Assembly (NCBI RefSeq): GCF_000969415.1
Contig: NZ_JZEX01000087.1
Coordinates: forward strand, 1 to 64,000
Origin: Devosia geojensis
GTDB taxonomy: Bacteria; Pseudomonadota; Alphaproteobacteria; Rhizobiales; Devosiaceae
Direction: 5' to 3'
DNA: 64,000 nucleotides
Part shown: positions 1 to 64,000 of the stretch, in pieces
How the letters are laid out: every line of letters begins with the position of its first letter
Numbering within the stretch: position 1 is the first letter of the stretch
Program-made: the position numbers and the translations under genes
The notes under the pieces: model-generated
Database searches by the model: none
The model's input: the letters and a program-made list of their open reading frames with translations, nothing else
What the model was told of the DNA's origin: nothing

Positions 1-7
1 CCCCTAT

Positions 8-30
8 CCCCTCCCCTCAAGGGGGAGGGG
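8..30. repeat. G/C-rich inverted repeat (copy 1)
   Basis: A perfect 9-bp stem CCCCTCCCC / GGGGAGGGG encloses a TCAAG loop. An almost identical copy with a TCAAA loop lies at 4708-4730, so this is a dispersed repeat rather than a chance hairpin. No T-run follows it, so a terminator role is not obvious. Confidence 0.6.
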
Positions 31-60
31 GACGCATTGTGCCTGGGGCAGCATCTTGCC

Positions 61-170
61 GGTCATCATTGCCCGGCGTGTCCGGGCAATCCAGCCGCGC
101 CAGGTCGGCGCGAGAAGAGTCTTGTCCGGCGGACGCCAGTCGCCCGCATAAAGCGGGCGATGACGACCGG
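61..170. repeat. REP-like pair of hairpins (BIME-like)
   Basis: Two perfect stem-loops sit close together: 68-90 (ATTGCCCGG, 5-nt loop, CCGGGCAAT) and 140-160 (TCGCCCGC, 5-nt loop, GCGGGCGA). Each has a TCATCA or TGACGACCGG-like flank, arranged in opposite orientation. This is the architecture of bacterial interspersed REP elements. Bases 1-233 hold no convincing gene. Confidence 0.6.
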
Positions 171-233
171 GAGGGAGTGGCAGGCCTGTGGTGATGGCCG
201 GAAGAGTGGTGGAGAGTTGCCGCCGAAAGGGTT

Positions 234-467
234 CTACGACACCAGGGTCGTTGCTTCGCGAAGGCCCATATCGGCACCTGCAACCACTGCAAGTCCCAGG
301 TACGACAGCGAAATGAGCGCGACGGCTATGACGGCGCGCCGCAACGGGTAGCGGGCTTGGGTATCAGCATTGTCGAGGAAATACTGCTCCTCGTCACGGA
401 TGCGGTCGCGGCGAGGGCGATCGGCAAGCGTTGCGACATAGCTGGCCAGAAACAGGGTGTAGTCCAT
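234..467 (-). CDS. Small single-pass membrane protein, hypothetical
   Basis: This 77-residue protein has a polar, arginine-rich N-terminal half (residues about 15-45) and one hydrophobic segment at about 47-68, so it is probably a small inner-membrane protein. I do not recognise a family. The start is well supported by an AGGAGGAT ribosome-binding site six bases before the ATG at 467. It is transcribed divergently from the CGNR regulator, and the two share a roughly 130-bp intergenic region. No function can be assigned. Confidence 0.6.
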   Translation of the reverse strand: MDYTLFLASYVATLADRPRRDRIRDEEQYFLDNADTQARYPLRRAVIAVALISLSYLGLAVVAGADMGLREATTLVS

Positions 468-523
468 TTCATCCTCCTATGAGCACGAGCGACCTCTGCG
501 ACGCGGCGGCACTTCTCACCGTC

Positions 524-575
524 TTGCCCGTATGACGAAAACCACTATAATGCGTTTAGCTGGTTTTGTAAACCA
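524..575 (+). promoter_or_regulatory. Sigma70-type promoter with overlapping operator for the CGNR gene
   Basis: TTGCCC (524-529) lies 16 bp from a perfect TATAAT (546-551). Just downstream, in the expected early transcribed region, is a palindrome with arms TGGTTT (561-566) and AAACCA (570-575) around TGT. A repressor there would block initiation, which fits autoregulation by the CGNR protein. The assignment to that protein is inference. Confidence 0.55.
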
Positions 576-598
576 TCAAAATGCACTTTGGAGGTTAC

Positions 599-1186
599 GT
601 GGTCGCGGCAAAGGACATCGATCTCGTAGGAGGGGCTCTGGCCCTCGATTTCGTCAATACGGCCGCCGGGCGCGGCACGCCCGGTTTCTTCGACCACCTG
701 AAGGCCGGCGACGACCTTGCCGACTGGCTGGGGCACGCAGGTGTGCTCGAGGTCGAAGCGGCCGGCGACCTGCGCGGGAAGCTCGGGAGTCGAGGCGAGG
801 GCGGGCTGCTGCAGCAGGCCCTGGAACTGCGCGAGGCGATCTACCGCGTCGGCGCGCAACTCGCCCACGGAAAAGCGGCGGACGAGGCCGACCTCGAAAC
901 GATCCGCGACAGCGCCCGCGAGGCGATGGCCTCCGCTCCGCTCGCCTGGAACGGCAAGGAATACCGCTTCGACTTTGCCGCGGGCCTGCCGGAAGCGGCG
1001 GTGCTGGGACCGATCGCCTGGTCGGCGCTCGAGGTTCTCTCCGCCGGCGGCTTCGAGCGCCTCAAGCAGTGTCCGAATTGCGGCTGGCTCTTCATTGACC
1101 GCAGCAAAAACAACTCGCGCCTCTGGTGCGACATGAGGACCTGCGGCAACCAGAACAAGGGCCGGCGGTTCCGCGCACGTCACTGA
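599..1186 (+). CDS. CGNR zinc-finger (ABATE-domain) transcriptional regulator
   Basis: The protein has 195 residues from the GTG at 599, which is preceded by GGAGG at 590-594. An in-frame ATG at 581 overlaps that ribosome-binding site and is less likely. The N-terminal part (GGALALDFVNT) matches the ABATE domain found before CGNR fingers. The last 38 residues hold the zinc-finger cysteines CPNC...C...C and the motif CGNQNKGRR, with Gln where Arg is usual. Family members are predicted nucleic-acid-binding stress regulators. It stands alone between a small membrane protein and guaB, so its targets are unknown; a palindrome at its promoter suggests self-control. Confidence 0.85.
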   Translation: MVAAKDIDLVGGALALDFVNTAAGRGTPGFFDHLKAGDDLADWLGHAGVLEVEAAGDLRGKLGSRGEGGLLQQALELREAIYRVGAQLAHGKAADEADLETIRDSAREAMASAPLAWNGKEYRFDFAAGLPEAAVLGPIAWSALEVLSAGGFERLKQCPNCGWLFIDRSKNNSRLWCDMRTCGNQNKGRRFRARH

Positions 1187-1235
1187 CGCTATGCAAACCG
1201 TCATCGCGGTGCTATTGACCCTCGCCAACCTGAAC

Positions 1236-1254
1236 GCGGGTGAGTCTCACCCGC
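1236..1254. promoter_or_regulatory. Palindrome upstream of guaB
   Basis: Perfect 8-bp arms GCGGGTGA and TCACCCGC are separated by GTC. The element lies 50 bp downstream of the CGNR stop and 53 bp before the guaB start. It may be a weak terminator, a guaB operator or a leader hairpin; nothing in the sequence decides between these. Confidence 0.4.
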
Positions 1255-1282
1255 CGCTTCGATTCCAACATTTCTGAACTGA

Positions 1283-2809
<1,527 letters not shown>

Positions 2810-2850
2810 GAAGGAAGATTCAGGTTTGGCGCCGAGGTTACTCCAACCCC

Positions 2851-2997
2851 GATGTCATCCCGGCGAAGGCGGGACCCAGCCCTGAACGCTTCAGCATGCC
2901 CTGCGGGCTCGTCGGGCGATATTTGTTGCGTCATTCGTAGACCTCGCGGCTGTCAAGATATCACAGGATGGATCCCGGGCTTCGCCGGGATGACATC
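2851..2997. repeat. REP-like inverted pair between guaB and rsmB
   Basis: GATGTCATCCCGGCGAAG starts at 2851 and its inverse, with CTTCGCCGGGATGACATC, ends at 2997. The same element recurs at 4484-4514 and 4623-4651 on the other side of rsmB, giving four copies in 1.8 kb. The 2810-3099 gap is otherwise non-coding. Confidence 0.65.
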
Positions 2998-3042
2998 GCG
3001 TGTGGGGCGGCTTGACTGCCAAGCCCGAAACCTCATCCTGGG

Positions 3043-3084
3043 CTACTCGCTACTCGCTACTCGCTACTCGCTACTCGCTACTCG
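3043..3084 (+). repeat. Six perfect tandem copies of the heptamer CTACTCG
   Basis: Six uninterrupted 7-bp units end 3 bp before the rsmB ribosome-binding site (AAAGGG, 3088-3093). Seven is not a multiple of three, but the array lies outside the coding region. Slippage would therefore change leader length or spacing to the promoter rather than reading frame. Confidence 0.9.
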
Positions 3085-3099
3085 CTCAAAGGGTATTCC

Positions 3100-4395
3100 A
3101 TGCGCCTTCCCGGCCGCCTTTCCGCCGCCATCGAGGTTCTCGCCGATATCGAAGCGCGCAGGCGCCCGGTTTCCGAAGCGCTTAAAGGCTGGGGGATCAA
3201 CAACCGCTTCGCGGGAGCGGGTGATCGGGCGGCGATCGGCAACCTCGTCTACGATGCGCTGCGTAAACGCGCTTCGCATGCCCATGTCATGGGCAGCGAC
3301 GATCCGCGCGCGCTGGTGCTGGCTGTGGCAGTGCGCGACTGGGGCGAGGACCCGCAGGCGCTGAACGCCGGCTTCGAGGGCGATACGCACGCGCCGGCGC
3401 CGCTGACGGACGAGGAGATCGCGCGGTTCGGACGCGGTGATGACACGCTGGCCGCAACCGGTAATGCAACGCGAGCGGATGTGCCGGAATGGCTGGAAGC
3501 CTCGCTCGAACGCGGCATCGGTAGCGACTGGGTTACGCAATTGCGTGCGATGACCGGCCGTCCGCCGCTGGACCTGCGGGTCAATCTGCTGAAATCCGGG
3601 CGTGAGCGTGTGGCAAAATCTCTGAAGCGCTTCGAGCCCTTGGAAACGGCGATCGCACCCAACGGGCTGCGCATGCCGGCGGGCGGACGCGATGCGCGTA
3701 CGCCCAACGTCACGACGGACGAAGCCTATCTCAAGGGCTGGTTCGAGGTGCAGGACGAGGGCAGCCAGATCGTCTCGGCACTGGCGGGTGCCGCGCCGGG
3801 CGAGCAGGTGCTGGACCTCTGCGCCGGGGCCGGCGGCAAGACGCTCGCCACGGCTGCGGCCATGGGCAATACCGGGCAGATCTTCGCCTATGACAGCGAC
3901 CGGGCGCGGCTGGCCCCGATCTATGAGCGTTTGAAGCGCAACGGCGTGCGCAACGCGCAGGTGCGGGCGCCGGAGGAGGGCGCGCTCGACGACCTCGCCG
4001 GCCGCATGGACCGGGTGCTGATCGACGCGCCGTGCACGGGCACCGGAACCTGGCGGCGCCGGCCGGACACGAAATGGAAGCTGACGCCGGACCTGCTGGC
4101 GCAGCGTACCGGTGAACAGGCGGCGCTGCTCGATGAGGCGGTGCGGTTCGTCAAGCTCGGCGGCACGCTGGTCTACGTTACCTGCTCGATCCTGCCGGAG
4201 GAGAACGTCGACCAGATCGCCGCCTTCCGGCCACGGCATCCGGAGTTTTCGGTTATCGACGCGGCTGGGCTTTGGGCGACGCAGCTCGAAGGGCCGGTCG
4301 CGGCGCTGAGCGATGCGCAGGGTGGACTGCTGCTGACGCCGCTGAGCACTGGCACGGACGGATTCTATTTCTGCGCTTTGCGACGTAACGCCTAG
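3100..4395 (+). CDS. rsmB: RsmB/NOP-family 16S rRNA (cytosine-C5) methyltransferase
   Basis: The 431-residue protein has an N-terminal NusB-like helical region (about 1-140) and a C-terminal class I methyltransferase fold. The SAM-binding motif LDLCAGAGGKT starts near residue 238. The two cysteines of m5C enzymes are present: Cys312 in DAPCTGTGTW and Cys362 in VTCSILPEEN. Family knowledge points to methylation of C967 of 16S rRNA (E. coli numbering). The start at 3100 follows AAAGGG with six bases of spacing. It is flanked on both sides by REP-like repeats and is probably transcribed alone. Confidence 0.88.
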   Translation: MRLPGRLSAAIEVLADIEARRRPVSEALKGWGINNRFAGAGDRAAIGNLVYDALRKRASHAHVMGSDDPRALVLAVAVRDWGEDPQALNAGFEGDTHAPAPLTDEEIARFGRGDDTLAATGNATRADVPEWLEASLERGIGSDWVTQLRAMTGRPPLDLRVNLLKSGRERVAKSLKRFEPLETAIAPNGLRMPAGGRDARTPNVTTDEAYLKGWFEVQDEGSQIVSALAGAAPGEQVLDLCAGAGGKTLATAAAMGNTGQIFAYDSDRARLAPIYERLKRNGVRNAQVRAPEEGALDDLAGRMDRVLIDAPCTGTGTWRRRPDTKWKLTPDLLAQRTGEQAALLDEAVRFVKLGGTLVYVTCSILPEENVDQIAAFRPRHPEFSVIDAAGLWATQLEGPVAALSDAQGGLLLTPLSTGTDGFYFCALRRNA

Positions 4396-4483
4396 GAAGC
4401 GCTGGTTTTTGCGGCGGCATCGGCTCCATTGCTCCCGCTGGGGGAGGGATGAGGGGAATAGGCACCGATAGCCCCCATCCGCC

Positions 4484-4653
4484 GATGTCATCCCGGCGAA
4501 AGCCGGGACCCAGTACCCACTGGCCAGTCGGCCCTTGCACCGGCGCCACCACTCGCCTGGTTATCCCCGCGTAAGCGGGATCGCCTTGGGGCTCTACGGC
4601 ACGAGCCGTACCCGCGCCGTTTACTGGGTCCCGGCTTTCGCCGGGATGACAGC
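4484..4653. repeat. Perfect 29-bp inverted repeat (REP-like) downstream of rsmB
   Basis: The segments 4486-4514 and 4623-4651 are exact inverse copies over 29 bp, each with an inner CCCGGC-GAAA-GCCGGG hairpin. They enclose about 108 bp, including a CCCGC-GTAA-GCGGG hairpin near 4565. They could act as a bidirectional terminator between rsmB and the convergent acyltransferase. The 4396-4754 gap shows no gene. Confidence 0.7.
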
Positions 4654-4707
4654 CGGTGGGTGGGGCACGATGATGCCACAGGCCACCGATTGTTCCCCTC
4701 ACCCCGA

Positions 4708-4730
4708 CCCCTCCCCTCAAAGGGGAGGGG
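4708..4730. repeat. G/C-rich inverted repeat (copy 2)
   Basis: CCCCTCCCC-TCAAA-GGGGAGGGG matches the element at 8-30 except for one loop base. It lies 25 bp past the acyltransferase stop and may help to end that transcript. Confidence 0.6.
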
Positions 4731-4754
4731 AGCGCCGGTCGCCGTTTCGCGGAC

Positions 4755-5975
4755 CTACCCCGCCGCCGGCGAGAGCGTCGGCGTCGACGGTCGCGCCTCG
4801 AGCCGGCGCGCCCAGGCGATGACGGGAGCCTCGACAAACCGGAAGGAGAGCGTTGCGACCGCGAAGGTGATGGCGATGACGATTGCGCTGGCCATGGCGA
4901 AGGTTGCAGCGTCGTTGAGGGCGCCGTAGTCGAGGGCGGGCAGCCATAGTTCGCGCACCAGCTCCAGCACCAGCATGTGCCAGACATAGACGCCGAAGGA
5001 GACCTGCGCGACGTATCGCACCGGCGGATTGTCCAGCACGCGCCTGAGGAGAACGGACGAAGGAGCGGTAGCGAGCACCGCTCCGATCGCGAGGTGGAAG
5101 ACGGGATAATCGTAGGGGACCCCGAACCAGCCCCAGGCCTCCGTGTCGACGCTCGTCGCCTGCATCCACAGGAGCCACCCGGCGGCAATGAGCGCGGCGA
5201 GCGCCACCGCATCGAAGAGCCAGGAGCGACGCCGGTCGAAAAGCACCTGCATGCCTCCTGCCAGAGCGCCGACGGCGAACATCGCAAAGAACGCGAACGG
5301 GTTGAAGCGCGGCATCCAGATCTTGGCGCCGCCCTGCAATCCGTATTCCCAGCCGCGCCCGATCGGATCGACCGGCACATAGGCGGTGAACGTGACGTGG
5401 AGAACGACGGCAAGGCCGATGACGGCGAGCCAGACGAGCCGTGTCGTCCACGATGGAAGGGCGCGGGGGAGGGCGAAGAGCGCCAGAAATCCCAATGGCA
5501 ACATGGCGTAGGAGCTGATCTCGAAGCCGATGGACCAGAGCGGCCCGTTGATCTCGACGGGAAAGAGCGTCGTCCAGTGCCAGTCGGATATGAGGAAAAG
5601 CCCCGAGAGGTAGCGCGCCACAAGCCAGCCATCCGGCCGGAAGCCGAAGACGAGAATCGAGAGGACGAACGTGACGGTGAGCGCCAGCCAGAAGCCCGGC
5701 AGGATGCGCGCCGCGCGGCGCAGCGCATAGACCAAGAGATTCGGCATCGGCTCCCGGTTGTCGAGCGCACGCCAGAACGGGCGCGACAGCAGGAAACCGG
5801 ACAGGACGAAGAAGACCGCGACGCCGAATCCGCCGGTGCCGACGAAGAACCGGACGGGCTCGAACGGTCCCATGTCGCCCCGCCAGTTCACCCGCTGCGC
5901 CAGGTGATGGACGAGGACGATGAGGCAGGCTGAGGCGCGCACGAAATCGGCGCCGTAGAGCCGGTTCTGCGTCAT
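4755..5975 (-). CDS. Acyltransferase-3 family membrane protein (OafA/YrhL type)
   Basis: A 406-residue integral membrane protein with about ten hydrophobic segments. The N-terminus has the family pattern RASACLIVLVHHLAQR, whose histidine is the proposed catalytic residue, followed by a run ending GFLLSRPFW. Family members move acetyl or other acyl groups onto surface polysaccharides, lipids or antibiotics. The start at 5975 (MTQNRLYGADF) is preferred over an upstream GTG-type extension to 6014 because family members begin just before this motif. No glycan genes lie nearby, so the acceptor is unknown. The last 20 residues are Ser/Pro/Ala-rich and probably cytoplasmic. Confidence 0.85.
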   Translation of the reverse strand: MTQNRLYGADFVRASACLIVLVHHLAQRVNWRGDMGPFEPVRFFVGTGGFGVAVFFVLSGFLLSRPFWRALDNREPMPNLLVYALRRAARILPGFWLALTVTFVLSILVFGFRPDGWLVARYLSGLFLISDWHWTTLFPVEINGPLWSIGFEISSYAMLPLGFLALFALPRALPSWTTRLVWLAVIGLAVVLHVTFTAYVPVDPIGRGWEYGLQGGAKIWMPRFNPFAFFAMFAVGALAGGMQVLFDRRRSWLFDAVALAALIAAGWLLWMQATSVDTEAWGWFGVPYDYPVFHLAIGAVLATAPSSVLLRRVLDNPPVRYVAQVSFGVYVWHMLVLELVRELWLPALDYGALNDAATFAMASAIVIAITFAVATLSFRFVEAPVIAWARRLEARPSTPTLSPAAG

Positions 5976-6059
5976 GGCCGTGAGACCTCTCGTACGCTCG
6001 CGTGCACCGCCCATGGAGCGGGGAACGCAGCCGTGCCGCCGCGGGTTCGCATATCGGCC

Positions 6060-6356
6060 TCAGCCATGGAGCTCGCGCGGAATGGGCGGCGCAACCTCGA
6101 AGCCCGAGAAGCGCACCTCGAGCCCCTCACCCTGCGGCGAGCACGCCATCGGACCGACCATGACAACATCGTCCATGTCGAGGTGACAGAGCCGGGCAAG
6201 GCGCCAGTCGCCCTCAGGCAGGCGGAACTCGACGCGCGCGAACCCGTAGAAGGTCGCGTTCCAGAAGTCGGTCTCGCGGCCGGTCCTGACCGTCAGCGTG
6301 TCGCCCTCGGCGCGCCACTCGGGCGGCGGATTGAGCCAGGGCAGGGGGATTGGCAT
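6060..6356 (-). CDS. DUF1349-like protein with a large internal deletion
   Basis: The 98 residues read as the two ends of a DUF1349 protein joined together. Residues 1-40 (PPPEWRAEGDTLTVRTG, TDFWNATFYGF) match the usual N-terminus. Residues 45-90 (DWRLARLCHLD, VGPMACSPQGEGLEVRFSGF) match the usual C-terminus. The middle of the beta-sandwich, roughly 90 residues in normal members, is missing without a frameshift. A good ribosome-binding site (GGAGGAG) precedes the ATG, so it may still be expressed. It could be a decaying gene or a compact variant; I favour decay. Function of the full family is unknown. Confidence 0.65.
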   Translation of the reverse strand: MPIPLPWLNPPPEWRAEGDTLTVRTGRETDFWNATFYGFARVEFRLPEGDWRLARLCHLDMDDVVMVGPMACSPQGEGLEVRFSGFEVAPPIPRELHG

Positions 6357-6465
6357 CGCGTCTCCTCCGCGTCGATCCCGTCAGTTCTTGCATGGCAGCC
6401 ATTTTCTGCAAAGTCGCACCCGCGCGCCGCTTGCGGAATCGTGGCCGGATCGATAAAGCCTCGCC

Positions 6466-8022
6466 ATGACGGAACATGTCCAATCCATCCTGATCGTCGA
6501 CTTCGGCTCGCAGGTGACGCAGCTCATTGCGCGCCGCATCCGCGAGACCGGTGTCTACTGCGAAATCCATCCATTCCAGAACGCGGCCGCCGCCGTCGCG
6601 GCGATGCAGCCGAAAGGCATCGTCCTTTCGGGCAGCCCCGCTTCGACGCTCGACGAGAACGCGCCGACCGTCGCTCCCGAAATCCTCGCGGCCAATGTGC
6701 CGATCCTCGGCATCTGCTACGGCCAGCAGGCGCTCTGCGTCGCGCTCGGCGGCAAGGTGGAAGGCGGGCACCACCGCGAGTTCGGGCGCGCCGAAGTCAA
6801 GGTGCAGAAACTTTCGGCGCTCTATGAAGGGATCTGGGACCTCGGCACCGAGCACCAGGTATGGATGAGCCATGGCGACCGGGTGGTCGCGATCCCCGAG
6901 GGCTTCGAGGTGATCGGTACCTCGCCGGGCGCGCCGTTTGCGATGATCGCCAATGAAGAGCGACGCATCTACGGCGTGCAATTTCACCCGGAGGTGGTGC
7001 ACACGCCCGATGGGGCGAGGCTCTACGCCAACTTCGTCTACAATATCTGCGGCATCGCGGCCACCTGGACCATGGCCGCGTACCGCGAGAAGATGGTCGA
7101 GAAGATCCGCGAGCAGGTGGGCTCCGGCCGGGTGATCTGCGCGCTTTCGGGCGGCGTCGATTCCTCGGTCGCGGCGGTGCTGATCCACGAGGCGATCGGC
7201 GAGCAGCTGACCTGCATCTTCGTCGATCACGGCCTGATGCGCCTCAACGAGGCCGACGAAGTGGTCTCGATGTTCCGCGAGCAGTACAACATTCCGCTCG
7301 TGCACGTGGATGCGGCTGACCGCTTCATCGGCGCGCTCGAGGGCGAGAGCGACCCGGAGGTCAAGCGCAAGACCATCGGGCGGCTCTTCATCGAGACCTT
7401 CGAGGAAGAGGCCGAAAAGCTCGGCGGCGCGCAGTTCCTGGCGCAGGGCACGCTTTACCCGGACGTCATCGAGAGCGTCTCCTTCACCGGCGGCCCGTCG
7501 GTGACCATCAAGAGTCACCACAATGTCGGGGGCCTGCCCGAGCGCATGAACATGAAGCTCGTCGAGCCCTTGCGCGAGCTCTTCAAGGATGAGGTGCGCG
7601 CTCTCGGCCGCGAACTCGGGCTGCCCGAAAAATTCGTCGGCCGCCACCCTTTCCCGGGCCCGGGCCTTGCCATCCGCTGCCCCGGGGGCGTCACGCGCGA
7701 GAAGCTCGACATCCTGCGCAAGGCCGACGCCATTTATCTCGACGAGATCAGGAAGGCCGGCCTCTACGACACCATCTGGCAGGCCTTCGCGGTGCTCCTG
7801 CCGGTGCAGACGGTCGGCGTCATGGGCGACGGGCGCACCTACGAATTCGTCTGCGCGCTGCGCGCCGTCACCTCCGTCGACGGCATGACCGCCGACTTCT
7901 ACCCCTACGACATGGCCTTCCTCGGCAAGACCGCGACGCGGATCATCAACGAGGTGCGCGGCATCAACCGCGTGGTCTACGACGTGACCAGCAAGCCGCC
8001 GGGCACGATCGAGTGGGAATGA
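6466..8022 (+). CDS. guaA: GMP synthase (glutamine-hydrolysing)
   Basis: GuaA converts XMP to GMP using ATP and glutamine-derived ammonia. Its 518 residues are the normal length. The class I glutamine amidotransferase domain occupies about 1-200, with nucleophile Cys84 in GICYGQQ and the His174/Glu176 pair in QFHPEV. The ATP-pyrophosphatase loop LSGGVDSS is at about 227-234. The C-terminal dimerisation domain ends [11 protein letters not shown]. The 3' end is intact although an integrase remnant starts in its stop codon. guaA 3' ends are known integration targets of genomic islands. Confidence 0.97.
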
Positions 8023-8510
8023 TTCAGGCCCATCTGGACGCCGCAATTAAGGCCTTGAGGCCAAAAGACAAAATGTACAAGGTCGCGGATCGCGACGGCG
8101 TGTATGTCTGCGTCATGCCATCAGGTCACATATCCTTCCGGCTGGATTATCGGCTGAATGGGCGACGCGAAACGGTCTATCTCGGCAAGTATGGGCGTGA
8201 TGGCATTTCGCTCGCGGGCGCGGGAGCTGTGCCGGGATGCGAGGCGAGCGATCAGAGAGGGACGTTCACCGGCAACTGAAAAGCAGCGTGAAAAGCGCCG
8301 ACTGAAGGAGGCCAAGAGCTTCGGCCAGTTCGGTGAGAAGGTGGCCGGTCAATGCCCCGATGGCGGACAGCACACGGGCGATGCGTCGCGCCATCTTTGA
8401 ACGTGAGCTGCTCCCGGTCTGGCGCAATCGCCTGCTCACGGAAATCACGCCTGACGACCTGCGGGCGCACTGCGCTAAGAATTGGTGGGGGGCCGCCCGC
8501 ATCCGGCGTT
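8019..8510 (+). pseudogene. Decayed tyrosine integrase with DUF4102 N-terminus
   Basis: The reading starts at the ATG overlapping the guaA stop (ATGA) and shows an arm-binding DUF4102-like start (YRLNGRRETVYLGKYG). A one-base slip near 8216 moves the similarity to the next frame (ARELCRDARRAIREGRSPAT). A second near 8340 moves it again (STRAMRRAIFERELLPVWRN, LTEITPDDLRAHCAK). The similarity then stops, so the catalytic domain with its R...HxxR...Y residues is gone. P4-type integrases normally have about 400 residues. This is the scar of an island inserted at guaA. The following bases to 8633 show nothing recognisable. Confidence 0.75.
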
Positions 8511-8633
8511 TCGGAACTGGAATCGGACGTCAGCGATCGCTTCTTCTACGGGGAAGAAGGCAGCGGAACAGTGAGAGCCATTCGCCGGCCCCGTCTACGG
8601 CGAGACGCCCCTCGCAAGTCAAGCTGGCGCCGT

Positions 8634-9278
8634 TCAATGCCCAGCTGCCCGCAAATCGTCGGAATGTCCCGCCGCCAGCCGCCCATAGACAGTCAGGTCG
8701 AGCAGACGGTAGCTGTTGTCCATCGTCTCGACGCCGCGACGGGTGGTCCAGTAGGTCTCAAACACTTCGGACCCGCGCCTCAAATAGCAAACGAGGTGCA
8801 TCATTCCGATGCGGCGGCCGACGAGCAACGTATCGAGTGAATCCTTGGCCGAGTACCAAGGCATCTTCCAACCCATGAAATCGCGGTACCGGGCGCTCTC
8901 CTCATAAGACCCCTGGCTGAAGGTGGCGTAAGTGACGTCCCGGGAGTGTATGTGGGAGAGTTCGTGCACCTGCGTGGTGAAGAAGGTGCAACCCTCGCAT
9001 TGCTCGGGTGCCGGCTGGCCTTCGAACCACATGTAATAATAGGCGATGAGCATCTGGCGCCCCTCGAACGCGTCCAGCAGCGTTGCCGGCCCATTCTCGC
9101 CGATAAGGGACGTGGCACCATCGACCTTTACCATCGGAAGTCGCCGGCGGGCCGCCGCGATTGCGTCACCCTCTCTGGTGTGCGCCTTTTCCCGAATGCG
9201 CAAGGCATCCAGCTGGGCCTGAAACGTCTCTCGATCGACGACCTCAGGTGCCGCAGAGTTTACGTTGTCGTCAGACAT
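8634..9278 (-). CDS. DUF899 thioredoxin-fold protein
   Basis: This 214-residue protein matches the DUF899 family of predicted thioredoxin-like proteins. The core has LIAYYYMWFEGQPAPEQCEG with a Cys-x-x-Cys pair (CEGC), then VHELSHIHSRDVTYATFSQG and a C-terminal half with MDNSYRLLDLTVYGR. Biochemical function is not established for the family. The start at 9278 follows AGGAGA. It lies 62 bp downstream of the MFS gene on the same strand and is probably cotranscribed with it, facing a GlxA-type regulator further upstream. Confidence 0.8.
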   Translation of the reverse strand: MSDDNVNSAAPEVVDRETFQAQLDALRIREKAHTREGDAIAAARRRLPMVKVDGATSLIGENGPATLLDAFEGRQMLIAYYYMWFEGQPAPEQCEGCTFFTTQVHELSHIHSRDVTYATFSQGSYEESARYRDFMGWKMPWYSAKDSLDTLLVGRRIGMMHLVCYLRRGSEVFETYWTTRRGVETMDNSYRLLDLTVYGRLAAGHSDDLRAAGH

Positions 9279-9340
9279 GATCGTCTCCTGTCGTTTGATG
9301 GATGGCGCTCGGCTTGGTGTGTCGGGCGTTGGCCCTGCGC

Positions 9341-10558
9341 TCACTCGGCAGGGGCCAGCGCCGACGCAGGCGTCTGCGAAACCATATCGGGGGCTCGTTG
9401 CGTGACAATCAGGATGGCTGCAAGGAAAGCACAAGTGGCGGTCACAAAGAGCGGTGCCGTTGTTCCAAGGCTGTCGACAGCGATACCGCCGGCCATGGCG
9501 CCCAGCGTGATGCCGAACTGAATGACAGCCAGAAAGAGCCCACCCACGCCTTCGAGCTGATCGGGCGCGGCGCGACCCATCCACGTCTGGGTCATCACCG
9601 GTCCCGCGCCTATGGCGATGCCCCAGGCAGCAGCGAAGGCAAGCACCGCGAGGTAGCTGGCGCTGAGGCTCAACAGGCCTATGGTGGCGATGCCAAGCAC
9701 CAGGAACGTCGTGGCGAAGCCGTTGCGAAGCATGCGATCGGCGAACACGCCAGCAATCGCGCTCCCGAGCAGACTGGCGAGACCGAGGACCAATAGAACG
9801 GGAGCGATTGAAGTCGCATCGAGCCCGCCTTCGGTTTCGAGATAGGGCCGCATGAAGGTGAAGCCGCACACTTCTCCGCCAAAGAACAGAAGTCCGACGA
9901 TCAACCCCACCCGCACGTGCCGGCGCTTGAGCAAGCCGACGAGGCTCGAAAGGCTGGTTGCACCCGCCGCGGGCACGCTCGGCAGGCAGATGGCCTGCAA
10001 GAGCAACGCGAGCAAACCGGCCCCGGCTGCGGCCATGAACGCCGCTCGCCAGCCGAATGCTTCCCCGATGAGGGTACTCGTCGCCGGGGCGACGACCAGG
10101 CCTGCGGAAAGGCCCATGAATACGATCGACATGCCCTTGCCCATGTCTTGGATGGAGACAAGCCGGACGACGGTCGCACCAGCCAGGGCAAAGAAACCGC
10201 CGATGGCGATGCCGAGCAGCGTACGGGCGGCAAGCAGCACGAGATAATCTGCCGTGAGCGCGACTGCGATGTTGGAGGCAACCACAAGGGCGCAGAGCCC
10301 GAGGTTGATCAGCTTGCGGTCCACACGGCCGATGATGAGCGCCACCGTCGGCGCTGCGATGCCGGCAAAGATCGCCGTAAGGGTCACCGCCTGACCGGCG
10401 GCTCCTTCCGTGACGCCCAGATCGGCAGCCATGGGCGTGAGTACCGCCATCGGCAGCAATTCACTGCTGATCAGGGCAAAGCTTGCGAAGGTGAGCGAAA
10501 CGACCGACAGCCAGGTCGAAAGAGGCCATGCGTTGCTCTTGAGGATCGGTTCAGACAT
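9341..10558 (-). CDS. MFS transporter, drug/metabolite exporter type
   Basis: A 405-residue protein with twelve predicted membrane helices. It has the DHA1/AraJ-like start SSELLPMAVLTPMAADLGV and the loop GRVDRKLI after helix 2 that corresponds to the MFS motif A region. Such proteins usually export sugars, nucleosides or drugs by proton antiport. The start at 10558 follows GGGAGGA. The DUF899 gene is downstream. The substrate cannot be read from the sequence. Confidence 0.85.
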   Translation of the reverse strand: MSEPILKSNAWPLSTWLSVVSLTFASFALISSELLPMAVLTPMAADLGVTEGAAGQAVTLTAIFAGIAAPTVALIIGRVDRKLINLGLCALVVASNIAVALTADYLVLLAARTLLGIAIGGFFALAGATVVRLVSIQDMGKGMSIVFMGLSAGLVVAPATSTLIGEAFGWRAAFMAAAGAGLLALLLQAICLPSVPAAGATSLSSLVGLLKRRHVRVGLIVGLLFFGGEVCGFTFMRPYLETEGGLDATSIAPVLLVLGLASLLGSAIAGVFADRMLRNGFATTFLVLGIATIGLLSLSASYLAVLAFAAAWGIAIGAGPVMTQTWMGRAAPDQLEGVGGLFLAVIQFGITLGAMAGGIAVDSLGTTAPLFVTATCAFLAAILIVTQRAPDMVSQTPASALAPAE

Positions 10559-10881
10559 CTTGTCCTCCCAGTTCGATTGTCGCCGTTCGCGGCAGTTGCA
10601 CGAGGCTAACGCCGGCGCGACATCGAGCGGGAGTGACAAATGTGTCGGGATTGAACCGGCCCATGGGAGGATCGGTCCTCCCGGATCGCGCTTCACCCAG
10701 TTCAGGCAGAGTTTGCCCGGGTGGTCGTGCGCGCCATCACGGTCATTCCGCAGTTCTTCCCGTCCTCCAGAAGCAGAGATAGCAGCGTTACAGGGACCGC
10801 GCGGGTTTGTCCGAAGGGCGTCGCAGCGCGAGCGCATCGAGATCGATCTTCAACGCCGCAACGTACGGCCGGATGCTCGTC
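10559..10881. other. Non-coding gap upstream of the MFS gene
   Basis: No convincing gene is present in these 323 bp. The gap holds GACA-AATG-TGTC at 10635-10646, 77 bp before the MFS start, and a hairpin GGGAGGA-TCGG-TCCTCCC at 10665-10682. The hairpin could end the upstream membrane-protein transcript. Confidence 0.5.
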
Positions 10882-11484
10882 TCAGCCTCTCAGCGTTGCC
10901 AGGACGATGACGATCGCGAGAGCGATATCCAGCATGAAACAGAACTCGGCCATCGATCGCACGACCACCTTGTTCTTCACATGGTGATAGACGTCCCAGC
11001 CGGCATGTGCGGCCAGTCCGGCCGCGACCAGCAGCGCTCCCACAAAGGGACTGATGAACAAGGCCGCGATGGCCAAACCGCCGAAAACGATCATCGCAAT
11101 GGCTTGCAGCGGCAGGTTCTGATTGGGGCGCCTCAGGGCACGGATCACGCCATACGCGGCGAAGAGGCCAGCGAGGACAAGCATCGCCCACGTCGCATCG
11201 AGCGGTATGAAGCCGAGCCTTGCGAGGGTGATCACCACCACCGACAATAGGAATACCGGCCAGGCAATCCATGGGATCTCCAGGGCAGCCGCTGCCAGAT
11301 ACACAAGACCCGAAGCGGCGACGATCGCGGCAAAATCCGTGCCGTGCTCCGTACCGTTGAGAAGTTCGATCGAAAGGAAAGCGGCGAACGCCAGGCCGAT
11401 TGCGCCAGGCCACCATTGTATCGACCGCCAGCCGGACACAGGGGGTCGGGGCGCCGACCTTGATGCTTGCGATGATTCAGCCAT
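10882..11484 (-). CDS. Conserved multi-pass membrane protein, hypothetical
   Basis: The 200 residues contain about six hydrophobic segments after a 25-residue polar N-terminus. A conserved-looking C-terminal stretch reads HAGWDVYHHVKNKVV followed by AEFCFMLDIALAI. I have no firm family name for it. The start follows GGGAGGAACC. It is transcribed divergently from the GlxA-type regulator with 105 bp between them, and points toward the MFS and DUF899 genes. It may belong to the same stress or efflux unit. Confidence 0.7.
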   Translation of the reverse strand: MAESSQASRSAPRPPVSGWRSIQWWPGAIGLAFAAFLSIELLNGTEHGTDFAAIVAASGLVYLAAAALEIPWIAWPVFLLSVVVITLARLGFIPLDATWAMLVLAGLFAAYGVIRALRRPNQNLPLQAIAMIVFGGLAIAALFISPFVGALLVAAGLAAHAGWDVYHHVKNKVVVRSMAEFCFMLDIALAIVIVLATLRG

Positions 11485-11553
11485 GGTTCCTCCCGCTCGC
11501 GGCCGGAGTAGTCCCTGGCGACCGCCAACGTGGACACTAGCAGGCGCGCCGTG

Positions 11554-11577
11554 TTGTCAGGAATGACAAAAGAATGA
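11554..11577. promoter_or_regulatory. Candidate AraC-type operator between divergent genes
   Basis: A perfect palindrome TTGTCA-GGAA-TGACAA (11554-11569) overlaps two direct GAATGA repeats at 11561 and 11572. The repeats are 11 bp, one helical turn, apart, as AraC-family binding sites often are. It ends 13 bp before the regulator start. Confidence 0.4.
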
Positions 11578-11589
11578 TAATTCCTGCCA

Positions 11590-12561
11590 ATGCTGCAGCA
11601 TGTCGTCATTGCCGTCTACCCGGATTTCGAACTGCTGGATGCGGCCGGCCCGGCCTCCGTTTTCGCATCCGCCAATCACGCACTCGCAGAGGATGGAGAG
11701 CCTCATCGCTACGCCGTGCATTTGGTCTCGCCGACCGGTGGTGCGGTGCCGAGCAGCAGCGGCGTCGTCGTCGAAACCAAGGCACTTGGGCAGGTGCCAC
11801 GACAGCTTGACACAATCCTGGTGGCCGGGGCAGAGGCCGGGGCGATCACCGCAGCGGCCCGGACGCCGGAGCTGGGGCGGTGGTTGTCGCGGAGTGCGTC
11901 GTCCGTCAGACGGCTCGGGTCGGTTTGCGCCGGCACCTTCGTGCTTGCAGCGGCGGGACTGGTGGATGGCAAGCGCGTTGCCACGCACTGGAGCGCCTGC
12001 GAACCGCTGGCGCGGCTCTATCCCTCGCTTACGGTCGACGCCGATGCTCTCTATGTCGTCGAAGGCAACGTCTGGACATCGGCCGGGGTGACCACCGGTA
12101 TCGACATGGCGCTCGCCATGGTCAACGAGGATCTCGGCGGCATGATTGCAAGCCGGGTGGCGGAGCGCTTGGTCCTCTACGCACGTCGTCCCGGCTATCA
12201 GTCTCAGTTCAGCCCGCTACTACGTGCCCAGGCGAAAGCCGATGGTCCTTTCGCCGATCTCCTGGTGTGGGCGCAGGCCAATCTCGATACCGCGCTGGAT
12301 GTGCCGAGCCTTGCGGCTAGGGTCAGCCTCTCGGAGCGGACGTTTCACAGGCGGTTTGTCGCCGCGATGGGCGAGACGCCGGCACGATATATCGAGACCG
12401 TGCGGCTGGATGCGGCACGTATCCTGCTCTCACAAGACCTTCCATTGAAGGAAATCGCAAGGCGGGTGGGACTTGCGCCGACCGCGCGCTTCACCCAGGT
12501 CTTCCAAAGACGCTTCGGCGTGACGCCGCGACTTTTTCGTGAGACCCATGGGAGCAGGTGA
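11590..12561 (+). CDS. GlxA-family AraC-type regulator (DJ-1/PfpI fusion)
   Basis: The 323-residue protein fuses an N-terminal DJ-1/PfpI domain (about 1-180) to an AraC helix-turn-helix domain (about 220-320). The elbow cysteine is Cys113 in SVCAGTFVLAAAGL. The HTH part begins VPSLAARVSLSERTFHRRF and ends with the usual RFGVTPRLFR. Relatives sense metabolites or carbonyl compounds and activate adjacent genes. No good ribosome-binding site precedes the ATG, so the message may be leaderless. The divergent membrane protein, MFS and DUF899 genes are likely targets. Confidence 0.88.
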   Translation: MLQHVVIAVYPDFELLDAAGPASVFASANHALAEDGEPHRYAVHLVSPTGGAVPSSSGVVVETKALGQVPRQLDTILVAGAEAGAITAAARTPELGRWLSRSASSVRRLGSVCAGTFVLAAAGLVDGKRVATHWSACEPLARLYPSLTVDADALYVVEGNVWTSAGVTTGIDMALAMVNEDLGGMIASRVAERLVLYARRPGYQSQFSPLLRAQAKADGPFADLLVWAQANLDTALDVPSLAARVSLSERTFHRRFVAAMGETPARYIETVRLDAARILLSQDLPLKEIARRVGLAPTARFTQVFQRRFGVTPRLFRETHGSR

Positions 12562-12789
12562 ACCACGTTGGGGGCAACGCCCAGCTCACTATAACAAATG
12601 TCCGTCAATGGTCCTAAGAGTACCGGAGCAGTCGGCTCGCTTCCGGCACTACCGGGCTGGTTCACCAATGCTCTGGAACTCACGGTCCGCGATGCGCCTT
12701 ATTCCCGACTTTCGACGCCTCAGCCTCTCCTCCCAAAGCTGACGTTCTAAGCTCCGCCAACATCCAAGGAAAATAAAGGCGGAGAGCCG

Positions 12790-12837
12790 TTGACATGGCA
12801 CTAGTTTTACGCTTATTCGTATTAGTGATACGTATAA
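12790..12837 (+). promoter_or_regulatory. Promoter and 25-bp near-palindromic operator of the LacI gene
   Basis: TTGACA at 12790-12795 lies 17 bp from TTATTC at 12813-12818. Bases 12813-12837 form a 25-bp palindrome centred on 12825 with 10 of 12 pairs matched, including CGTAT (12818-12822) and ATACG (12828-12832). The palindrome covers the -10 and runs into the ribosome-binding site, the layout of an autorepressed gene. Bases 12562-12789 show no gene. Confidence 0.6.
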
Positions 12838-12847
12838 GGAACCTCTT

Positions 12848-13852
12848 TTGGCCCGTCGAGCTACGCAAAAGGACGTCGCGCTACGCGCCGGGGTTTCCCA
12901 GGCGGCGGTATCGATGGTGCTCGGTGGTGGCGTTGAATCGTCGCTTCCAAGTGAAACCGTCGAGCGCATAAAGTCTGCGGCCAAGGAGCTCGGCTACGTG
13001 CCCAATCGCCTGGCCCGGGCACTCAAAACGCGTCGTACGATGACGATCGCCTGCGTCGTTCCGGACATCACCAACCCCTTCTATCCAGCCCTGATCCGGG
13101 GCGTACAGAAGATCGCCCAGACCCACGGCTATGATGTGATCACGCTCAACAGCGACGGCGATGCCGGTAGCGAGCGCCATTTCATCGAATGGGCGCTCGA
13201 AGGCCGGGTCGATGGCGTGGTTGGGGTGTTCTTCACCCTTCGCGCGACCGACCTCAAGGTCCTGCTCGACCATTCGATCGCCGTGGTGCGCATTGAATCC
13301 TCGCGCAAGATGGGGGGCGCCCTGCCCATAGACGATATTTTCGTCGATAGCCGCTCGGCAGCGACGGAAGTGGTGCAGCGCCTGATCGCGCTCGGACATC
13401 AGCGCATCGCAATGGTGGCGGGCATCGGCGGGCCCCAGGGCGTCCGCGTTGAGGGTTATCGCGAAGCGCTGGCTGCGCACCATCTCGAGCCGCTCGTCGT
13501 CATTGAACACAGCTTCACCGAGACCGCTGGTCACGACGCAGCCAATGCCATCCTCGACAGCGGCTTTGCGCCTACAGCGATCTTTGCGGCCAACGACCTG
13601 ATGGCCATCGGCGCCATGCAGGCGCTGCGCAATCGCAAGATCGCCGTGCCCGACCAGATTGCCGTCGTCGGCTTCGACAATATCGCCGCCGCGCCTCTGG
13701 TCACGCCAGCCCTCACTACGGTGACCCAGTTTCAAGATCGCATGGGCGAACGCGCCGCCGAGATCCTGTTGCAACGCCTGAGCGGGGCGATTTCCGGCCC
13801 CGGCACGGTTCACGAAATGCCCTTCGAGCTCATCGAGCGCGGATCGGTTTAG
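12848..13852 (+). CDS. LacI-family transcriptional regulator of a sugar-uptake operon
   Basis: A 334-residue LacI-type repressor. Residues 1-60 form the HTH and hinge ([20 protein letters not shown], then [14 protein letters not shown]). Residues 62-334 are a periplasmic-binding-like sensor with [14 protein letters not shown] and [16 protein letters not shown]. The start is a TTG at 12848 behind AAGGA (12836-12840). The binding protein of the sugar transporter starts 24 bp downstream, so this is probably the operon's own repressor. Confidence 0.9.
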
Positions 13853-13876
13853 TCACATAGCTTCTTGGAGGAGAAC

Positions 13877-15193
13877 ATGACCGCGTCTATCGTTTCCAGA
13901 GCAGCCATCGCCCTGATGGCTAGCACCGCCTTCACCCTCGCGGCCCAGGCCGAAGGGCCGATCAGTTGGTGGTATGAAACCGCCACGCCGGAACAGCAGG
14001 GCGTCATCACCCGCAATATCATCGAACCGTTCAATGCGTCCCATCCCGGCGACACACTGAGCATCGACTATCGCGGCGCCCAGCTTGACAACCAGATGCG
14101 AGTGGCGCTCCTGTCCGGCAGCGGCCCGGATATCGTCTACACGGCAGGCCCGAGCTATGTCGCGCCCATGGCGCAGGCCGGGCAGTTGCTGGCGCTCGAT
14201 CAATATGCCGAACAGTTCGGCTGGAACGACCGTATCCTGCCGGTCTTTCTCGAAATGGGCAAATATAACGATCAGCTCTATGCCCTGCCCAAGACCTATG
14301 AAACGCTGGGCCTGTTCTACAACGCCACGCTGTTCGAAGAGCATGGCTGGTCGGTGCCGACCACCATCGCGGAACTGGAAACCGTCGCCGACGCCATGCT
14401 GGCGGAAAACATCGTGCCGTTTTCGGCCGGCAACGCGCTTTGGCGCCCGACCAATGAGCACTATGTCACCATCGTCTTCAACTCCATCGCCGGCCCCGAG
14501 GCTGTCTACCAGGCGCTGAAGGGCGAAATCCCATGGACCTCCGAGCCTTTCGTCAAGGCCATCGACAAGCTCGATGAATGGTGGGGCAAGGGTTATTTCG
14601 GCCCCAACTACTTCTCGCTCAATGGCGAGCAGCAGGTGGCCCAGCTCGCCAATGGCCAGGCCGGGATGATGCCTTCGGGCACCTGGCAGTTCCAGCACAT
14701 CAACACCTATTTCCCGCCGGCCAATGCGGAAGCGGGTTTCGTCGGCTTCCCGAGCGCCGATGATGTGGGCGAGCCGGTCTTCGCGCTGGGCGTCGGCTCC
14801 ACCTTCTCTATTGCCGCGACCTCACAGAATCCGGACGGGGCCGCCGCCGCTATCGACTTCATCTTCTCTGATGAAACCTATGCCAGCATGAACACCGAAT
14901 GGCAGGGTGAATGGAACACCCCACTAAAGGATCTTTCCGGCATCACCTTGGGTGAAGGCGTTCTGCCGCTCTATGCTGAAGCCATGCAAACCCTAGCGCA
15001 GTCGGTGTCCGAGGGCGAATACGGCTATACGACCTGGACCTTCCTGCCGCCCGCGACCGTATCGTTCCTCGTCAGCGGTATCGAAGAAGTCTGGCTCGAC
15101 CGCACCGATACCGTGCAATTCCTCGAACAGCTGGACGCCACCTTCCAGCAGGAATTGGCCGAGGGCAAGGTTCCCGCCATTCCCGCTCGTTAA
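13877..15193 (+). CDS. Sugar ABC transporter, solute-binding protein (family 1)
   Basis: A periplasmic binding protein of 438 residues with a signal peptide ending near AAQA-EGP. The start at 13877 is set by GGAGGA at 13867-13872; an upstream in-frame TTG overlaps that site. The fold shows the MalE/UgpB-type features MRVALLSGSGPDIVYTAG and PKTYETLGLFYNATLFEEHG. It is the first transport gene after the LacI regulator and is followed by a hairpin and two permeases. The ligand is probably a sugar, but the sequence does not say which. Confidence 0.9.
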   Translation: MTASIVSRAAIALMASTAFTLAAQAEGPISWWYETATPEQQGVITRNIIEPFNASHPGDTLSIDYRGAQLDNQMRVALLSGSGPDIVYTAGPSYVAPMAQAGQLLALDQYAEQFGWNDRILPVFLEMGKYNDQLYALPKTYETLGLFYNATLFEEHGWSVPTTIAELETVADAMLAENIVPFSAGNALWRPTNEHYVTIVFNSIAGPEAVYQALKGEIPWTSEPFVKAIDKLDEWWGKGYFGPNYFSLNGEQQVAQLANGQAGMMPSGTWQFQHINTYFPPANAEAGFVGFPSADDVGEPVFALGVGSTFSIAATSQNPDGAAAAIDFIFSDETYASMNTEWQGEWNTPLKDLSGITLGEGVLPLYAEAMQTLAQSVSEGEYGYTTWTFLPPATVSFLVSGIEEVWLDRTDTVQFLEQLDATFQQELAEGKVPAIPAR

Positions 15194-15210
15194 GACCTCC
15201 CACGAGTCTG

Positions 15211-15232
15211 GGGCGGCGGTACGTCGCCGCCC
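15211..15232 (+). terminator. Intercistronic hairpin after the binding-protein gene
   Basis: An 8-bp stem GGGCGGCG / CGCCGCCC with a 6-nt loop, followed by CTTT. It lies between the binding-protein stop and the permease start, where such hairpins raise the level of the binding-protein message over the permease message. Confidence 0.6.
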
Positions 15233-15250
15233 TTTATGGCGGAGCTTCAC

Positions 15251-16096
15251 ATGCATCGACTTTACCTCCTTCCGACGCTGCTCATTAACGTCGTCATCAT
15301 CCTGGTGCCGGCCATGCTGACCATCGCCCTGGCCTTCTTTCGCTGGGATGGCATCTCGATGCCTGTCTTCATTGGCCTCGGCAATTTTCACGCCCTGTGG
15401 GCCGACCGCGTCTTCTGGACGGCACTGACCAACAATATTATCTGGACGCTGCTGTTCCTGACCGTGCCCATCGGCATCGGGCTGCTCGCCGCCACTCTTC
15501 TGCTGGTGGCCCGCCGCGGCAGCATGTTTTTCCAGGTCATCTATTTCCTGCCCATGATCATCGCGACGGCCATCCTGGCGCGCGTCTGGCAGGGCATGAT
15601 CTATAGCCCGGTTTCAGGGGTGAACGGCATGCTGCAACGCATGGGCTTTCCCACACTCGATCCTCTGACCCAGCCTTCCACCGCGCTGATCGGCATCGCC
15701 ACGGTTGATCTCTGGCACTGGTGGGGATTTCTCTGCGTCATCTTCTTCGCCGCCCTGCGGCAAGTGCCCCAGGAGCAGGTAGAAGCCGCGCGCATCGAAG
15801 GCGCCTCCTTCTGGCAGATGATGCGCTATGTGCTCCTGCCCGGCATCCGGCCCACGATAACGCTGATGATGATCATGACGGTGATCTGGTCCTTCCTCGT
15901 CTTTGACTTTGTCTACATCCTCACCCAGGGCGGTCCCGCCTTCTCGAGCGAAGTTCTCTCCACGCTGGCATATCGCAGCGCCTTCTATGACCTGGCCGTC
16001 GGAAAGGCCGCGGCCGTGGCCGTCATCATCTCGATCTTTGGTCTGATTGCCACCGCTTTCTACATTCGCGAACAAGCCCGGGAGTTCGACCAATGA
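15251..16096 (+). CDS. Sugar ABC transporter permease (MalF/UgpA type)
   Basis: An inner-membrane permease of 281 residues with six predicted helices and the EAA loop QVEAARIEGASFWQMMRYVL, which docks to the ATPase. The start at 15251 has GGAG six bases upstream; a nearby ATG at 15236 precedes that site and is less likely. Its stop overlaps the next permease start (ATGA), indicating translational coupling. It pairs with the 16093 permease in a heterodimeric channel. Confidence 0.9.
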   Translation: MHRLYLLPTLLINVVIILVPAMLTIALAFFRWDGISMPVFIGLGNFHALWADRVFWTALTNNIIWTLLFLTVPIGIGLLAATLLLVARRGSMFFQVIYFLPMIIATAILARVWQGMIYSPVSGVNGMLQRMGFPTLDPLTQPSTALIGIATVDLWHWWGFLCVIFFAALRQVPQEQVEAARIEGASFWQMMRYVLLPGIRPTITLMMIMTVIWSFLVFDFVYILTQGGPAFSSEVLSTLAYRSAFYDLAVGKAAAVAVIISIFGLIATAFYIREQAREFDQ

Positions 16097-16926
16097 GACT
16101 GATCGAAAGCCGCGCCACGCTTTTGCTCACCTATGCGATCCTGACGATCCTGCTGGTGATCACGCTCTTTCCCATCGCTCTGTTGGTGCTGAACTCTGTC
16201 AAGCCCGCCGCGCAGATCATCCAGAACCCGCTGGCCTTGCCGGAAACCTTCCGCTGGGACAACTTTACGCGCGCTTGGAACGACGCCCGCTTCGGCACGA
16301 CGATGCTAAATTCGGCGATCCTTTCGGGCCTCACCATCGTTCTCGTTTGCACGACCGGATCGCTCACCGCCTATGTGTTGGCAAGGCGCAAGATCAAGTC
16401 CTGGAAGATCGTGACCTTCTATCTTCTGGCTACCACCACCGCACCGATCCAACTCTTCCTTTTTCCGCTCTATTTCGGCTTTGCCCGGCTGGGGCTCATC
16501 AACAATGCCGTCGCGGTCTCGGTGGTCTACACCGCCATCTGGTCGCCTTTCGCGGTCATGCTGCTGCGGACCTATTTCCTGGCCGTGCCCAAGGAACTCG
16601 AAGAGGCTGCGCTGATTGATGGCGCCACGCATTGGCAGGTTTTCACCAAGGTCATGCTGCCTATCGTGTCGCCCGGCATCCTGACTGTTGCACTGATCAT
16701 CGGGCTTTATTCTTGGAATGAATTCCTGATCGCCACGACCTTCCTGCAGCGCGCAGATACCTCCACCGCCATCGTTTCCTTCTTCCTGCTGTCTGGTCAG
16801 TACAGCAGCGACTGGGGTGAGATCATGGCTGCAGCGCTGATCATCGTCCTGCCCGTCATCATCCTTTTTGTCCTGCTGCAGCGCCGCTTCATCGAAGGCA
16901 TGGCTGGCGGCTCGGTGAAGGGCTGA
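16093..16926 (+). CDS. Sugar ABC transporter permease (MalG/UgpE type)
   Basis: The second permease of the system has 277 residues and six predicted helices. The EAA loop is LEEAALIDGATHWQVFTKVM, with the usual PIVSPGIL after it. It begins inside the stop codon of the first permease. The ADP-ribosylglycohydrolase gene follows 28 bp downstream behind GAGGAG, so the whole set reads as one operon. Confidence 0.9.
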   Translation: MRLIESRATLLLTYAILTILLVITLFPIALLVLNSVKPAAQIIQNPLALPETFRWDNFTRAWNDARFGTTMLNSAILSGLTIVLVCTTGSLTAYVLARRKIKSWKIVTFYLLATTTAPIQLFLFPLYFGFARLGLINNAVAVSVVYTAIWSPFAVMLLRTYFLAVPKELEEAALIDGATHWQVFTKVMLPIVSPGILTVALIIGLYSWNEFLIATTFLQRADTSTAIVSFFLLSGQYSSDWGEIMAAALIIVLPVIILFVLLQRRFIEGMAGGSVKG

Positions 16927-16954
16927 CCAAATCTGAATTCTGAGGAGAAGAAAA

Positions 16955-19066
16955 ATGTCCGTTCCCAACGATTACCTCGAGCGCGTCTATGCCGGGGTTC
17001 TGGGCAAGCTGATCGGCGTCTATCTGGGCCGACCCTTCGAAGGCTGGACCTATCAGCGCATCATGGAGGAGCTGGGCCCAATCGAATATTATGTGCACGA
17101 CCGGCTTAATCAGCCGCTCGTGGTAACCGACGACGATGTGGCCGGCACCTTCACCTTCATCCGAGCGCTTGAGGACTACGGGATTTCGCCCGATCTCAGC
17201 GCCGAGGATATCGGCAAGGCCTGGCTCAATTACATGTGCGAGGAACGCTCGATCCTGTGGTGGGGTGGCAATGGCAATTCCACCGAACACACGGCCTGGC
17301 TGAACCTCAAAAAGGGGATCAAGGCCCCTGCCTCCGGCTCAGTCGCCACCAATGGCAAGGCTGTGGCTGAACAGATCGGCGCGCAGATCTTCATCGATGG
17401 CTGGGCAATGGTCGCCCCAAATCAGCCGCAGCTCGCCGCAAAACTGGCCGAGCAAGCCGGCAAGGTCAGCCATGACGGGGAATCCGTCTACGCGGCTATG
17501 CTCTGGGCGGCCATGGAAGCCGAAGCCTTCCGTACCAAGGACATCAATACGCTGATCGATGTCGGCCTGTCGGTCATTCCCGCCGACAGCCTCATCGCCA
17601 AGCTTATTGCCGACATTCGGGCCTGGCACAAGCAACATGCCGACTGGCGCGACTGTCGCCAGCTCATCGAAGACAATTACGGTTATGACAAATATCCCGG
17701 CAATTGCCACGTCGTGCCCAACCACGCCCTGATGATCATGTCGGTGCTCTACGCGCCGGACGATTTCCAAAAGGCGCAGATGATCGTCAACACGTCAGGC
17801 TGGGATACCGACTGCAATGCCGGAAATGTCGGATGCCTCATGGGCATCATGCTCGGTCTGGACGGCATCGAGAACGGTCCGGACTGGCGTGGCCCGATTG
17901 CCGACCGCCTGCTGATCTCCTCGGCCGACGGGGGCAATTCGATCAACGACGCCGTCCGTACGGCCTATTATCTGGCCAATATCGGCCGCAAGCTGGCTGG
18001 CGTCGGCGAGTTGGACAGCCCCAAGGTCGGGGCGCAAATGCACTTCTCGCTGCCCGGCAGTCAGCAAGGCTTCCGCCCGGGTGGCAGCGCCGGCGGCAGC
18101 AGCAATCCCGTACTGCGCAATGTCGCATTCGAAGGCGGCCGCGCGCTTTCCATCCAGTATGAAGCGCTTGGTCCCGGTCAGGCCGCTGTCGCAACGACGC
18201 CGACATTCTCGCCGCTCGAAATGCTCAACATGCGCACCTATGACCTGATGGCGACACCGCTCGTCTATCCCGGTCAGACGCTCAAGGCCAGGGTCGTGGC
18301 GCCTAAGAGCAACAAGGGCGATGTGAAAGTCCGGCTGCGCCTGCGGGTCTACGACGCGGCAGACCAACTACGCGACGTAGACGGCGAGGCCCACCGCCTC
18401 GCGCCCGGATCAGAAACCGTTATCGAGTGGCGCCTGCCGGAGTTCGACGGCCAGCCGATCGCCGAAATCGGTCTTGCCATCACCGGCCACGGCCGCCGCG
18501 CTGACGGGGCGGTTCTGCTTGACTACATGCGCTGGGACGGAGCAGCCGAGCTCACCCTCCGCCGTCCGCAGGGCGACAGCGATTTCTGGCGCATGGCGTG
18601 GGTTAACGGCGTGGACTTCTTCTCCAAGCGTTTCCCGCCCAGCTTCCGCATTTCCCAGTCACGCGAAGAGGGCATGGTCTCACATGGCACGCGCCAGTGG
18701 ACTGACTATGCGCTCAAGTCCGACATCATGGTGCATCTGGGCAATTACGGCGGCGTGGCGCTGCGCGTGCAGGGTCTACGCCGCTATTACGGGGTGCGCG
18801 TCACGCGCAACAACACGCTCGAAATCGTGCGCGTACGCGACGACGAGATGACGGTGCTCGCGTCGACCGACTTCGCGTTCGAGTTCGAAACCAAGCTCAC
18901 CTTCGACGCCAAGGTGGTCGGCAACACCATCTCCGCCACCGTCAACGGCACGCCGATCTCCGCCACCGATCTGAGCGCCGATGGCTTTGCCAATGGCGGC
19001 ATTGGCCTGGTGGTCCATGAAGGTGCGCTGTCCACGGATGCGATCAGCATCGCGGCTGCTGCCTGA
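16955..19066 (+). CDS. ADP-ribosylglycohydrolase-family protein with C-terminal beta domains
   Basis: The 703 residues fall into three parts. Residues 1-350 match the ADP-ribosylglycohydrolase (DraG/ARH) family, with metal-binding TDDD (Asp59-61) and GWDTDCNAGN (Asp284, Asp286). Residues about 360-540 look like an Ig-like beta domain. Residues about 560-703 resemble a concanavalin/LamG-type sandwich (MVSHGTRQWTDYALKSDI, YYGVRVTRNN). No signal peptide is visible, so it should be cytoplasmic. Inside a sugar-uptake operon, hydrolysis of an imported N- or O-glycoside is a more natural guess than protein de-ADP-ribosylation. Both are inference. Ordinary ARH proteins have about 300 residues. Confidence 0.85.
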   Translation: MSVPNDYLERVYAGVLGKLIGVYLGRPFEGWTYQRIMEELGPIEYYVHDRLNQPLVVTDDDVAGTFTFIRALEDYGISPDLSAEDIGKAWLNYMCEERSILWWGGNGNSTEHTAWLNLKKGIKAPASGSVATNGKAVAEQIGAQIFIDGWAMVAPNQPQLAAKLAEQAGKVSHDGESVYAAMLWAAMEAEAFRTKDINTLIDVGLSVIPADSLIAKLIADIRAWHKQHADWRDCRQLIEDNYGYDKYPGNCHVVPNHALMIMSVLYAPDDFQKAQMIVNTSGWDTDCNAGNVGCLMGIMLGLDGIENGPDWRGPIADRLLISSADGGNSINDAVRTAYYLANIGRKLAGVGELDSPKVGAQMHFSLPGSQQGFRPGGSAGGSSNPVLRNVAFEGGRALSIQYEALGPGQAAVATTPTFSPLEMLNMRTYDLMATPLVYPGQTLKARVVAPKSNKGDVKVRLRLRVYDAADQLRDVDGEAHRLAPGSETVIEWRLPEFDGQPIAEIGLAITGHGRRADGAVLLDYMRWDGAAELTLRRPQGDSDFWRMAWVNGVDFFSKRFPPSFRISQSREEGMVSHGTRQWTDYALKSDIMVHLGNYGGVALRVQGLRRYYGVRVTRNNTLEIVRVRDDEMTVLASTDFAFEFETKLTFDAKVVGNTISATVNGTPISATDLSADGFANGGIGLVVHEGALSTDAISIAAAA

Positions 19067-19087
19067 ACGTCTTGAGAGGAGAGCACC

Positions 19088-20146
19088 ATGGCTCCAGTAC
19101 GCATTGAAGACGTCAAGAAGTCCTACGGTGGCGTGGCGGTCATGCATGGCGTGTCGGTCGATATCGAACACGGCGAATTCGTGGTCCTGGTCGGCCCCTC
19201 CGGCTGCGGCAAGTCCACACTGCTAAGGATGATTGCCGGACTGGAAGACATCACCGAGGGGACGATCCGGATCGGGGACAGGGTGGTCAACGACCTGCCG
19301 CCCAAGGCCCGGGATATCTCCATGGTGTTCCAGAACTACGCCCTTTATCCGCACATGACTGTGGCGGAAAACATGGCCTTCTCCATGACCCTGGCCAAGG
19401 CGCCCACCGAAGAGAAGAAACGGCGCGTGGCCGAGGCCGCGGAAATCCTCGGACTAACCGATCTCCTGGGCCGCTATCCCCGCCAGCTTTCCGGCGGACA
19501 ACGCCAACGCGTCGCCATGGGCCGCTCGATCGTGCGCAATCCGCAGGTCTTCCTGTTCGACGAACCGCTTTCCAATCTCGACGCCAAGCTCCGCGTAGCC
19601 ATGCGCGCCGAGATCAAGAGCCTCCACAAGCGGCTCGGCACAACGATCGTCTATGTCACCCACGATCAGGTCGAAGCCATGACCATGGCGGACAAGATTG
19701 TCGTCATGCAGGCCGGCAAGGTGGAGCAATATGGCACCCCGCTTGAACTCTACGACAATCCCGCCAACAGCTTCGTAGCCCAGTTCATCGGTTCCCCCTC
19801 GATGAACCTGCTGCCGGTGGTGAATAAAGGCGGCACGGTTTTCCTACGCTCCGGCCCGCCGACGGGGCTGCAGGCCCCCTTAGGCGTTGCCGAAGGCAGC
19901 CAGTTCCTCCTGGGCAAACGGCCCGAGCACATCACCATTGCCGCAACAGGGGTCAACGCCCAGGTCAAGGTGGTTGAGCCGACCGGTTCGGAGACATTCG
20001 CGGTGCTGACCGCCGGAAGCGACGAAATCGTCTGCCTGCTGCGGGAACGGGTGATGCTGACAGACGGTCAGGCTGTTCAGCTTTCACTAGAGAAGGGCGA
20101 CACCTACTTCTTTGACCAAATGACTGGCAATCGGCTCGCGATATAG
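19088..20146 (+). CDS. Sugar ABC transporter ATPase (MalK/UgpC type)
   Basis: The 352-residue ATPase drives the transporter encoded upstream. Walker A is GPSGCGKST, the signature is [17 protein letters not shown], and Walker B is [16 protein letters not shown]. The C-terminal 110 residues form the OB-fold regulatory domain of the MalK family (LLGKRPEHI). It starts 22 bp after the glycohydrolase gene behind GAGAGGAGAG and closes the operon. MalK-type ATPases can serve several sugar permeases, so it might also energise the NgcEFG-like system, which lacks a visible ATPase. Confidence 0.93.
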
Positions 20147-20210
20147 CCGAATCTTAGGTCCACCCCGCCACCATAATCCAGATTTTCAGCTATGAGCAGC
20201 ATGCCCCAAG

Positions 20211-20234
20211 GGGCGCAAATTCTGCATTGCGCCC
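20211..20234. terminator. Bidirectional terminator candidate between convergent operons
   Basis: An 8-bp stem GGGCGCAA / TTGCGCCC with an 8-nt loop lies in the 141-bp gap between the plus-strand sugar operon and the minus-strand TRAP operon. A short AAA follows on the plus strand; there is no long T-run. Confidence 0.5.
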
Positions 20235-20287
20235 AAATCGGTCGCTAGCAGCGCCCTTCCGCTATCCCAAGCTGCGGCCGATGGACG

Positions 20288-20959
20288 CTAGTTGAAGGCT
20301 GCCGTCTCGCAATAGTCCAGCGCCGCTTCCAAGCCGTCGATGAAGGGTATGGCGAAAGCCTGGGTCAATTGCTGGCGTCGCCCTGCATAGGCGCCCGAAC
20401 CCAGAACGACAGCGCCCGAACCGGACGCCCGCGATGCCTCTACCATGGCGGCCAAAGCGGCCTCGGCTCTCTCGGTCATGGCGGCAGTTTCGGACACGCC
20501 GATACCAGTCGCGCGCACCGAACAGCGGCCGCTCATGCCGTAAGTTTGCACCAGCGCCGCAATGGTGGGCACTGCCGCCTCGACCGTGGTTACGACGTCG
20601 AAGTTTGCATGGCGCACGGCGGCAGCTCTGATCCCGGCTTCGGCCATGCTGATGACCGGCGCGGCCAGCGCCAGACGAGCTTCGGCAATGGCGATGTCGT
20701 CGAAACAGGCGAGGATAAAGCCATCGTAGGCGCCAGCCGCCCGGCCGATAAGCTCCAGCACATGCGGCACCGCAGCGGCGCGATCCTGCGGCGTCTCGAT
20801 AGCGAAGGGTCCCAGCTTCGGGTTGACCACATCCAGTGCTGTACCCGCCGGGGCACAGGCCTCGGCCGCCCGGCGCACCCGCTCGGTCATGGCAGCATTG
20901 GTATTGGGATTAATGACCAGCAGTCGCCTGCTGGTCATGGGATGGTTAGCGCGATCCAT
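20288..20959 (-). CDS. Asp/Glu/hydantoin racemase-superfamily protein lacking the second Cys
   Basis: A 223-residue cytoplasmic protein of the HyuE/allantoin-racemase type, starting LLVINPNTNAAMTERV. The first catalytic cysteine is present in FILACFDD. The second, normally in a GCAG-type motif, is replaced: the segment reads GAVVLGSGAYAG. One-cysteine members of this superfamily include arylmalonate decarboxylase, so a decarboxylase or other lyase is as possible as a racemase. The start at 20959 shares one base with the TRAP large-subunit stop (TGATG), so it is translationally coupled to the transporter and probably acts on its substrate. Confidence 0.75.
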   Translation of the reverse strand: MDRANHPMTSRRLLVINPNTNAAMTERVRRAAEACAPAGTALDVVNPKLGPFAIETPQDRAAAVPHVLELIGRAAGAYDGFILACFDDIAIAEARLALAAPVISMAEAGIRAAAVRHANFDVVTTVEAAVPTIAALVQTYGMSGRCSVRATGIGVSETAAMTERAEAALAAMVEASRASGSGAVVLGSGAYAGRRQQLTQAFAIPFIDGLEAALDYCETAAFN

Positions 20960-22260
20960 CACCGCCCCGCCAGCCGGTCGGGCAGCCACATGACGATATC
21001 AGGCACCAGCATGATGAGGATGACGAAGCCGATCAGCACCCCGACATAAGGCAGCGCGCCCTTGACCACATCGTTGAAACTGCCGCCATCGCGCCTGAGG
21101 CCATGCACCACGAAGAGGTTCATGCCGACAGGTGGCGTGATGAGGGCGATCTCGCACATCAGGATGATGAAGATGCCGAACCAGATCGGATCGACGCCAA
21201 CGGCGGCGACCATCGGCACGGCAATCGGCACGGTCAGCACCAGCATGGACATCGCATCCATGAACATGCCCAGCACCACATAGAAGGCGATCAGCACCAG
21301 CAGCAGGGTGAAGGCTTCCAGCCCGAACCCCACCACCCATTGCGTGACCACCTGTGTAGCCCCCAGCATCGAAATGGTGACGTTGAGCAGCAACGCGCAA
21401 CTGAGCACGATCACGGTCATGCCGGTGGTGCGCGCCGCCTGCATGCAGCAGTTGAGCAGCAGCGCCCAGGTGAGCCGCTTCATTGTCCCGACGATGGCCA
21501 GGGCGATGACCACGCCCAGCGCCGCGGATTCGGTTGGTGTTGCCAGTCCGCCATAGATGGAGCCCATCACTACCCCGAAGATCAGGAGGGGCGGGAAGAG
21601 GTATTTGAGATAGCCGATCTTGGTGCGCAGCGAGAGTTTAGGTAGTTCGACATCGCGTCCGCTGTTGCTCTGGAAGATGGCGATATAGAGCGAGAAGCAC
21701 AGCGCCAGCAGGATGCCGGGGATCAGCCCGGCGGCAAACAGTTGCCCCACCGAGGCATTGGCTAGCGAGCCATAGACCAGCAGGTTGATCGAGGGCGGGA
21801 TCAGTATGCCCAGCGTTCCGCCTGCCGCCAACGACCCCAGTGAGGCGCTGATCGGATAATTGCGCTGGTTGAGGGCGGGCAGTGCGATGGTGCCCACGGT
21901 TGCGGCCGTCGCCACCGACGATCCGGACGTCGCCGAAAACAGGGCGCTGGTGGCGATATTGGTATGCAGCAGGCCACCCGGCAGGCGATCGAACCACACG
22001 GCGAATGCGTCGAACATCTTGTCGGCAATGCCGCCGCGCAGCAGCAGTTCGCCCAGCAGCATGAACAGCGGGATGGCCAGGATCGAGGGCGAATTGAAGC
22101 TGGTCCAGACCACGCCGCCCATCATGTCGACGAGCGGCATGCCGTAGAACACCATCCCCCCAAGCGCCCCCACGGCGACGATGGCGACAGCCACCGGAAT
22201 GCCTAGGAACATAAGGGTCAGCATGATGGCAAAGCCTATACCAACGATGGTGATGCTCAT
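20959..22260 (-). CDS. TRAP transporter large permease (DctM type)
   Basis: The 433-residue protein has about twelve predicted membrane helices and is the ion-coupled transport subunit of a TRAP system. Typical features are the start MSITIVGIGFAIMLTLMFLG, the LGIPVAVAI stretch and the loop SATSGSSVATAATVGTIALP. It overlaps the small subunit by four bases (ATGA) and the downstream racemase-family gene by one. TRAP systems import carboxylates, ureides and related acids with a sodium or proton gradient. Confidence 0.92.
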   Translation of the reverse strand: MSITIVGIGFAIMLTLMFLGIPVAVAIVAVGALGGMVFYGMPLVDMMGGVVWTSFNSPSILAIPLFMLLGELLLRGGIADKMFDAFAVWFDRLPGGLLHTNIATSALFSATSGSSVATAATVGTIALPALNQRNYPISASLGSLAAGGTLGILIPPSINLLVYGSLANASVGQLFAAGLIPGILLALCFSLYIAIFQSNSGRDVELPKLSLRTKIGYLKYLFPPLLIFGVVMGSIYGGLATPTESAALGVVIALAIVGTMKRLTWALLLNCCMQAARTTGMTVIVLSCALLLNVTISMLGATQVVTQWVVGFGLEAFTLLLVLIAFYVVLGMFMDAMSMLVLTVPIAVPMVAAVGVDPIWFGIFIILMCEIALITPPVGMNLFVVHGLRRDGGSFNDVVKGALPYVGVLIGFVILIMLVPDIVMWLPDRLAGR

Positions 22261-22826
22261 TGCTGCAACCCGTCGCGCGTCTTGAGGTCGGCCAATTCGG
22301 CCTCCAATTCATCCTGTGGTGAACCGGGCCCGAACCTTCGGTCCAGCGTCGTCCAGTCACCCCGGATGGCCAGCAGGGTGGCGCGCGACGCGATGGCGAT
22401 CGTGCCGATGGTGAAGGCCAGCATGGCAACCAGCCAGACCGATTGCGGATAGATCAGCGGCGTTGCCCAGGGGGTCTGGGCGATGGAGCGATAAGCCAGC
22501 GTGTCCTGAACCGTATTGAATGTGAAGTAGAGCAGGAACAGCGCCAGCAGGCCCAGGGACACCGCCGCCGCCACGTTGAGCATGGCCCGTGCCCGCAACG
22601 GCAGTTTGCCATGCAGGACATTGATGCGGATATGGGCCTGTTCATAGGCGGTGACGAGGAAGGCCAGTGGCGCGACGACCGCGACAGCATAGCCGCCTAG
22701 CTCGTCGATGCCCCCCATGGAGTGGGAGAAGAACTTCCGCAGGATGGTCTCTGCGGCAATCGCGAATGACAGCGCGATCATGATCGCACCAAAGGTGATG
22801 CCAGACAGTTGCGCTATGCGTTTCAT
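22257..22826 (-). CDS. TRAP transporter small permease (DctQ type)
   Basis: A 189-residue membrane protein with four predicted helices, the DctQ subunit that pairs with DctM. It shows the family pattern RKFFSHSMGGIDELGGYAV and YEQAHIRINVL. The C-terminal 30 residues are acidic and cytoplasmic. The gene lies 24 bp after the binding-protein stop and overlaps the large permease by four bases. Confidence 0.88.
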   Translation of the reverse strand: MKRIAQLSGITFGAIMIALSFAIAAETILRKFFSHSMGGIDELGGYAVAVVAPLAFLVTAYEQAHIRINVLHGKLPLRARAMLNVAAAVSLGLLALFLLYFTFNTVQDTLAYRSIAQTPWATPLIYPQSVWLVAMLAFTIGTIAIASRATLLAIRGDWTTLDRRFGPGSPQDELEAELADLKTRDGLQQ

Positions 22827-22850
22827 GGATCTTCTCCCACCTGGCTGGAG

Positions 22851-23888
22851 TCAGAGGCCGAGCTGTACGCCGACCGTCTCGCGCCACCTGGCTTCGCACT
22901 CGGCGAAAACCGCGTTGCACTGCTCGGCCCAGACCGGCAATGACACCTCGCTCACCGCGGCCGCGACGGTCGCCGCGTCGGCCTCTGAAACCGTCGCCCG
23001 CTTCAGCGCATACGAGGTTGCCAGCGAACAGGGCGTCTCGCCGCTGTTACAGCGCATGGCGTCGGCATACAGCTCCTCGGAATAGGTCCAGATGTCGTCA
23101 GTCAGGGTTGTGATCGCCGTCTGCAGCTTGCCCTGGTCCTCGGCGGACATGGCGTTCCACTTGTTGAGGTTAATGGCATAGCCGTTGACGGCCATCTGCA
23201 ACGCGAGTGGAAGGACAGTGGTGGTGGATTCCGGCCAGCCGCCCGAATTGGCCGACGCCGGGCCGGTCACCGCACAGTCGACGACGCCGCGTGCCAGCGA
23301 CTGCTGCACTTCGCCAAACGGCATCGGCACGCCTGTGGCGCCGAGGCCCGCCATGAAGTTGGCAGCGCTTTGGTCGCCGACGCGAACCTTGAGTCCGTGG
23401 AGGTCCGCCAGCCCCGAGATTTCAGGCTTGCAGAAGATGATCTGGGGGCCGGCAGGCCAGACGCCGAGCAGCTTAGCGTTGAACTGGGTTTGCAGGCGCT
23501 GGTCAACCGTATCGTAGAAGGCGTCGATATGCGCTCTGCCGCTTTCATAGCTGGTATTGAGGCCGATCAGATCGAAACCCAGGATCGAAGGTTCGTCACG
23601 GCTCACCTGCGGGCCGCGTATGGAGACGATATCAAACAGGCCCGACTTGAGAACCCGCAGACCATCAGAATCCGGAATGCCAGCCACATCGACCGGTAGG
23701 TACTGCACGGACACATCCAGACCGGTATTTGCTGCCAGCGCCTCGAAGAAGGGCTGCTCCTTGTTTTGGGCGATAAGCCCTGAGCCGGCGGGCTGGCCGA
23801 GCACCTTGAACGACAGCGACTGCGCATAGGCGGCGGGAGCGAACAGCGCGGCGACGGCCAAGGCTGTCAGGATCGAACGGTTGATCAT
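22851..23888 (-). CDS. TRAP transporter substrate-binding protein (DctP type)
   Basis: The 345-residue periplasmic binding protein has a clear signal peptide (MINRSILTALAVAALFAPAA, cleaved near AYA-QS). DctP hallmarks include LHGLKVRVGDQSAANFM and GVVDCAVTGPASA, with the conserved arginine that binds the carboxylate of the ligand (in KVRVGD). The start at 23888 follows AGGAAGG and replaces a 40-residue longer upstream opening. The gene is the first of the TRAP operon and lies downstream of an RpiR-type operator. Confidence 0.88.
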   Translation of the reverse strand: MINRSILTALAVAALFAPAAYAQSLSFKVLGQPAGSGLIAQNKEQPFFEALAANTGLDVSVQYLPVDVAGIPDSDGLRVLKSGLFDIVSIRGPQVSRDEPSILGFDLIGLNTSYESGRAHIDAFYDTVDQRLQTQFNAKLLGVWPAGPQIIFCKPEISGLADLHGLKVRVGDQSAANFMAGLGATGVPMPFGEVQQSLARGVVDCAVTGPASANSGGWPESTTTVLPLALQMAVNGYAINLNKWNAMSAEDQGKLQTAITTLTDDIWTYSEELYADAMRCNSGETPCSLATSYALKRATVSEADAATVAAAVSEVSLPVWAEQCNAVFAECEARWRETVGVQLGL

Positions 23889-24002
23889 ATCAGTTGCCTT
23901 CCTGGTCAGTGCCGCTACCGGTCCGGAAACCATGTGGCGGTCTATCCCTGAAGCCCCGAAGGGGCCGCCAACCGGGATGGCTGGCATGACAAGCGATGCA
24001 GA

Positions 24003-24036
24003 TTTCATGCCAACAGTGTATGAAACTGTGATTTCG
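24003..24036. promoter_or_regulatory. Candidate RpiR operator before the TRAP operon
   Basis: TGAAACTGTGATTTCG (24021-24036) matches 13 of 16 positions of the palindrome at 25006-25021 in front of the RpiR gene. An outer inverted repeat TTTCAT (24003-24008) / ATGAAA (24020-24025) overlaps it. The sites lie 115-150 bp upstream of the TRAP binding-protein start. Confidence 0.5.
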
Positions 24037-24148
24037 TAGATAAGTAAGCTACTTACGGGATGGAAGACGAAATTCTGGTTTCGCTAAGGACGAAGATACT
24101 GACTAGAGTTTCAGCAAATCGCTACACCATTGCTAAATAAGGCGGCAG

Positions 24149-24994
24149 TCAGAGTTCGTTGAGGCTGTCATTGGCTGCCTCGATGCGGCGCAGCCGGTTC
24201 CGGCCGGTCGAGGCCGACAGGTCGATCGTCCGGGTGATCAGCACATGGCACAGCGCCATCACCGAGACATGGTTGAACAGCGGGCCGGTCGAGGCCGTGT
24301 GGCAGCGCAGGTGCCACCGGGCCCGGCGATCGGGCTCGATGCCCTCGTCGGTCACATAGGCCAGCGGTGCCTTGCTCGCGGCCAGGTAGTCCAGCAAGGC
24401 CTCCATGCCGGCGACCCGCCTGCGCAGCCCCAGGACGATGACACAATCGTCGGCGGAGACGCTCGCCAGATGCTCGCCCAGCGTCTCACCGCCGCCCGGA
24501 ATGGAGACGACATTCTCAATCACCTGGGTCAGCTGCCAGCGCAGGTAGTCGGCCAGCGGATGGCTCGCACGAAAGCCGACGATCCACACCTTGCGAGCCC
24601 CGAGCATAGCCTTGGCCACCGCATCGATCTCGGCCTGGGGAATGGTCGTGAAGGTCTGATCGAGGTTGGCCTTGCTCTGTTCGATGGCCGCCAGCAGCGG
24701 TGCCTCGGGATTGGCGTCGCCGGGATGGCCGAGGAACAGGCGGGACCCGGATCGCTGGTCTTCGCGGGCATGACGGCGCGCCTCGTCATAGCTGGCATAA
24801 CCAAGTCGTCGCACGAACCGCGACACCGTTGCCTTGGACACGTTGGCCAGCCGCGCCAGTTCCTGGGCATCATAGCTTGCCAGTTCCCCGGGAAAGTCGC
24901 AGAGAAATTCGCCCAGCCGCCGTTCGGCAGGATGTAAGTCCGGCAGTGCGGCCCGGATGCGACCGAGGAAGGTCTTCGGCAAAGCCTGTTTCAC
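24149..24994 (-). CDS. MurR/RpiR-family transcriptional regulator
   Basis: A 281-residue regulator with an N-terminal HTH-6 domain (about 1-80; ELARLANVSKATVSRFVRRL) and a C-terminal SIS phosphosugar-binding domain (about 110-250; VWIVGFRASHPLADYL, DDCVIVLGLRRR). The start is a GTG at 24994 behind AGGAG. It is upstream of the TRAP genes on the same strand with 260 bp between. A shared palindromic motif before both genes suggests it controls itself and the TRAP operon. RpiR proteins usually sense sugar phosphates or related acids. Confidence 0.9.
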   Translation of the reverse strand: MKQALPKTFLGRIRAALPDLHPAERRLGEFLCDFPGELASYDAQELARLANVSKATVSRFVRRLGYASYDEARRHAREDQRSGSRLFLGHPGDANPEAPLLAAIEQSKANLDQTFTTIPQAEIDAVAKAMLGARKVWIVGFRASHPLADYLRWQLTQVIENVVSIPGGGETLGEHLASVSADDCVIVLGLRRRVAGMEALLDYLAASKAPLAYVTDEGIEPDRRARWHLRCHTASTGPLFNHVSVMALCHVLITRTIDLSASTGRNRLRRIEAANDSLNEL

Positions 24995-25005
24995 GCACGC
25001 GCTCC

Positions 25006-25021
25006 TGAAACTGAGGTTTCA
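25006..25021 (-). promoter_or_regulatory. Candidate RpiR autoregulatory operator
   Basis: TGAAAC-TGAG-GTTTCA is a perfect 6-bp inverted repeat abutting the AGGAG ribosome-binding site of the RpiR gene. A matching site lies before the TRAP operon. The remaining gap to 25279 shows no gene. Confidence 0.5.
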
Positions 25022-25279
25022 TCGACGCTAGCGTAGGGGAAGTCCGCGATAAAGTGGCTTCTGAAATCGGGAGCCCGCGATCGTAGGCGATGCATCTGCC
25101 TTCCGACCCGACGTTGACGATCCGTTCGGCAAGCCCAGCCTCAGAAGTATGGTCTGAAGCGCGCGCCATTTTCGTCATCCGCTCCTGCATTGTGCTATCC
25201 TAAAGGCGGACATACGACCTATCGTGATTAAGCGCTGATCAGCGGTATCGACCATAGAGATGCGCCCGCATAGCGCGTA

Positions 25280-25972
25280 TTAGGTGCGCTTCGAACCGAG
25301 CAGGAATTCGATAATGGCGTCGCGCACGTTGTCGATGTGCCGGCCCATAACCTGGCGCGACATTTCGGGGTCGTTACCGGCGACGGCATTGATCATTGTG
25401 AGGTGCTCGGAGGCGCCGGGCATCAGGCGCTTCGGGATGCGGGCAGTATTGAACAACCGCGTGCGGCGCCGCAGGTCACGGATCGTGGCGGCGACGAGGG
25501 GATTGCCGGCCGCATCGGCGATGGCGCCATGCACGAGATCATCCACCGCCCAGTGCTGGGCGGGCGTGGGCGCGGGAATGTCCATCAGCGTCTCGATGCT
25601 GGCGGTCACCTGTGCAACAAGCTCGGGCGTCAGGCGGCCGGTGGCGCGTCCCGCCGCCTCAACCTCGAGGATGCGGCGCATATCGAGGGTGAAGATGAAG
25701 TTCTCGATCCCCACATTGCTCACCACCGGCGCCCGGCCGTGACTGCGGGTGATCATCTGCTCTGCCTCGAGCCGGCTCAGCGCCTCGCGCAGCGGCGTGC
25801 GTGACATCGACAGCATGTCGGCAAGCCTTCGCTCCTGCAGCATGGTGCCGGGCGGAATCCGGCCCGACAGGATAAGGTCCAGCAGGCGTGTGTAGGCGAG
25901 CTCGCTGAGGCTCGTCGCCTCGGCGGTATCGAGCATGGAGACGACTTCGGCGCCAGTTTGGGAAATGCTCAC
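25280..25972 (-). CDS. GntR-family regulator, FCD subfamily (GntR-1)
   Basis: From the GTG at 25972 the protein has 230 residues. It has an N-terminal winged HTH (about 20-85; GTMLQERRLADMLSMSRTPLREALSRLE) and an all-helical FCD ligand domain (about 95-225) whose conserved Asp and His residues usually bind a metal. An ATG at 26005 would place the operator palindrome inside the gene and lacks a ribosome-binding site; the GTG has GGGGG upstream. It is divergent from the amidohydrolase gene. The second FCD regulator at 36477 is clearly related in its ligand domain (VDDLVHGAIADAAGNPL against VDDMLHGEIADAAGNPL). Confidence 0.88.
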   Translation of the reverse strand: MSISQTGAEVVSMLDTAEATSLSELAYTRLLDLILSGRIPPGTMLQERRLADMLSMSRTPLREALSRLEAEQMITRSHGRAPVVSNVGIENFIFTLDMRRILEVEAAGRATGRLTPELVAQVTASIETLMDIPAPTPAQHWAVDDLVHGAIADAAGNPLVAATIRDLRRRTRLFNTARIPKRLMPGASEHLTMINAVAGNDPEMSRQVMGRHIDNVRDAIIEFLLGSKRT

Positions 25973-25982
25973 GCGACCCCCA

Positions 25983-26010
25983 TTGAATTGGTACACCAAT
26001 GCCATACCAT
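25983..26010. promoter_or_regulatory. GntR operator in the GntR-1/amidohydrolase promoter
   Basis: ATTGGTACACCAAT (25987-26000) has perfect 6-bp arms and matches the TGGTNNACCA pattern known for FCD-type GntR proteins. It lies between TTGAAT (25983-25988) and TACCAT (26005-26010), a plausible -35/-10 pair for the amidohydrolase, so binding should block it. Confidence 0.6.
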
Positions 26011-26042
26011 ATTCTCGACTGAAAGATGAATGGGGTATCGGG

Positions 26043-27617
26043 ATGAAAATTGGTTCGGGAGCGAGCGCGGCTGCGGCGGGACGGTCGATCGTACATGGCC
26101 GCTATATGCTGCTCAGGGCCCTGGATGACCATCGGGTCGAGACGCTGGAGAACGCAGCCCTGCTGCAGGTCGATGGCCGAATCGCGCAGATCGGCAGCTT
26201 TGCCGAGATCGTCGGCGCCAATCCCGGCCTCGAGGTGCTGGGCGGTCCCGACGCCCTGGTCGTGCCGGGTTTCGTCAACAGCCACCACCATGTCGGTGTC
26301 ACGCCGGTGCAGCTCGGTAGCCCGGATCTGCCTCTGGAACTCTGGCTGACCCACCAGATCCGTCACAAGATTCCAGATCTTTATCTCGATACGCTCTTTT
26401 CCGCCTTCGAGCTGGTCGCCTCGGGCGTGACCGCGGTGCAGCATCTGGGACGGATGAAAGCGGCACCGGTCGGTGCGTGGCCGGAGACGGCGAGCGCGGT
26501 GATCAACGCCTACCGAGACCTCGGCATGCGCGTCAGCTATGCGTTCTGCAACCGGGACCAGCACCGGCTGGTCTATGCCGACGACGAGGTCTTCGTCCAA
26601 AGCCTGCCGGTCGGGCTGCAGGATGAAACCCGGTCGTTCCTCGCGCCGACGCACTTCCGGCTGGAGGACTTCGAGACCGAGTATTTGCTGCCGATGATGG
26701 AGCGCTTCGGCGTCCGCAACGATCCGCTGGTCCGCCTGTGGCTCGCGCCCATAAACCTGGAACGCGCGTCCGACCGGCTGCTGACGTTGACGGCCGAATG
26801 GGCCCAGCGTTACGGCATGGGCATTCACCTGCACCTGTCCGAGACCGCCTACCAGAAGGAGTTCTCGCGCCGCCGGTTCGGCAAATCGTCCGTGGCGCAT
26901 CTGGCCGACATCGGCTTTCTCGGTCCGCACCTGACGCTCGGCCACGGCACCTGGATCGACGAGGCCGACCTCGACCTCATCCATCGCCACGGCGTCTGCA
27001 TCTGCCATAATGCCAGTTCCAACCTGCGGCTGCGCAGCGGCATCGCGCCGGTGAATGCGTTCCTCGAGCGCGGCATCCCGGTGGCCCTCGGCATAGACGA
27101 AGCCGGCCTCAACGACGATCGCGACATGCTGCAGGAGATGCGGCTGGTCAAGCACCTGCACTGCGAACCCGGCCTCTACCGGCAGACCGTCACCCCGGCG
27201 CAAATCTTCCGCATGGCAACGGAAAACGGTGCCCGCGCGATCGGCTTTGGCGACGAGATCGGCAGCATCGCGGTCGGCAAGCGCGCCGATCTCGTCGTCC
27301 TCGACTACCGCAAGCTCGCCTATCCTTACCTCGACGAGGCCGCGGATCCCGTCTCTGCTCTCGTCTACCGCGCCAAGAGCGCGCACGTCATCGCCACCAT
27401 GATCGAGGGCCGGGCCGTCTACCGTGACGGCCGGTTCACCTTTGTCGACCGGGACGCGGCCCTGGCTGCCCTCTCGGCGGACCTCGATCGCCCGCTGCGC
27501 GCAGAGGAGGCAGCCCGCGCGGAATTCTCCAAGAAGATCCTGCCTCATATCAAGGCTTTTTACCGAGACTGGGAGCTTCCTTCGGGGGAACCCTGGTACC
27601 GGCTCAACGGCCGCTGA
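26043..27617 (+). CDS. Amidohydrolase, cytosine deaminase/TRZ-ATZ type (COG0402)
   Basis: A 524-residue metal-dependent hydrolase. The beta-strand 1 metal site reads FVNSHHHVG, the next is GIHLHLSET, then LGHGTWID and the aspartate-bearing LGIDEAGLNDDRDM. N- and C-terminal segments form the composite beta domain of the superfamily (ERADLVVLDYRKL-like end, here KRADLVVLDYRKL). Relatives deaminate or dechlorinate purines, pyrimidines and s-triazines or open cyclic amidines. It is longer than the usual 450 residues. A GntR palindrome in its promoter and divergence from GntR-1 place it in the heterocycle regulon. Substrate unknown. Confidence 0.88.
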   Translation: MKIGSGASAAAAGRSIVHGRYMLLRALDDHRVETLENAALLQVDGRIAQIGSFAEIVGANPGLEVLGGPDALVVPGFVNSHHHVGVTPVQLGSPDLPLELWLTHQIRHKIPDLYLDTLFSAFELVASGVTAVQHLGRMKAAPVGAWPETASAVINAYRDLGMRVSYAFCNRDQHRLVYADDEVFVQSLPVGLQDETRSFLAPTHFRLEDFETEYLLPMMERFGVRNDPLVRLWLAPINLERASDRLLTLTAEWAQRYGMGIHLHLSETAYQKEFSRRRFGKSSVAHLADIGFLGPHLTLGHGTWIDEADLDLIHRHGVCICHNASSNLRLRSGIAPVNAFLERGIPVALGIDEAGLNDDRDMLQEMRLVKHLHCEPGLYRQTVTPAQIFRMATENGARAIGFGDEIGSIAVGKRADLVVLDYRKLAYPYLDEAADPVSALVYRAKSAHVIATMIEGRAVYRDGRFTFVDRDAALAALSADLDRPLRAEEAARAEFSKKILPHIKAFYRDWELPSGEPWYRLNGR

Positions 27618-27697
27618 CGGCAAGCTGCCACGGACTGGAGAGCGTCCGGCAGGTCACCCTTGCGCAATCGACGTTTGCATATTTGGTAGGCACCGGA

Positions 27698-27757
27698 ATA
27701 TCCTGCACAGGATATCAACAACCATGGTTGACACCCGATATTCCCTTGGCATACCAT
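27698..27757 (+). promoter_or_regulatory. Promoter with two operators before the NMT1-type ABC importer
   Basis: TTGACA (27728-27733) lies 18 bp from TACCAT (27752-27757). A GntR-like TTGGCATACCAT (27746-27757) covers the -10. Upstream, ATATCCTG-CA-CAGGATAT (27698-27715) is a separate, perfect 8-bp-arm palindrome unlike the GntR sites, so a second regulator may act here. Confidence 0.5.
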
Positions 27758-27793
27758 CTGAATGCCAAGGGGATTGGCGAAACGGGGATGAAC

Positions 27794-28792
27794 ATGAAAC
27801 ACATCAGGAAGAGCGCATATTGGGCCGCGGGCATTGCGCTGGCCGGCGCCTTTGCAGGCCCGGTCCACGCTCAGGAGCTGACGCCGGTGACGGTCCGCCT
27901 GGCGTTCCTTGCCGGCGGCATCGACGCGCCGTTCTTTGTCGCTCTCGGCAAGGGCTATTTCGAGGAAGAGGGCCTCGACGTCGAGATCATCGACGGCGAC
28001 GGCAGCACCGGCACGATCCAGGCGGTCGGCAACGGCAGCGTCCAGCTCGGCAATGCCGGGCTTGGTGCCCTGGTCCAGGCGTCCGCCGCGGCAGACTTCG
28101 ACAACATCACCGCCGTCTTCGGGCTGGTGCAGAAGGATCCCTCGGCGATCATCGCCCTCGAGGGATCGGGCATCACCGAGCCCAAGGACATCGAAGGCAA
28201 GCGTTTCGCCACCGAGGCGGGCAATCTCTCGGACGGCATGATCACGGCCTTCGCCGAGGTGAACGGCATCGACATGGACACGGTCGAGATCATCATCACC
28301 GACAGCTACCAGCAGGCGCTGCTGCGCGGCGACGCCGACTTCATCAATGGCTGGGCCAACCCGGATGGCGACCATGTGGCGGCGTTCTCGCCGATCGAGG
28401 AGCCCATCCTCTTTGCCGACCACGGCGTCAACCTGCTGGGCTCCAGCGTCATCGTGCGCAAGGATTGGCTCGCGGAGCACGAGGAGTTGGTCCGCGGGTA
28501 CCTGCGTGCGCTGACCAAAGCGCATGCCGATGTGCAGGCCGATCCGCAGGAGGCGCTCGAATACTTCATGCAGGCCCGCCCGGACGCCGATGCCGAGGCG
28601 ATCGCGCAGGAGATTGAGGTGATGGAGAAGTACCGCCATACCGCCAGCACCGAGGGCAAGCCCTTCGGCTATGTCGATCTGGCCGATCTCGAGCTGACCA
28701 TTTCGCTGCTGGAGACCTATGCCGACGTCGAGCCGGGCGAGATCACCCCCGATGAGGTCTATACCGACGCCTACCTGCCGGCCGCTGAATAA
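27794..28792 (+). CDS. ABC transporter substrate-binding protein (NMT1/SsuA type)
   Basis: A 332-residue periplasmic protein with a signal peptide ending near GPVHA-QEL. The mature start VRLAFLAGGIDAPFFVALGK and the YFEEEGLDVEIIDGDGST block are typical of the NMT1/THI5-like family that binds thiamine precursors, sulfonates, nitrate, hydantoins and similar small polar molecules. The ATG at 27794 is preferred because GGGG sits at a proper distance; 27788 is an alternative. It heads the importer genes, with an SDR gene between it and the ATPase. Confidence 0.88.
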   Translation: MKHIRKSAYWAAGIALAGAFAGPVHAQELTPVTVRLAFLAGGIDAPFFVALGKGYFEEEGLDVEIIDGDGSTGTIQAVGNGSVQLGNAGLGALVQASAAADFDNITAVFGLVQKDPSAIIALEGSGITEPKDIEGKRFATEAGNLSDGMITAFAEVNGIDMDTVEIIITDSYQQALLRGDADFINGWANPDGDHVAAFSPIEEPILFADHGVNLLGSSVIVRKDWLAEHEELVRGYLRALTKAHADVQADPQEALEYFMQARPDADAEAIAQEIEVMEKYRHTASTEGKPFGYVDLADLELTISLLETYADVEPGEITPDEVYTDAYLPAAE

Positions 28793-28807
28793 ACCCGATG
28801 AGACCGA

Positions 28808-28830
28808 GGCGCCGCGCCTGTCGCGGCGCC
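28808..28830 (+). terminator. Intercistronic hairpin after the NMT1-type binding protein
   Basis: A perfect 9-bp stem GGCGCCGCG / CGCGGCGCC with a CCTGT loop, followed by TTCC, lies 16 bp after the stop and before the SDR ribosome-binding site. Confidence 0.6.
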
Positions 28831-28856
28831 TTCCGCTCCACCACAGGATCGCCACG

Positions 28857-29645
28857 ATGGATCTGGGACTGCGCGACAAGTGTGCGCTCGTATTGGGCGC
28901 CAGCCAGGGGCTCGGCCTCGGCGTTGCCAGGGCCCTGCTTGCCGAAGGCGCGCAGGTGGCGATCTCCTCTCGCTCGGCGAGTGCGCTCGAAGAGGCGCGC
29001 GACGCGCTGCCGGACGACCAGCGCTCCCGCTGCTTCATCGTGCCTGCCGATCTTGGCGCGGAGGGCGCTGCCGACGCGATCGCCGCCGCTGCCCGGCGTG
29101 AGCTGGGCGCGGTCGACATCCTCGTCAACAACAGCGGCGGACCGCCGCCGGGAAGTCCCAGCGCCACCTCGGTCGAGGAGGTAGAGCGCCAGTTCGCCCG
29201 CATGGTCACCCCGTTGCTGGCGCTGACGCTCGCGGTGGCTCCCGCCATGCGCGAACGCGGCTGGGGCCGCATCCTGACCATTGCCTCGAGCGGCATCGTC
29301 CAGCCCATCGCGCACCTGCCGATCTCGAATAGCCTGCGATCGGCGCTGGTCGGGTTCATGAAAACACTAGCCGGCGAGGTTGCAGCCGACGGCGTGACCG
29401 TCAATGTGCTCGCCCCCGGCCGCATCGCCACCGATCGGACGCGCAGCATCGACACCGCGCTTGCCGAGCGTACAGGCCGATCAAAGGAAGACGTCGCACG
29501 CGAATCCGCCGGGAGCATACCAGCCGGGCGCTATGGAACGGTCGAGGAGTTCGGCGCCGTCGCCGCTTTCCTTGCCGGCGCCGGCGCCAGCTACGTGACC
29601 GGCTCGATCATCCGTGTCGACGGGGGAGCCATCCGCTCGATCTAG
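28857..29645 (+). CDS. Short-chain dehydrogenase/reductase-like protein without the YxxxK pair
   Basis: A 262-residue Rossmann protein. The cofactor motif LGASQGLGLG, the NNSGG strand and the catalytic-serine region TIASSGIV are present, and it ends with YVTGSIIRVDGG. Where the catalytic Tyr-x3-Lys should be, the sequence reads PISNSLRSALVG, so the tyrosine and lysine are replaced by Ser and Arg. A group of divergent SDRs shares this change, and its chemistry is unclear. The gene sits between the binding protein and ATPase genes of the importer, which ties it to the imported compound. Confidence 0.8.
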   Translation: MDLGLRDKCALVLGASQGLGLGVARALLAEGAQVAISSRSASALEEARDALPDDQRSRCFIVPADLGAEGAADAIAAAARRELGAVDILVNNSGGPPPGSPSATSVEEVERQFARMVTPLLALTLAVAPAMRERGWGRILTIASSGIVQPIAHLPISNSLRSALVGFMKTLAGEVAADGVTVNVLAPGRIATDRTRSIDTALAERTGRSKEDVARESAGSIPAGRYGTVEEFGAVAAFLAGAGASYVTGSIIRVDGGAIRSI

Positions 29646-29686
29646 CGGAGGGTTGGCAGCAGCAACAACGTCGCGGAGGGTAAAGG

Positions 29687-30505
29687 GTGAACGACATGAG
29701 CATGAATGTGGAGGCTGCGGCGCCGGTCAAGCCTCACATCCGGATTTCGCGCGTTTCCAAGACGTTCAAAGGACGCAAGGGCGATGTCCACGCCCTCAGC
29801 GACATCGACCTGACCATCGGTCGTGGCGAGTTCGTCTCGGTCGTGGGGCCGAGCGGCTGCGGCAAGAGCACGCTGCTCATGCTGCTGTCGGGCCTGACCC
29901 CATACTCTCTTGGCAAGATCGAGGTCGGGGAGAAGCTCATCTCGTCGCCCAATTCCGACGTCGGCATCGTCTTCCAACAGGACGTGCTGCTCGAATGGCG
30001 CAGCGCCCTGCAGAACGTGCTGATCCAGGCCGAAATCCGCAAGGCGCCGCTCGAGGCGGCTCGCGAGCGGGCCCGCGAACTGTTGAAGATGGTGTCGCTG
30101 CAAGACTTCGAGAACGCCTATCCCAAGGAGCTCTCGGGCGGCATGCGCCAGCGCGTCTCCATCTGCCGGGCGCTTCTCCACAAGCCGCCTCTGCTGCTCA
30201 TGGATGAACCCTTCGGCGCCCTCGACGCCATGACGCGCGATCAGCTGCAACTCGATCTGCTGCGCCTATGCGCCGACAACGCCATGACCGTGTTCTTCAT
30301 CACGCATTCGATCTCGGAAGCCGTGTTCCTCAGCGACCGGGTAGTGGTGATGTCGCCGCGCCCCGGTCGGGTCGAGCGCATCATCGACATAGACCTTCCG
30401 CGTCCGCGGCGCTTGGCGATGCGCGAGGATCTCAAATTCACCGCCTATACCCGCGAACTGACCGAGATCTTCAAAGGTCTCGGCGTCTTCCGCGAAGAGG
30501 TTTGA
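29687..30505 (+). CDS. ABC transporter ATPase (SsuB/TauB type)
   Basis: The 272-residue ATPase energises the NMT1-type importer. Walker A is GPSGCGKST, the signature is LSGGMRQRVSICRALLH, and Walker B is LLLMDEPFGALDAMTR. The start is a GTG at 29687 behind GGAGGG (29675-29680). The permease follows after two bases. Confidence 0.92.
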   Translation: MNDMSMNVEAAAPVKPHIRISRVSKTFKGRKGDVHALSDIDLTIGRGEFVSVVGPSGCGKSTLLMLLSGLTPYSLGKIEVGEKLISSPNSDVGIVFQQDVLLEWRSALQNVLIQAEIRKAPLEAARERARELLKMVSLQDFENAYPKELSGGMRQRVSICRALLHKPPLLLMDEPFGALDAMTRDQLQLDLLRLCADNAMTVFFITHSISEAVFLSDRVVVMSPRPGRVERIIDIDLPRPRRLAMREDLKFTAYTRELTEIFKGLGVFREEV

Positions 30506-30507
30506 TC

Positions 30508-31326
30508 ATGGCCACCATCACCGAAGCCGCTCCGCCGGCACATCCCTTGCGCCTCTCGCTTCGCGTCCTCGGCAACATCTCTCCGGCCTTCTGGACCCTG
30601 GTCCTCCTGGTCGTCCTCTGGGAGCTCGCGGTGCAGATCAACCAGGTGCCGGTCTATATCCTGCCCGCGCCCTCGCGCGTGGCCGCAGAAATCATCGACT
30701 ACTGGCCGCGCCTGATGATCAACGCGGGCGTCACCGTCAGCGAAATCCTTATCGGCTTCGGTTGCGCCATTGCCGTCGGCGTGCCGCTCGCGGTGCTGGT
30801 CACCTATTCCCGGGTGGCCGAAAGGGCGATCTACCCGCTGATCGTCGCCTCGCAGACGATCCCCAAGGTCGCCATCGCGCCGCTGCTGATGGCCTGGTTC
30901 GGCTATGGGCTGACGCCCAAGATCGTCATCGTGGTGCTGCTCTCGTTCTTTCCCATCGTCATCAATTCGGTGGTGGGCCTCAAAGCGTCGTCGGCCGAGA
31001 TGCTCTACCTCGCCCAGTCCATGGGTGCGACGCCCTGGCAGACCTTCTGGAAGTTCCGCCTGCCGCAGGCGCTGCCCTACATCTTCGCCGGCCTCAAGCT
31101 TGCGACGGTCCTCGCGGTGATCGGGGCGGTGGTTGCCGAGTTCATCGGTGCCGACCGCGGCCTCGGCTATGTGATCGTCGTTGCCGGTTCGAGCTTCAAC
31201 ATTGCCCGCCAGTTCGCCGCCATCATCGTCATCTCGGCGATCGGCATGGTCTTCTTTGTCATCATCGAGCTCTTGGAGCGTCTCGTCGTGCCGTGGAAGA
31301 ACACGGCCGTGGTCGCAAGCGAATAA
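30508..31326 (+). CDS. ABC transporter permease (SsuC/TauC type)
   Basis: A 272-residue inner-membrane protein with six predicted helices. The EAA-type loop is SSAEMLYLAQSMGATPWQTF followed by PQALPYIFAGLK, as in sulfonate, nitrate and pyrimidine-precursor permeases. It forms a homodimeric channel with the ATPase upstream. A hairpin and then a DapA-family gene follow. Confidence 0.92.
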   Translation: MATITEAAPPAHPLRLSLRVLGNISPAFWTLVLLVVLWELAVQINQVPVYILPAPSRVAAEIIDYWPRLMINAGVTVSEILIGFGCAIAVGVPLAVLVTYSRVAERAIYPLIVASQTIPKVAIAPLLMAWFGYGLTPKIVIVVLLSFFPIVINSVVGLKASSAEMLYLAQSMGATPWQTFWKFRLPQALPYIFAGLKLATVLAVIGAVVAEFIGADRGLGYVIVVAGSSFNIARQFAAIIVISAIGMVFFVIIELLERLVVPWKNTAVVASE

Positions 31327-31330
31327 CGAA

Positions 31331-31352
31331 GGCGGAGGATCCTGCCTCCGCC
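31331..31352 (+). terminator. Hairpin between permease and DapA-family gene
   Basis: GGCGGAGG / CCTCCGCC with a 6-nt loop lies directly after the permease stop. It may be a processing or partial termination site within the operon. Confidence 0.5.
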
Positions 31353-31377
31353 AGTCCTGAAACGTGAGGAGCCACAC

Positions 31378-32310
31378 ATGTCCTACCGGCTGGATGAAAC
31401 CGCCTCGGGGGTCTACGTCATCGCCGTCACCCCCTTCACCGATGCCGGTCTTGTCGACGAAGCCAGCATCGACCGGGTGGTGGAGTTCTACCTGGAAAGG
31501 GGAGTCACCGGCATCACCATCCTCGGCATGATGGGCGAGGCCCACAAGCTGACTTCGGATGAAAGCCGGCAGGTGATGAACCGCTATCTGGCCCGCGTCG
31601 ACGGCCGCGTGCCGGTGGTCGTGGGCGTTTCCCAGCCTGGCACCGACCCTCTGGTCGCATTCGCCAAGGAGGCCATGGACGCGGGTGCCGCGGGCGTCAT
31701 GCTGGCTCCGGTCAACACCCTGCGCACCGAAGAGCAGATCCAGGGTTATTTCTCGGGCGTTCTCGATCGCCTCGGCAGCGTGCCGGTGGTGCTGCAGGAC
31801 TATCCGTTCGTCACCGGCGTCAACATCTCCGTCGACACCCTGCGCGTCATCTTCGACAGGTATGCCAATGTCGTCATGCTCAAGCACGAGGATTGGCCGG
31901 GCCACAGCAAGCTCACGCGCCTGCGCGCTTCTGCCGGCCGGCAGGTCAGCATACTGGTCGGCAATGGCGGCCTCTACTTGCCGCAGGAGCTGGCGCGCGG
32001 CGCCTACGGCGCCATGACGGGGTTCGCCTACCCGGAAATGCTGGTCGAGGTATGCGCGCACTTCGCCAGGGGGAATGCGGATCTAGGTGAAGACCTCTTC
32101 GACATCTACCTGCCGCTGCTGCGCCATGAGGCGCAACCGGTCATCGGCATTGCGCTGCGCAAGGAGCTGCTGCGTCGCCGCGGCGCCATCGCCTCGGCCC
32201 ATGTGCGTTCGCCCGGCCCGCGCCTTAGCGCCGAGGACCATCGCGAGCTCGACCGCCTGGTCGAGCGCCAGCACCGCCGGCTCGCCGGCGCCTCCCTGGC
32301 CGCGGCCTGA
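31378..32310 (+). CDS. DapA/NanA-family aldolase-type lyase
   Basis: A 310-residue TIM-barrel protein of the dihydrodipicolinate synthase family. The Schiff-base lysine is Lys169 in VVMLKHED and the catalytic tyrosine is Tyr142 in LQDYPFV. The family start YVIAVTPFTDAGLVD and the GITILGMMGEAHKLT loop are present. Members condense or cleave pyruvate with aldehydes, or decarboxylate and dehydrate 2-oxo acids. No lysine-biosynthesis genes are near, so a role in breaking down the imported compound is more likely than DapA itself. The RidA gene follows after nine bases. Confidence 0.85.
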   Translation: MSYRLDETASGVYVIAVTPFTDAGLVDEASIDRVVEFYLERGVTGITILGMMGEAHKLTSDESRQVMNRYLARVDGRVPVVVGVSQPGTDPLVAFAKEAMDAGAAGVMLAPVNTLRTEEQIQGYFSGVLDRLGSVPVVLQDYPFVTGVNISVDTLRVIFDRYANVVMLKHEDWPGHSKLTRLRASAGRQVSILVGNGGLYLPQELARGAYGAMTGFAYPEMLVEVCAHFARGNADLGEDLFDIYLPLLRHEAQPVIGIALRKELLRRRGAIASAHVRSPGPRLSAEDHRELDRLVERQHRRLAGASLAAA

Positions 32311-32319
32311 TCGGTTGCC

Positions 32320-32805
32320 ATGACGCGCGCCGATCTGCCTCCTCCGCCGCCACAGGCCGGCGCCTACCGGCCTGCCGTGATCGTGGGGAACATGGCTTAC
32401 CTTTCGGGATTTGGTCCGCGCGACGCCGCCGGAGGACCCCTGCGCGGCATGGTCGGCCGTGACCTCGATCTCGAGGCTGCAAGGGCCGCCGCCCGCAATG
32501 TCGGGCTCTCCATTCTTTCGGTGCTGCAGGAGACACTGGGCGATCTCGGCCGGGTGGCGCAGATCGTGCGGATCACGGGCATGGTCTACGCGGTGCCGGA
32601 CTTTACCGAACACCCCAAGGTGATCGACGGCTGCTCGCAGCTGCTGCTCGACGTCCTCGGCGAGCGCGGGGCGCATGCGCGCATGGCCTATGGCGTCGCC
32701 TCGCTGCCCAACGGCTCGCCGGTTGCCATCGACTGCTTCTGCCAGATCAGGCCTAGAGGTCCAGCACCAGCCGGTCGCTCCTGGCGCCCGAGCAGCAGAT
32801 CATGA
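32320..32805 (+). CDS. RidA/YjgF-family protein
   Basis: A 161-residue member of the Rid family, which hydrolyses reactive enamines and imines in the cytoplasm. The substrate-binding arginine region is seen as HARMAYGVASLPNGSPVAID, and LSGFGPRDA is the conserved first strand. The last 20 residues are an Arg/Pro/Ser-rich tail. The 3' end overlaps the convergent reductase gene by 53 bp. Rid proteins often accompany pathways releasing 2-aminoacrylate-like or ring-opened nitrogen compounds, consistent with this neighbourhood. Confidence 0.82.
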   Translation: MTRADLPPPPPQAGAYRPAVIVGNMAYLSGFGPRDAAGGPLRGMVGRDLDLEAARAAARNVGLSILSVLQETLGDLGRVAQIVRITGMVYAVPDFTEHPKVIDGCSQLLLDVLGERGAHARMAYGVASLPNGSPVAIDCFCQIRPRGPAPAGRSWRPSSRS

Positions 32806-33814
32806 TCAACTTGTTGGTCGCCTTCTCGCGCGGCGACAGGACGTTGTCCTTGTGGTCGCACTCGCCCTCGAGCACGACCGTCTCGCAGGTGCCGCACACC
32901 CCTTCGCGACAGGAATGGGCGACGCGCACGCCATTGGCTTCGAGGGTCTCCATGATGCTTTGTCCGGCGGGCACGAAGAACTCCTTGTCCTGGCGTTTCA
33001 AGACCACGGTGAAGTCCTGCGTCGGGCGTCCGTTGGTGCCGGCGAAGTGCTCGACATGCACGTTGTCCTGCGGCCGCCAGCCGGCGGACGCCTTGAACGT
33101 GTCGATCATGCGCGCGGGACCGCAGCAATAGACATGCGCGGCCTTCGGGATGCCGGCGGCGAGCTTGAGCAGGGGCATGACCTTGCCGGCCTCGTCGTCG
33201 AAATGGAGGTGCACGCGGCCGGGTTCCCGGGCGTCCAGCGCCTCGAGTTCGATGAGAAATGCCGCACTGACGCGGTTGCGCGCTGCATAGAAGAGCTTCC
33301 ATGGGCGCCCCAACGCCTCGAGCCGGCGGATCATGGAAAGGATCGGCGTGACGCCGATGCCGCCGGCAAAGAAGGCGCTGAGCTCGGCGTCCTCGACCAG
33401 CGGGAAGGTGTTGTGGGGCGGGTCGACCATGAGGACGTCGCCGACCTGCAGTTTCTCGTTGATGTAGGCGGACCCGCCGCGGCTGGCGACGTCGCGGTTG
33501 ACCGCGATGACGTAGCGGTCGCGCATCTCCGGCCCGTTGATCAGCGAATATGAGCGGCTGAGCCCGCCCGGGAGCTTAAGGTTGATATGCGCGCCGGCAG
33601 TGAACGCGGGCAGCGCCGCAGCATCATCCGCCACCAGCTCGATGGAGCGGATCGTCTCGGCGACTTGCCGGATGGCGTCGACCCGCAGGGCGAGCGGCTC
33701 CGCTCCGGCAGGCGTGGAGTGGCGTCCTGCCGCATGGTCGCCCGAAACGCCAGGTGTGGCGACATCCGACGCGTGCGCGCCGGATGCCATGGCGATGTCG
33801 AGGCCTTCGCTCAT
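32753..33814 (-). CDS. PDR/VanB-family oxidoreductase (Rieske oxygenase reductase)
   Basis: A 353-residue reductase with a flavin-binding barrel (about 35-140; SRSYSLINGP), an NAD-binding domain (about 145-250; AFFAGGIGVTPILSMIRRLE) and a C-terminal plant-type 2Fe-2S ferredoxin domain with CREGVCGTC and a fourth Cys in MICC. It passes electrons from NAD(P)H to the Rieske oxygenase encoded next door; the two genes overlap by four bases (ATGA). Residues 1-35 are low-complexity. Confidence 0.92.
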   Translation of the reverse strand: MSEGLDIAMASGAHASDVATPGVSGDHAAGRHSTPAGAEPLALRVDAIRQVAETIRSIELVADDAAALPAFTAGAHINLKLPGGLSRSYSLINGPEMRDRYVIAVNRDVASRGGSAYINEKLQVGDVLMVDPPHNTFPLVEDAELSAFFAGGIGVTPILSMIRRLEALGRPWKLFYAARNRVSAAFLIELEALDAREPGRVHLHFDDEAGKVMPLLKLAAGIPKAAHVYCCGPARMIDTFKASAGWRPQDNVHVEHFAGTNGRPTQDFTVVLKRQDKEFFVPAGQSIMETLEANGVRVAHSCREGVCGTCETVVLEGECDHKDNVLSPREKATNKLIMICCSGARSDRLVLDL

Positions 33815-35142
33815 TCGGCCGCGCTGAGCTTGGGCTTGTAGCCCTTGATCTCGGCCATCTTCTCTTCGTAGCCCTCCAGCCAGTCGGTGCCGTAGGGCAC
33901 CACGATGTCGCCGCCGCGGGCGTCGCGGGCGAGCTCGGGATGGTCGACGATGTCGGGCAGGTTTCCGGTCTCGGCATATTCCTTGGCTGCGTCGAGCATG
34001 ACGCGGCGCGTGAGGATGACCATGCGGTCGGAAGCGGCCAGGTGCTCGAGTGTGCGGTCGACGACGTGGCCCATGGACTCCTGGATCGCCTGGTCCTGCA
34101 GCGGGATGCCGACGATGCCGGTGTAGCTGTCGCCGTTGCGCTGCCATTCGCGGTCGATGCCGTAGTCGTTGCTGGCATCCTTGACGGGCCGCCAACGCCC
34201 CTTCCAATCGGTCGTCGTCGGCAGGTACTCGAGCGGGCGCGCGAGGCCCCCGACGTCGGTGCCGTCCTTGTATTTGAGGCCCTTCTTGCCGCCGCCGCTC
34301 GCCCGGCGCAGATCGATGTTGAAGATCATCGTCGAATAATCGTCGATGGGCACCCAGGCGTTGGCGGTGACGTTGTTGTCGATCTCGCCGGAGGGATACG
34401 TCACCCAGAACGGGAAGATGTAGCTGGCGAACCGGTGGTGCTCGGTGCCTTCATAGGCATTGCGCTGGGCCGAGTACATCGTGCCGAACGGCATCACCGA
34501 GACGTTGATCTTGGGCGCCTTCTCGGTGACCGTGAACACTTCGGGGTTGCTGAGGTCGAGCTTTTCGCCGTCGATACCGCCGACGTGGAGGAAGCCGAGG
34601 TGCGAGGTGTCGATATCGCCCTCGAGCGCCTGCATGTAGTTGCAGTCGCGATGGGTGAGGGCGATGTTCCGGTCGTCCGGTTCACCCATGATGGCTTCGA
34701 TCTCGGGCAGTTCGGGCGGGTTGTCCTGGCGCTCGCCCATATAGGCAAAGACGATGCCGCCCTGTTCCTTGACGCGGTAGGCTATGGCCGGCGTGCCGGC
34801 CGGATACTTGGACTTGTCCTCAAGGTTGGGCTGGTCGAGGCATTTGCCGGTCACGTCGAATTTCCAGCCGTGGTAGGCGCAGCGTATGCCGCCGAGCTCG
34901 TTGCGTCCGAAGAAGAGCGATGCGCAACGATGAGGGCAGCGGTGGTCGAAGACGCCGACCCGCCCGTGGGTGTCGCGAAAGGCGATGAGCTTTTCCCCAA
35001 GGATCATCAGCCGGACCGGATCGCCATCCGCCTTGAGCTCCGAGCCGAGGCATACCGGCAGCCAGAACTGCCGGAAGAAGTTGCCCATGAGCGTGCCTTT
35101 GCCGACGCGGCAGAGCTGTTCGTTTTCTTCTGCGGTAATCAT
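33811..35142 (-). CDS. Rieske non-heme iron oxygenase, large subunit
   Basis: A 443-residue oxygenase of the phthalate-4,5-dioxygenase-like group. The Rieske ligands are Cys69-Pro-His71 and Cys88-x2-His91 (RCPHRCASLF and CAYHGWKFD). The mononuclear iron site has Asp178, His181 and His186 (DIDTSHLGFLH). Such single-component alpha subunits perform ring dihydroxylation, O- or N-demethylation, or monooxygenation with a PDR-type reductase, which is encoded just downstream. The nitrilase-family gene ends ten bases upstream, so the three form one transcript controlled from 36262. Confidence 0.92.
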   Translation of the reverse strand: MITAEENEQLCRVGKGTLMGNFFRQFWLPVCLGSELKADGDPVRLMILGEKLIAFRDTHGRVGVFDHRCPHRCASLFFGRNELGGIRCAYHGWKFDVTGKCLDQPNLEDKSKYPAGTPAIAYRVKEQGGIVFAYMGERQDNPPELPEIEAIMGEPDDRNIALTHRDCNYMQALEGDIDTSHLGFLHVGGIDGEKLDLSNPEVFTVTEKAPKINVSVMPFGTMYSAQRNAYEGTEHHRFASYIFPFWVTYPSGEIDNNVTANAWVPIDDYSTMIFNIDLRRASGGGKKGLKYKDGTDVGGLARPLEYLPTTTDWKGRWRPVKDASNDYGIDREWQRNGDSYTGIVGIPLQDQAIQESMGHVVDRTLEHLAASDRMVILTRRVMLDAAKEYAETGNLPDIVDHPELARDARGGDIVVPYGTDWLEGYEEKMAEIKGYKPKLSAAE

Positions 35143-35151
35143 TGGTCTCTC

Positions 35152-36225
35152 CTAGTGGGCGATTGCCGGTTCGGGCTCGGGAGCGCCGGCCGGGAGGGGC
35201 TCGAGGACGCCGGCGTGGTCGAGATTCCGCCGCGCGATGGCGATGGCGCCGTGCACCTCGTCGGTGTGGGCCATGGGCGCGTCGAGGAAGTAGTTGGGCG
35301 GATAGAAATGCGCGTCCTTGTAGTAGGGCACGTACATCTCGTACCGGGCCCGCAGCAGCGGGTTGGCGAGCCCGGTGTCCGTACGGCGGTCCCGACGCAG
35401 CTTTTCAACGTCGATCATGGCGCTGACCGCGGTGCTCTCGCCCGGATCCTCTTTGAAGGAGAGGGTCTTGCCGTGATGATCGATGATGTGCGAGCGCCCG
35501 CCGGGCACGGTGTTGTCCGGCGAAAAGCCGATCCATTCGGCAACGTTGGCGCTGATCAGGTAGACCATGTTCTCGGCTACCCGGCAGAGCTTTGCCGCCT
35601 CCTGCTTGGCCGTATAGGGCGAGTTGGTGGGATGAAGGATGACCTCGGCGCCCTGCATCATCATCACCCGCGCCACCTCCGGCACGTTGATCTCGCCGCA
35701 GGGGATGGTGCAGAGCCGCCCCAGTTCCGTCTCGACCACCGGAAACACCCGCTCGCGCGGCGTGGCCGCCAGGTAGCTGCTCATGAAGTCGTGGACCGAG
35801 GGAAAGGCGGCCGTGTTCACCCGGCGGTAGTTGAGGATGATCTCACCGCTTCGGTCGATGATGAACGAAGAGTTGAAATAGCGGCCCGGCCATTCCGGCG
35901 GCGCCTCGAAGAGGTTGCCGGAGATGAAAATGGAGCGGCGGCGGGCCAGGTCTTGCAGCGGCTGCGTCAGCGGGCCGGGAATGCTCGAGCAGGCGCGGGC
36001 GATCCATTCGCGCACGCCCATGCCGAGCGGCGGACCCTGCATGGCAAACTCGGGAAAGACGACGAGGTCGGGCTTTTCGTTGCTGTCGCAGGCAGCCTCG
36101 ATCATGCCGACCAGGCGGTCGACATTGCGCTGGATGAGGGCCTTCGCGGTTGCGTCGTCTGGAGCCTGCGCTGCCCGTTCGCTGCGCATCTGAATGCTCG
36201 TGGCTCGCCAGGGCTTGATCGGCAC
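35152..36225 (-). CDS. Nitrilase-superfamily C-N hydrolase with Lys-to-Arg change
   Basis: A 357-residue carbon-nitrogen hydrolase. The catalytic Glu59 lies in VVFPEFAMQG and the nucleophile Cys176 in IPCGEINVPE, spaced as in the ICYDxxFPE motif. The lysine of the usual YRK motif is replaced: the segment reads NYRRVN, with Arg135 at that position. Most active amidases and carbamoylases keep the lysine, so activity is uncertain. A perfect GntR palindrome lies 37 bp upstream of the start. It leads the nitrilase-oxygenase-reductase transcript. Confidence 0.85.
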   Translation of the reverse strand: MPIKPWRATSIQMRSERAAQAPDDATAKALIQRNVDRLVGMIEAACDSNEKPDLVVFPEFAMQGPPLGMGVREWIARACSSIPGPLTQPLQDLARRRSIFISGNLFEAPPEWPGRYFNSSFIIDRSGEIILNYRRVNTAAFPSVHDFMSSYLAATPRERVFPVVETELGRLCTIPCGEINVPEVARVMMMQGAEVILHPTNSPYTAKQEAAKLCRVAENMVYLISANVAEWIGFSPDNTVPGGRSHIIDHHGKTLSFKEDPGESTAVSAMIDVEKLRRDRRTDTGLANPLLRARYEMYVPYYKDAHFYPPNYFLDAPMAHTDEVHGAIAIARRNLDHAGVLEPLPAGAPEPEPAIAH

Positions 36226-36261
36226 GGTGGTGTCCCTCCTGTGGTTTCAACATTGCACGCC

Positions 36262-36275
36262 AGTGGTATACCACT
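36262..36275. promoter_or_regulatory. GntR operator before the nitrilase-Rieske operon
   Basis: AGTGGTATACCACT is a perfect 14-bp palindrome and the best match to the FCD GntR consensus in the window. It is 37 bp from the nitrilase start and about 200 bp from the divergent GntR-2 start. The 36226-36476 gap has no gene. Confidence 0.65.
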
Positions 36276-36476
36276 AGCATTAGCGCAGTTGAGGAACAAT
36301 GCAAGAGGCGAGTACGAAAAAGCTGCCGATTTCACAGGCTCGCCGGCAGGGTGCCTGTTTTTTGTGCCAGGCGGATGGGTAAATCTTTCTGATTACAGAG
36401 GATACCAGTGATATCCCGGCTGTGTTCCTTGTCGCTTATGCCTATATGAGAGGAAGCAACAGGAGGCTGATGCGAG

Positions 36477-37181
36477 ATGGGTGAACTCTTGGACGCAACC
36501 CCCGACGGTGAAGACCTGGATCTTATTGGCGGCGAAGGCGGGCAGCGGCCCAACTTGACCGAGCAGGTCTACGAACAGCTCATCGAGCTCTTGATCTCGG
36601 GCGAGCTGAAGCCCGGCGACGTGATCACGGAACGCCGCATGGCTGAACGCCTCAACGCCTCCCGCACGCCGATCCGCGAGGCCCTGGGACGCCTCGAGGC
36701 GGAGGGTCTCGTTTACAAGCAACCCAATCGCGGCGTCACGGTCAGCCCTTTTTCGACCGAAGCCTTCGTCGATATCCTCAACGTGCGCCAGCTCCTCGAA
36801 GCAGAGGCTGCCTATCTCGCCTCAGGCAAGATTGCGGAGGAGACCGCCGCCAGGATTCGCGACGCGCTGGAAACGCTGGCAAAAAAGCCGCGGCCGACCC
36901 TTTCGGAGATCTGGCAGGTCGATGACATGCTCCACGGCGAGATCGCCGATGCGGCCGGCAACCCGCTGATGGCGGCGATGATCCGCGATCTGCGCCGCCG
37001 CACGCACGTGTTCAACGCCTACCGCAACCCGATCACGCCGCGCTTCAGCGTCGAGGAAAACCGCCGGCTGCTGGATGCCGTGGCCAGCGGCGACCGCGAC
37101 CGTGCCCGCAAGGCAATGTCCGAGCATATCGAGACGGTCAAGGTCGCCATCATCGAGCGCCTGTCCGGCGTCCTGCGCTGA
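36477..37181 (+). CDS. GntR-family regulator, FCD subfamily (GntR-2)
   Basis: A 234-residue regulator with a winged HTH at about 20-90 (VITERRMAERLNASRTPIREALGRLEAEG) and an FCD ligand domain at about 100-225. It closely resembles GntR-1 in the ligand domain (MIRDLRRRTHVFNAYRNP). It is divergent from the nitrilase-Rieske operon and convergent with the cyclic amidohydrolase gene, five bases away. Operators of the TGGTNNACCA kind occur before several neighbouring units, and either GntR protein could bind them. Confidence 0.88.
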   Translation: MGELLDATPDGEDLDLIGGEGGQRPNLTEQVYEQLIELLISGELKPGDVITERRMAERLNASRTPIREALGRLEAEGLVYKQPNRGVTVSPFSTEAFVDILNVRQLLEAEAAYLASGKIAEETAARIRDALETLAKKPRPTLSEIWQVDDMLHGEIADAAGNPLMAAMIRDLRRRTHVFNAYRNPITPRFSVEENRRLLDAVASGDRDRARKAMSEHIETVKVAIIERLSGVLR

Positions 37182-37186
37182 CGCGG

Positions 37187-38527
37187 TCAGCCGCGGGGCA
37201 CGTAGCGCCCCGGTTGCGGCGCGATCGCCGCCCCGTCCCAGACCTGCCGGCCCCGCACGAAGGTTGCGACGGGACGCGCGGCAAAGGTTTCGCCATCGTA
37301 GGCACTCCAGCCGGGGCCGTTCGGATTCGCTTTGGCATCATAACGGTAAGGGCCCGGCTGCAGCACGGTGACGTCGGCCTCGAGGCCCGGCTGCAACCGA
37401 CCCTTGCGGGAGAGGCCGAAAAACGCCGCCGGCCGCTCGGCCAGCAGCGAGGCACAAAGGCGCGCCGCCTCATCCGCGCCATAGCGCTCCGCCGCATCCG
37501 AAAAGAACACCGGCAGGAGTGTTTCGAGCCCGGGCATTCCGGCCGCCACGTCGAAGATCGAAGACAGGTTCTTGCGCTCGAGCGGCCAGGCGCTGTGGTC
37601 CGACGAAACGAAGGCGCACCCGTTTTGCTCGAGCACCGACCAGAGCGCTTCCTTCCGATCCGGGCGGATGGGCGGGTTGACCTTGAGCAGGCCGCCGAGC
37701 CGTCGCATGTCCTCGTCGCCATCGAAGTGCAGGTAGTGGACGCACATCTCCGCCGTTGCCGGTTTGCCCGTTTCACGGGCCCGGCGCACGAGCGCGAAGC
37801 CGTCGGGCGTCGAGATGTGGACGATGTGGAGCGGCGTGCCGACCCCGGCCCCCAGCGCCAGGAATGCCGCGGTTGCCGCGAGCTCGGCTACCTCGGGGCG
37901 GCTGGGGCTGTGGAACTCCGGCCCGGTCCGGCCTTCGTCCCGGTGAACCTGCGTGAAGCGGCGCACGATCTCCTGGTCCTCGTTGTGCAGCCCGAGCGGC
38001 AGCCCCGAACGTTCCAAGAGTTCGATCAGATAGCGCGTGGAGGCATTGTCGATGCGGGGGAACCGGTGCGGATGAGCTTCGAACGAAGAGATCTTGAAGG
38101 CGCACACACCTTCCTCGACCAGAGCCTGCACGTCGTTGGTGTTCGGGTGCGCCGGCACGGTGCCGTAGAGCGCAACGTCGCAGATCGAATAAGCTTCGAC
38201 CGCGGCGATCTTGTCCTTGAGCAGGGCTGCCGTGGTGATCGGATCGGGCTCGTCATAAGGCATGTCGACGATGGTGGTCACCCCGCCCATCACGGCTGCC
38301 CGGCTGGTGGGCGCGAGGCCCGCAAACCCGATCTGACTTCCCGCATGCGTCTGGCCGTCGATCGTTCCCGGCAGCACGTAGCTGCCGGTATGATCGATGG
38401 CGCGGCGGGCTTGCGGGGGCTCTCCGTCCCCGATAGCCGCGATCCGCTCCCCCCTGATCCCGATCCAGCCCTCCTCGATGATCCCATCGGGAGTGACCAC
38501 CCGGCCGGCTATCAAGGTGTCAAGCAT
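37187..38527 (-). CDS. Cyclic amidohydrolase (dihydroorotase/allantoinase/hydantoinase type)
   Basis: A 446-residue dinuclear-metal hydrolase of the AllB/PyrC/HydA group. The first metal motif reads PGTIDGQTHAG (Asp57, Gln59, His61), so the usual HxH is QxH; this variant is also seen in some dihydroorotases. The lysine to be carboxylated is in VCAFKISSFE. Later ligands are in LGLHNEDQE and HIVHIST, and the catalytic Asp in VSSDHSAWP. The start at 38527 follows GGAG. Its promoter region contains a TGGTGTACCA site. It should open a cyclic amide or ureide ring; the substrate is unknown. Confidence 0.87.
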   Translation of the reverse strand: MLDTLIAGRVVTPDGIIEEGWIGIRGERIAAIGDGEPPQARRAIDHTGSYVLPGTIDGQTHAGSQIGFAGLAPTSRAAVMGGVTTIVDMPYDEPDPITTAALLKDKIAAVEAYSICDVALYGTVPAHPNTNDVQALVEEGVCAFKISSFEAHPHRFPRIDNASTRYLIELLERSGLPLGLHNEDQEIVRRFTQVHRDEGRTGPEFHSPSRPEVAELAATAAFLALGAGVGTPLHIVHISTPDGFALVRRARETGKPATAEMCVHYLHFDGDEDMRRLGGLLKVNPPIRPDRKEALWSVLEQNGCAFVSSDHSAWPLERKNLSSIFDVAAGMPGLETLLPVFFSDAAERYGADEAARLCASLLAERPAAFFGLSRKGRLQPGLEADVTVLQPGPYRYDAKANPNGPGWSAYDGETFAARPVATFVRGRQVWDGAAIAPQPGRYVPRG

Positions 38528-38576
38528 GGCAACTCCGATCGAATTACAAAACTTTGGCGTGCACTCGGAATTCCAA

Positions 38577-38586
38577 TGGTGTACCA
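38577..38586. promoter_or_regulatory. GntR operator between cyclic amidohydrolase and NIPSNAP genes
   Basis: TGGTGTACCA has perfect TGGT/ACCA arms around GT and lies 50 bp from each divergent start region, so one bound repressor could control both genes. Confidence 0.55.
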
Positions 38587-38638
38587 AGATCGGGCGAGTT
38601 TGGAAAGCCTGACGCAACAGACAAGTTCGGGATGACCG

Positions 38639-39253
38639 ATGATCTACGACCTGACCATTCTCTCACTGCTGCCAAACACCTTGGGCGCGGTGATGCCCCT
38701 CTTACCCAAGACCTATGAGGGCTTCTCCTCGACGGGCACGCCGCTCGGGGCATTCTCGTGCGAGTTCGGCGTGCTCAACCGGTTCGCGTTCATCACCGCC
38801 TATGACAGCCCGCAGGACCTGGCGACCGAACGCGCCCGCCTGATGGAGGCCGATGACCCTTACGGCATCGCACCCTATCTCGGCGGGGTGCAGAGCACGG
38901 CCTTCCGGCCGCTGTTCTTCATGCAGCCCATCGAGCTGGGCGAATGGGGACCCTTCTATGAGTTCCGCACTTATACGCTCGCCCCCAATGGCCTGCCCGA
39001 AACGGCGGAGGCCTGGAGCAAGATCGTCGAGCGCCGCAACGCCATGTCCAAGCTCCTGATGGTGATGGGCTCGATCGAGGAGGGGCCGCAGAAGATGGTC
39101 CACATCTGGCCCTACAAGACCATCGAAGACCGCGTGAAGGCGCGGGCGGAGGCCAGCAAGGAAGGCATCTGGCCGCCGCCGGGGGGCTCGGCCAAGCTGA
39201 CGGCGCTGCAGTCCGAACTTTTCGTTGCGACCGGCTTTTCCGGCCTTAAGTAG
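38639..39253 (+). CDS. NIPSNAP-family protein
   Basis: A 204-residue protein made of two related dimeric alpha/beta-barrel halves: a shorter N-terminal half (about 1-95) and a NIPSNAP-typical half (about 100-200; PFYEFRTYTL, HIWPYKTIEDRVKAR). Bacterial NIPSNAP proteins have no settled function but are frequent beside catabolic operons. It is divergent from the cyclic amidohydrolase with the GntR palindrome between them. The ribosome-binding site is weak. Confidence 0.8.
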   Translation: MIYDLTILSLLPNTLGAVMPLLPKTYEGFSSTGTPLGAFSCEFGVLNRFAFITAYDSPQDLATERARLMEADDPYGIAPYLGGVQSTAFRPLFFMQPIELGEWGPFYEFRTYTLAPNGLPETAEAWSKIVERRNAMSKLLMVMGSIEEGPQKMVHIWPYKTIEDRVKARAEASKEGIWPPPGGSAKLTALQSELFVATGFSGLK

Positions 39254-39258
39254 GCCGG
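39240..39258. terminator. Bidirectional terminator candidate
   Basis: CCGGCCT-TAAGT-AGGCCGG overlaps the NIPSNAP stop codon and lies 14 bp from the convergent molybdenum hydroxylase stop. There is no T-run after it. Confidence 0.45.
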
Positions 39259-39271
39259 GCATCCGCGCCGC

Positions 39272-41617
39272 TCAGCCGGCGGCGCGGGCCTCGCGCTTCA
39301 GCCGTTCCATCGCCATCAACACGCGCTCGGGCGTTGCAGGCGAATCGAGGCGTGAGGCGAACCGATAGCCGGCGACGCTTGCCGCAGCCATGCCGAGAGC
39401 CTCGAACACCGAGATCGCCAGCATGATCGGCGGCTCGCCCGTCGCCTTGCTGTTGCGTACGGTCGGCGCCGGATTTACCGACCACTCGGCCAGCGCGACG
39501 TTGAACACCCGGGGCCGGTCGGATGCCACGGGGATCTTGTAGGTGGAGGGCGCATGGGTGCGCAGCCGCCCCTCCTTGTCCCACCACAGTTCCTCCGTGG
39601 TCAGCCACCCCATGCCCTGGATGAAGCCGCCCTCGATCTGGCCGATATCGATGTCGCGGTTGATGGACCGGCCGACGTCCTGGAGGATGTCGGTGCGCAG
39701 CACCTTGTATTCGCCGGTCAGCGTGTCGACGGCGACCTCCGAACATGAGGCGCCATAGGTGAAATAGAGATAGGGGCTGCCCCTGCCGCTCTTGCGGTCC
39801 CAGTGGATATGCGGCGTCTTGTAGAACCCGGTGGCGGAAAGCGGCACGCGGGCGGCATAGGCCATCTCGACGAAGTCCGGCCATGCAACGAGCTGCGATC
39901 CGGCGCGCACCGCCTCGAACTCGAAGCTCACCTGCTCCTCATGGACGCGGAACGTCTCGACAGCAAACGCGACCAGCCGGCGTTTCAATGTCCTTGCCGC
40001 ATCGAGCGCCGCCATGCCGTTGAGATCGGTGCCGAGCGAGCCGGCGGTCGGCGAGGCGTTCGGCACCTTGTCGGTTGCCGTCGGCGTGACGCGGATGCGC
40101 CGCAAGGCGATGTTGAGTTCATGCGCGACCACCTGGGCGACCTTGGTATGCAGGCCTTGGCCCATCTCCGTGCCCCCGTGGTTGAGGTGCACGGAGCCGT
40201 CGCGGTAGAGGTTGAGCAGCGCCGCCCCCTGGTTCATCAGCTTCTTGGAGAAGCTGATCCCATATTTGACCGGCACCAGCGCGATGCCGCGCCTGACGAA
40301 CTCGCTCGACCTGTTGAAGGCGAGGATCTCCTCGCGCCGGCGCCGGTAGTCGCTGCTCGCCTCCAGCTCGGCGACGATGCGGGCCATGATGTTGTCATGG
40401 ACTTCCTGGCCGTAGGGCGTCGTGTTGCGATCGGCTCCGTCATAGAGATTGATCTTGCGGATATCGAGCGTATCGCGCCCGAGGGCGTAGGCGATCTCCT
40501 CGATGATGCGCTCTGCGGCGAGAATGCCTTGCGGTCCGCCATAGCCGCGGAAGGCGGTGTTGGAGACAGTGTTGGTCCGCAAGAGCTTGGATTCCACCCG
40601 CATGGCCGGGAAGAAGTAGGCATTGTCGGCATGCATGAGGGCGCGGTCGGTAACGCCGCGCGAGAGATCCTCGGAATGGCCGCATCGGGCGTTGAAGACC
40701 GCATCGAGGGCCTCGATCCGGCCGGCCTCGTCGAACCCGAGCCGGTAGTCGACGACAAAATCGTGGCGCTTGCCGGTGATGACCATGTCGTCGTCCCGGT
40801 CCGGGCGGCACTTGACCGCCCGCCCGAACTTGCGGGCGGCGACCGCCGCCACGGCGCCGAAGAGGGTGCCCTGCGTTTCCTTGCCGCCGAAGCCGCCGCC
40901 GAGCCGACGCACATGTACGCGCACACCGTTGGCTTCGAGCCCGAGCACGCGGGCAACGACCTCCTGGGTGTCGCTGGGATGTTGGGTTGCGGTATGAAGC
41001 AGCATCTCGCCGTCTTCGCCGGGGATGGCGAGGGACACCTGGCCCTCGAGATAGAAGTGCTCCTGGCCGCCGATGGTCATCCGGCCGGCAAGGGTGTGCG
41101 GCGCACGAGCGAGCGCCTGCCCGGCATCGCCGCTGGCGATGACCATGCCGGGTGCGACCACATTCCCGCCGTTCTCAAGTGCGTCGAGTGCCGTAAGGCG
41201 ATGGGGCAGGGCGCGATAGGCAACCTTGGCGAGCCGTGCGGCCCGGCGCACGGCGTCTCGGGTGCGGCCTACCACCGCGAACAGCGGTTGGCCGTGATAG
41301 CTGGTGCGGTCCACGCAAAAGAGGGGATCATCGCCTATGCCGGCCGGACTGATGTCGTTCCGGCCCGGGATGTCGGCACTGGTCACGACGCCCACGACCC
41401 CCGGCGCAGCCTCGACCGCGCTGAGGTCGAGCCCGACGATCTGCGCGTGAGCATGCGCCGAAAGGCCGAGATAGGCATGGAGCGTGCCTGCCGGCTCAGC
41501 CATGTCGTCGATATATTCCGCCCGCCCCGTCACATGCTTGTGGGCGGATTCGTGCGGCACAAGGGCCTGATCGTCCCTAAGGCGGTCGAGCGCTTGCCTC
41601 TGGAGCAGGTCATCCAT
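39272..41617 (-). CDS. xdhB: Xanthine dehydrogenase-type molybdenum hydroxylase, large subunit
   Basis: A 781-residue molybdopterin-cytosine or -pterin subunit. Typical motifs are RRLGGGFGGKE, FRGYGGPQG near the active site and the catalytic glutamate in KATGEPPIMLA, which is the GEPP signature of xanthine dehydrogenases rather than CO dehydrogenases. It hydroxylates N-heterocycles next to nitrogen using water. The ATG at 41617 overlaps the stop of the small-subunit gene by eight bases and has GGGGAG upstream. The gene symbol reflects family only; the substrate need not be xanthine. Confidence 0.88.
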   Translation of the reverse strand: MDDLLQRQALDRLRDDQALVPHESAHKHVTGRAEYIDDMAEPAGTLHAYLGLSAHAHAQIVGLDLSAVEAAPGVVGVVTSADIPGRNDISPAGIGDDPLFCVDRTSYHGQPLFAVVGRTRDAVRRAARLAKVAYRALPHRLTALDALENGGNVVAPGMVIASGDAGQALARAPHTLAGRMTIGGQEHFYLEGQVSLAIPGEDGEMLLHTATQHPSDTQEVVARVLGLEANGVRVHVRRLGGGFGGKETQGTLFGAVAAVAARKFGRAVKCRPDRDDDMVITGKRHDFVVDYRLGFDEAGRIEALDAVFNARCGHSEDLSRGVTDRALMHADNAYFFPAMRVESKLLRTNTVSNTAFRGYGGPQGILAAERIIEEIAYALGRDTLDIRKINLYDGADRNTTPYGQEVHDNIMARIVAELEASSDYRRRREEILAFNRSSEFVRRGIALVPVKYGISFSKKLMNQGAALLNLYRDGSVHLNHGGTEMGQGLHTKVAQVVAHELNIALRRIRVTPTATDKVPNASPTAGSLGTDLNGMAALDAARTLKRRLVAFAVETFRVHEEQVSFEFEAVRAGSQLVAWPDFVEMAYAARVPLSATGFYKTPHIHWDRKSGRGSPYLYFTYGASCSEVAVDTLTGEYKVLRTDILQDVGRSINRDIDIGQIEGGFIQGMGWLTTEELWWDKEGRLRTHAPSTYKIPVASDRPRVFNVALAEWSVNPAPTVRNSKATGEPPIMLAISVFEALGMAAASVAGYRFASRLDSPATPERVLMAMERLKREARAAG

Positions 41618-43073
41618 AGGCAAGCTCCCCGATTCGCGCCGGCATGCCCTGCATTTCCGCCCAGAACCGCACCAGCAGGTTCTGCGCCGCGATCATCCGG
41701 TATTCGGAGGAGGCGCGCCAGTCGCTCAAGGGCGAGAAGTCGAAGGGCAGGGCCTGCGCCGCCGAGTCGACCGTGGCGCGTGTCCATGGTTTTGCGATCA
41801 GCACCGCCTCCATCTGCCTGGCGCGTTTGGGCGTGCCGGCCATGCCGCCATAGGCGATCGCGATGTCGGACACCAGACCGTCCTCCAGCCGCAGCCGGAA
41901 GGCGCCGAGAACGCTGCTGATGTCCTCGTCCAGGCGCTTGCTGACCTTGTAGGCGGCAAAGTGCTCGCCGGCCTGCGGCAGCGGCACGGTCACGCTTTCG
42001 ATGAACTCGCCCGGCAGGCGGTCCTGCCTGCCGTAGTCGATGAAGAAATCCTCGAGCGGCACCTGACGACGCTCGCCGCCGCGGCGCAGCGTCAGCGTTG
42101 CGCCCAATGCGATCAGCGGGGGAGGGGTGTCGCCGATGGGCGAGCCGTTGGCGATATTGCCGCCGATGGTGCCGGCGTTGCGCACCTGACGCCCGCCGAT
42201 CCGGCTCCAGAGTTCGGATAGCTGCGGCAGATGCCGGGTGATCGCTGCCTCGGCGGAGCTATAGGACGTGCGGGCGCCAATGACCAGGCTGTCGCCCTCG
42301 ACGATGATGCCGTCGAGATCGTCGACATGGCTGAGGAACACCATGACCGAGGGCTCGCGCAGGAACTTGGTGACCCACACGCCAATGTCTGTCGCGCCCG
42401 AGACGATGGTGGCCTCCGGCATTTCCAGCAGCACCTCGGCCAGATCATCCGCCCCGCGCGGCAGGATGGCGAGGCTCGCGCCGGTTCCGGTCACCACGCG
42501 ATCGCGATCGCGCAGCGCCAGGAGTTTGTCCCGCATCGCCGCCCTTCCCGTATTGAGCCGCTCATCGGCGGCGTCGCCGTAGTCGGCAATGGACTGCGCC
42601 GCGCGAAGGATCGGCTGGTAACCGGTGCAGCGGCAGAGGTTGCCCTGAAGGTTGCGCTCCACGTCGGCAACCGAAGGCATGGGATTGTCCAGCCAGTCGG
42701 CGTAAAGCGACATCACGATTCCGGGCGTACAAAAACCGCATTGGCTGGCGTGATTGTCGACCATGGACTGCTGCACCGGATGCAGCTCCGCATCGGACGA
42801 AATGCCTTCGACCGTGACGAGGTGCGCGCCGTCGAGGCTCGCAACGAAGGTGATGCAGGCATTGACGCTTCTGTAGACGAGGTCGCCGGCTGGATCGATG
42901 CGGCCGACGAGGACGGTGCAGGCCCCGCAGTCTCCTTCTGCGCATCCCTCCTTGGTGCCGCATAGCGCCAGGTCCTGCCGGATCCATTCTAGGACTGTGC
43001 GCCGCGCGGGCACATCTGCCAGCTCCACGTATGCGTCATTGAGAAAAAATCGCGTGTGGTCTCGTAACGCCAT
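41610..43073 (-). CDS. xdhA: Xanthine dehydrogenase-type small subunit (2Fe-2S plus FAD)
   Basis: A 487-residue XdhA-type protein. The first 2Fe-2S cluster has Cys38, Cys44, Cys49 and Cys52 (CGTKEGCAEGDCGAC). The second has CGFCTPG and CRCTGY. The FAD-binding domain (about 190-370) contains AGTIGGNIANGSPIGD, and a CO-dehydrogenase flavoprotein C-terminal domain follows. It passes electrons from the molybdenum subunit to NAD+. A degenerate GntR site lies 24 bp upstream of the start. No xdhC-type maturation gene is visible nearby. Confidence 0.9.
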   Translation of the reverse strand: MALRDHTRFFLNDAYVELADVPARRTVLEWIRQDLALCGTKEGCAEGDCGACTVLVGRIDPAGDLVYRSVNACITFVASLDGAHLVTVEGISSDAELHPVQQSMVDNHASQCGFCTPGIVMSLYADWLDNPMPSVADVERNLQGNLCRCTGYQPILRAAQSIADYGDAADERLNTGRAAMRDKLLALRDRDRVVTGTGASLAILPRGADDLAEVLLEMPEATIVSGATDIGVWVTKFLREPSVMVFLSHVDDLDGIIVEGDSLVIGARTSYSSAEAAITRHLPQLSELWSRIGGRQVRNAGTIGGNIANGSPIGDTPPPLIALGATLTLRRGGERRQVPLEDFFIDYGRQDRLPGEFIESVTVPLPQAGEHFAAYKVSKRLDEDISSVLGAFRLRLEDGLVSDIAIAYGGMAGTPKRARQMEAVLIAKPWTRATVDSAAQALPFDFSPLSDWRASSEYRMIAAQNLLVRFWAEMQGMPARIGELAYG

Positions 43074-43450
43074 CTCACACCTGCTGCTGGCGTGAATGGT
43101 ATACGAACGGTCGACCGCACTCAAGCCGAGTCATTTAAGCCGAAAGCCGCCGCCACGATTGGCGCCGTACGGCTCCGCGTTCTTCGAGAAATCCCACTTC
43201 TGGATAGGAACGAAGGTCGTCTGCCGTCAGCTTAGCAGCACGCGGTTAACAGCTACAATTGCCTGTTGGCTGCCGTTGTTCGACATGACGGTGCAGGCCG
43301 CGCTCTGATGAGCCTCAGCCGTTTGCACGTCAGAATGGTTTCTGCTTCGGCCATGAGCGCCGCTCCGGCATCTTTCGGCGAGCGCTGGCCGAAAGCCACC
43401 TCCTGGGCTGAGGCCTATGACCGCGTCGCCGAACTCGCCGCAGCCGGGCG
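43074..43450. other. Intergenic gap with degenerate GntR site
   Basis: TGGTATACGA (43097-43106) differs by one base from TGGTATACCA and lies in the xdhA promoter region. The rest of the 377 bp has only short, unconvincing open frames, including one from 43308 to 43466 (start MSLSRLHVRMVSASA) that I cannot assign. Confidence 0.4.
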
Positions 43451-43915
43451 GTGGTGGCGGGGGTAGTGGGCCCACCAGATCACCGAGGCCGATGTTTCGT
43501 CCAAGCATTGGATCGCTGCCTACTCGTTTCCGACGATTTCATCGTCCGGCCATATTACCACATCAAGGGTGGGCGTTACGCTGCCGAGGAGTTGCTGGTA
43601 CTGGGCGTGACCGCCATCGTCGCTTCCAGCGACGACATGGCGCTCGGCGCCATGCGCGCGATCCACCGCAATGGCCTGCGGGTGCCGGCCGATGTCTCCG
43701 TGGTCGGCTACAACGACTCATACCTGCTGGATTTCACCGACCCACCCCGCACCGCAGTTCGGCAACCGATCGAGCGGATCGCCGAGAACGTGACCCGCGC
43801 AATCGTCGCGCTCGTCGCGAACCGGGTGCTGCCTGCCACCGAGGTGCTGATCGAGCCGAGATCCGACTGCGGGGATCGACGGGTTCGGTATCGAAACCAG
43901 CGGCTCACGCACTGA
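43451..43915 (+). pseudogene. C-terminal remnant of a LacI-family regulator
   Basis: The translation from about 43500 matches only the distal half of a LacI sensor domain: GRYAAEELLVLGVTAIVASS, DDMALGAMRAIHRNGLRVPA and DVSVVGYNDSYLLDF. The HTH, hinge and first lobe are absent and the upstream 50 bp is unrelated. A normal LacI protein has about 340 residues. The fragment ends seven bases before the convergent ROK gene. It suggests a deletion or insertion junction between the heterocycle cluster and the ugp-like cluster. Confidence 0.7.
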
Positions 43916-43922
43916 CAAGCGA

Positions 43923-45077
43923 TCAATAGAACTCGGCCCGGAACGGGAAGACCGATGCGCCGAGAGCGGACGCGTCCCCGCCGATGTCGGAGATGATCAG
44001 CTTGGCCGGAGGATGAGGAACGCCATAGCGCGGACGGCCGAAGATACGCGTCCGCTCGATCAGCATCTGCGCCAGCGCCACCGGTACCTGTCCGCCAAAG
44101 ACGATCGCCTGGGGATCGAAGACCGCGGAGATGGCATTGATGAGCCGGTTGTAGGCCGGCGTCACCAGGTCCACCCACTCCTCGACCCCGGGCCAGCGTG
44201 GATCGAAATGCTGGCGCATGTAGGTGATCGAGGGGACTTCCACCCCGTTCCCTCTCAGCCGTTCAATGAGGTACTGCAGCGCGGGGCGGCGCGGGTTCTC
44301 TTCCTCGTCGTAGATGCCCGAGAATTCGCCGGCATTGCCGTTGCCGCCGACGAGCAGCTCGCCGTCGCTGATGAGGCCGCCGCCGAATCCGTAGTTGAAG
44401 CTGAGATAGGCGAAGTGCTTGATGAAGCGCCCGATGCCGAACATGGATTCGGCGATCGCCCCGGTGTTGGCGCCATTGTGCACCCAGACCGGCTTGCCGA
44501 AGAGATCGGAAAGCAGCGGGCCAAGTTCGATCAACGACCACTCATGCAGCGGCAGCGGTGCGTTGTAGCGCGTGCCGCCCACATGGTAGCCGGAGATGGC
44601 AAAGCCGATGCCAAAAAAGCTCGACGGGTCGAGCGCGTTGCTCGCCTGGTGGGCCTTCAGCTCCTTCATGACGAGGTCCAGCGCCTCCATCATGCCGTAT
44701 TCGCGCAGTGTCACCTGGGTTTCCGCCAGGATCCTGCCGGCGATATCCATGAGGCAGATGCCGATGACGTCGGTATTGACCGAGATTCCGCAGCAATAGG
44801 CGTAGCGCCCATCGAGCCGCAATGTCGGGCTTGGTTGGCCGCGGCCGTGCCCGGGCTTGGGCGCGCCCAGCGCCACGATGCCGCGCTCCACCAATTGGTC
44901 GATGATCCGGTAGACCGATTGCTGCGTGAGGTCGACATGCGCGGTGATCTCCGAGCGCGAGATGCCGGGATTGCGCCAGATGAGCCGCAGGAGCGTGCGC
45001 TCGTTGGGGGAGACCACGCTGCCTTCGCCGGCGCGTGTGAAACGCGGCGCGATGAGGGCGCCGGGGGAATAGGCCAT
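43923..45077 (-). CDS. ROK-family transcriptional regulator
   Basis: A 384-residue protein with an N-terminal winged HTH (about 20-80; ISRSEITAHVDLTQQSVYRI) and a ROK sugar-kinase-like domain (about 85-380). The C-terminal part keeps the FGGQVPVALAQ stretch, but no complete ATP-binding DxGxT motif is seen, so it is a sensor rather than a kinase. The start follows AGGAGG. It is divergent from the ugp-like operon, with two related inverted repeats between them. Confidence 0.88.
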   Translation of the reverse strand: MAYSPGALIAPRFTRAGEGSVVSPNERTLLRLIWRNPGISRSEITAHVDLTQQSVYRIIDQLVERGIVALGAPKPGHGRGQPSPTLRLDGRYAYCCGISVNTDVIGICLMDIAGRILAETQVTLREYGMMEALDLVMKELKAHQASNALDPSSFFGIGFAISGYHVGGTRYNAPLPLHEWSLIELGPLLSDLFGKPVWVHNGANTGAIAESMFGIGRFIKHFAYLSFNYGFGGGLISDGELLVGGNGNAGEFSGIYDEEENPRRPALQYLIERLRGNGVEVPSITYMRQHFDPRWPGVEEWVDLVTPAYNRLINAISAVFDPQAIVFGGQVPVALAQMLIERTRIFGRPRYGVPHPPAKLIISDIGGDASALGASVFPFRAEFY

Positions 45078-45109
45078 GGTTCAACCTCCTGCCGACGCAA
45101 ACTACTATA

Positions 45110-45224
45110 GAAGTGTAATACTTCAATGGGTTCAGCTCGCTGGAGCCACTCTAAATCCTCTTCGTGCGGCCGTTTCCCTGCGCCAGGCAACCGCCGTCAC
45201 CGGATTGTTACACTTTATGTGTAA
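45110..45224. promoter_or_regulatory. Two candidate ROK operators
   Basis: GAAGT-GTAAT-ACTTC (45110-45124) and TTACAC-TTTAT-GTGTAA (45208-45224) are inverted repeats. On opposite strands they share the core TTACACTT. They flank the divergent promoter region of the ROK gene and the ugp-like operon. Confidence 0.45.
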
Positions 45225-45286
45225 TAAATCTGCGGGTCGCGATGCGGGCCCCGCATGGCGGCATCCAATCAGGCGAGGCAATTCCA

Positions 45287-46594
45287 ATGAAATTCATCAA
45301 TCTGGCGGTCGCTGCGGCGGTGACGGCGGGCGCCGGCGCTGCGCACGCCACCGATATCGAGTTCTGGTACGGCAACACCGGCAATGTGGAGGTGGCCATC
45401 CAGGACCAGTGCGAAGCGTTCAACGCCGCCCAGTCCGAGCACAAGGTCACCTGCGTCGGGCAGGGCAGCTACGAGGTCGGCATGCAGAAGGCCATTGCCG
45501 CCTATCGCTCGGGCAACGCGCCCGTGCTGATCCAGTTCTTCGACGCCGGCACGCTCGACCTGATGCTCTCGGACGCGGTCGTGCCGGTCCAGGAGATCCT
45601 GCCCGAGGTCGATTGGGACAACTACATCGCCGGCGCGCGCGCCTATTACGAGACGTCCGACGGGCGCCTGTTCTCCCAGCCCTACAACTCCTCGACGCTC
45701 CTCTTCTACACCAATAAGACCCAGCTCGAGGAAGCCGGCATCACCCAAACGCCGCAGACCTGGGAAGAGATCATCGCGGCCGCCCGCACGCTCAAGGACG
45801 CCGGCCACGCTTGTCCGTTTGTCACCGATGGGGACACCTGGCGCGTGCTAGAGCAGTTCTCGGCCCGCCACGGCCTGCCGATCGCCAGCAACCACAACGG
45901 CTATGACGGTCTCGACGCCGAGTACCTTTTCAACACCACCTTTGCTGCCGAGCACCTCGCCAATCTGGTCGAGTGGCGTGAAGAGGGGCTCGTCAAGCTC
46001 AATGCCGATACGCAGGCCGGCAACTACACGGCCGCCTTCAATGCCGGTGAATGCGCGATGATGGAAGGCTCGTCCGGCTCCTATGCCGCCTCGTCGGAAG
46101 CCTTCGGCGACGAGTACGAGCTCACCGTCGGCATGGCGCCCATGTACGAAGCCTATGAGCGCCACAATACCCTGGTCGGCGGCGCCTCCATCTACGTGAT
46201 GAAGGGGCACGGCGAGGCCGAGGTCGAAGCCGCCAAGGCGTTCCTCGATTTCCTGCGCCAGCCCGAGCAGCAGATGTTCTTCACCGCCGCTACCGGCTAC
46301 GTCCCCGTGACCAACGACGTGCTCGGCGCCATCGAGGCGAGCGGGGAAGCCGACGCACCCAAATATGCAACGGCCGCCATCGGCATCGAGTCGATGAACC
46401 AACCGCGCACCGACGACAGCCGCGGCATCCGCCTCGGTTTCTACGTCCAGTTCCGCGAAGTCTTCATGGAGGAAACGCAGAAGGCGTTCAACGGCGAGCA
46501 GACCATGCAGGTCGCGCTCGACAACGCCAAGTCCCGTGGCGATGAACTGCTGCGCCGTTTCGAGCAGACCTACCAGGGCGTGACGCTTCCCTGA
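45287..46594 (+). CDS. UgpB-type glycerol-3-phosphate/glycerophosphodiester-binding protein
   Basis: A 435-residue periplasmic protein with a signal peptide ending near GAAHA-TDI. The mature start IEFWYGNTGNVEVAIQ and GSYEVGMQKAIAAYRSG, plus QPYNSSTLLFYTNK, match UgpB. It captures glycerol-3-phosphate or glycerophosphodiesters for the two permeases downstream. The ATG at 45287 is chosen for the signal peptide; longer upstream openings lack one. A large hairpin follows the stop. Confidence 0.85.
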   Translation: MKFINLAVAAAVTAGAGAAHATDIEFWYGNTGNVEVAIQDQCEAFNAAQSEHKVTCVGQGSYEVGMQKAIAAYRSGNAPVLIQFFDAGTLDLMLSDAVVPVQEILPEVDWDNYIAGARAYYETSDGRLFSQPYNSSTLLFYTNKTQLEEAGITQTPQTWEEIIAAARTLKDAGHACPFVTDGDTWRVLEQFSARHGLPIASNHNGYDGLDAEYLFNTTFAAEHLANLVEWREEGLVKLNADTQAGNYTAAFNAGECAMMEGSSGSYAASSEAFGDEYELTVGMAPMYEAYERHNTLVGGASIYVMKGHGEAEVEAAKAFLDFLRQPEQQMFFTAATGYVPVTNDVLGAIEASGEADAPKYATAAIGIESMNQPRTDDSRGIRLGFYVQFREVFMEETQKAFNGEQTMQVALDNAKSRGDELLRRFEQTYQGVTLP

Positions 46595-46606
46595 TCCTTG
46601 CCCTCC

Positions 46607-46634
46607 GGCACGGGGCGATCGATCGCCCCGTGCC
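46607..46634 (+). terminator. 28-bp perfect palindrome after the UgpB-type gene
   Basis: The halves GGCACGGGGCGATC and GATCGCCCCGTGCC are exact inverses. The folded RNA would give a stem of at least ten GC-rich pairs between the binding-protein and permease genes, suited to differential expression within the operon. Confidence 0.65.
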
Positions 46635-46656
46635 TTCGCCCGACGGGAAGTTCGTC

Positions 46657-47550
46657 ATGTCCGCTGCTTCGCAAGCCCTGTTCGCCAATCGCTGGCTGCC
46701 GGTCCTCCTGGTCACGCCGCTGGCGCTCTTGATCGTCGTCTTCTTCTACGTCCCGATCATCCAGGCGTTCTACTGGTCGTTCTTCCTCGAGCGCCCGTTC
46801 GGCGGCGGCTCGATCTTCGTCGGCTGGGCCAATTTCGCCCGCGTGCTCGCCGACCCGCAGTTCTGGCAGGCCGGACGCCGCACCCTCCTCTTCATGGTCG
46901 TCGGCTCTTCGCTTGCCGTCCTCATCCCGCTGATCCTCGCGGTCGCCGCCGACCGCGCCATCGCGCTTTCGCAGCCGGCGCGCAACGTCCTGGTGTGGCC
47001 CAAGGGCGTCGCCGGCGCCTCCATCGGCGTGGTCTTCGCCTTCATCTTCAATCCGTTCGTCGGCATCCTTGCGCCGCTGAATCACTGGTTTCCCGGCATC
47101 TGGAACCCGGGCATCGACGGCACCGACGCCTTCATTACCCTCATCGCCGCCCATGTCTGGGGCGGTATTCCGTTCAATTTCGTCATCCTGCTGGCCGGCT
47201 TGCAGTCGATCCCCCGCACTATGCACCAGGCGGCGGCCATGGATGGGGCAGGACCTTGGCGGCGTATCTTCGACGTGCAGCTGCCGCTCATCATGCCGCA
47301 GATCTTTTTGACGCTGGTGCTCGAGTTCACCGAGAGCGTCACCTCCGCCTTCGCCCTCGTCGATACCATGACGCAGGGCGGTCCCGGCGGCGCGACGATG
47401 CTCCTCGTCTACAAGATCTACACCGACGGCTTTGCCGGCTACGACCTCTCGGGCGCCGCGACGCAAACCGCGATCCTGATGGTCTTCGTCATCCTCCTCA
47501 CCAGCGCCCAGTTCGCCTTCCTCGGCCGGCGCATCTCCTACGAGCGCTGA
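46657..47550 (+). CDS. UgpA-type ABC permease
   Basis: A 297-residue permease with six predicted helices. The EAA loop is MHQAAAMDGAGPWRRIFDVQ followed by LPLIMPQIF, and the N-terminal helix ends with PIIQAFYWSFF as in UgpA. The start has GGGAAG upstream. The second permease starts two bases after its stop. Confidence 0.88.
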   Translation: MSAASQALFANRWLPVLLVTPLALLIVVFFYVPIIQAFYWSFFLERPFGGGSIFVGWANFARVLADPQFWQAGRRTLLFMVVGSSLAVLIPLILAVAADRAIALSQPARNVLVWPKGVAGASIGVVFAFIFNPFVGILAPLNHWFPGIWNPGIDGTDAFITLIAAHVWGGIPFNFVILLAGLQSIPRTMHQAAAMDGAGPWRRIFDVQLPLIMPQIFLTLVLEFTESVTSAFALVDTMTQGGPGGATMLLVYKIYTDGFAGYDLSGAATQTAILMVFVILLTSAQFAFLGRRISYER

Positions 47551-47552
47551 CC

Positions 47553-48470
47553 ATGGTCGAGAACGCCCACTCCCTCAACATCGCGGCGAGCCTCGTGCTG
47601 CTCCTTGGCATCACCTACATCCTCGGGCCGCTCTACCTCACCTTCGCCACTGCCTCGCAGTCCTACGAGTACCTGCTGCGCAGTGGCCTCGCCTGGATTC
47701 CGGGCGACCAGCTGTTCAACAACATCGCCCGCATCTTCACCGAGACGCGCATCCCGCTGCAGATGCTCAATTCCCTGCTGGTCGCGCTTTCGCAGGCGGT
47801 CGCCACCTGCGCGCTCTCGTTCCTTGCCGCCTATGCCATCGTCGGCTTCCGGGCGCGCTGGGCCGGTGTCGTCTTCGCGCTGATCCTCGCGACCATCATG
47901 CTGCCGCTCGATATCCGCGTGATCACCACCTACCAGGTTGCGTCCAACGTGCTCGCGCCGGTCAACTGGCTGCTCGACGCGACCGGCCTCAACGGCGTCA
48001 TCGGAGAGGTGTTCGGTGCGCCGCTCCACCTCGAGTGGAGCGTGCTCAACACCCATTTCGGCTTCATCGCGCCGCTCGTCGCCCACGGCACCGGCACCTT
48101 CCTCTTCTGCCAGTTCTTCCGCACGCTGCCGGCCGATCTCTTTAAGGCCGCGCGCATGGATGGCGCCGGCCCGGTCCGGTTCATGTTCGACATCCTGCTG
48201 CCGCTGGCGCGCACGCCCTTCGCGGCCCTTTTCGTCCTCACCTTCCTCAGCGGCTGGACGCAGTATCTCTGGCCGCTCGTTGCCAGCTCAACGCCCGACA
48301 TGCAGACCGCCGTCGTCGGTCTCGCGCGGCTTTCGCCCGATACCGACGGGGCGGTGCCCGACTTTCCGCTGATCATGGCCGGCGCCCTGATCGTCTCGAT
48401 CATTCCGCTGGCCATGATCGCGCTCCTTCAGCGCTACCTCGTGCGCGGCCTCGTCCTCTCGGAGAAATAG
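47553..48470 (+). CDS. UgpE-type ABC permease
   Basis: A 305-residue permease with six predicted helices. Typical UgpE features are the TFATASQSYEYLL periplasmic segment, MLNSLLVALSQAVATCALSF and the EAA loop LFKAARMDGAGPVRFMFDIL. It is followed by the ATPase gene after two bases. Confidence 0.88.
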   Translation: MVENAHSLNIAASLVLLLGITYILGPLYLTFATASQSYEYLLRSGLAWIPGDQLFNNIARIFTETRIPLQMLNSLLVALSQAVATCALSFLAAYAIVGFRARWAGVVFALILATIMLPLDIRVITTYQVASNVLAPVNWLLDATGLNGVIGEVFGAPLHLEWSVLNTHFGFIAPLVAHGTGTFLFCQFFRTLPADLFKAARMDGAGPVRFMFDILLPLARTPFAALFVLTFLSGWTQYLWPLVASSTPDMQTAVVGLARLSPDTDGAVPDFPLIMAGALIVSIIPLAMIALLQRYLVRGLVLSEK

Positions 48471-48472
48471 CG

Positions 48473-49570
48473 ATGAACGCCATCGACACCGCCATCCGCG
48501 CGGCCGCTTCCAGCATTGCGCTGAAGGGCGTCACCAAATCCTACGATGCGGCGCACCAGGTCATACCGCCCATGGACGCCGAGTTCCGCGCCGGCGAGTT
48601 CACGGTCGTCCTCGGTCCTTCCGGCTGCGGCAAGTCGACCCTCCTGCAGATGATCGCGGGCCTCGAGCGTGTCAGCGGCGGCGCCATCGTCATCGGCGGA
48701 CGCGAGGTGCAGAACCTCGAACCCAAGCACCGCGGCTGCGCCATGGTCTTCCAGAACTACGCGCTCTATCCCCATATGAGCGTCTTCGACAACGTGGCCT
48801 ACAGCCTCAAGGTCGCCGGCATGCCAAAGCCCGAGCGTATCGAGCGGGTCGAGGCGGTGGCGCGGATGCTCGGCCTTTCCGAGCTGCTGGCGCGCCGGCC
48901 GAGCCAGCTCTCGGGCGGACAGCGCCAGCGCGTCGCCATCGGCCGGGCGATCGTGCGCGAGCCGGGCGTCCTGCTCTTCGACGAGCCGCTCTCCAACCTC
49001 GATGCGCAACTGCGCCACGACATGCGCTTGGAGCTTGCCGATCTCCACCGCCGGATCGGGGCGACCACCGCCTTCGTCACCCACGATCAGGTGGAGGCAA
49101 TGACGCTGGCCGACCGCATCCTCATCCTCAACAAGGGCCGCATCGAGCAGTTCGACACGCCCAAGGCCATCTACCACCGCCCGGCCTCGGTGTTCGTCGC
49201 CAAATTCATCGGCTCGCCGCCGATGAACGTGCTGCCGGTCACCGGCGACGGTTCGGTGCTGCGACTCGCCGACGGACAGGTGGTGGTTGAGGCGCCATTG
49301 AACGGCAACTTCGTCCTCGGCATCCGTCCGGAGGATATCGTTTTCGGTACCGGCGGACCGCTCAAGGCCCGCCTGCGCTATCGCGAGGATCTAGGTTCCC
49401 ATTCGGTTCTCGCCGCCGACCTTGCCGGCGAAGTCGTCCGCGTCGCCACCCCCTTCGGCGTCGATATCGCCGAGGCAACCGATCTCTCCCTCTCCTTCCC
49501 GCAGGCCCGGCTGCATCTCTTCGATGCCGCGACCGGCCGCGCTCTCCCCGGCGCCATCGGCGCCCAATGA
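48473..49570 (+). CDS. UgpC-type ABC ATPase
   Basis: The 365-residue ATPase has Walker [10 protein letters not shown], signature [17 protein letters not shown], Walker [16 protein letters not shown] and a C-terminal OB-type domain (FVLGIRPEDI). It energises the UgpA/E channel. The stop overlaps the next start (ATGA). Confidence 0.9.
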   Translation: MNAIDTAIRAAASSIALKGVTKSYDAAHQVIPPMDAEFRAGEFTVVLGPSGCGKSTLLQMIAGLERVSGGAIVIGGREVQNLEPKHRGCAMVFQNYALYPHMSVFDNVAYSLKVAGMPKPERIERVEAVARMLGLSELLARRPSQLSGGQRQRVAIGRAIVREPGVLLFDEPLSNLDAQLRHDMRLELADLHRRIGATTAFVTHDQVEAMTLADRILILNKGRIEQFDTPKAIYHRPASVFVAKFIGSPPMNVLPVTGDGSVLRLADGQVVVEAPLNGNFVLGIRPEDIVFGTGGPLKARLRYREDLGSHSVLAADLAGEVVRVATPFGVDIAEATDLSLSFPQARLHLFDAATGRALPGAIGAQ

Positions 49571-50409
49571 AAGAAAGACCAATGACGTATATCGACTACA
49601 TTGCCGATCCGGCACGCGCCTGCGCGATCGTTGCCCACCGCGGGGCCTGGCATGGCGCGCCCGAGAACAGCCTCGCCGCCATCGAGCAGGCCATCGCCAT
49701 GGGCTGCGACATCGTCGAGCTCGACGTGCGCAAGAGCGCCGACGGCGAACTCTTCCTGATGCACGACGATACGCTCCTGCGCATGGCCGGTATCGACCGC
49801 GAAGCCGAAAGCCTGACCATGGCGGAGCTGCGCCAGATCGCGCTGCGCCAGGACGATGGCGGCGAGGGCCGCGCCCTGACCGACCAGTACGTCCCGACCT
49901 TGAAGGAAGCGCTCGAGCTGATCCGCGGCCGCATCTTCGCCGATCTCGACCTCAAGGATCGTGGGCTCTTCCCGGAAGTGGCGGCCTGCGCAAGGGCGAT
50001 GGATGCCAGCACCGATGTCGATCTCAAGACCAAGGTGATGACGCGCGACGACGTCGCCTGGGTGCGGGCGCAGAGGATTGACGGCGTCCCCTTCATGAGC
50101 ATGGCCCGCTTTACTGCCGAAGACACGCATGAGACGCTTGCCGTCCTTTCCGAGTTGTCACCCTTCATGTGCGAAATCCGCTTCGACAGCCTCGAGACCA
50201 TCGCTCGCCACCGCAACGCGTTTGCAGAGGCGCGCATGGCGCTTTGGATCAACACCCTCGACCAGCCCGGCAGCGGCGAGTGGACCGATACGGCGGCCCT
50301 TGCCGATCCCGACGCGATATGGGGACGCCTCATCGACGCGGGCATCAGCGTCATCCAGACCGACCAGCCGGCGGCGCTCAAGTCCTATATCGAGGCGCGG
50401 CGCGCATGA
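49567..50409 (+). CDS. Glycerophosphodiester phosphodiesterase (UgpQ type)
   Basis: A 280-residue cytoplasmic enzyme that hydrolyses glycerophosphodiesters to glycerol-3-phosphate and an alcohol. The catalytic motif IVAHRGAWHGAPENSL has the HR pair and the metal-binding Glu. VELDVRKSADGELFLMHDD carries further ligands. No signal peptide is present, so hydrolysis follows uptake. Internal Met at 49582 is an alternative start. The gene is coupled to UgpC and to the phosphatase gene downstream by ATGA overlaps. Confidence 0.9.
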   Translation: MKERPMTYIDYIADPARACAIVAHRGAWHGAPENSLAAIEQAIAMGCDIVELDVRKSADGELFLMHDDTLLRMAGIDREAESLTMAELRQIALRQDDGGEGRALTDQYVPTLKEALELIRGRIFADLDLKDRGLFPEVAACARAMDASTDVDLKTKVMTRDDVAWVRAQRIDGVPFMSMARFTAEDTHETLAVLSELSPFMCEIRFDSLETIARHRNAFAEARMALWINTLDQPGSGEWTDTAALADPDAIWGRLIDAGISVIQTDQPAALKSYIEARRA

Positions 50410-51233
50410 ACGAAGTCTCCGACGATGATCTCACTGCGCTCCTGCACGAAATGCGCGAGGCGGCGCGCGCCGAGGTCCTGCCGCGGTTCCTGGCGATCAC
50501 GGCCGACGGCATACGCACCAAGACGGCGCCGGACGATCTGGTGACGGACGCCGACATCGGCGCAGAGCGCAGGCTGTCGCAGACCCTGACAAGCCGGTTC
50601 CCCGGCGCCTTCGTCCTCGGGGAAGAGGCCGTTTCGAGCGATGGTTCGTTGCTCGACCGGTTGGCCGAAGCTCCGCTTTCGATCATCATCGATTCCGTCG
50701 ACGGCACCTGGAATTTCGCCCATGGCGCGCCAATCTTCGGCATGATCGTCGCCATCGTTTCGGCCGGCCGCACCATCGCCGGGGCCATCCATTATCCCGT
50801 GACCGGCGACTTCCTGGTCGCCCGGCCGGGGCAGGGGGCCTGGCACGTTGCCGGCGACGGAACGCGCGTGCGCCTCAAGCTTGCCCCGCCCCGCCCACTC
50901 GAGGCGATGCGGGGTTTCGTGTCGCTCCACATGTTTCCCGAGGGCGAACGCGCCGGGCTCGCCCAACGCGCGCTACGCTTTGCCCGCACCACCTCCTGGG
51001 GATGTTCGGCCTTCGAGTACCGGCTGATCGCCACAGGGGCGATGGATTTTTCGCTCAACGCCAGCCTCATGCCCTGGGACCACGCCGCGGGCGCTCTCAT
51101 CTACACGGAAGCGGGCGGCCACGCTGCCCTGCTTTCCGGCGAGTCTTACGCACCCACCCTCACCGCCGGCCGCCTGCTCCTCGCGCCCGACGCGCACAGC
51201 TGGGAGCTCGTCGCCGCCGCCTTCACGAGGTGA
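50406..51233 (+). CDS. Inositol monophosphatase-family protein
   Basis: A 275-residue phosphatase of the IMPase/SuhB fold. The magnesium ligands are in LGEEAVS, IIDSVDGTWNFAHG and MPWDHAAGALI. Family members remove phosphate from inositol phosphate, histidinol phosphate or glycerol phosphates. Placed directly after a glycerophosphodiesterase, it may process glycerophosphoinositol products or act as a glycerol-3-phosphate phosphatase. Both are inference. Its end overlaps the convergent ABC ATPase gene by 11 bp. Confidence 0.87.
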   Translation: MNEVSDDDLTALLHEMREAARAEVLPRFLAITADGIRTKTAPDDLVTDADIGAERRLSQTLTSRFPGAFVLGEEAVSSDGSLLDRLAEAPLSIIIDSVDGTWNFAHGAPIFGMIVAIVSAGRTIAGAIHYPVTGDFLVARPGQGAWHVAGDGTRVRLKLAPPRPLEAMRGFVSLHMFPEGERAGLAQRALRFARTTSWGCSAFEYRLIATGAMDFSLNASLMPWDHAAGALIYTEAGGHAALLSGESYAPTLTAGRLLLAPDAHSWELVAAAFTR

Positions 51234-53310
51234 GCGCCAGCTCCGGCTTGCCGACATTGGTGGTAAGGCTCAGTTCATCCGCGCGCAGGCACGCATGGCG
51301 GTGGTCAGCAGTCCCGACGAGCTGCGGCTCCGCCTCATGGCATGAAGGCCGGGCGTAAGGGCAGCGGCCGGCGAAACTGCAGCCGCGCAGCTTGCCGGCG
51401 CCCGGCACGTGTCCGGGCAGCCGCACTCGCTCGCCCCTCTTCAGCCCCCGCCCCGGGATCGCCGCCAGCAGCGCTTCGGTATAGGGATGGCGCGGATTGC
51501 GGAAGATCGCCTCGGTCGCCCCGATCTCGACGATCCGGCCCGCATACATCACCGCCACCCGGTCGCTGATGTTGGCGATGACCCCGAGGTCGTGGCTGAC
51601 GAAGAGGTAGGTCAGACCGATCTCCGCCTGCAACTCGCGCATCATGTTGATGATCTGCGTCTGCACCGAGACGTCGAGCGCCGAGACCGCCTCGTCGGCG
51701 ATGACGAGCTTCGGGTCTGAGGCCAGCGCTCGCGCGATGGCGATGCGCTGGCGCTGCCCGCCCGAGAACGCGTGCGGATAGCGCCGCGCGTAGTCGGTAC
51801 TTAATCCCACACGCTCGAGCAGGCAGTGCACCTTGGCGTCGATCTCGCCCGCGCTCTTGCCCCCATTGACTTGCAGCACCTCACCGATGATGTCGCGCAC
51901 TCTGAGCCGCGGGTTGAGCGAAGCCGTCGGGTCCTGGAAGACCATGCGGATATCGGTGCGCAGCCGCCGGGCTGTCGCGCCCCGCGCCGTCGTCAGCTCC
52001 GTCTCCGGCCCGTCGGCCGGGCTGAAGCGGATCGAGCCGGCATCGGCCCGGTGCAGCCCGACGATGGTCTGCCCCAGCGTCGATTTCCCGCACCCGCTCT
52101 CGCCGACGAGCCCCAGCGTCTCGCCCGGCCGGATGTCGAACGAGAGCCCGTCGACCGCCCGCACCTCGCCGACTTTGCGCTGCAGGAACCCGGCCCGGAT
52201 GGGGAAGGCTTTTTTCACCTCGCGCACGCTGATGAGCGGCTTGCCCTGCGCTTCCCGCGCTATCCGGCTCGCCGCCACCGGCTGCGCGGGAACGCTCTGC
52301 CGCCCGAACCGCGCGGCCTCCGCGCCATAGGCATGGCACGCCGCCACCTGCCCGCCGCCGACCGCGATGTCCGCGACCGGCGCCGTATCGCAGAGCCCCG
52401 GCACCGCCCATTCGCAGCGCGGGTGGAAGGGGCAGCCCTTGGGCCGCTGTGCCGGCGGCGGCACCATGCCGGGAATGGCCTTGAGCGGCGCCTTGAAGTC
52501 CCCGTCGAGCCGCGGCATCGAAGCGAGGAGCCCGCGCGTATACGGGTGCTTTGGATGCTCCAGCACCTCGCGCACGCTCCCCCGCTCGACGATCCTGCCG
52601 AGATACATCACTGCCACCTCGTCGGCGATCTCTTCCACGACGCCAAGGTCGTGGGTGATGAACAGCACCGCCATACCGCTCTCGCGCTGCAGGCGTTTGA
52701 GGAGATCGAGGATGATCGCCTGCGTGGTGACGTCGAGCGCCGTCGTCGGCTCGTCGGCGATCAAGAGCCGAGGCCGGTTGACGAGCGCCATGGCGATCAT
52801 GGCGCGCTGCCGCTGCCCGCCGGAAAGCTCGAACGTATAGCTGTCGAACCGCCGTGCCGGCTCGGGCATGCCGACCTCTTCCAGCATGGCGATGGCCGCC
52901 GCCTTCGCCTGCGCCTTGCTCACCCGCCGGTGCAGCCGCAGCGCCTCGCTGATCTGGTTGCCGATGGTATAGAGCGGCGAGAGGAAGCTCATCGGCTCCT
53001 GGTGGATCATCGCCACCTCCGCCCCGCGCACCGCGCGCATGGTGCGGCTTGCCGGCGCCGTCGCCGCGATGTCGAGCACACTTCCATCCGCGCGCTTGAG
53101 CGCAATCGAGCCGCCCGAGGTCCGTCCCGGATGGTCGATGACCTGCAGGATCGACTTGGCCGTCACGGACTTCCCGCAGCCGCTTTCGCCCACGAGACAG
53201 AGCGTTTTGCCGGCCGGAATGTCGAGGTCGAGCCCGTTGACCACCTCGACGCCGGGGGCGAACGAGATGCGCAGGTCCCTGATGCTGACGAGGGTGTCGC
53301 TGTTCTGCAT
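51223..53310 (-). CDS. Peptide/nickel ABC transporter, fused DppD-DppF ATPase
   Basis: A 695-residue fusion of two ATPases. The first (about 1-330) has GESGCGKSVT and [17 protein letters not shown], and its C-terminal oligopeptide-type region CPFHPRC. The second (about 345-690) has GESGCGKST and FSGGQRQRIAIARALAS, and CSFAGRCPYARPSC. The cysteine clusters are those that bind an iron-sulfur cluster in related ATPases. It is the last gene of the dpp-like operon. The start at 53310 is preferred to one ten codons upstream, which would overlap the DppC stop. Confidence 0.92.
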   Translation of the reverse strand: MQNSDTLVSIRDLRISFAPGVEVVNGLDLDIPAGKTLCLVGESGCGKSVTAKSILQVIDHPGRTSGGSIALKRADGSVLDIAATAPASRTMRAVRGAEVAMIHQEPMSFLSPLYTIGNQISEALRLHRRVSKAQAKAAAIAMLEEVGMPEPARRFDSYTFELSGGQRQRAMIAMALVNRPRLLIADEPTTALDVTTQAIILDLLKRLQRESGMAVLFITHDLGVVEEIADEVAVMYLGRIVERGSVREVLEHPKHPYTRGLLASMPRLDGDFKAPLKAIPGMVPPPAQRPKGCPFHPRCEWAVPGLCDTAPVADIAVGGGQVAACHAYGAEAARFGRQSVPAQPVAASRIAREAQGKPLISVREVKKAFPIRAGFLQRKVGEVRAVDGLSFDIRPGETLGLVGESGCGKSTLGQTIVGLHRADAGSIRFSPADGPETELTTARGATARRLRTDIRMVFQDPTASLNPRLRVRDIIGEVLQVNGGKSAGEIDAKVHCLLERVGLSTDYARRYPHAFSGGQRQRIAIARALASDPKLVIADEAVSALDVSVQTQIINMMRELQAEIGLTYLFVSHDLGVIANISDRVAVMYAGRIVEIGATEAIFRNPRHPYTEALLAAIPGRGLKRGERVRLPGHVPGAGKLRGCSFAGRCPYARPSCHEAEPQLVGTADHRHACLRADELSLTTNVGKPELALTS

Positions 53311-53314
53311 GGGC

Positions 53315-54451
53315 CTAGTCCGAATAGGGATCGGCTGCATCGCGCAGCCCGTCGCCGAGGAAGTTGAGCGCCAGCACCGCGATGATCACCGCTCCGCCCG
53401 GCAGCAGCAGCCACGGCGCCGAGGCGATGGTGCGCACGTTCTGCGCCTCCTGCAGCAGCACGCCCCAGGAAACGATGGGCGTGCGCAGCCCGATACCGAG
53501 ATAGCTCAGCGCCGTTTCCGCCAGGATCATGCCGGGGATCGCCAGCGACACCACCGCGATGATGTGGCTCAAAAAGCTCGGCAGCATGTGCCGGAAGATG
53601 ATGCGCACCGGCCCGCACCCGTCGAGCCGCGCGGCCTTCACGAAATCCTCGCTGCGCATGGCGAGGAACCGCCCGCGCACCACGCGCGCCAGGCTCGTCC
53701 AGCCGAGCACCGAGAGGATGATGGTGATGAGGAAATAGACCTGCAGCGGCGGCACCGATTGCGGGATGGCGGCGGCAAGCCCGATCCACAACGGGATTGA
53801 CGGCACCGACTGCACGAATTCGATGAGCCGCTGGATGAGGTTGTCGGTGACGCCGCCGACGAGCCCGGAGACGCCGCCGATGAGGATGCCGAGCACCAGG
53901 CTCAGCGCCACGCCGACGAGCCCGATGGTCATCGAGATGCGCGCCCCGTAGATGGTGCGGCTCAATATGTCGCGCCCCAGCCGGTCGGCGCCGGCGATGT
54001 AGAACGGCTGCCCCACCTCGACCGGCCCGAAGAGGTGCCGGTTGGTGGGGATGAAGCCGAGGAGCCGGTAGGGCTCGCCCTCGACGAAGAGGCCAACATT
54101 GATCGGCGTTTCCGGGTCGGTCGCGAAGAGCCGCCGGCCGGAATTGTAGTCGATCTCGGTGGTGTAGGCGTAGACGTGCGGGCCGAACCGCCAGCCCTCG
54201 CCGTCGTCGCGCCCCCAGTGCAGCGCCTGCGGCGGCGCATAGCTGTAGGCGGGGTTGTAGGCCTCGAGCGTCACCGGCGCCAGGAACTCCGGGATCGCCG
54301 CGACGAGATAGGCGAGGATGACGACGATGCCTCCGGCAACGCCGAGCCTGTGCCGGCGGAACTTCTGCCAGACCAGCGTCCAGTGCCCGTCATACCCGCG
54401 CCCCTTCTGCGGCTTGGCGGCAATTTCGGTCGGCTCTGCGATCGTGCTCAT
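53315..54451 (-). CDS. Peptide/nickel ABC transporter permease (DppC type)
   Basis: A 378-residue permease with a long N-terminal part and a 130-residue periplasmic insertion after helix 1, a common feature of the subgroup paired with family-5 sugar or peptide binding proteins. The C-terminal channel domain has GADRLGRDILSRTIYGARIS and the EAA-type loop SEDFVKAARLDGCGPVRI. The gene is four bases from the ATPase and three from the DppB gene. Confidence 0.9.
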   Translation of the reverse strand: MSTIAEPTEIAAKPQKGRGYDGHWTLVWQKFRRHRLGVAGGIVVILAYLVAAIPEFLAPVTLEAYNPAYSYAPPQALHWGRDDGEGWRFGPHVYAYTTEIDYNSGRRLFATDPETPINVGLFVEGEPYRLLGFIPTNRHLFGPVEVGQPFYIAGADRLGRDILSRTIYGARISMTIGLVGVALSLVLGILIGGVSGLVGGVTDNLIQRLIEFVQSVPSIPLWIGLAAAIPQSVPPLQVYFLITIILSVLGWTSLARVVRGRFLAMRSEDFVKAARLDGCGPVRIIFRHMLPSFLSHIIAVVSLAIPGMILAETALSYLGIGLRTPIVSWGVLLQEAQNVRTIASAPWLLLPGGAVIIAVLALNFLGDGLRDAADPYSD

Positions 54452-54454
54452 CGC

Positions 54455-55447
54455 CTACCCCTGCTGGTGCCGGATGCGCGGGTCGAGCCAGGCGAGCAGC
54501 ACGTCCGACAGGAGCGTTCCGATGACGACGAGGACGCTCAGCATCAGGATGAAGCTCGCGGCCATGTACATGTCCTGGGTGCGCAGCGCCTCGAGCAGGA
54601 TCGGGCCGGTCGTCTGCAGCCCCATGACGATGGCGACGATCGTGCCGCCCGAGACGATGTCGACGAAGATGTCGTTCTGGCCGGAAACGAACGGGTTGAG
54701 CGCATGGCGCACCGGATACTTCATCAACAGGCCGAACTCGCCCATGCCCTTGGCCCGCGCCGCGGTGACATAGGGCTTGTGCAGCTCGTCGAGGAGGTTG
54801 GCGCGGATCACCCGGATGACGCTCGCGGTACCCGCCGTGCCCAGCACGATCATCGGCAGCCAGAGGTGATTGAGGAGGTCCAGCACCCGCGCCCAGCTCC
54901 ACGGCGCCTCGACGAACTCGGGCGAGAAGAGCCCGCCGACATTGTGCCCGAACCAGGCGAAGGCGATGTACATCGCCGCCAGGGCCAGCAGGAAATTGGG
55001 GATGGCGAGGCCGAGGAAGCCGAGGAAGGTGAAGAGGTAGTCGCCGGCCGAATAGCGGCGCACTGCCGAATAGATGCCGACAGGGATGGCCGCCACCCAG
55101 ATGAAGAGGAGGCTCGCGATGGAGAGGACGACCGTGAGGCCGAGGCGCGGCCAGATCACGTCCTTCACCGGCAGATTGTAGCTGAACGAGTAGCCGAAAT
55201 CGCCGCGTGCGACGACCGCGCTGATCCAGTTCCAGTATTGCACCATCAGCGGCTGGTCGAGCCCATACGCCTGCCGCAGCGCCTCCTGCTCCGCGATCGG
55301 CATGATGTCGCCCTTGGCCGCGTTGGTTTCGGCGAGACGGTCGACATAGTCGCCTGGCGGCACGGCGATCACGAGGAAAGAGATCAGCGAGACGGCGATG
55401 AGCGCGGGGATCGCATAGAGGATCCGGCGCAGCACGAAGGAACCCAT
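54455..55447 (-). CDS. Peptide/nickel ABC transporter permease (DppB type)
   Basis: A 330-residue permease with six predicted helices, the DppB start FVLRRILYAIPALIAVSLIS and the usual RQAYGLDQPLMVQYWNW segment. The EAA-type loop reads ELHKPYVTAARAKGMGEFGL. The start at 55447 follows GGGAGG. A hairpin separates it from the binding-protein gene upstream. Confidence 0.9.
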   Translation of the reverse strand: MGSFVLRRILYAIPALIAVSLISFLVIAVPPGDYVDRLAETNAAKGDIMPIAEQEALRQAYGLDQPLMVQYWNWISAVVARGDFGYSFSYNLPVKDVIWPRLGLTVVLSIASLLFIWVAAIPVGIYSAVRRYSAGDYLFTFLGFLGLAIPNFLLALAAMYIAFAWFGHNVGGLFSPEFVEAPWSWARVLDLLNHLWLPMIVLGTAGTASVIRVIRANLLDELHKPYVTAARAKGMGEFGLLMKYPVRHALNPFVSGQNDIFVDIVSGGTIVAIVMGLQTTGPILLEALRTQDMYMAASFILMLSVLVVIGTLLSDVLLAWLDPRIRHQQG

Positions 55448-55510
55448 CCGCTTTACCTCCCTTCCGACCTTGAGAGATGGCCGGCCCGCAAGAAGCGGGG
55501 CCGGCAAGCT

Positions 55511-55536
55511 GCGGGGCGGGTGGTGCGCCGCCCCGC
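55511..55536 (-). terminator. Intercistronic hairpin after the family-5 binding protein
   Basis: GCGGGGCGG / CCGCCCCGC with an 8-nt loop lies between the binding-protein stop and the DppB gene, as in the other transport operons of the window. Confidence 0.6.
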
Positions 55537-55547
55537 GCGTTTGCGGC

Positions 55548-57524
55548 TTACTCGCTCCGCACGAAGAAGCTGGCGAAGTTGGCCGGCGCAGGGCCCGGAT
55601 AGAGCCAGCCTTCGATGAGCTCGTCCGGCACGTTGCGGACGTCGTTCTTGACCGCGCGGTAGAAGCCGGCGGGGGTGGCGATGCCGATCACAAGGAATTC
55701 CTCGGCTTGCAGGTCGGTGAACTCCTTCATCAGCGCCGTCTGCTCCTCGCCGATGGTCTGCGGGATCAGCGAGCGCAATTCGTAGAGGCGCTGAACGTTC
55801 GCCGACGGCTCGATCGGCTCCCAGCCTTCGGGCAGCTCGGCATCGGGGTTCAGCCGCTTGATGTCCCAGGCGGCCCAGCCGCTCCAGTTGCCCAGCGACC
55901 ATCCGCCATAGTCGTTCATGAAGCGCGAGAGGTTGAGCAGCGGCAACTGCCCGCAGCCGTTCTCACCGACCCAGACGGAGGCGTCGCTGTCAGGCTTGGC
56001 GCGGGCGTTGCCGAAGAGCTCGTCGGAATGGAAGTTGATGGTGACGTCGAGCCCGACCTGTTCCCAGGTGCGCTCGATGAGCTGGAAGGCGTCGACCGTG
56101 TCCGGCTTGAAGTCGGCGTTGATCTCGACCGAGAACTTGAACGGCTTCCCGTCGGGCCCGAGGCGCACGCCATCGGGTCCCATCGGCAGGATCTTGTCGA
56201 GGTGCTCGGCGGCGGCGGCAAGGTCAAACTCGGTGTACTGCTTGGCCATCGCCTCGTTGTAGAACGGCGAATTCGGCAGCGGCGCCGGCTGGAAGGGCTC
56301 GCCCTGGCCGAGATACACAGTGTCGATGATCTCCTGCCGGTTGATCGCCTGCGACACGCCGATGCGGAAGTCCTTGTTCGAGAACACCTGAGCCTTCACC
56401 GGATCGGGGTGGTTCATAGAGAAGGCGAGGACCGCCGTGTTGTAGTCGCAGCTCGTCGCCGGCACGAGGCGGTAGTCGCCTGCTTCCTGGTTGTCGAAGA
56501 ACACCGCGCGGTTCTGCGGGATCGAGACATTCCGCGGCGACATGGAAAGCTGGCCCTGGATCGACTGCAGGAGCGTGACCTCCGGATCGGGCGCGCTCGC
56601 CCAGACGCGTTCGTCGATATAGGGCAGCTGCTGGCAGTCCGGATCGACGGCGAAATAGTAGGGGTTGCGCACGAACGTCACGCGTTCCTTGCCGAGGATC
56701 GTGTCGGTGCCGATCCAGGCGTGGACGGAGGGACGCTTGGGGTCGTTGAACTGGGCCGGATCGTTATAGGAGCCGATATTGCCCTTCCACCAGGCGGCGT
56801 AGTCCGTGGCGCCGGCTGCCGTCATCATCTCGGCCACGCCTTCGGGATTGAGGTCGATGTCGAACTGCTCCATGTAGTGCCTGGGGAACTGCACCACGCG
56901 CTGCCCGTAGGGGCCGGCCATCTGCTGCAGGAAGAGGCCGTTCGGCTTGCTCCAGGAGAAGGCGACCGTGTAGTCGTCGACCTTGGTCACGGTCGGGGCC
57001 TCGCCGTCGACCTTGTATTCGTTGCGCGGCCCGCCGGTCATGACCTTGGGGTTGTTCTCGACGCGCTCCCACCAGAAGACGATGTCGTCGGCGGTGAACG
57101 GATGCCCGTCGGACCACTTCATTCCTTCGCGGAGGAAGAAGGTGTAGGTTTGGGCGTCCTCGCTGATCTCCCAGCCCTTGGCGATGCCTGGCACCACCTC
57201 GGCGCCGTCGATGCTCCAGCGCACCAGCGGCTCATAGCCGAAGTGGCGGATCTCGGCGATGTTGCCGCCGCCCCAACTGTCGACGAACTGGCCGCCATAG
57301 ACGCCGGTTTCCTCGGCCGGCTGGATCACCAGCGGCTCGAGCGGCAGGCGCTCGGCCACCGGGGGCAGGGTGCCCGCATCGACCATCGCCTTGAGCTGCG
57401 GAGCTTCGGCATAGCCGGCGGGACAGAGCCCGGCATTGTCCTGCGCCAACGCGGGCAGCGCGGTCGCGCCAAGGAACAGAGCCGCCACCGCGGCAAGGCT
57501 CTTCAAGCGGTCAATATTCTGCAT
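55548..57524 (-). CDS. ABC transporter solute-binding protein, family 5
   Basis: A 658-residue periplasmic protein, long for DppA-like members (about 530), with a signal peptide ending near ALPALA-QDN. The family signature YTFFLREGMKWSDGHPFTADD is clear in shorter form as LREGMKWSDGHPFTADDI. The long subgroup, paired with an insertion-bearing DppC, often imports oligosaccharides or glycosides rather than peptides, so the ligand is open. The start follows GGGAGGG. A LacI-type operator lies 129 bp upstream. Confidence 0.9.
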   Translation of the reverse strand: MQNIDRLKSLAAVAALFLGATALPALAQDNAGLCPAGYAEAPQLKAMVDAGTLPPVAERLPLEPLVIQPAEETGVYGGQFVDSWGGGNIAEIRHFGYEPLVRWSIDGAEVVPGIAKGWEISEDAQTYTFFLREGMKWSDGHPFTADDIVFWWERVENNPKVMTGGPRNEYKVDGEAPTVTKVDDYTVAFSWSKPNGLFLQQMAGPYGQRVVQFPRHYMEQFDIDLNPEGVAEMMTAAGATDYAAWWKGNIGSYNDPAQFNDPKRPSVHAWIGTDTILGKERVTFVRNPYYFAVDPDCQQLPYIDERVWASAPDPEVTLLQSIQGQLSMSPRNVSIPQNRAVFFDNQEAGDYRLVPATSCDYNTAVLAFSMNHPDPVKAQVFSNKDFRIGVSQAINRQEIIDTVYLGQGEPFQPAPLPNSPFYNEAMAKQYTEFDLAAAAEHLDKILPMGPDGVRLGPDGKPFKFSVEINADFKPDTVDAFQLIERTWEQVGLDVTINFHSDELFGNARAKPDSDASVWVGENGCGQLPLLNLSRFMNDYGGWSLGNWSGWAAWDIKRLNPDAELPEGWEPIEPSANVQRLYELRSLIPQTIGEEQTALMKEFTDLQAEEFLVIGIATPAGFYRAVKNDVRNVPDELIEGWLYPGPAPANFASFFVRSE

Positions 57525-57652
57525 CGGGTTCCCTCCCACACGGATTGAACGGCTGCCTCCCGGGCGCCGGCTGGTGGGGTTGAAAGCCGGGAGCCCATGT
57601 TGGGTGCCCGCGGAGCTTTAGTCCCCACCGTTATCGTTTCGGTGACGCTAAC

Positions 57653-57668
57653 TTGTAAACGTTTTCAA
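57653..57668. promoter_or_regulatory. LacI-type operator (site 1)
   Basis: TTGTAAACGTTTTCAA is a palindrome with one mismatched pair and the central CG of LacI/PurR operators. It lies between the divergent dpp-like operon and the LacI gene. Its near-identical inverse occurs at 58905-58920. Confidence 0.65.
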
Positions 57669-57751
57669 AGCAACGTATGAAAAGTGTGGCCGTCACAACC
57701 CTCCAAAAAAGAGCCGAAACGGGTACGAATTGGCCGGATAGGGGTAACAGT

Positions 57752-58783
57752 TTGATAACCATTAAAGACGTAGCGCGACGCGCCAATGTCTCGATCGCCA
57801 CCGTGTCGCGCGTGGTCAACGGCTACGCCCACGTGCGGCCGGAACTGCGCGAAGCCGTGGCCAAGGCCATCGAGGAACTGGGTTATCGCCCGAACGGTCT
57901 GGCCAGCTCCTTTCGCACGCAGCAGTCCAATGTCGTCGGCGTGCTCCTGCGCCAGCAGCGCACACCCTTCAGCAGTGCCCTGGCTTACGCCATCGAGACC
58001 ACCATGTTCGACGAGGGCTATCGGGTGCTGCTCTGCTCGACCAATGGCGATCCGGACCGCGAGCAGGCCTATCTCGCCACAATGCTCGAGATGCGCGCGC
58101 AAGGCGTCATCGTTCGTCCCTCCGGCGCCGCCAGCCGCACGGTGCGGCAGGTGGAAATGCTGCGCGAGCGGGGGATCTCCGTCGCCTTCGTCGACATGAA
58201 GCCCCGCATCGCGGCCGTGAGCGCGGTCCTTTGCGACAACTTCTCTGGCGGCTACGAGGGCATGCGCCACCTCATCGAGCTCGGCCACCGCAGGATCGGC
58301 GTCGTCGCCGGGCGGATCGCCCAGAAGGGTGGCGCGTCTGACGTCGGCAGCGAGCGGGTGCGCGGCATCCGCCAGGCGGCGAGGGACCTTGCCTCCGACG
58401 TCGAGATCGTCTTTTGCGCGCCCTTCGAGGCGACGGCGAGCTTCGAGATCGGCCGGGAGGCCGGCGCCGAGCTGATCTCGGCGGGCAGGGGCCTCACGGC
58501 CATCTTCGCCACCACCGACATGCTGGCCCTCGGCGTCATGCACTCGGCCCACGCCATGGGCATCGAGCTGCCGCGCGATCTCTCCATCCTCGGCTATGAC
58601 GGTGTGCTGGAATCGGCCGTCACCTTCCCGACGCTCTCCACCATCGCCCAGCCGATCCACGAGATGGGCCAGATCGCCGCCCGCACGCTCATCGACCACA
58701 TGCGGGGCGTGAGCACCGCGCCGCGCCAGGTCGTCCTCGAAAACACCCTTATCCGCCGCGATTCGACGATCGCCCTGCGCTGA
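57752..58783 (+). CDS. LacI-family transcriptional regulator
   Basis: From the TTG at 57752 the protein has 343 residues and begins ITIKDVARRANVSIATVSRV, the normal LacI start. AGGGG lies just upstream, and an ATG at 57677 would add 25 unrelated residues. The sensor domain spans about 60-340 (IFATTDMLALGVM, LSILGYDGVLESAV). It sits between two transport blocks, each with a TTGTAANCGTTTTCAA site, and is likely to repress both. The ligand is probably a sugar. Confidence 0.9.
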   Translation: MITIKDVARRANVSIATVSRVVNGYAHVRPELREAVAKAIEELGYRPNGLASSFRTQQSNVVGVLLRQQRTPFSSALAYAIETTMFDEGYRVLLCSTNGDPDREQAYLATMLEMRAQGVIVRPSGAASRTVRQVEMLRERGISVAFVDMKPRIAAVSAVLCDNFSGGYEGMRHLIELGHRRIGVVAGRIAQKGGASDVGSERVRGIRQAARDLASDVEIVFCAPFEATASFEIGREAGAELISAGRGLTAIFATTDMLALGVMHSAHAMGIELPRDLSILGYDGVLESAVTFPTLSTIAQPIHEMGQIAARTLIDHMRGVSTAPRQVVLENTLIRRDSTIALR

Positions 58784-58904
58784 CTTGTCCCCGCGCCGGC
58801 CACGGCTGTTAGGCTCCAGCCTGTCGATGGTATCGCTATCGGCAATAGCGTTCAAAGCGGCAACTGGTCTGACCGGCAATGAAGGAGTGACTTGAAGGTG
58901 TGAG

Positions 58905-58920
58905 TTGAAAACGATTACAA
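58905..58920. promoter_or_regulatory. LacI-type operator (site 2)
   Basis: Read on the minus strand this is TTGTAATCGTTTTCAA, differing at one base from site 1. It lies 35 bp before the HAD-fusion gene. Confidence 0.6.
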
Positions 58921-58954
58921 GAAACCCTCCCTCGATTCCACCGGACCATTCGCC

Positions 58955-60223
58955 ATGCCGTCATCGTCCTCCATCGCCGAAACCGCGACGTTTTTCCCGC
59001 CAAACGAGGAGGAGATGGCGCTCGCCCGCCGTCTCGCGCCGGTCATCCGCTTTTGCGACAACGAGCCCTTCCTGCCCTCCCGCGTCGGAGTGAGTGTGCT
59101 TCACGAATCCACGCAGTCCCCCTCCGCGACGCTGCAGATCTCCTTCGAGCCGGGTATCGCCAAGGTCATTGAGTATGCGATCTGGTGGGACTGGGACATT
59201 CAGCACCTCTACGAGCTCGAGCACATCTGGCTGAAGCTCGACGCCGAAGACCGCGTGGTCGCCGTCTGCGCCAGTTCCCACGGCCACATGCTCGAGATGC
59301 ATGGGCCGGACGGGGCGCTGCCGATGGAGGAGGGGCGCGTCGTCGTCTATTCGACCCCCGGCAAGCACGCCTTCACCGCGACGCTCGAAGAACAATCGAA
59401 GACGGCTGAGGGCACGATCGTCTCCTGCCTCGATCTTGCCGGCCGCGGCGGCGTCCTCATCAACGACATGTTCCGGGCCGAGTTCACCGCGCTGACGGCG
59501 GAGGACCACCGGGTCGTCAAGCGCTGGCTGCAGGCCCGCTCGTTCCTGCCGGCCTTCCGCTTCGGCCGGCGCTTTGATCTGGCCGATGTCCCGTTCGGCT
59601 CCTGGGCCGAGCTCGCCGAGTTCATTCCGGCGCGCGTCAAGTCGGTGCTGGCGGAAGTCCGCAGCGAGCAGCCCCTGCTGAAGGCCGTCTTCCTCGACAG
59701 CGGCGATACGCTGGTCGATGAATCGACGGAAAAGTTCGACGCGGAAGGCTACGTCATCGCCGCCGATCTCATTCCCGGTGCACTGGAGATGGTCCGCTCG
59801 CTTGCCGAGGAAGGCTACAGGCTCGCGCTCGTCGCCGACGGACGTGTCCGCAGCTTCTCGACGGTCCTCGGCGGCCACGGCATCAGCCCGCACTTCCACG
59901 CGCAGGTCATTTCCGAGTCCGAGGGCTGCGAGAAGCCGGATCAGCGCATGTTCCGGAAAGCCCTGGCGTCCCTCGGCCTGACGGCGGACGATGCCGGCTC
60001 GGTCGTCATGGTGGGCAACCATCTCGAGCGCGATATCAAGGGCGCCAACGGGCTCGGCATCATCAGCATCTGGCAGAACTGGTCCAAGCGCCGCAGCCAC
60101 ATTCCGGCCGATGGCGACGAGGTGCCGCGCTACACCATCCGCTCTCCCGGAGAGTTGCCCGCGCTCCTCGCCGATATCGAGCGGCAGATGGCGCGGGCCC
60201 GCGTCAACCCTTCGCTCGCCTGA
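58955..60223 (+). CDS. HAD-superfamily hydrolase fused to an unknown N-terminal domain
   Basis: The 422 residues split in two. Residues 1-210 form a domain I cannot name, with the notable stretch YAIWWDWDIQHLYELEHIW and CASSHGHMLEMHG, rich in Trp, Asp and His. Residues about 240-410 are a HAD phosphatase-like domain: motif I FLDSGDTLVD (Asp248; Gly rather than Asp at +2), GALEMVRSLAEEGYRLALVA, and motif IV VVMVGNHLERDIKGA. The missing second Asp makes plain phosphatase activity doubtful. A LacI operator upstream and the amino-sugar transport genes downstream suggest a role on the imported compound. Confidence 0.78.
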   Translation: MPSSSSIAETATFFPPNEEEMALARRLAPVIRFCDNEPFLPSRVGVSVLHESTQSPSATLQISFEPGIAKVIEYAIWWDWDIQHLYELEHIWLKLDAEDRVVAVCASSHGHMLEMHGPDGALPMEEGRVVVYSTPGKHAFTATLEEQSKTAEGTIVSCLDLAGRGGVLINDMFRAEFTALTAEDHRVVKRWLQARSFLPAFRFGRRFDLADVPFGSWAELAEFIPARVKSVLAEVRSEQPLLKAVFLDSGDTLVDESTEKFDAEGYVIAADLIPGALEMVRSLAEEGYRLALVADGRVRSFSTVLGGHGISPHFHAQVISESEGCEKPDQRMFRKALASLGLTADDAGSVVMVGNHLERDIKGANGLGIISIWQNWSKRRSHIPADGDEVPRYTIRSPGELPALLADIERQMARARVNPSLA

Positions 60224-60348
60224 GCGAAGGGCCAACCTGGCAGTCCCTCGTCATTTGCGCAACGTTACACGTGTATCGTCATCTGAGTGTCGTCTAGCCC
60301 CGATAGGAAGCGCTCCATCCAGCGCGATATCCCCATAAGGAGGGCCAG

Positions 60349-61707
60349 ATGAGCGTGTTCACGGTGTCGAGGCGTACGGTTCTGAAAGGAGGCGCCGCGG
60401 CGCTCGGGGCAATGGCGTTGTCGCCGCTCGCGGCCCTCGCGCAGACGGCGCGGTTCCCCATTGCCGAGGCGGCCAGGAACCCGCTGAACCTTGCCGAGGG
60501 TACGGCGATCGAGGGCATCTTCTTCGAGGGCGGCTACGGCATCGACTACATCAATCACGCTGCCGACGTGATGAAGGAGCTGCATGCCGGTACGCAGATT
60601 TCCGTGACCGGCATCCAGGGCGTCGCCGACCGCTTGCGCCCGCGCTTCATCGCCGGCAACCCGCCCGACGTCATCGACAATGCCGGTGCCGGCTCGATGG
60701 ATACCTCGGCCCTGCGGACTGAAGGACAGATGGCCGATCTCGCTCCGCTGATGGCGGCTCCGGCGCTCGATACCCCCGATAAGACCTTCGCCGAAACCCT
60801 CTTTGCCGGCTCGCAGACCGGCGGCGTCTACGAGGGCAAGCAGGTGAGCCTGACGGCTCCCTACACGGTCCACGGCATCTGGTACGACCAGGCGCTGATG
60901 CGCGAGAACGGCTGGGAATACCCGCGCACCTGGAGCGCGATGCTCGACTTCTGCGAGACGCTGAAGTCCGCCGGACATACGCCCTGGGCCTATGGCGGCC
61001 GCAATGCCGCCCACTACCTGGTACGCGGCATCGTCTACCCGCTCATCTATAAGCTCGCCGGTCGCCAGGCCGTCGACGACATCATGACGGCGAAGGAAGG
61101 CGCATGGCTGAAGCCTGAAGTGCTCGAAGCAGCCCGCATGGTCGCAGAGCTCGGCAAGGGTGGCTTTATCATGGATGGCTCCGAGGCCTTGAGCCACACC
61201 GAAGCCCAGGCCGAATGGCTGCTCGGCGGCGCCGTGTTCTATCCCTGCGGCAGCTGGATCGAGAACGAGATGCGCGACGTCATCCCGCAAGGCTACGAGA
61301 TGACCATGAGCCCCATCCCCGGCCCCACCGAAGAAACGTTCAACTCGGTCCTCGCCGTCGGCTCGGAGACCTTCTTCGTGCCGAGCGCGGCCAAGAACAT
61401 CACAGGCGGCATGGAGTTCCTGCGCTGCCTTTTCTCCCGCAGCACCGCTGCCTTCTACGCCGAAACGGCCGGCGTCATCATGCCGGTGCAGGGCGTCGAG
61501 GTCGAAACCTTGAGCTCGGCGGTCAAATCCGCCATGGCCGCGGTCACCGAAGCGGGCGAAGACGTCTTCCCGCTCGACCTTCCCTACCAGGCCGTCTGGC
61601 AGGCTTGGGGCGCGCTTTCGCCCGAACTGCTGCAGGGCCGCCTGTCGCCCGAAGACTACGTCGCGGGCATCGAAGAGGCATCCGCCTCCGCCCGGCAAGC
61701 CGCCTGA
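60349..61707 (+). CDS. NgcE-type N-acetylglucosamine/chitobiose-binding protein
   Basis: A 452-residue binding protein exported by the Tat pathway: the leader has SRRTVLKGG with Arg8-Arg9 and a hydrophobic core ending PLAALA-QT. The mature part (FFEGGYGIDYINHAADVMKE and FIAGNPPDVIDNAGAGSMD) matches the NgcE family. It starts behind AAGGAGG. It is followed by a 13-bp-stem hairpin and two permease genes. N-acetylglucosamine or its dimer is the family's usual ligand; here it is inference. Confidence 0.82.
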   Translation: MSVFTVSRRTVLKGGAAALGAMALSPLAALAQTARFPIAEAARNPLNLAEGTAIEGIFFEGGYGIDYINHAADVMKELHAGTQISVTGIQGVADRLRPRFIAGNPPDVIDNAGAGSMDTSALRTEGQMADLAPLMAAPALDTPDKTFAETLFAGSQTGGVYEGKQVSLTAPYTVHGIWYDQALMRENGWEYPRTWSAMLDFCETLKSAGHTPWAYGGRNAAHYLVRGIVYPLIYKLAGRQAVDDIMTAKEGAWLKPEVLEAARMVAELGKGGFIMDGSEALSHTEAQAEWLLGGAVFYPCGSWIENEMRDVIPQGYEMTMSPIPGPTEETFNSVLAVGSETFFVPSAAKNITGGMEFLRCLFSRSTAAFYAETAGVIMPVQGVEVETLSSAVKSAMAAVTEAGEDVFPLDLPYQAVWQAWGALSPELLQGRLSPEDYVAGIEEASASARQAA

Positions 61708-61721
61708 GGTCCATCGCAGCG

Positions 61722-61749
61722 CGCATCCGGCGGACCTCCGCCGGATGCG
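61722..61749 (+). terminator. Intercistronic hairpin after the NgcE-type gene
   Basis: A 13-bp perfect stem CGCATCCGGCGGA / TCCGCCGGATGCG with a two-base loop, the strongest of the five post-binding-protein hairpins. It ends 14 bp before the permease start. Confidence 0.7.
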
Positions 61750-61763
61750 TCCCGAGAACAGCC

Positions 61764-62642
61764 ATGCGCGCGCATCAAATCCGCTTCATCGTCCTGTTGC
61801 TGGTCGTCCCGCTGGGGGCGTATTCGCTTTTCGTCGTCTACCCTTACGTCTGGGCCATCGGCATCAGCCTGACGGAATGGCGGGGGCTTGCAACGCCGCC
61901 GAGTTGGATCGGCTTGGCCAACTTCGCCGCGATCCTCGGCGATCCGGGCTTCTGGAACGCGCTGCGCAACAACGGCGTCTACCTCCTCTTTGTCCCGGTG
62001 GTCACCGTGACGCTCGCGCTCGTGCTCGCCGCACTGATCTGCCAGCGCTGCACGCGCCTGACCGAGTTCTACCGGGTCGTCTTCCTCTTCCCGCAGGTCA
62101 TGTCGATCGTCGTCGTCGCCATCCTCTGGGGCTATGCCTTCCACCCGCGCATCGGCCTTCTCAACAGCGCGCTCGAAGTCTTTGGCATTAACGGACCTTC
62201 CTGGCTCGGTGACCCGAACCTGGCGCAGGCGAGCCTCGTCGCCGTCATCGTCTGGAATTCGGTCGGCTTCCATACGGCGCTCTTCATTGCCGCGATGCGG
62301 GCGGTGCCGGAGACCTACTACGAGGCAGCGCGGCTCGACGGGGCCGGCAACTGGCGCATGTTCCGCGACATCACCCTGCCGCTGCTGCGCGATCCCGTCC
62401 GCACCTCGCTGATGTTCATGGCCTTCGAGGCTTTCGACCTCTTCGCCATCACCCGCATCATGACCGGCGGCGGCCCCAACCACGCCACCGACGTGCTCGC
62501 AACCTACGTCTACGACCAGGCTTTCTCGCTCAGCCGCTTCGGCTACGCTTCGGCGCTGGCGGTGGTGATGTTCGCCCTCATGCTCGGGTTCTCGGCGGTG
62601 ATGCTGCTCGTCATGCGCGAGAACAAGGTGGAGTTCGCCTGA
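61764..62642 (+). CDS. NgcF-type ABC permease
   Basis: A 292-residue permease with six predicted helices. The EAA loop is TYYEAARLDGAGNWRMFRDI followed by TLPLLRDPVRTS. TEWRGLATPPSWIGLANF is typical of amino-sugar permeases. The stop overlaps the next start by one base (TGATG). Confidence 0.87.
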   Translation: MRAHQIRFIVLLLVVPLGAYSLFVVYPYVWAIGISLTEWRGLATPPSWIGLANFAAILGDPGFWNALRNNGVYLLFVPVVTVTLALVLAALICQRCTRLTEFYRVVFLFPQVMSIVVVAILWGYAFHPRIGLLNSALEVFGINGPSWLGDPNLAQASLVAVIVWNSVGFHTALFIAAMRAVPETYYEAARLDGAGNWRMFRDITLPLLRDPVRTSLMFMAFEAFDLFAITRIMTGGGPNHATDVLATYVYDQAFSLSRFGYASALAVVMFALMLGFSAVMLLVMRENKVEFA

Positions 62643-63475
62643 TGCGCTGGCTGGAGCTCGCCTGGGGATCGCTTCGTCACCTCTTCCTCGCCGTCTGGGC
62701 AGCGATCGTCATCGGTCCGCTCGTCTGGGTGGTCGTCACCTCGTTTAAGACGGATCGGGAAATCCTGACGGACCCGTGGTCGCTGCCGCAGGATTGGCAC
62801 GCCGACAACTATTCGCGCGCCTGGGATGTCGCCAACATCGGCGGCTATTTCGTCAACAGCATCACCGTCGTCATCCCGAGCGTGCTCCTGACGCTCGCAC
62901 TCTCAGCGGCGATCTCCTACGTCATCGCGCGCTTCGACTTCCGCGGACGGCAGTTGCTCAACGCCTTCGCCCTCAGCGGGCTGCTGTTCCCCGTGTTCCT
63001 CGCGCTGGTGCCGCTCTTCTTCCTCGCCAATGATCTCGGGCTCACCAACTCGCATCTCGGCCTCTCAGTCATCTACGCGGCCTATTCGATTTCGTTCACG
63101 ACGCTCTTCCTCACCAACTTCTTCCGTACGATTCCTCAGGAATTGCATGAAGCGGCGACGCTCGACGGGGCGGGGGAGTTCCGCATCTTTCTCACCATCA
63201 TGCTGCCGCTGGCCGCGCCCGGGCTCGTCACCATGGGCATCTTCAATTTCATCGGCCAGTGGAACCAGTTCATCCTGCCCTATGTGCTCATCAACGACGA
63301 GCGCCTGTTCGTGCTGCCGCAGGGCATGCAGTACCTGATGATCCAGCAGCAATACGACAGCGACTGGAGCGCGCTTTTTGCTGCCGTGACCATCGTGATG
63401 GTGCCGACCATCGTCATCTACACCGTCTTCCAGCAGCGCATCCAGGCGGCGCTGACCAGCGGTGCGCTCAAATAA
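62642..63475 (+). CDS. NgcG-type ABC permease
   Basis: A 277-residue permease with six predicted helices. The periplasmic segment ILTDPWSLPQDWHADNYSRA and the EAA loop LHEAATLDGAGEFRIFLTIM fit NgcG/DasC. No ATPase gene follows within the window, as in systems that share a MsiK/MalK-type ATPase. Confidence 0.87.
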   Translation: MRWLELAWGSLRHLFLAVWAAIVIGPLVWVVVTSFKTDREILTDPWSLPQDWHADNYSRAWDVANIGGYFVNSITVVIPSVLLTLALSAAISYVIARFDFRGRQLLNAFALSGLLFPVFLALVPLFFLANDLGLTNSHLGLSVIYAAYSISFTTLFLTNFFRTIPQELHEAATLDGAGEFRIFLTIMLPLAAPGLVTMGIFNFIGQWNQFILPYVLINDERLFVLPQGMQYLMIQQQYDSDWSALFAAVTIVMVPTIVIYTVFQQRIQAALTSGALK

Positions 63476-63501
63476 CCTCCTCCAACAAAGGCAAGAGACC
63501 A

Positions 63502-64000
63502 ATGAGGAACAGCCAACGCGCCCTCGGCGCACAATCGCATATCGAAGCCATCACGCCCGACGTCGTCGACTGGCTGAACGAAGCCGGTCGCGCGCTCGAG
63601 GTGGACGATTTCGCGCGCGAGTTCGTGCTCGACGATCCGGAGGCCCATATCGCCGAGCTCGCCCGCCGGCTCGACGGCTTCACCGGCTCGTTCGGCATCC
63701 ACGGACCGGTGCCGACCCCGTCCTTCGTCGTCGGCGATCCGGCGATCCAGGCCATCGTCCTCAAGCGTTTCGAGCAGGCGCTCGGCATCTGCGAACGGAT
63801 CGGGGCGAGCCACATGGTAGTGCATAGCCCCTTCCTGTTCCTCGGGCGCCCCTACATGACCTACGACAACAAGGACGCGCTGCCGCTCGCCATTCAGCGG
63901 GCCGCCGATCTCATCGCGCCGGTCGCGGCGCGCGCGCAGGAAACCGGCGTCGTCCTCTGCCTCGAGAACATCTTCGATCCGACACCCGATCCGATGATCG
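63502..64000 (+). CDS. Sugar phosphate isomerase/epimerase-type TIM barrel (partial)
   Basis: The reading frame is open from the ATG at 63502 to the right edge (166 codons) and is cut by the window. The N-terminal part shows barrel strands GSFGIHGPVP, SHMVVHSPFLF and VVLCLENIFDP, as in AP-endonuclease-2/xylose isomerase-like proteins, where His and Glu bind a metal. Such enzymes often act on sugars taken up by the adjacent transporter. Ribosome-binding site AAGAGA is weak. The C-terminal half is not seen. Confidence 0.75.
   Translation, partial: MRNSQRALGAQSHIEAITPDVVDWLNEAGRALEVDDFAREFVLDDPEAHIAELARRLDGFTGSFGIHGPVPTPSFVVGDPAIQAIVLKRFEQALGICERIGASHMVVHSPFLFLGRPYMTYDNKDALPLAIQRAADLIAPVAARAQETGVVLCLENIFDPTPDPMI

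Follow-up and report, generated by a model that had tools for sequence, protein, structure and literature searches.

A palindrome-marked gene cluster of Devosia geojensis, conserved in relatives and possibly serving the breakdown of acidic N-heterocycles or cyclic ureides

Several described systems come close to parts of the cluster considered here. In xanthine dehydrogenase, Glu802 and Arg880 are positions that we take to anchor the purine, with Phe914, Thr1010 and Val/Leu1011 presumably forming the canonical substrate pocket. The ergothioneine pathway is expected to have ergothionase, thiourocanate hydratase and a desulfhydrase alongside. Reductive breakdown of pyrimidines uses a pair similar to a hydantoinase and a CN hydrolase, and NMT1/THI5-type binding proteins include pyrimidine binders. 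In pyruvate-type aldolases the catalytic Tyr precedes the Pro of a YxVP-type motif. Among Rieske oxygenases, R234 of IPDO and R244 of PDO bind the substrate carboxylate (PMC12445078). The Variovorax iad auxin-degradation locus has a Rieske oxygenase, reductase and dehydrogenase acting on an N-heterocyclic acid, and an acyl-CoA synthase step is described for it (PMC12633357).

Gene content and conservation of the cluster

The window, meaning the whole stretch of DNA analyzed, is 64,000 nt of D. geojensis contig NZ_JZEX01000087.1 (GCF_000969415.1), positions 1 to 64,000 of the forward strand. An initial annotation had picked out a set of catabolic enzymes and an importer within it, and gene calls with family searches find all of the enzymes in place and the boundaries correct. 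Family searches covered 14 genes of the cluster, all of its 16 except those for the ABC ATPase and permease, and NCBIfam results refer to the matches listed, up to 25 per protein.

25280..26005, minus: GntR/FCD regulator 1 (PF00392, PF07729; synteny in relatives)
26043..27617, plus: COG0402-type amidohydrolase, optional (5/32 relatives; PF01979)
27794..28792, plus: NMT1/THI5-type substrate-binding protein (PF09084)
28857..29645, plus: SDR-fold protein, SNxxR replacing YxxxK (PF13561)
29687..30505, plus: ABC transporter ATPase (sequence reading and synteny)
30508..31326, plus: ABC transporter permease (sequence reading and synteny)
31378..32310, plus: DHDPS/DapA-family lyase, QDYP, Schiff-base Lys present (PF00701)
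32320..32805, plus: RidA/YjgF-family protein (PF14588)
32753..33814, minus: Rieske reductase, FNR and 2Fe-2S (PF00111, PF00175)
33811..35142, minus: Rieske oxygenase, LigXa_C/phthalate type (PF00355, PF19301)
35152..36225, minus: nitrilase-fold amidase, Arg135 at the catalytic Lys position (PF00795)
36477..37181, plus: GntR/FCD regulator 2 (PF00392, PF07729)
37187..38527, minus: hydantoinase-like amidohydrolase, near but outside ErtD (NF058538, 462 bits, cutoff 600)
38639..39253, plus: NIPSNAP protein, two ferredoxin-like repeats (PF07978)
39272..41617, minus: Mo hydroxylase large subunit, xanthine dehydrogenase paralogue, optional (TIGR02965)
41610..43028, minus: Mo hydroxylase FAD/2Fe-2S subunit (TIGR02963)

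The start of the COG0402 gene is backed by five orthologues (65–77% identity). For the binding protein the called start is 27746, with the ATG at about 27794 giving, by eye, the better signal peptide fit; the gene caller put the RidA start later, at 32377.

The initial annotation had named scattering of the genes in relatives as an outcome that would speak against it, and comparison of gene order shows the core not to be scattered. Across Hyphomicrobiales and Rhodobacterales the Rieske oxygenase, its reductase, the nitrilase-fold amidase, GntR, NIPSNAP and the NMT1-type importer are in synteny, usually joined by the SDR, DapA-like, RidA and hydantoinase genes; Devosia crocina and Kaistia dalseonensis are among the carriers. 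The core set comprises 32 loci whose Rieske protein is 66–92% identical to that of the window, presence being scored at 40% identity or more over at least half of the query. On that basis the amidase is present in 31, the reductase, GntR2 and ATPase in 30 each, NIPSNAP and the permease in 29, the binding protein and DapA in 23, the SDR and hydantoinase in 22 and RidA in 21; since several loci end at contig edges, the absences are upper bounds. GntR1 was left out of the counts, as cross-hits to GntR2 inflate its matches. The outside neighbors RpiR, Asp/Glu racemase and TRAP permease occur in 0 of the 32, and among 48 further loci with a Rieske protein 36–53% identical, the same thresholds gave a reductase homologue in one and other non-transporter genes in none. 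The grouping is not due to chance.

Loci L041 and L042 contain amidase, Rieske and importer only, with the palindrome described below absent; a creatininase (PF02633) lies in locus L039, and in two genomes of the same genus an M20 hydrolase is in a second block having the same palindrome sites. The initial annotation included the Mo hydroxylase and COG0402 hydrolase in its route; with presence in 2 and 5 of the 32 loci, respectively, they are optional additions rather than steps of a common route. When plasmids were searched for the Rieske protein, all homologues, in 681 records, were below 60% identity, none of three plasmid neighborhoods of such homologues (two without annotation) being the cluster, and the amidase gave a single weak plasmid match. 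Searches of open-access PMC literature did not find the gene combination, nor anything usable on the homarine pathway, another candidate.

A palindrome shared by the transcription units

With at most one mismatch, TGGTATACCA has five matches in the window where 0.15 would be expected (0 of 100 shuffles). Each transcription unit from 25.3 to 43.1 kb has one, the Mo hydroxylase included, and the rest of the 64 kb has none. The operator-like sites are:

25989..25998: TGGTACACCA, one mismatch, within the called 5' end of GntR1
27747..27756: TGGCATACCA, one mismatch, preceding the importer operon
36262..36275: AGTGGTATACCACT, perfect palindrome, between amidase and GntR2
38577..38586: TGGTGTACCA, one mismatch, between hydantoinase and NIPSNAP
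43097..43106: TGGTATACGA, one mismatch, upstream of the Mo hydroxylase

Because the first falls inside the called gene, the GntR1 start is uncertain. In the 32 related loci there are 119 intergenic matches versus 4 genic, with at least one in 30 loci, and 29 control palindromes of identical composition gave an intergenic mean of 1.2 and a largest count of 6. The palindrome sites delimit the cluster just as synteny does, and the earlier claim of a single catabolic unit is supported. Genome-wide enrichment is absent, the reversed-pattern control equalling or exceeding the exact matches in 12 of 13 genomes and, with one mismatch allowed, exceeding the palindrome in 4 of 4. Exact copies lie outside the cluster in genomes G013, G074 and G017, those of the first two having no cluster genes nearby; the D. 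geojensis genome has 26 sites when one mismatch is allowed, and the cluster accounts for five of these; the sites on contig C15 and two on C167 adjoin genes that by eye are unrelated. From these site statistics the palindrome is a candidate operator for GntR/FCD control; that the regulator is one or both of the GntR proteins is our assumption.

Enzyme families and what they suggest about the substrate

The Rieske oxygenase has the Rieske ligands, the iron-binding His/His/Asp and a LigXa_C domain, placing it in the phthalate/LigXa type, and its R237, which all 32 aligned rows share (the window is one of them), aligns with IPDO R234 and PDO R244. An Arg of this kind is also common to carbocyclic phthalate-type enzymes. 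The oxygenase type suits degradation of an aromatic acid amide of plant or synthetic origin, in which hydantoinase, Mo hydroxylase and COG0402 protein would have no part, as does the amidase and Rieske gene pair, the tightest in the cluster, which with the importer forms the minimal cluster of L041/L042. Nevertheless the family searches of 14 of the 16 genes found no ring-cleavage dioxygenase or CoA ligase, and the shared palindrome is also at the hydantoinase and Mo hydroxylase, so that we consider an aromatic amide quite unlikely.

Is the Mo hydroxylase simply a xanthine dehydrogenase? XdhB scores 1202.4 bits (TIGR02965 cutoff 849.5) and XdhA 622.7 (TIGR02963 cutoff 467), and the equivalents of E802, R880 and E1261 are retained in the alignment. 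This is what a purine route would have, with purines or methylpurines degraded via a ureide and the Rieske enzyme removing N-methyl groups or oxygenating the ring; the retained Glu802 and Arg880 presumably have purine-anchoring roles, and locus L048 has a 48% Rieske homologue amid purine/ureide genes. There, allantoinase, cytosine deaminase, HpxZ and AtzE exceed their cutoffs and a ureidoglycolate-lyase domain is present, though of four distant Rieske loci inspected by eye (L044, L048, L053, L054) only this one has a ureide context. None of the L048 ureide genes is in the window. Against purines, the pocket is altered: all three cluster paralogues, that of the window among them, have Tyr for Phe914 and Ser-Lys-Lys at 1010–1012, a triplet that none of the 20 other distinct family patterns with residues at these positions shows. 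The window enzyme, moreover, resembles a second xanthine dehydrogenase: relatives G016 and G067 carry both the cluster version and a housekeeping copy, and though the window copy is the only xdhAB seen in its own genome, a contig there ends 207 bases from xdhC and the housekeeping xdhAB is therefore probably in an assembly gap. Where the cluster lacks the Mo hydroxylase, whole-genome searches of G013, G066 and G074 found no second copy, and G121 has one elsewhere without Ser-Lys-Lys. The gene is also missing from the retrieved stretch of 30 of the 32 loci. The purine route seems unlikely.

For the hydantoinase the best NCBIfam match among those listed is NF058538, hydantoin-5-propionate amidohydrolase, at 462 bits versus a cutoff of 600. 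Gln replaces the first metal-site His, as in true ErtD rows, which nevertheless form their own branch of the tree with the window protein outside. The ergothioneine pathway was rejected on score, on the tree and on the true ErtD that the same genome has elsewhere (G000:C75, 794.6 bits); family searches of 14 of the 16 cluster genes name no ergothionase, thiourocanate hydratase or desulfhydrase. The match and the shared Gln do favor histidine-derived imidazole acids (of imidazole propionate, acetate or lactate type) passing through a hydantoin-5-alkanoate that the ErtD-like enzyme opens, followed by decarbamoylation. With the cutoff missed, the true ErtD located elsewhere and the hydantoinase not found in 10 of the 32 loci, there is little likelihood that these are the substrates.

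Pyrimidine acids, for instance the aminopyrimidine carboxylate of thiamine breakdown, could be deaminated by the COG0402 enzyme, oxidized by the Mo hydroxylase, opened by the dihydropyrimidinase-like protein and finished by the ureidopropionase-like CN hydrolase. The hydantoinase and CN hydrolase pair and an NMT1/THI5-type protein are indeed present, both in line with pyrimidine systems; yet dihydropyrimidine dehydrogenase is lacking among the 14 of 16 genes scanned, NMT1-type proteins bind sulfonates too, and the best listed NCBIfam match of the binding protein is SsuA-like, below cutoff. Such substrates are very unlikely.

Judged from alignments, three of the cluster families, nitrilase, SDR and DapA, lack or vary textbook catalytic residues. 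The amidase has the PF00795 fold (model pLDDT 91.5; best solved matches amidases, E 2.5e-20) and keeps Glu59 and Cys176 of the Glu-Lys-Cys set, with Arg135 for Lys in 35 of 35. In the SDR, Ser-Tyr-x3-Lys gives way to SNxxR in all 22 aligned cluster rows, of which the window is one. The same holds for all 16 rows from modules or relatives that have residues at this place (a further row has none), some genomes figuring in both sets. The DapA-like protein, whose closest solved chain is 3dz1, belongs to the DHDPS/DapA superfamily, with Schiff-base K169 and pyruvate-loop G53-E54 conserved to 95% or more across 22 rows; its motif is QDFP in 20 of 23 cluster homologues and QDYP in 3 of 23 and the window, and the aldol cleavage proposed earlier is thus unproven. 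DapA-like/SDR modules also occur in Rhizobiaceae and further Hyphomicrobiales, and on a Sulfitobacter plasmid. For NIPSNAP (model pLDDT 92.1) structure comparison gave fold-level matches only, at 8–24% identity, putative monooxygenases first.

A putative route, and comparison with known systems

Common synteny, the enzyme families and a palindrome for each transcription unit point to a GntR-controlled catabolic regulon, and we put at about even the chance that it serves uptake and oxidative breakdown of an acidic (carboxylated) N-heterocycle or cyclic ureide. Acidity is suggested, indirectly, by the conserved carboxylate-type Arg of the Rieske enzyme and the Ser-Lys-Lys pocket, and a ureide by the ErtD-related hydantoinase, the purine/ureide genes of L048, the L039 creatininase and the M20 block. 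Among the matches listed for the 14 of 16 genes scanned, XdhA and XdhB alone pass a curated cutoff, so we infer every reaction; in keeping with the initial annotation no curated pathway model fits, the hydantoinase reaching 462 of 600 bits.

In a tentative order, the NMT1-type ABC importer would first take up the substrate. In some species the COG0402 hydrolase, by stripping an amino or similar leaving group, and the re-tooled xanthine dehydrogenase paralogue, by adding a ring carbonyl, might turn related compounds into this substrate. Using O2 and NADH, Rieske oxygenase and reductase would hydroxylate or N-dealkylate it, R237 gripping the carboxylate; the ErtD-like hydantoinase would open a cyclic ureide, and the amidase, perhaps assisted in some relatives by M20 or creatininase-type partners, would cut the resulting amide or carbamoyl bond. 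The SDR/DapA-like pair and RidA may then convert the remaining (hydroxy/imino) acid to central metabolites. Ring opening by hydantoinase and amidase is not certain, the former being found in 22 of the 32 loci and the latter family missing its usual Lys. Cyclic-amide or ureide chemistry, as first proposed, is plausible, and the 'complete route' also proposed cannot be drawn without a substrate. That Hyphomicrobiales and Rhodobacterales have an entire pathway, so far undescribed, by which carboxylated cyclic ureides or N-heterocyclic acids are degraded aerobically, with a new Arg-for-Lys nitrilase subfamily, a Tyr/Lys-less SDR and DapA-type lyase pair and an acidic-ring xanthine dehydrogenase paralogue, has in our estimate slightly less than an even chance.

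The gene set is sharply bounded with a candidate operator that can be tested, and points to a nitrogen-containing compound probably usable by several soil, plant-associated and marine Alphaproteobacteria. As three conserved enzyme subfamilies with non-textbook catalytic residues are tied to one pathway, identity of the substrate would aid annotation of many genomes, including the DapA-like/SDR modules of Rhizobiaceae, other Hyphomicrobiales and the Sulfitobacter plasmid.

The hydantoinase/Asp-Glu racemase/DapA-like/SDR modules of Rhizobiaceae and others combine DapA-like, SNxxR SDR and ErtD-like homologues (about 42–63% identity) within a single block, not always the full set, but differ in having importers of amino-acid or peptide type and, in the stretches read, no Rieske gene. 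Like XdhAB, the Mo hydroxylase passes both cutoffs and retains the catalytic Glu and purine-anchoring Glu/Arg; unlike it, the window copy is a cluster-specific paralogue with Tyr for Phe914 and Ser-Lys-Lys. The hydantoinase is related to ErtD, down to the Gln of the first metal motif, but is under its cutoff and on a separate branch. Hpx/allantoin and AtzE-type ureide genes adjoin the 48% Rieske homologue in L048 but are not among the 14 of 16 window cluster genes scanned. The iad locus shares the set of Rieske, reductase and dehydrogenase, but its acyl-CoA synthase step is not seen in the window cluster; it was rejected as the identity of the cluster, its Rieske enzyme, IadD/IadE, being a different, two-subunit oxygenase of which solved chain 9o71 matches the Rieske-domain part alone. 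PDO and IPDO of Comamonas testosteroni KF1 are of the same two-domain Rieske/LigXa_C type, with R244/R234 corresponding to R237 of the window, but the position of PDO R207 is Phe/Tyr and that of IPDO H257 is Asn261 in the cluster Rieske, and their gene partners differ.

Gene content and inheritance of the cluster

The enzymes that the initial annotation had named between 26.0 and 43.1 kb are all present by gene calling and by family scans, the scans covering 14 of the 16 cluster genes, with the ABC ATPase and permease named by sequence reading and synteny only. The cluster runs as follows.

25280-26005, minus: GntR1, a GntR/FCD regulator
26043-27617, plus: COG0402-type amidohydrolase
27794-32805, plus: NMT1-type binding protein, SDR, ABC ATPase, permease, DapA-like protein and RidA, in that order
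32753-36225, minus: reductase, Rieske oxygenase and CN hydrolase (the amidase), in that order
36477-37181, plus: GntR2, the second GntR/FCD regulator
37187-38527, minus: hydantoinase
38639-39253, plus: NIPSNAP protein
39272-43028, minus: XdhB and XdhA (molybdenum hydroxylase), in that order

Beside the molybdenum hydroxylase genes, at 43508-43915, lies a 135-aa LacI-family C-terminal fragment lacking a DNA-binding domain, apparently a remnant. A 703-aa protein adjoining transporter genes (16955-19066) gave no NCBIfam match at E 1e-5.

Distribution of the cluster is patchy: 8 of 136 family genomes, that of D. geojensis included, match the Rieske protein at a threshold of E 1e-100. Against the wider genome collection the Rieske protein had 281 relatives, and the best 80 of these were kept: 32 close loci (at least 66% identity) and 48 distant ones (36-53%). 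Counts of gene presence cover the fetched stretches only, some loci being cut by contig ends. On that footing the amidase occurs in 31 of the 32 close loci, the reductase, GntR2 and ATPase in 30 each, and NIPSNAP and the permease in 29 each; 23 carry the full set of eight formed by these six with the Rieske oxygenase and the binding protein. Less constant are the binding protein and DapA-like protein (23 each), SDR and hydantoinase (22 each) and RidA (21), and rare are the COG0402 gene (5) and the molybdenum hydroxylase (2). Among the 48 distant loci a reductase homologue was found in one, and the other non-transporter cluster genes in none. Judged by these gene counts in close and distant loci, the core genes are a single inherited unit, and the molybdenum hydroxylase and COG0402 genes are optional additions. 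The RpiR, racemase and TRAP genes that flank the cluster occur in none of the 32 close loci and are not syntenic with it. Many relatives have a second amidase paralogue adjoining GntR1 (54 copies in 31 loci); the window has none there.

A shared operator-like palindrome

Between the amidase and GntR2 genes is a perfect 14-base palindrome, AGTGGTATACCACT. Its pattern, TGGTATACCA, with at most one mismatch, matches the window five times (25989, 27747, 36264, 38577 and 43097) against 0.15 expected, a number reached in none of 100 shuffles. There is one match per transcription unit or divergent pair, the first overlapping the called 5' end of GntR1 and the last lying upstream of the molybdenum hydroxylase. 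The left flank (20288-24994: Asp/Glu racemase, TRAP transporter, RpiR regulator) has no such site. Across the 32 related loci, which are kin so that matches are not independent, 119 matches are intergenic versus 4 genic, while 29 control palindromes of equal composition gave a mean of 1.2 intergenic matches and a maximum of 6. At least one site is present in 30 of the 32, L041 and L042 having none. Genome-wide the motif is not enriched: exact matches of a reversed-pattern control equal or exceed it in 12 of 13 genomes and, with one mismatch allowed, outnumber it in four of four. Exact sites do occur away from the cluster in three genomes (G013, G074 and G017). What supports the site is its location, and, being shared, it sharpens the confirmed gene grouping. 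NanR, an FCD regulator of E. coli, recognises GGTATA repeats, which fits a GntR/FCD protein as candidate binder of the palindrome.

In two same-genus genomes (G034 and G066) further such sites mark a second block (L196 2083-9833 and L215 6244-12811). It encodes a different importer of the NMT1 type together with an M20 hydrolase, a DapA and a pair of SDRs; in L196 a serine-hydrolase-like gene was also seen by eye.

Ureide neighbours and the overall reading

Four distant Rieske loci of the 48 were read by eye (L044, L048, L053 and L054), family models being run on L048 only, and one of the four, L048, has a ureide-gene context. There (966-21091) a 48% Rieske homologue sits in a ureide/purine locus that also holds additional Rieske-like genes and several amidohydrolases; cytosine deaminase, allantoinase, HpxZ and AtzE all exceed their cutoffs, the allantoinase also exceeds the broader dihydroorotase model, and a ureidoglycolate-lyase domain is present. 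Among the close loci, L039 has a creatininase-family gene in place of its missing amidase. Together these neighbours hint at ureide-type chemistry. The initial annotation's proposal of an undescribed N-heterocycle or cyclic-ureide pathway survives in part. Our best reading, held at about even confidence and slightly lowered once the distant loci were recounted, is an undescribed, probably co-regulated catabolic unit for such compounds, with the molybdenum hydroxylase and COG0402 enzyme demoted from its fixed steps. No description of the gene combination was found in the open-access papers searched.

The enzymes beside their known relatives

XdhA and XdhB exceed the xanthine dehydrogenase (XDH) cutoffs. 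XDH at E 1e-150 or better is present in 60 of 61 family genomes searched, and two genomes (G016 and G067) have both a housekeeping copy (59-60% identity to the window's) and a cluster copy (72-74%), so that the window enzyme looks like a second XDH paralogue. It is the only copy found in its own assembly (4.47 Mb, 207 contigs). Since xdhC there (contig C13, 207-935) starts 207 bases from a contig edge, the housekeeping xdhAB was probably lost in an assembly gap. Aligned with rat XDH, the window enzyme retains equivalents of Glu802, Arg880 and Glu1261; in all three cluster copies the Phe914 position is Tyr and residues 1010-1012 are Ser-Lys-Lys, the latter found in none of the 20 other distinct patterns with residues there in the fetched loci. 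This is likely a purine-oxidase framework that has been adapted to a more acidic ring.

In every aligned cluster or module row that has residues at the site, modules being like gene groups elsewhere, the SDR reads SNxxR rather than YxxxK. The DapA-like protein retains its Schiff-base Lys; its motif is QDFP in 20 of the 23 cluster homologues. The window and the other three homologues have QDYP, and two of those three are the loci that also carry the molybdenum hydroxylase. Both in further Hyphomicrobiales and on Agrobacterium, Martelella, Microvirga and Sulfitobacter plasmids, the pair recurs close to an amidohydrolase, ErtD-like or of another kind, and an Asp/Glu racemase is frequently present too. 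Varying subsets of amidohydrolase (mostly ErtD-like), racemase, DapA-like and SDR genes occur at L093, L094, L096, L097, L166, L168 and L170-L174, and these modules have amino-acid or peptide importers. Aldol cleavage, which the initial annotation had proposed, dehydration and deamination are all candidate reactions.

For the hydantoinase the best match, under its cutoff, is ErtD, hydantoin-5-propionate amidohydrolase, and a true ErtD is encoded elsewhere in the same genome. In a tree, ErtD is represented by 22 rows, of which 20 exceed the cutoff and two narrowly miss it; they occupy a separate branch that also includes one plasmid module row. Of the 22 cluster rows, 18 group together, the window's among them, and four, one each from L034 and L037 and two from L039, lie on the side of the modules. 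The window enzyme and true ErtD both have Gln where the first metal-site His would stand. The nitrilase-fold amidase, whose predicted model (pLDDT 91.5) matches amidases, retains Glu59 and Cys176. The position of the catalytic Lys of AmiE, formamidase and carbamoylases, however, is taken by Arg135, which is found in 35 of 35 rows.

By family scan the Rieske enzyme is a LigXa_C/phthalate-type oxygenase, its nearest solved chains being 7fhr, IPDO (9ina) and PDO (7fjl). R237, kept in all 32 aligned rows including the window's, aligns with R244 of PDO and, presuming an inferred chain offset of 23, with R234 of IPDO. These two arginines bind the substrate carboxylates, and an IPDO R234 variant lost all activity (PMC12445078). 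The second anchors, R207 of PDO and H257 of IPDO, are not retained in the window-type enzyme, but the conserved alignment of R237 with a carboxylate-binding Arg makes a carboxylated substrate likely, if not certain.
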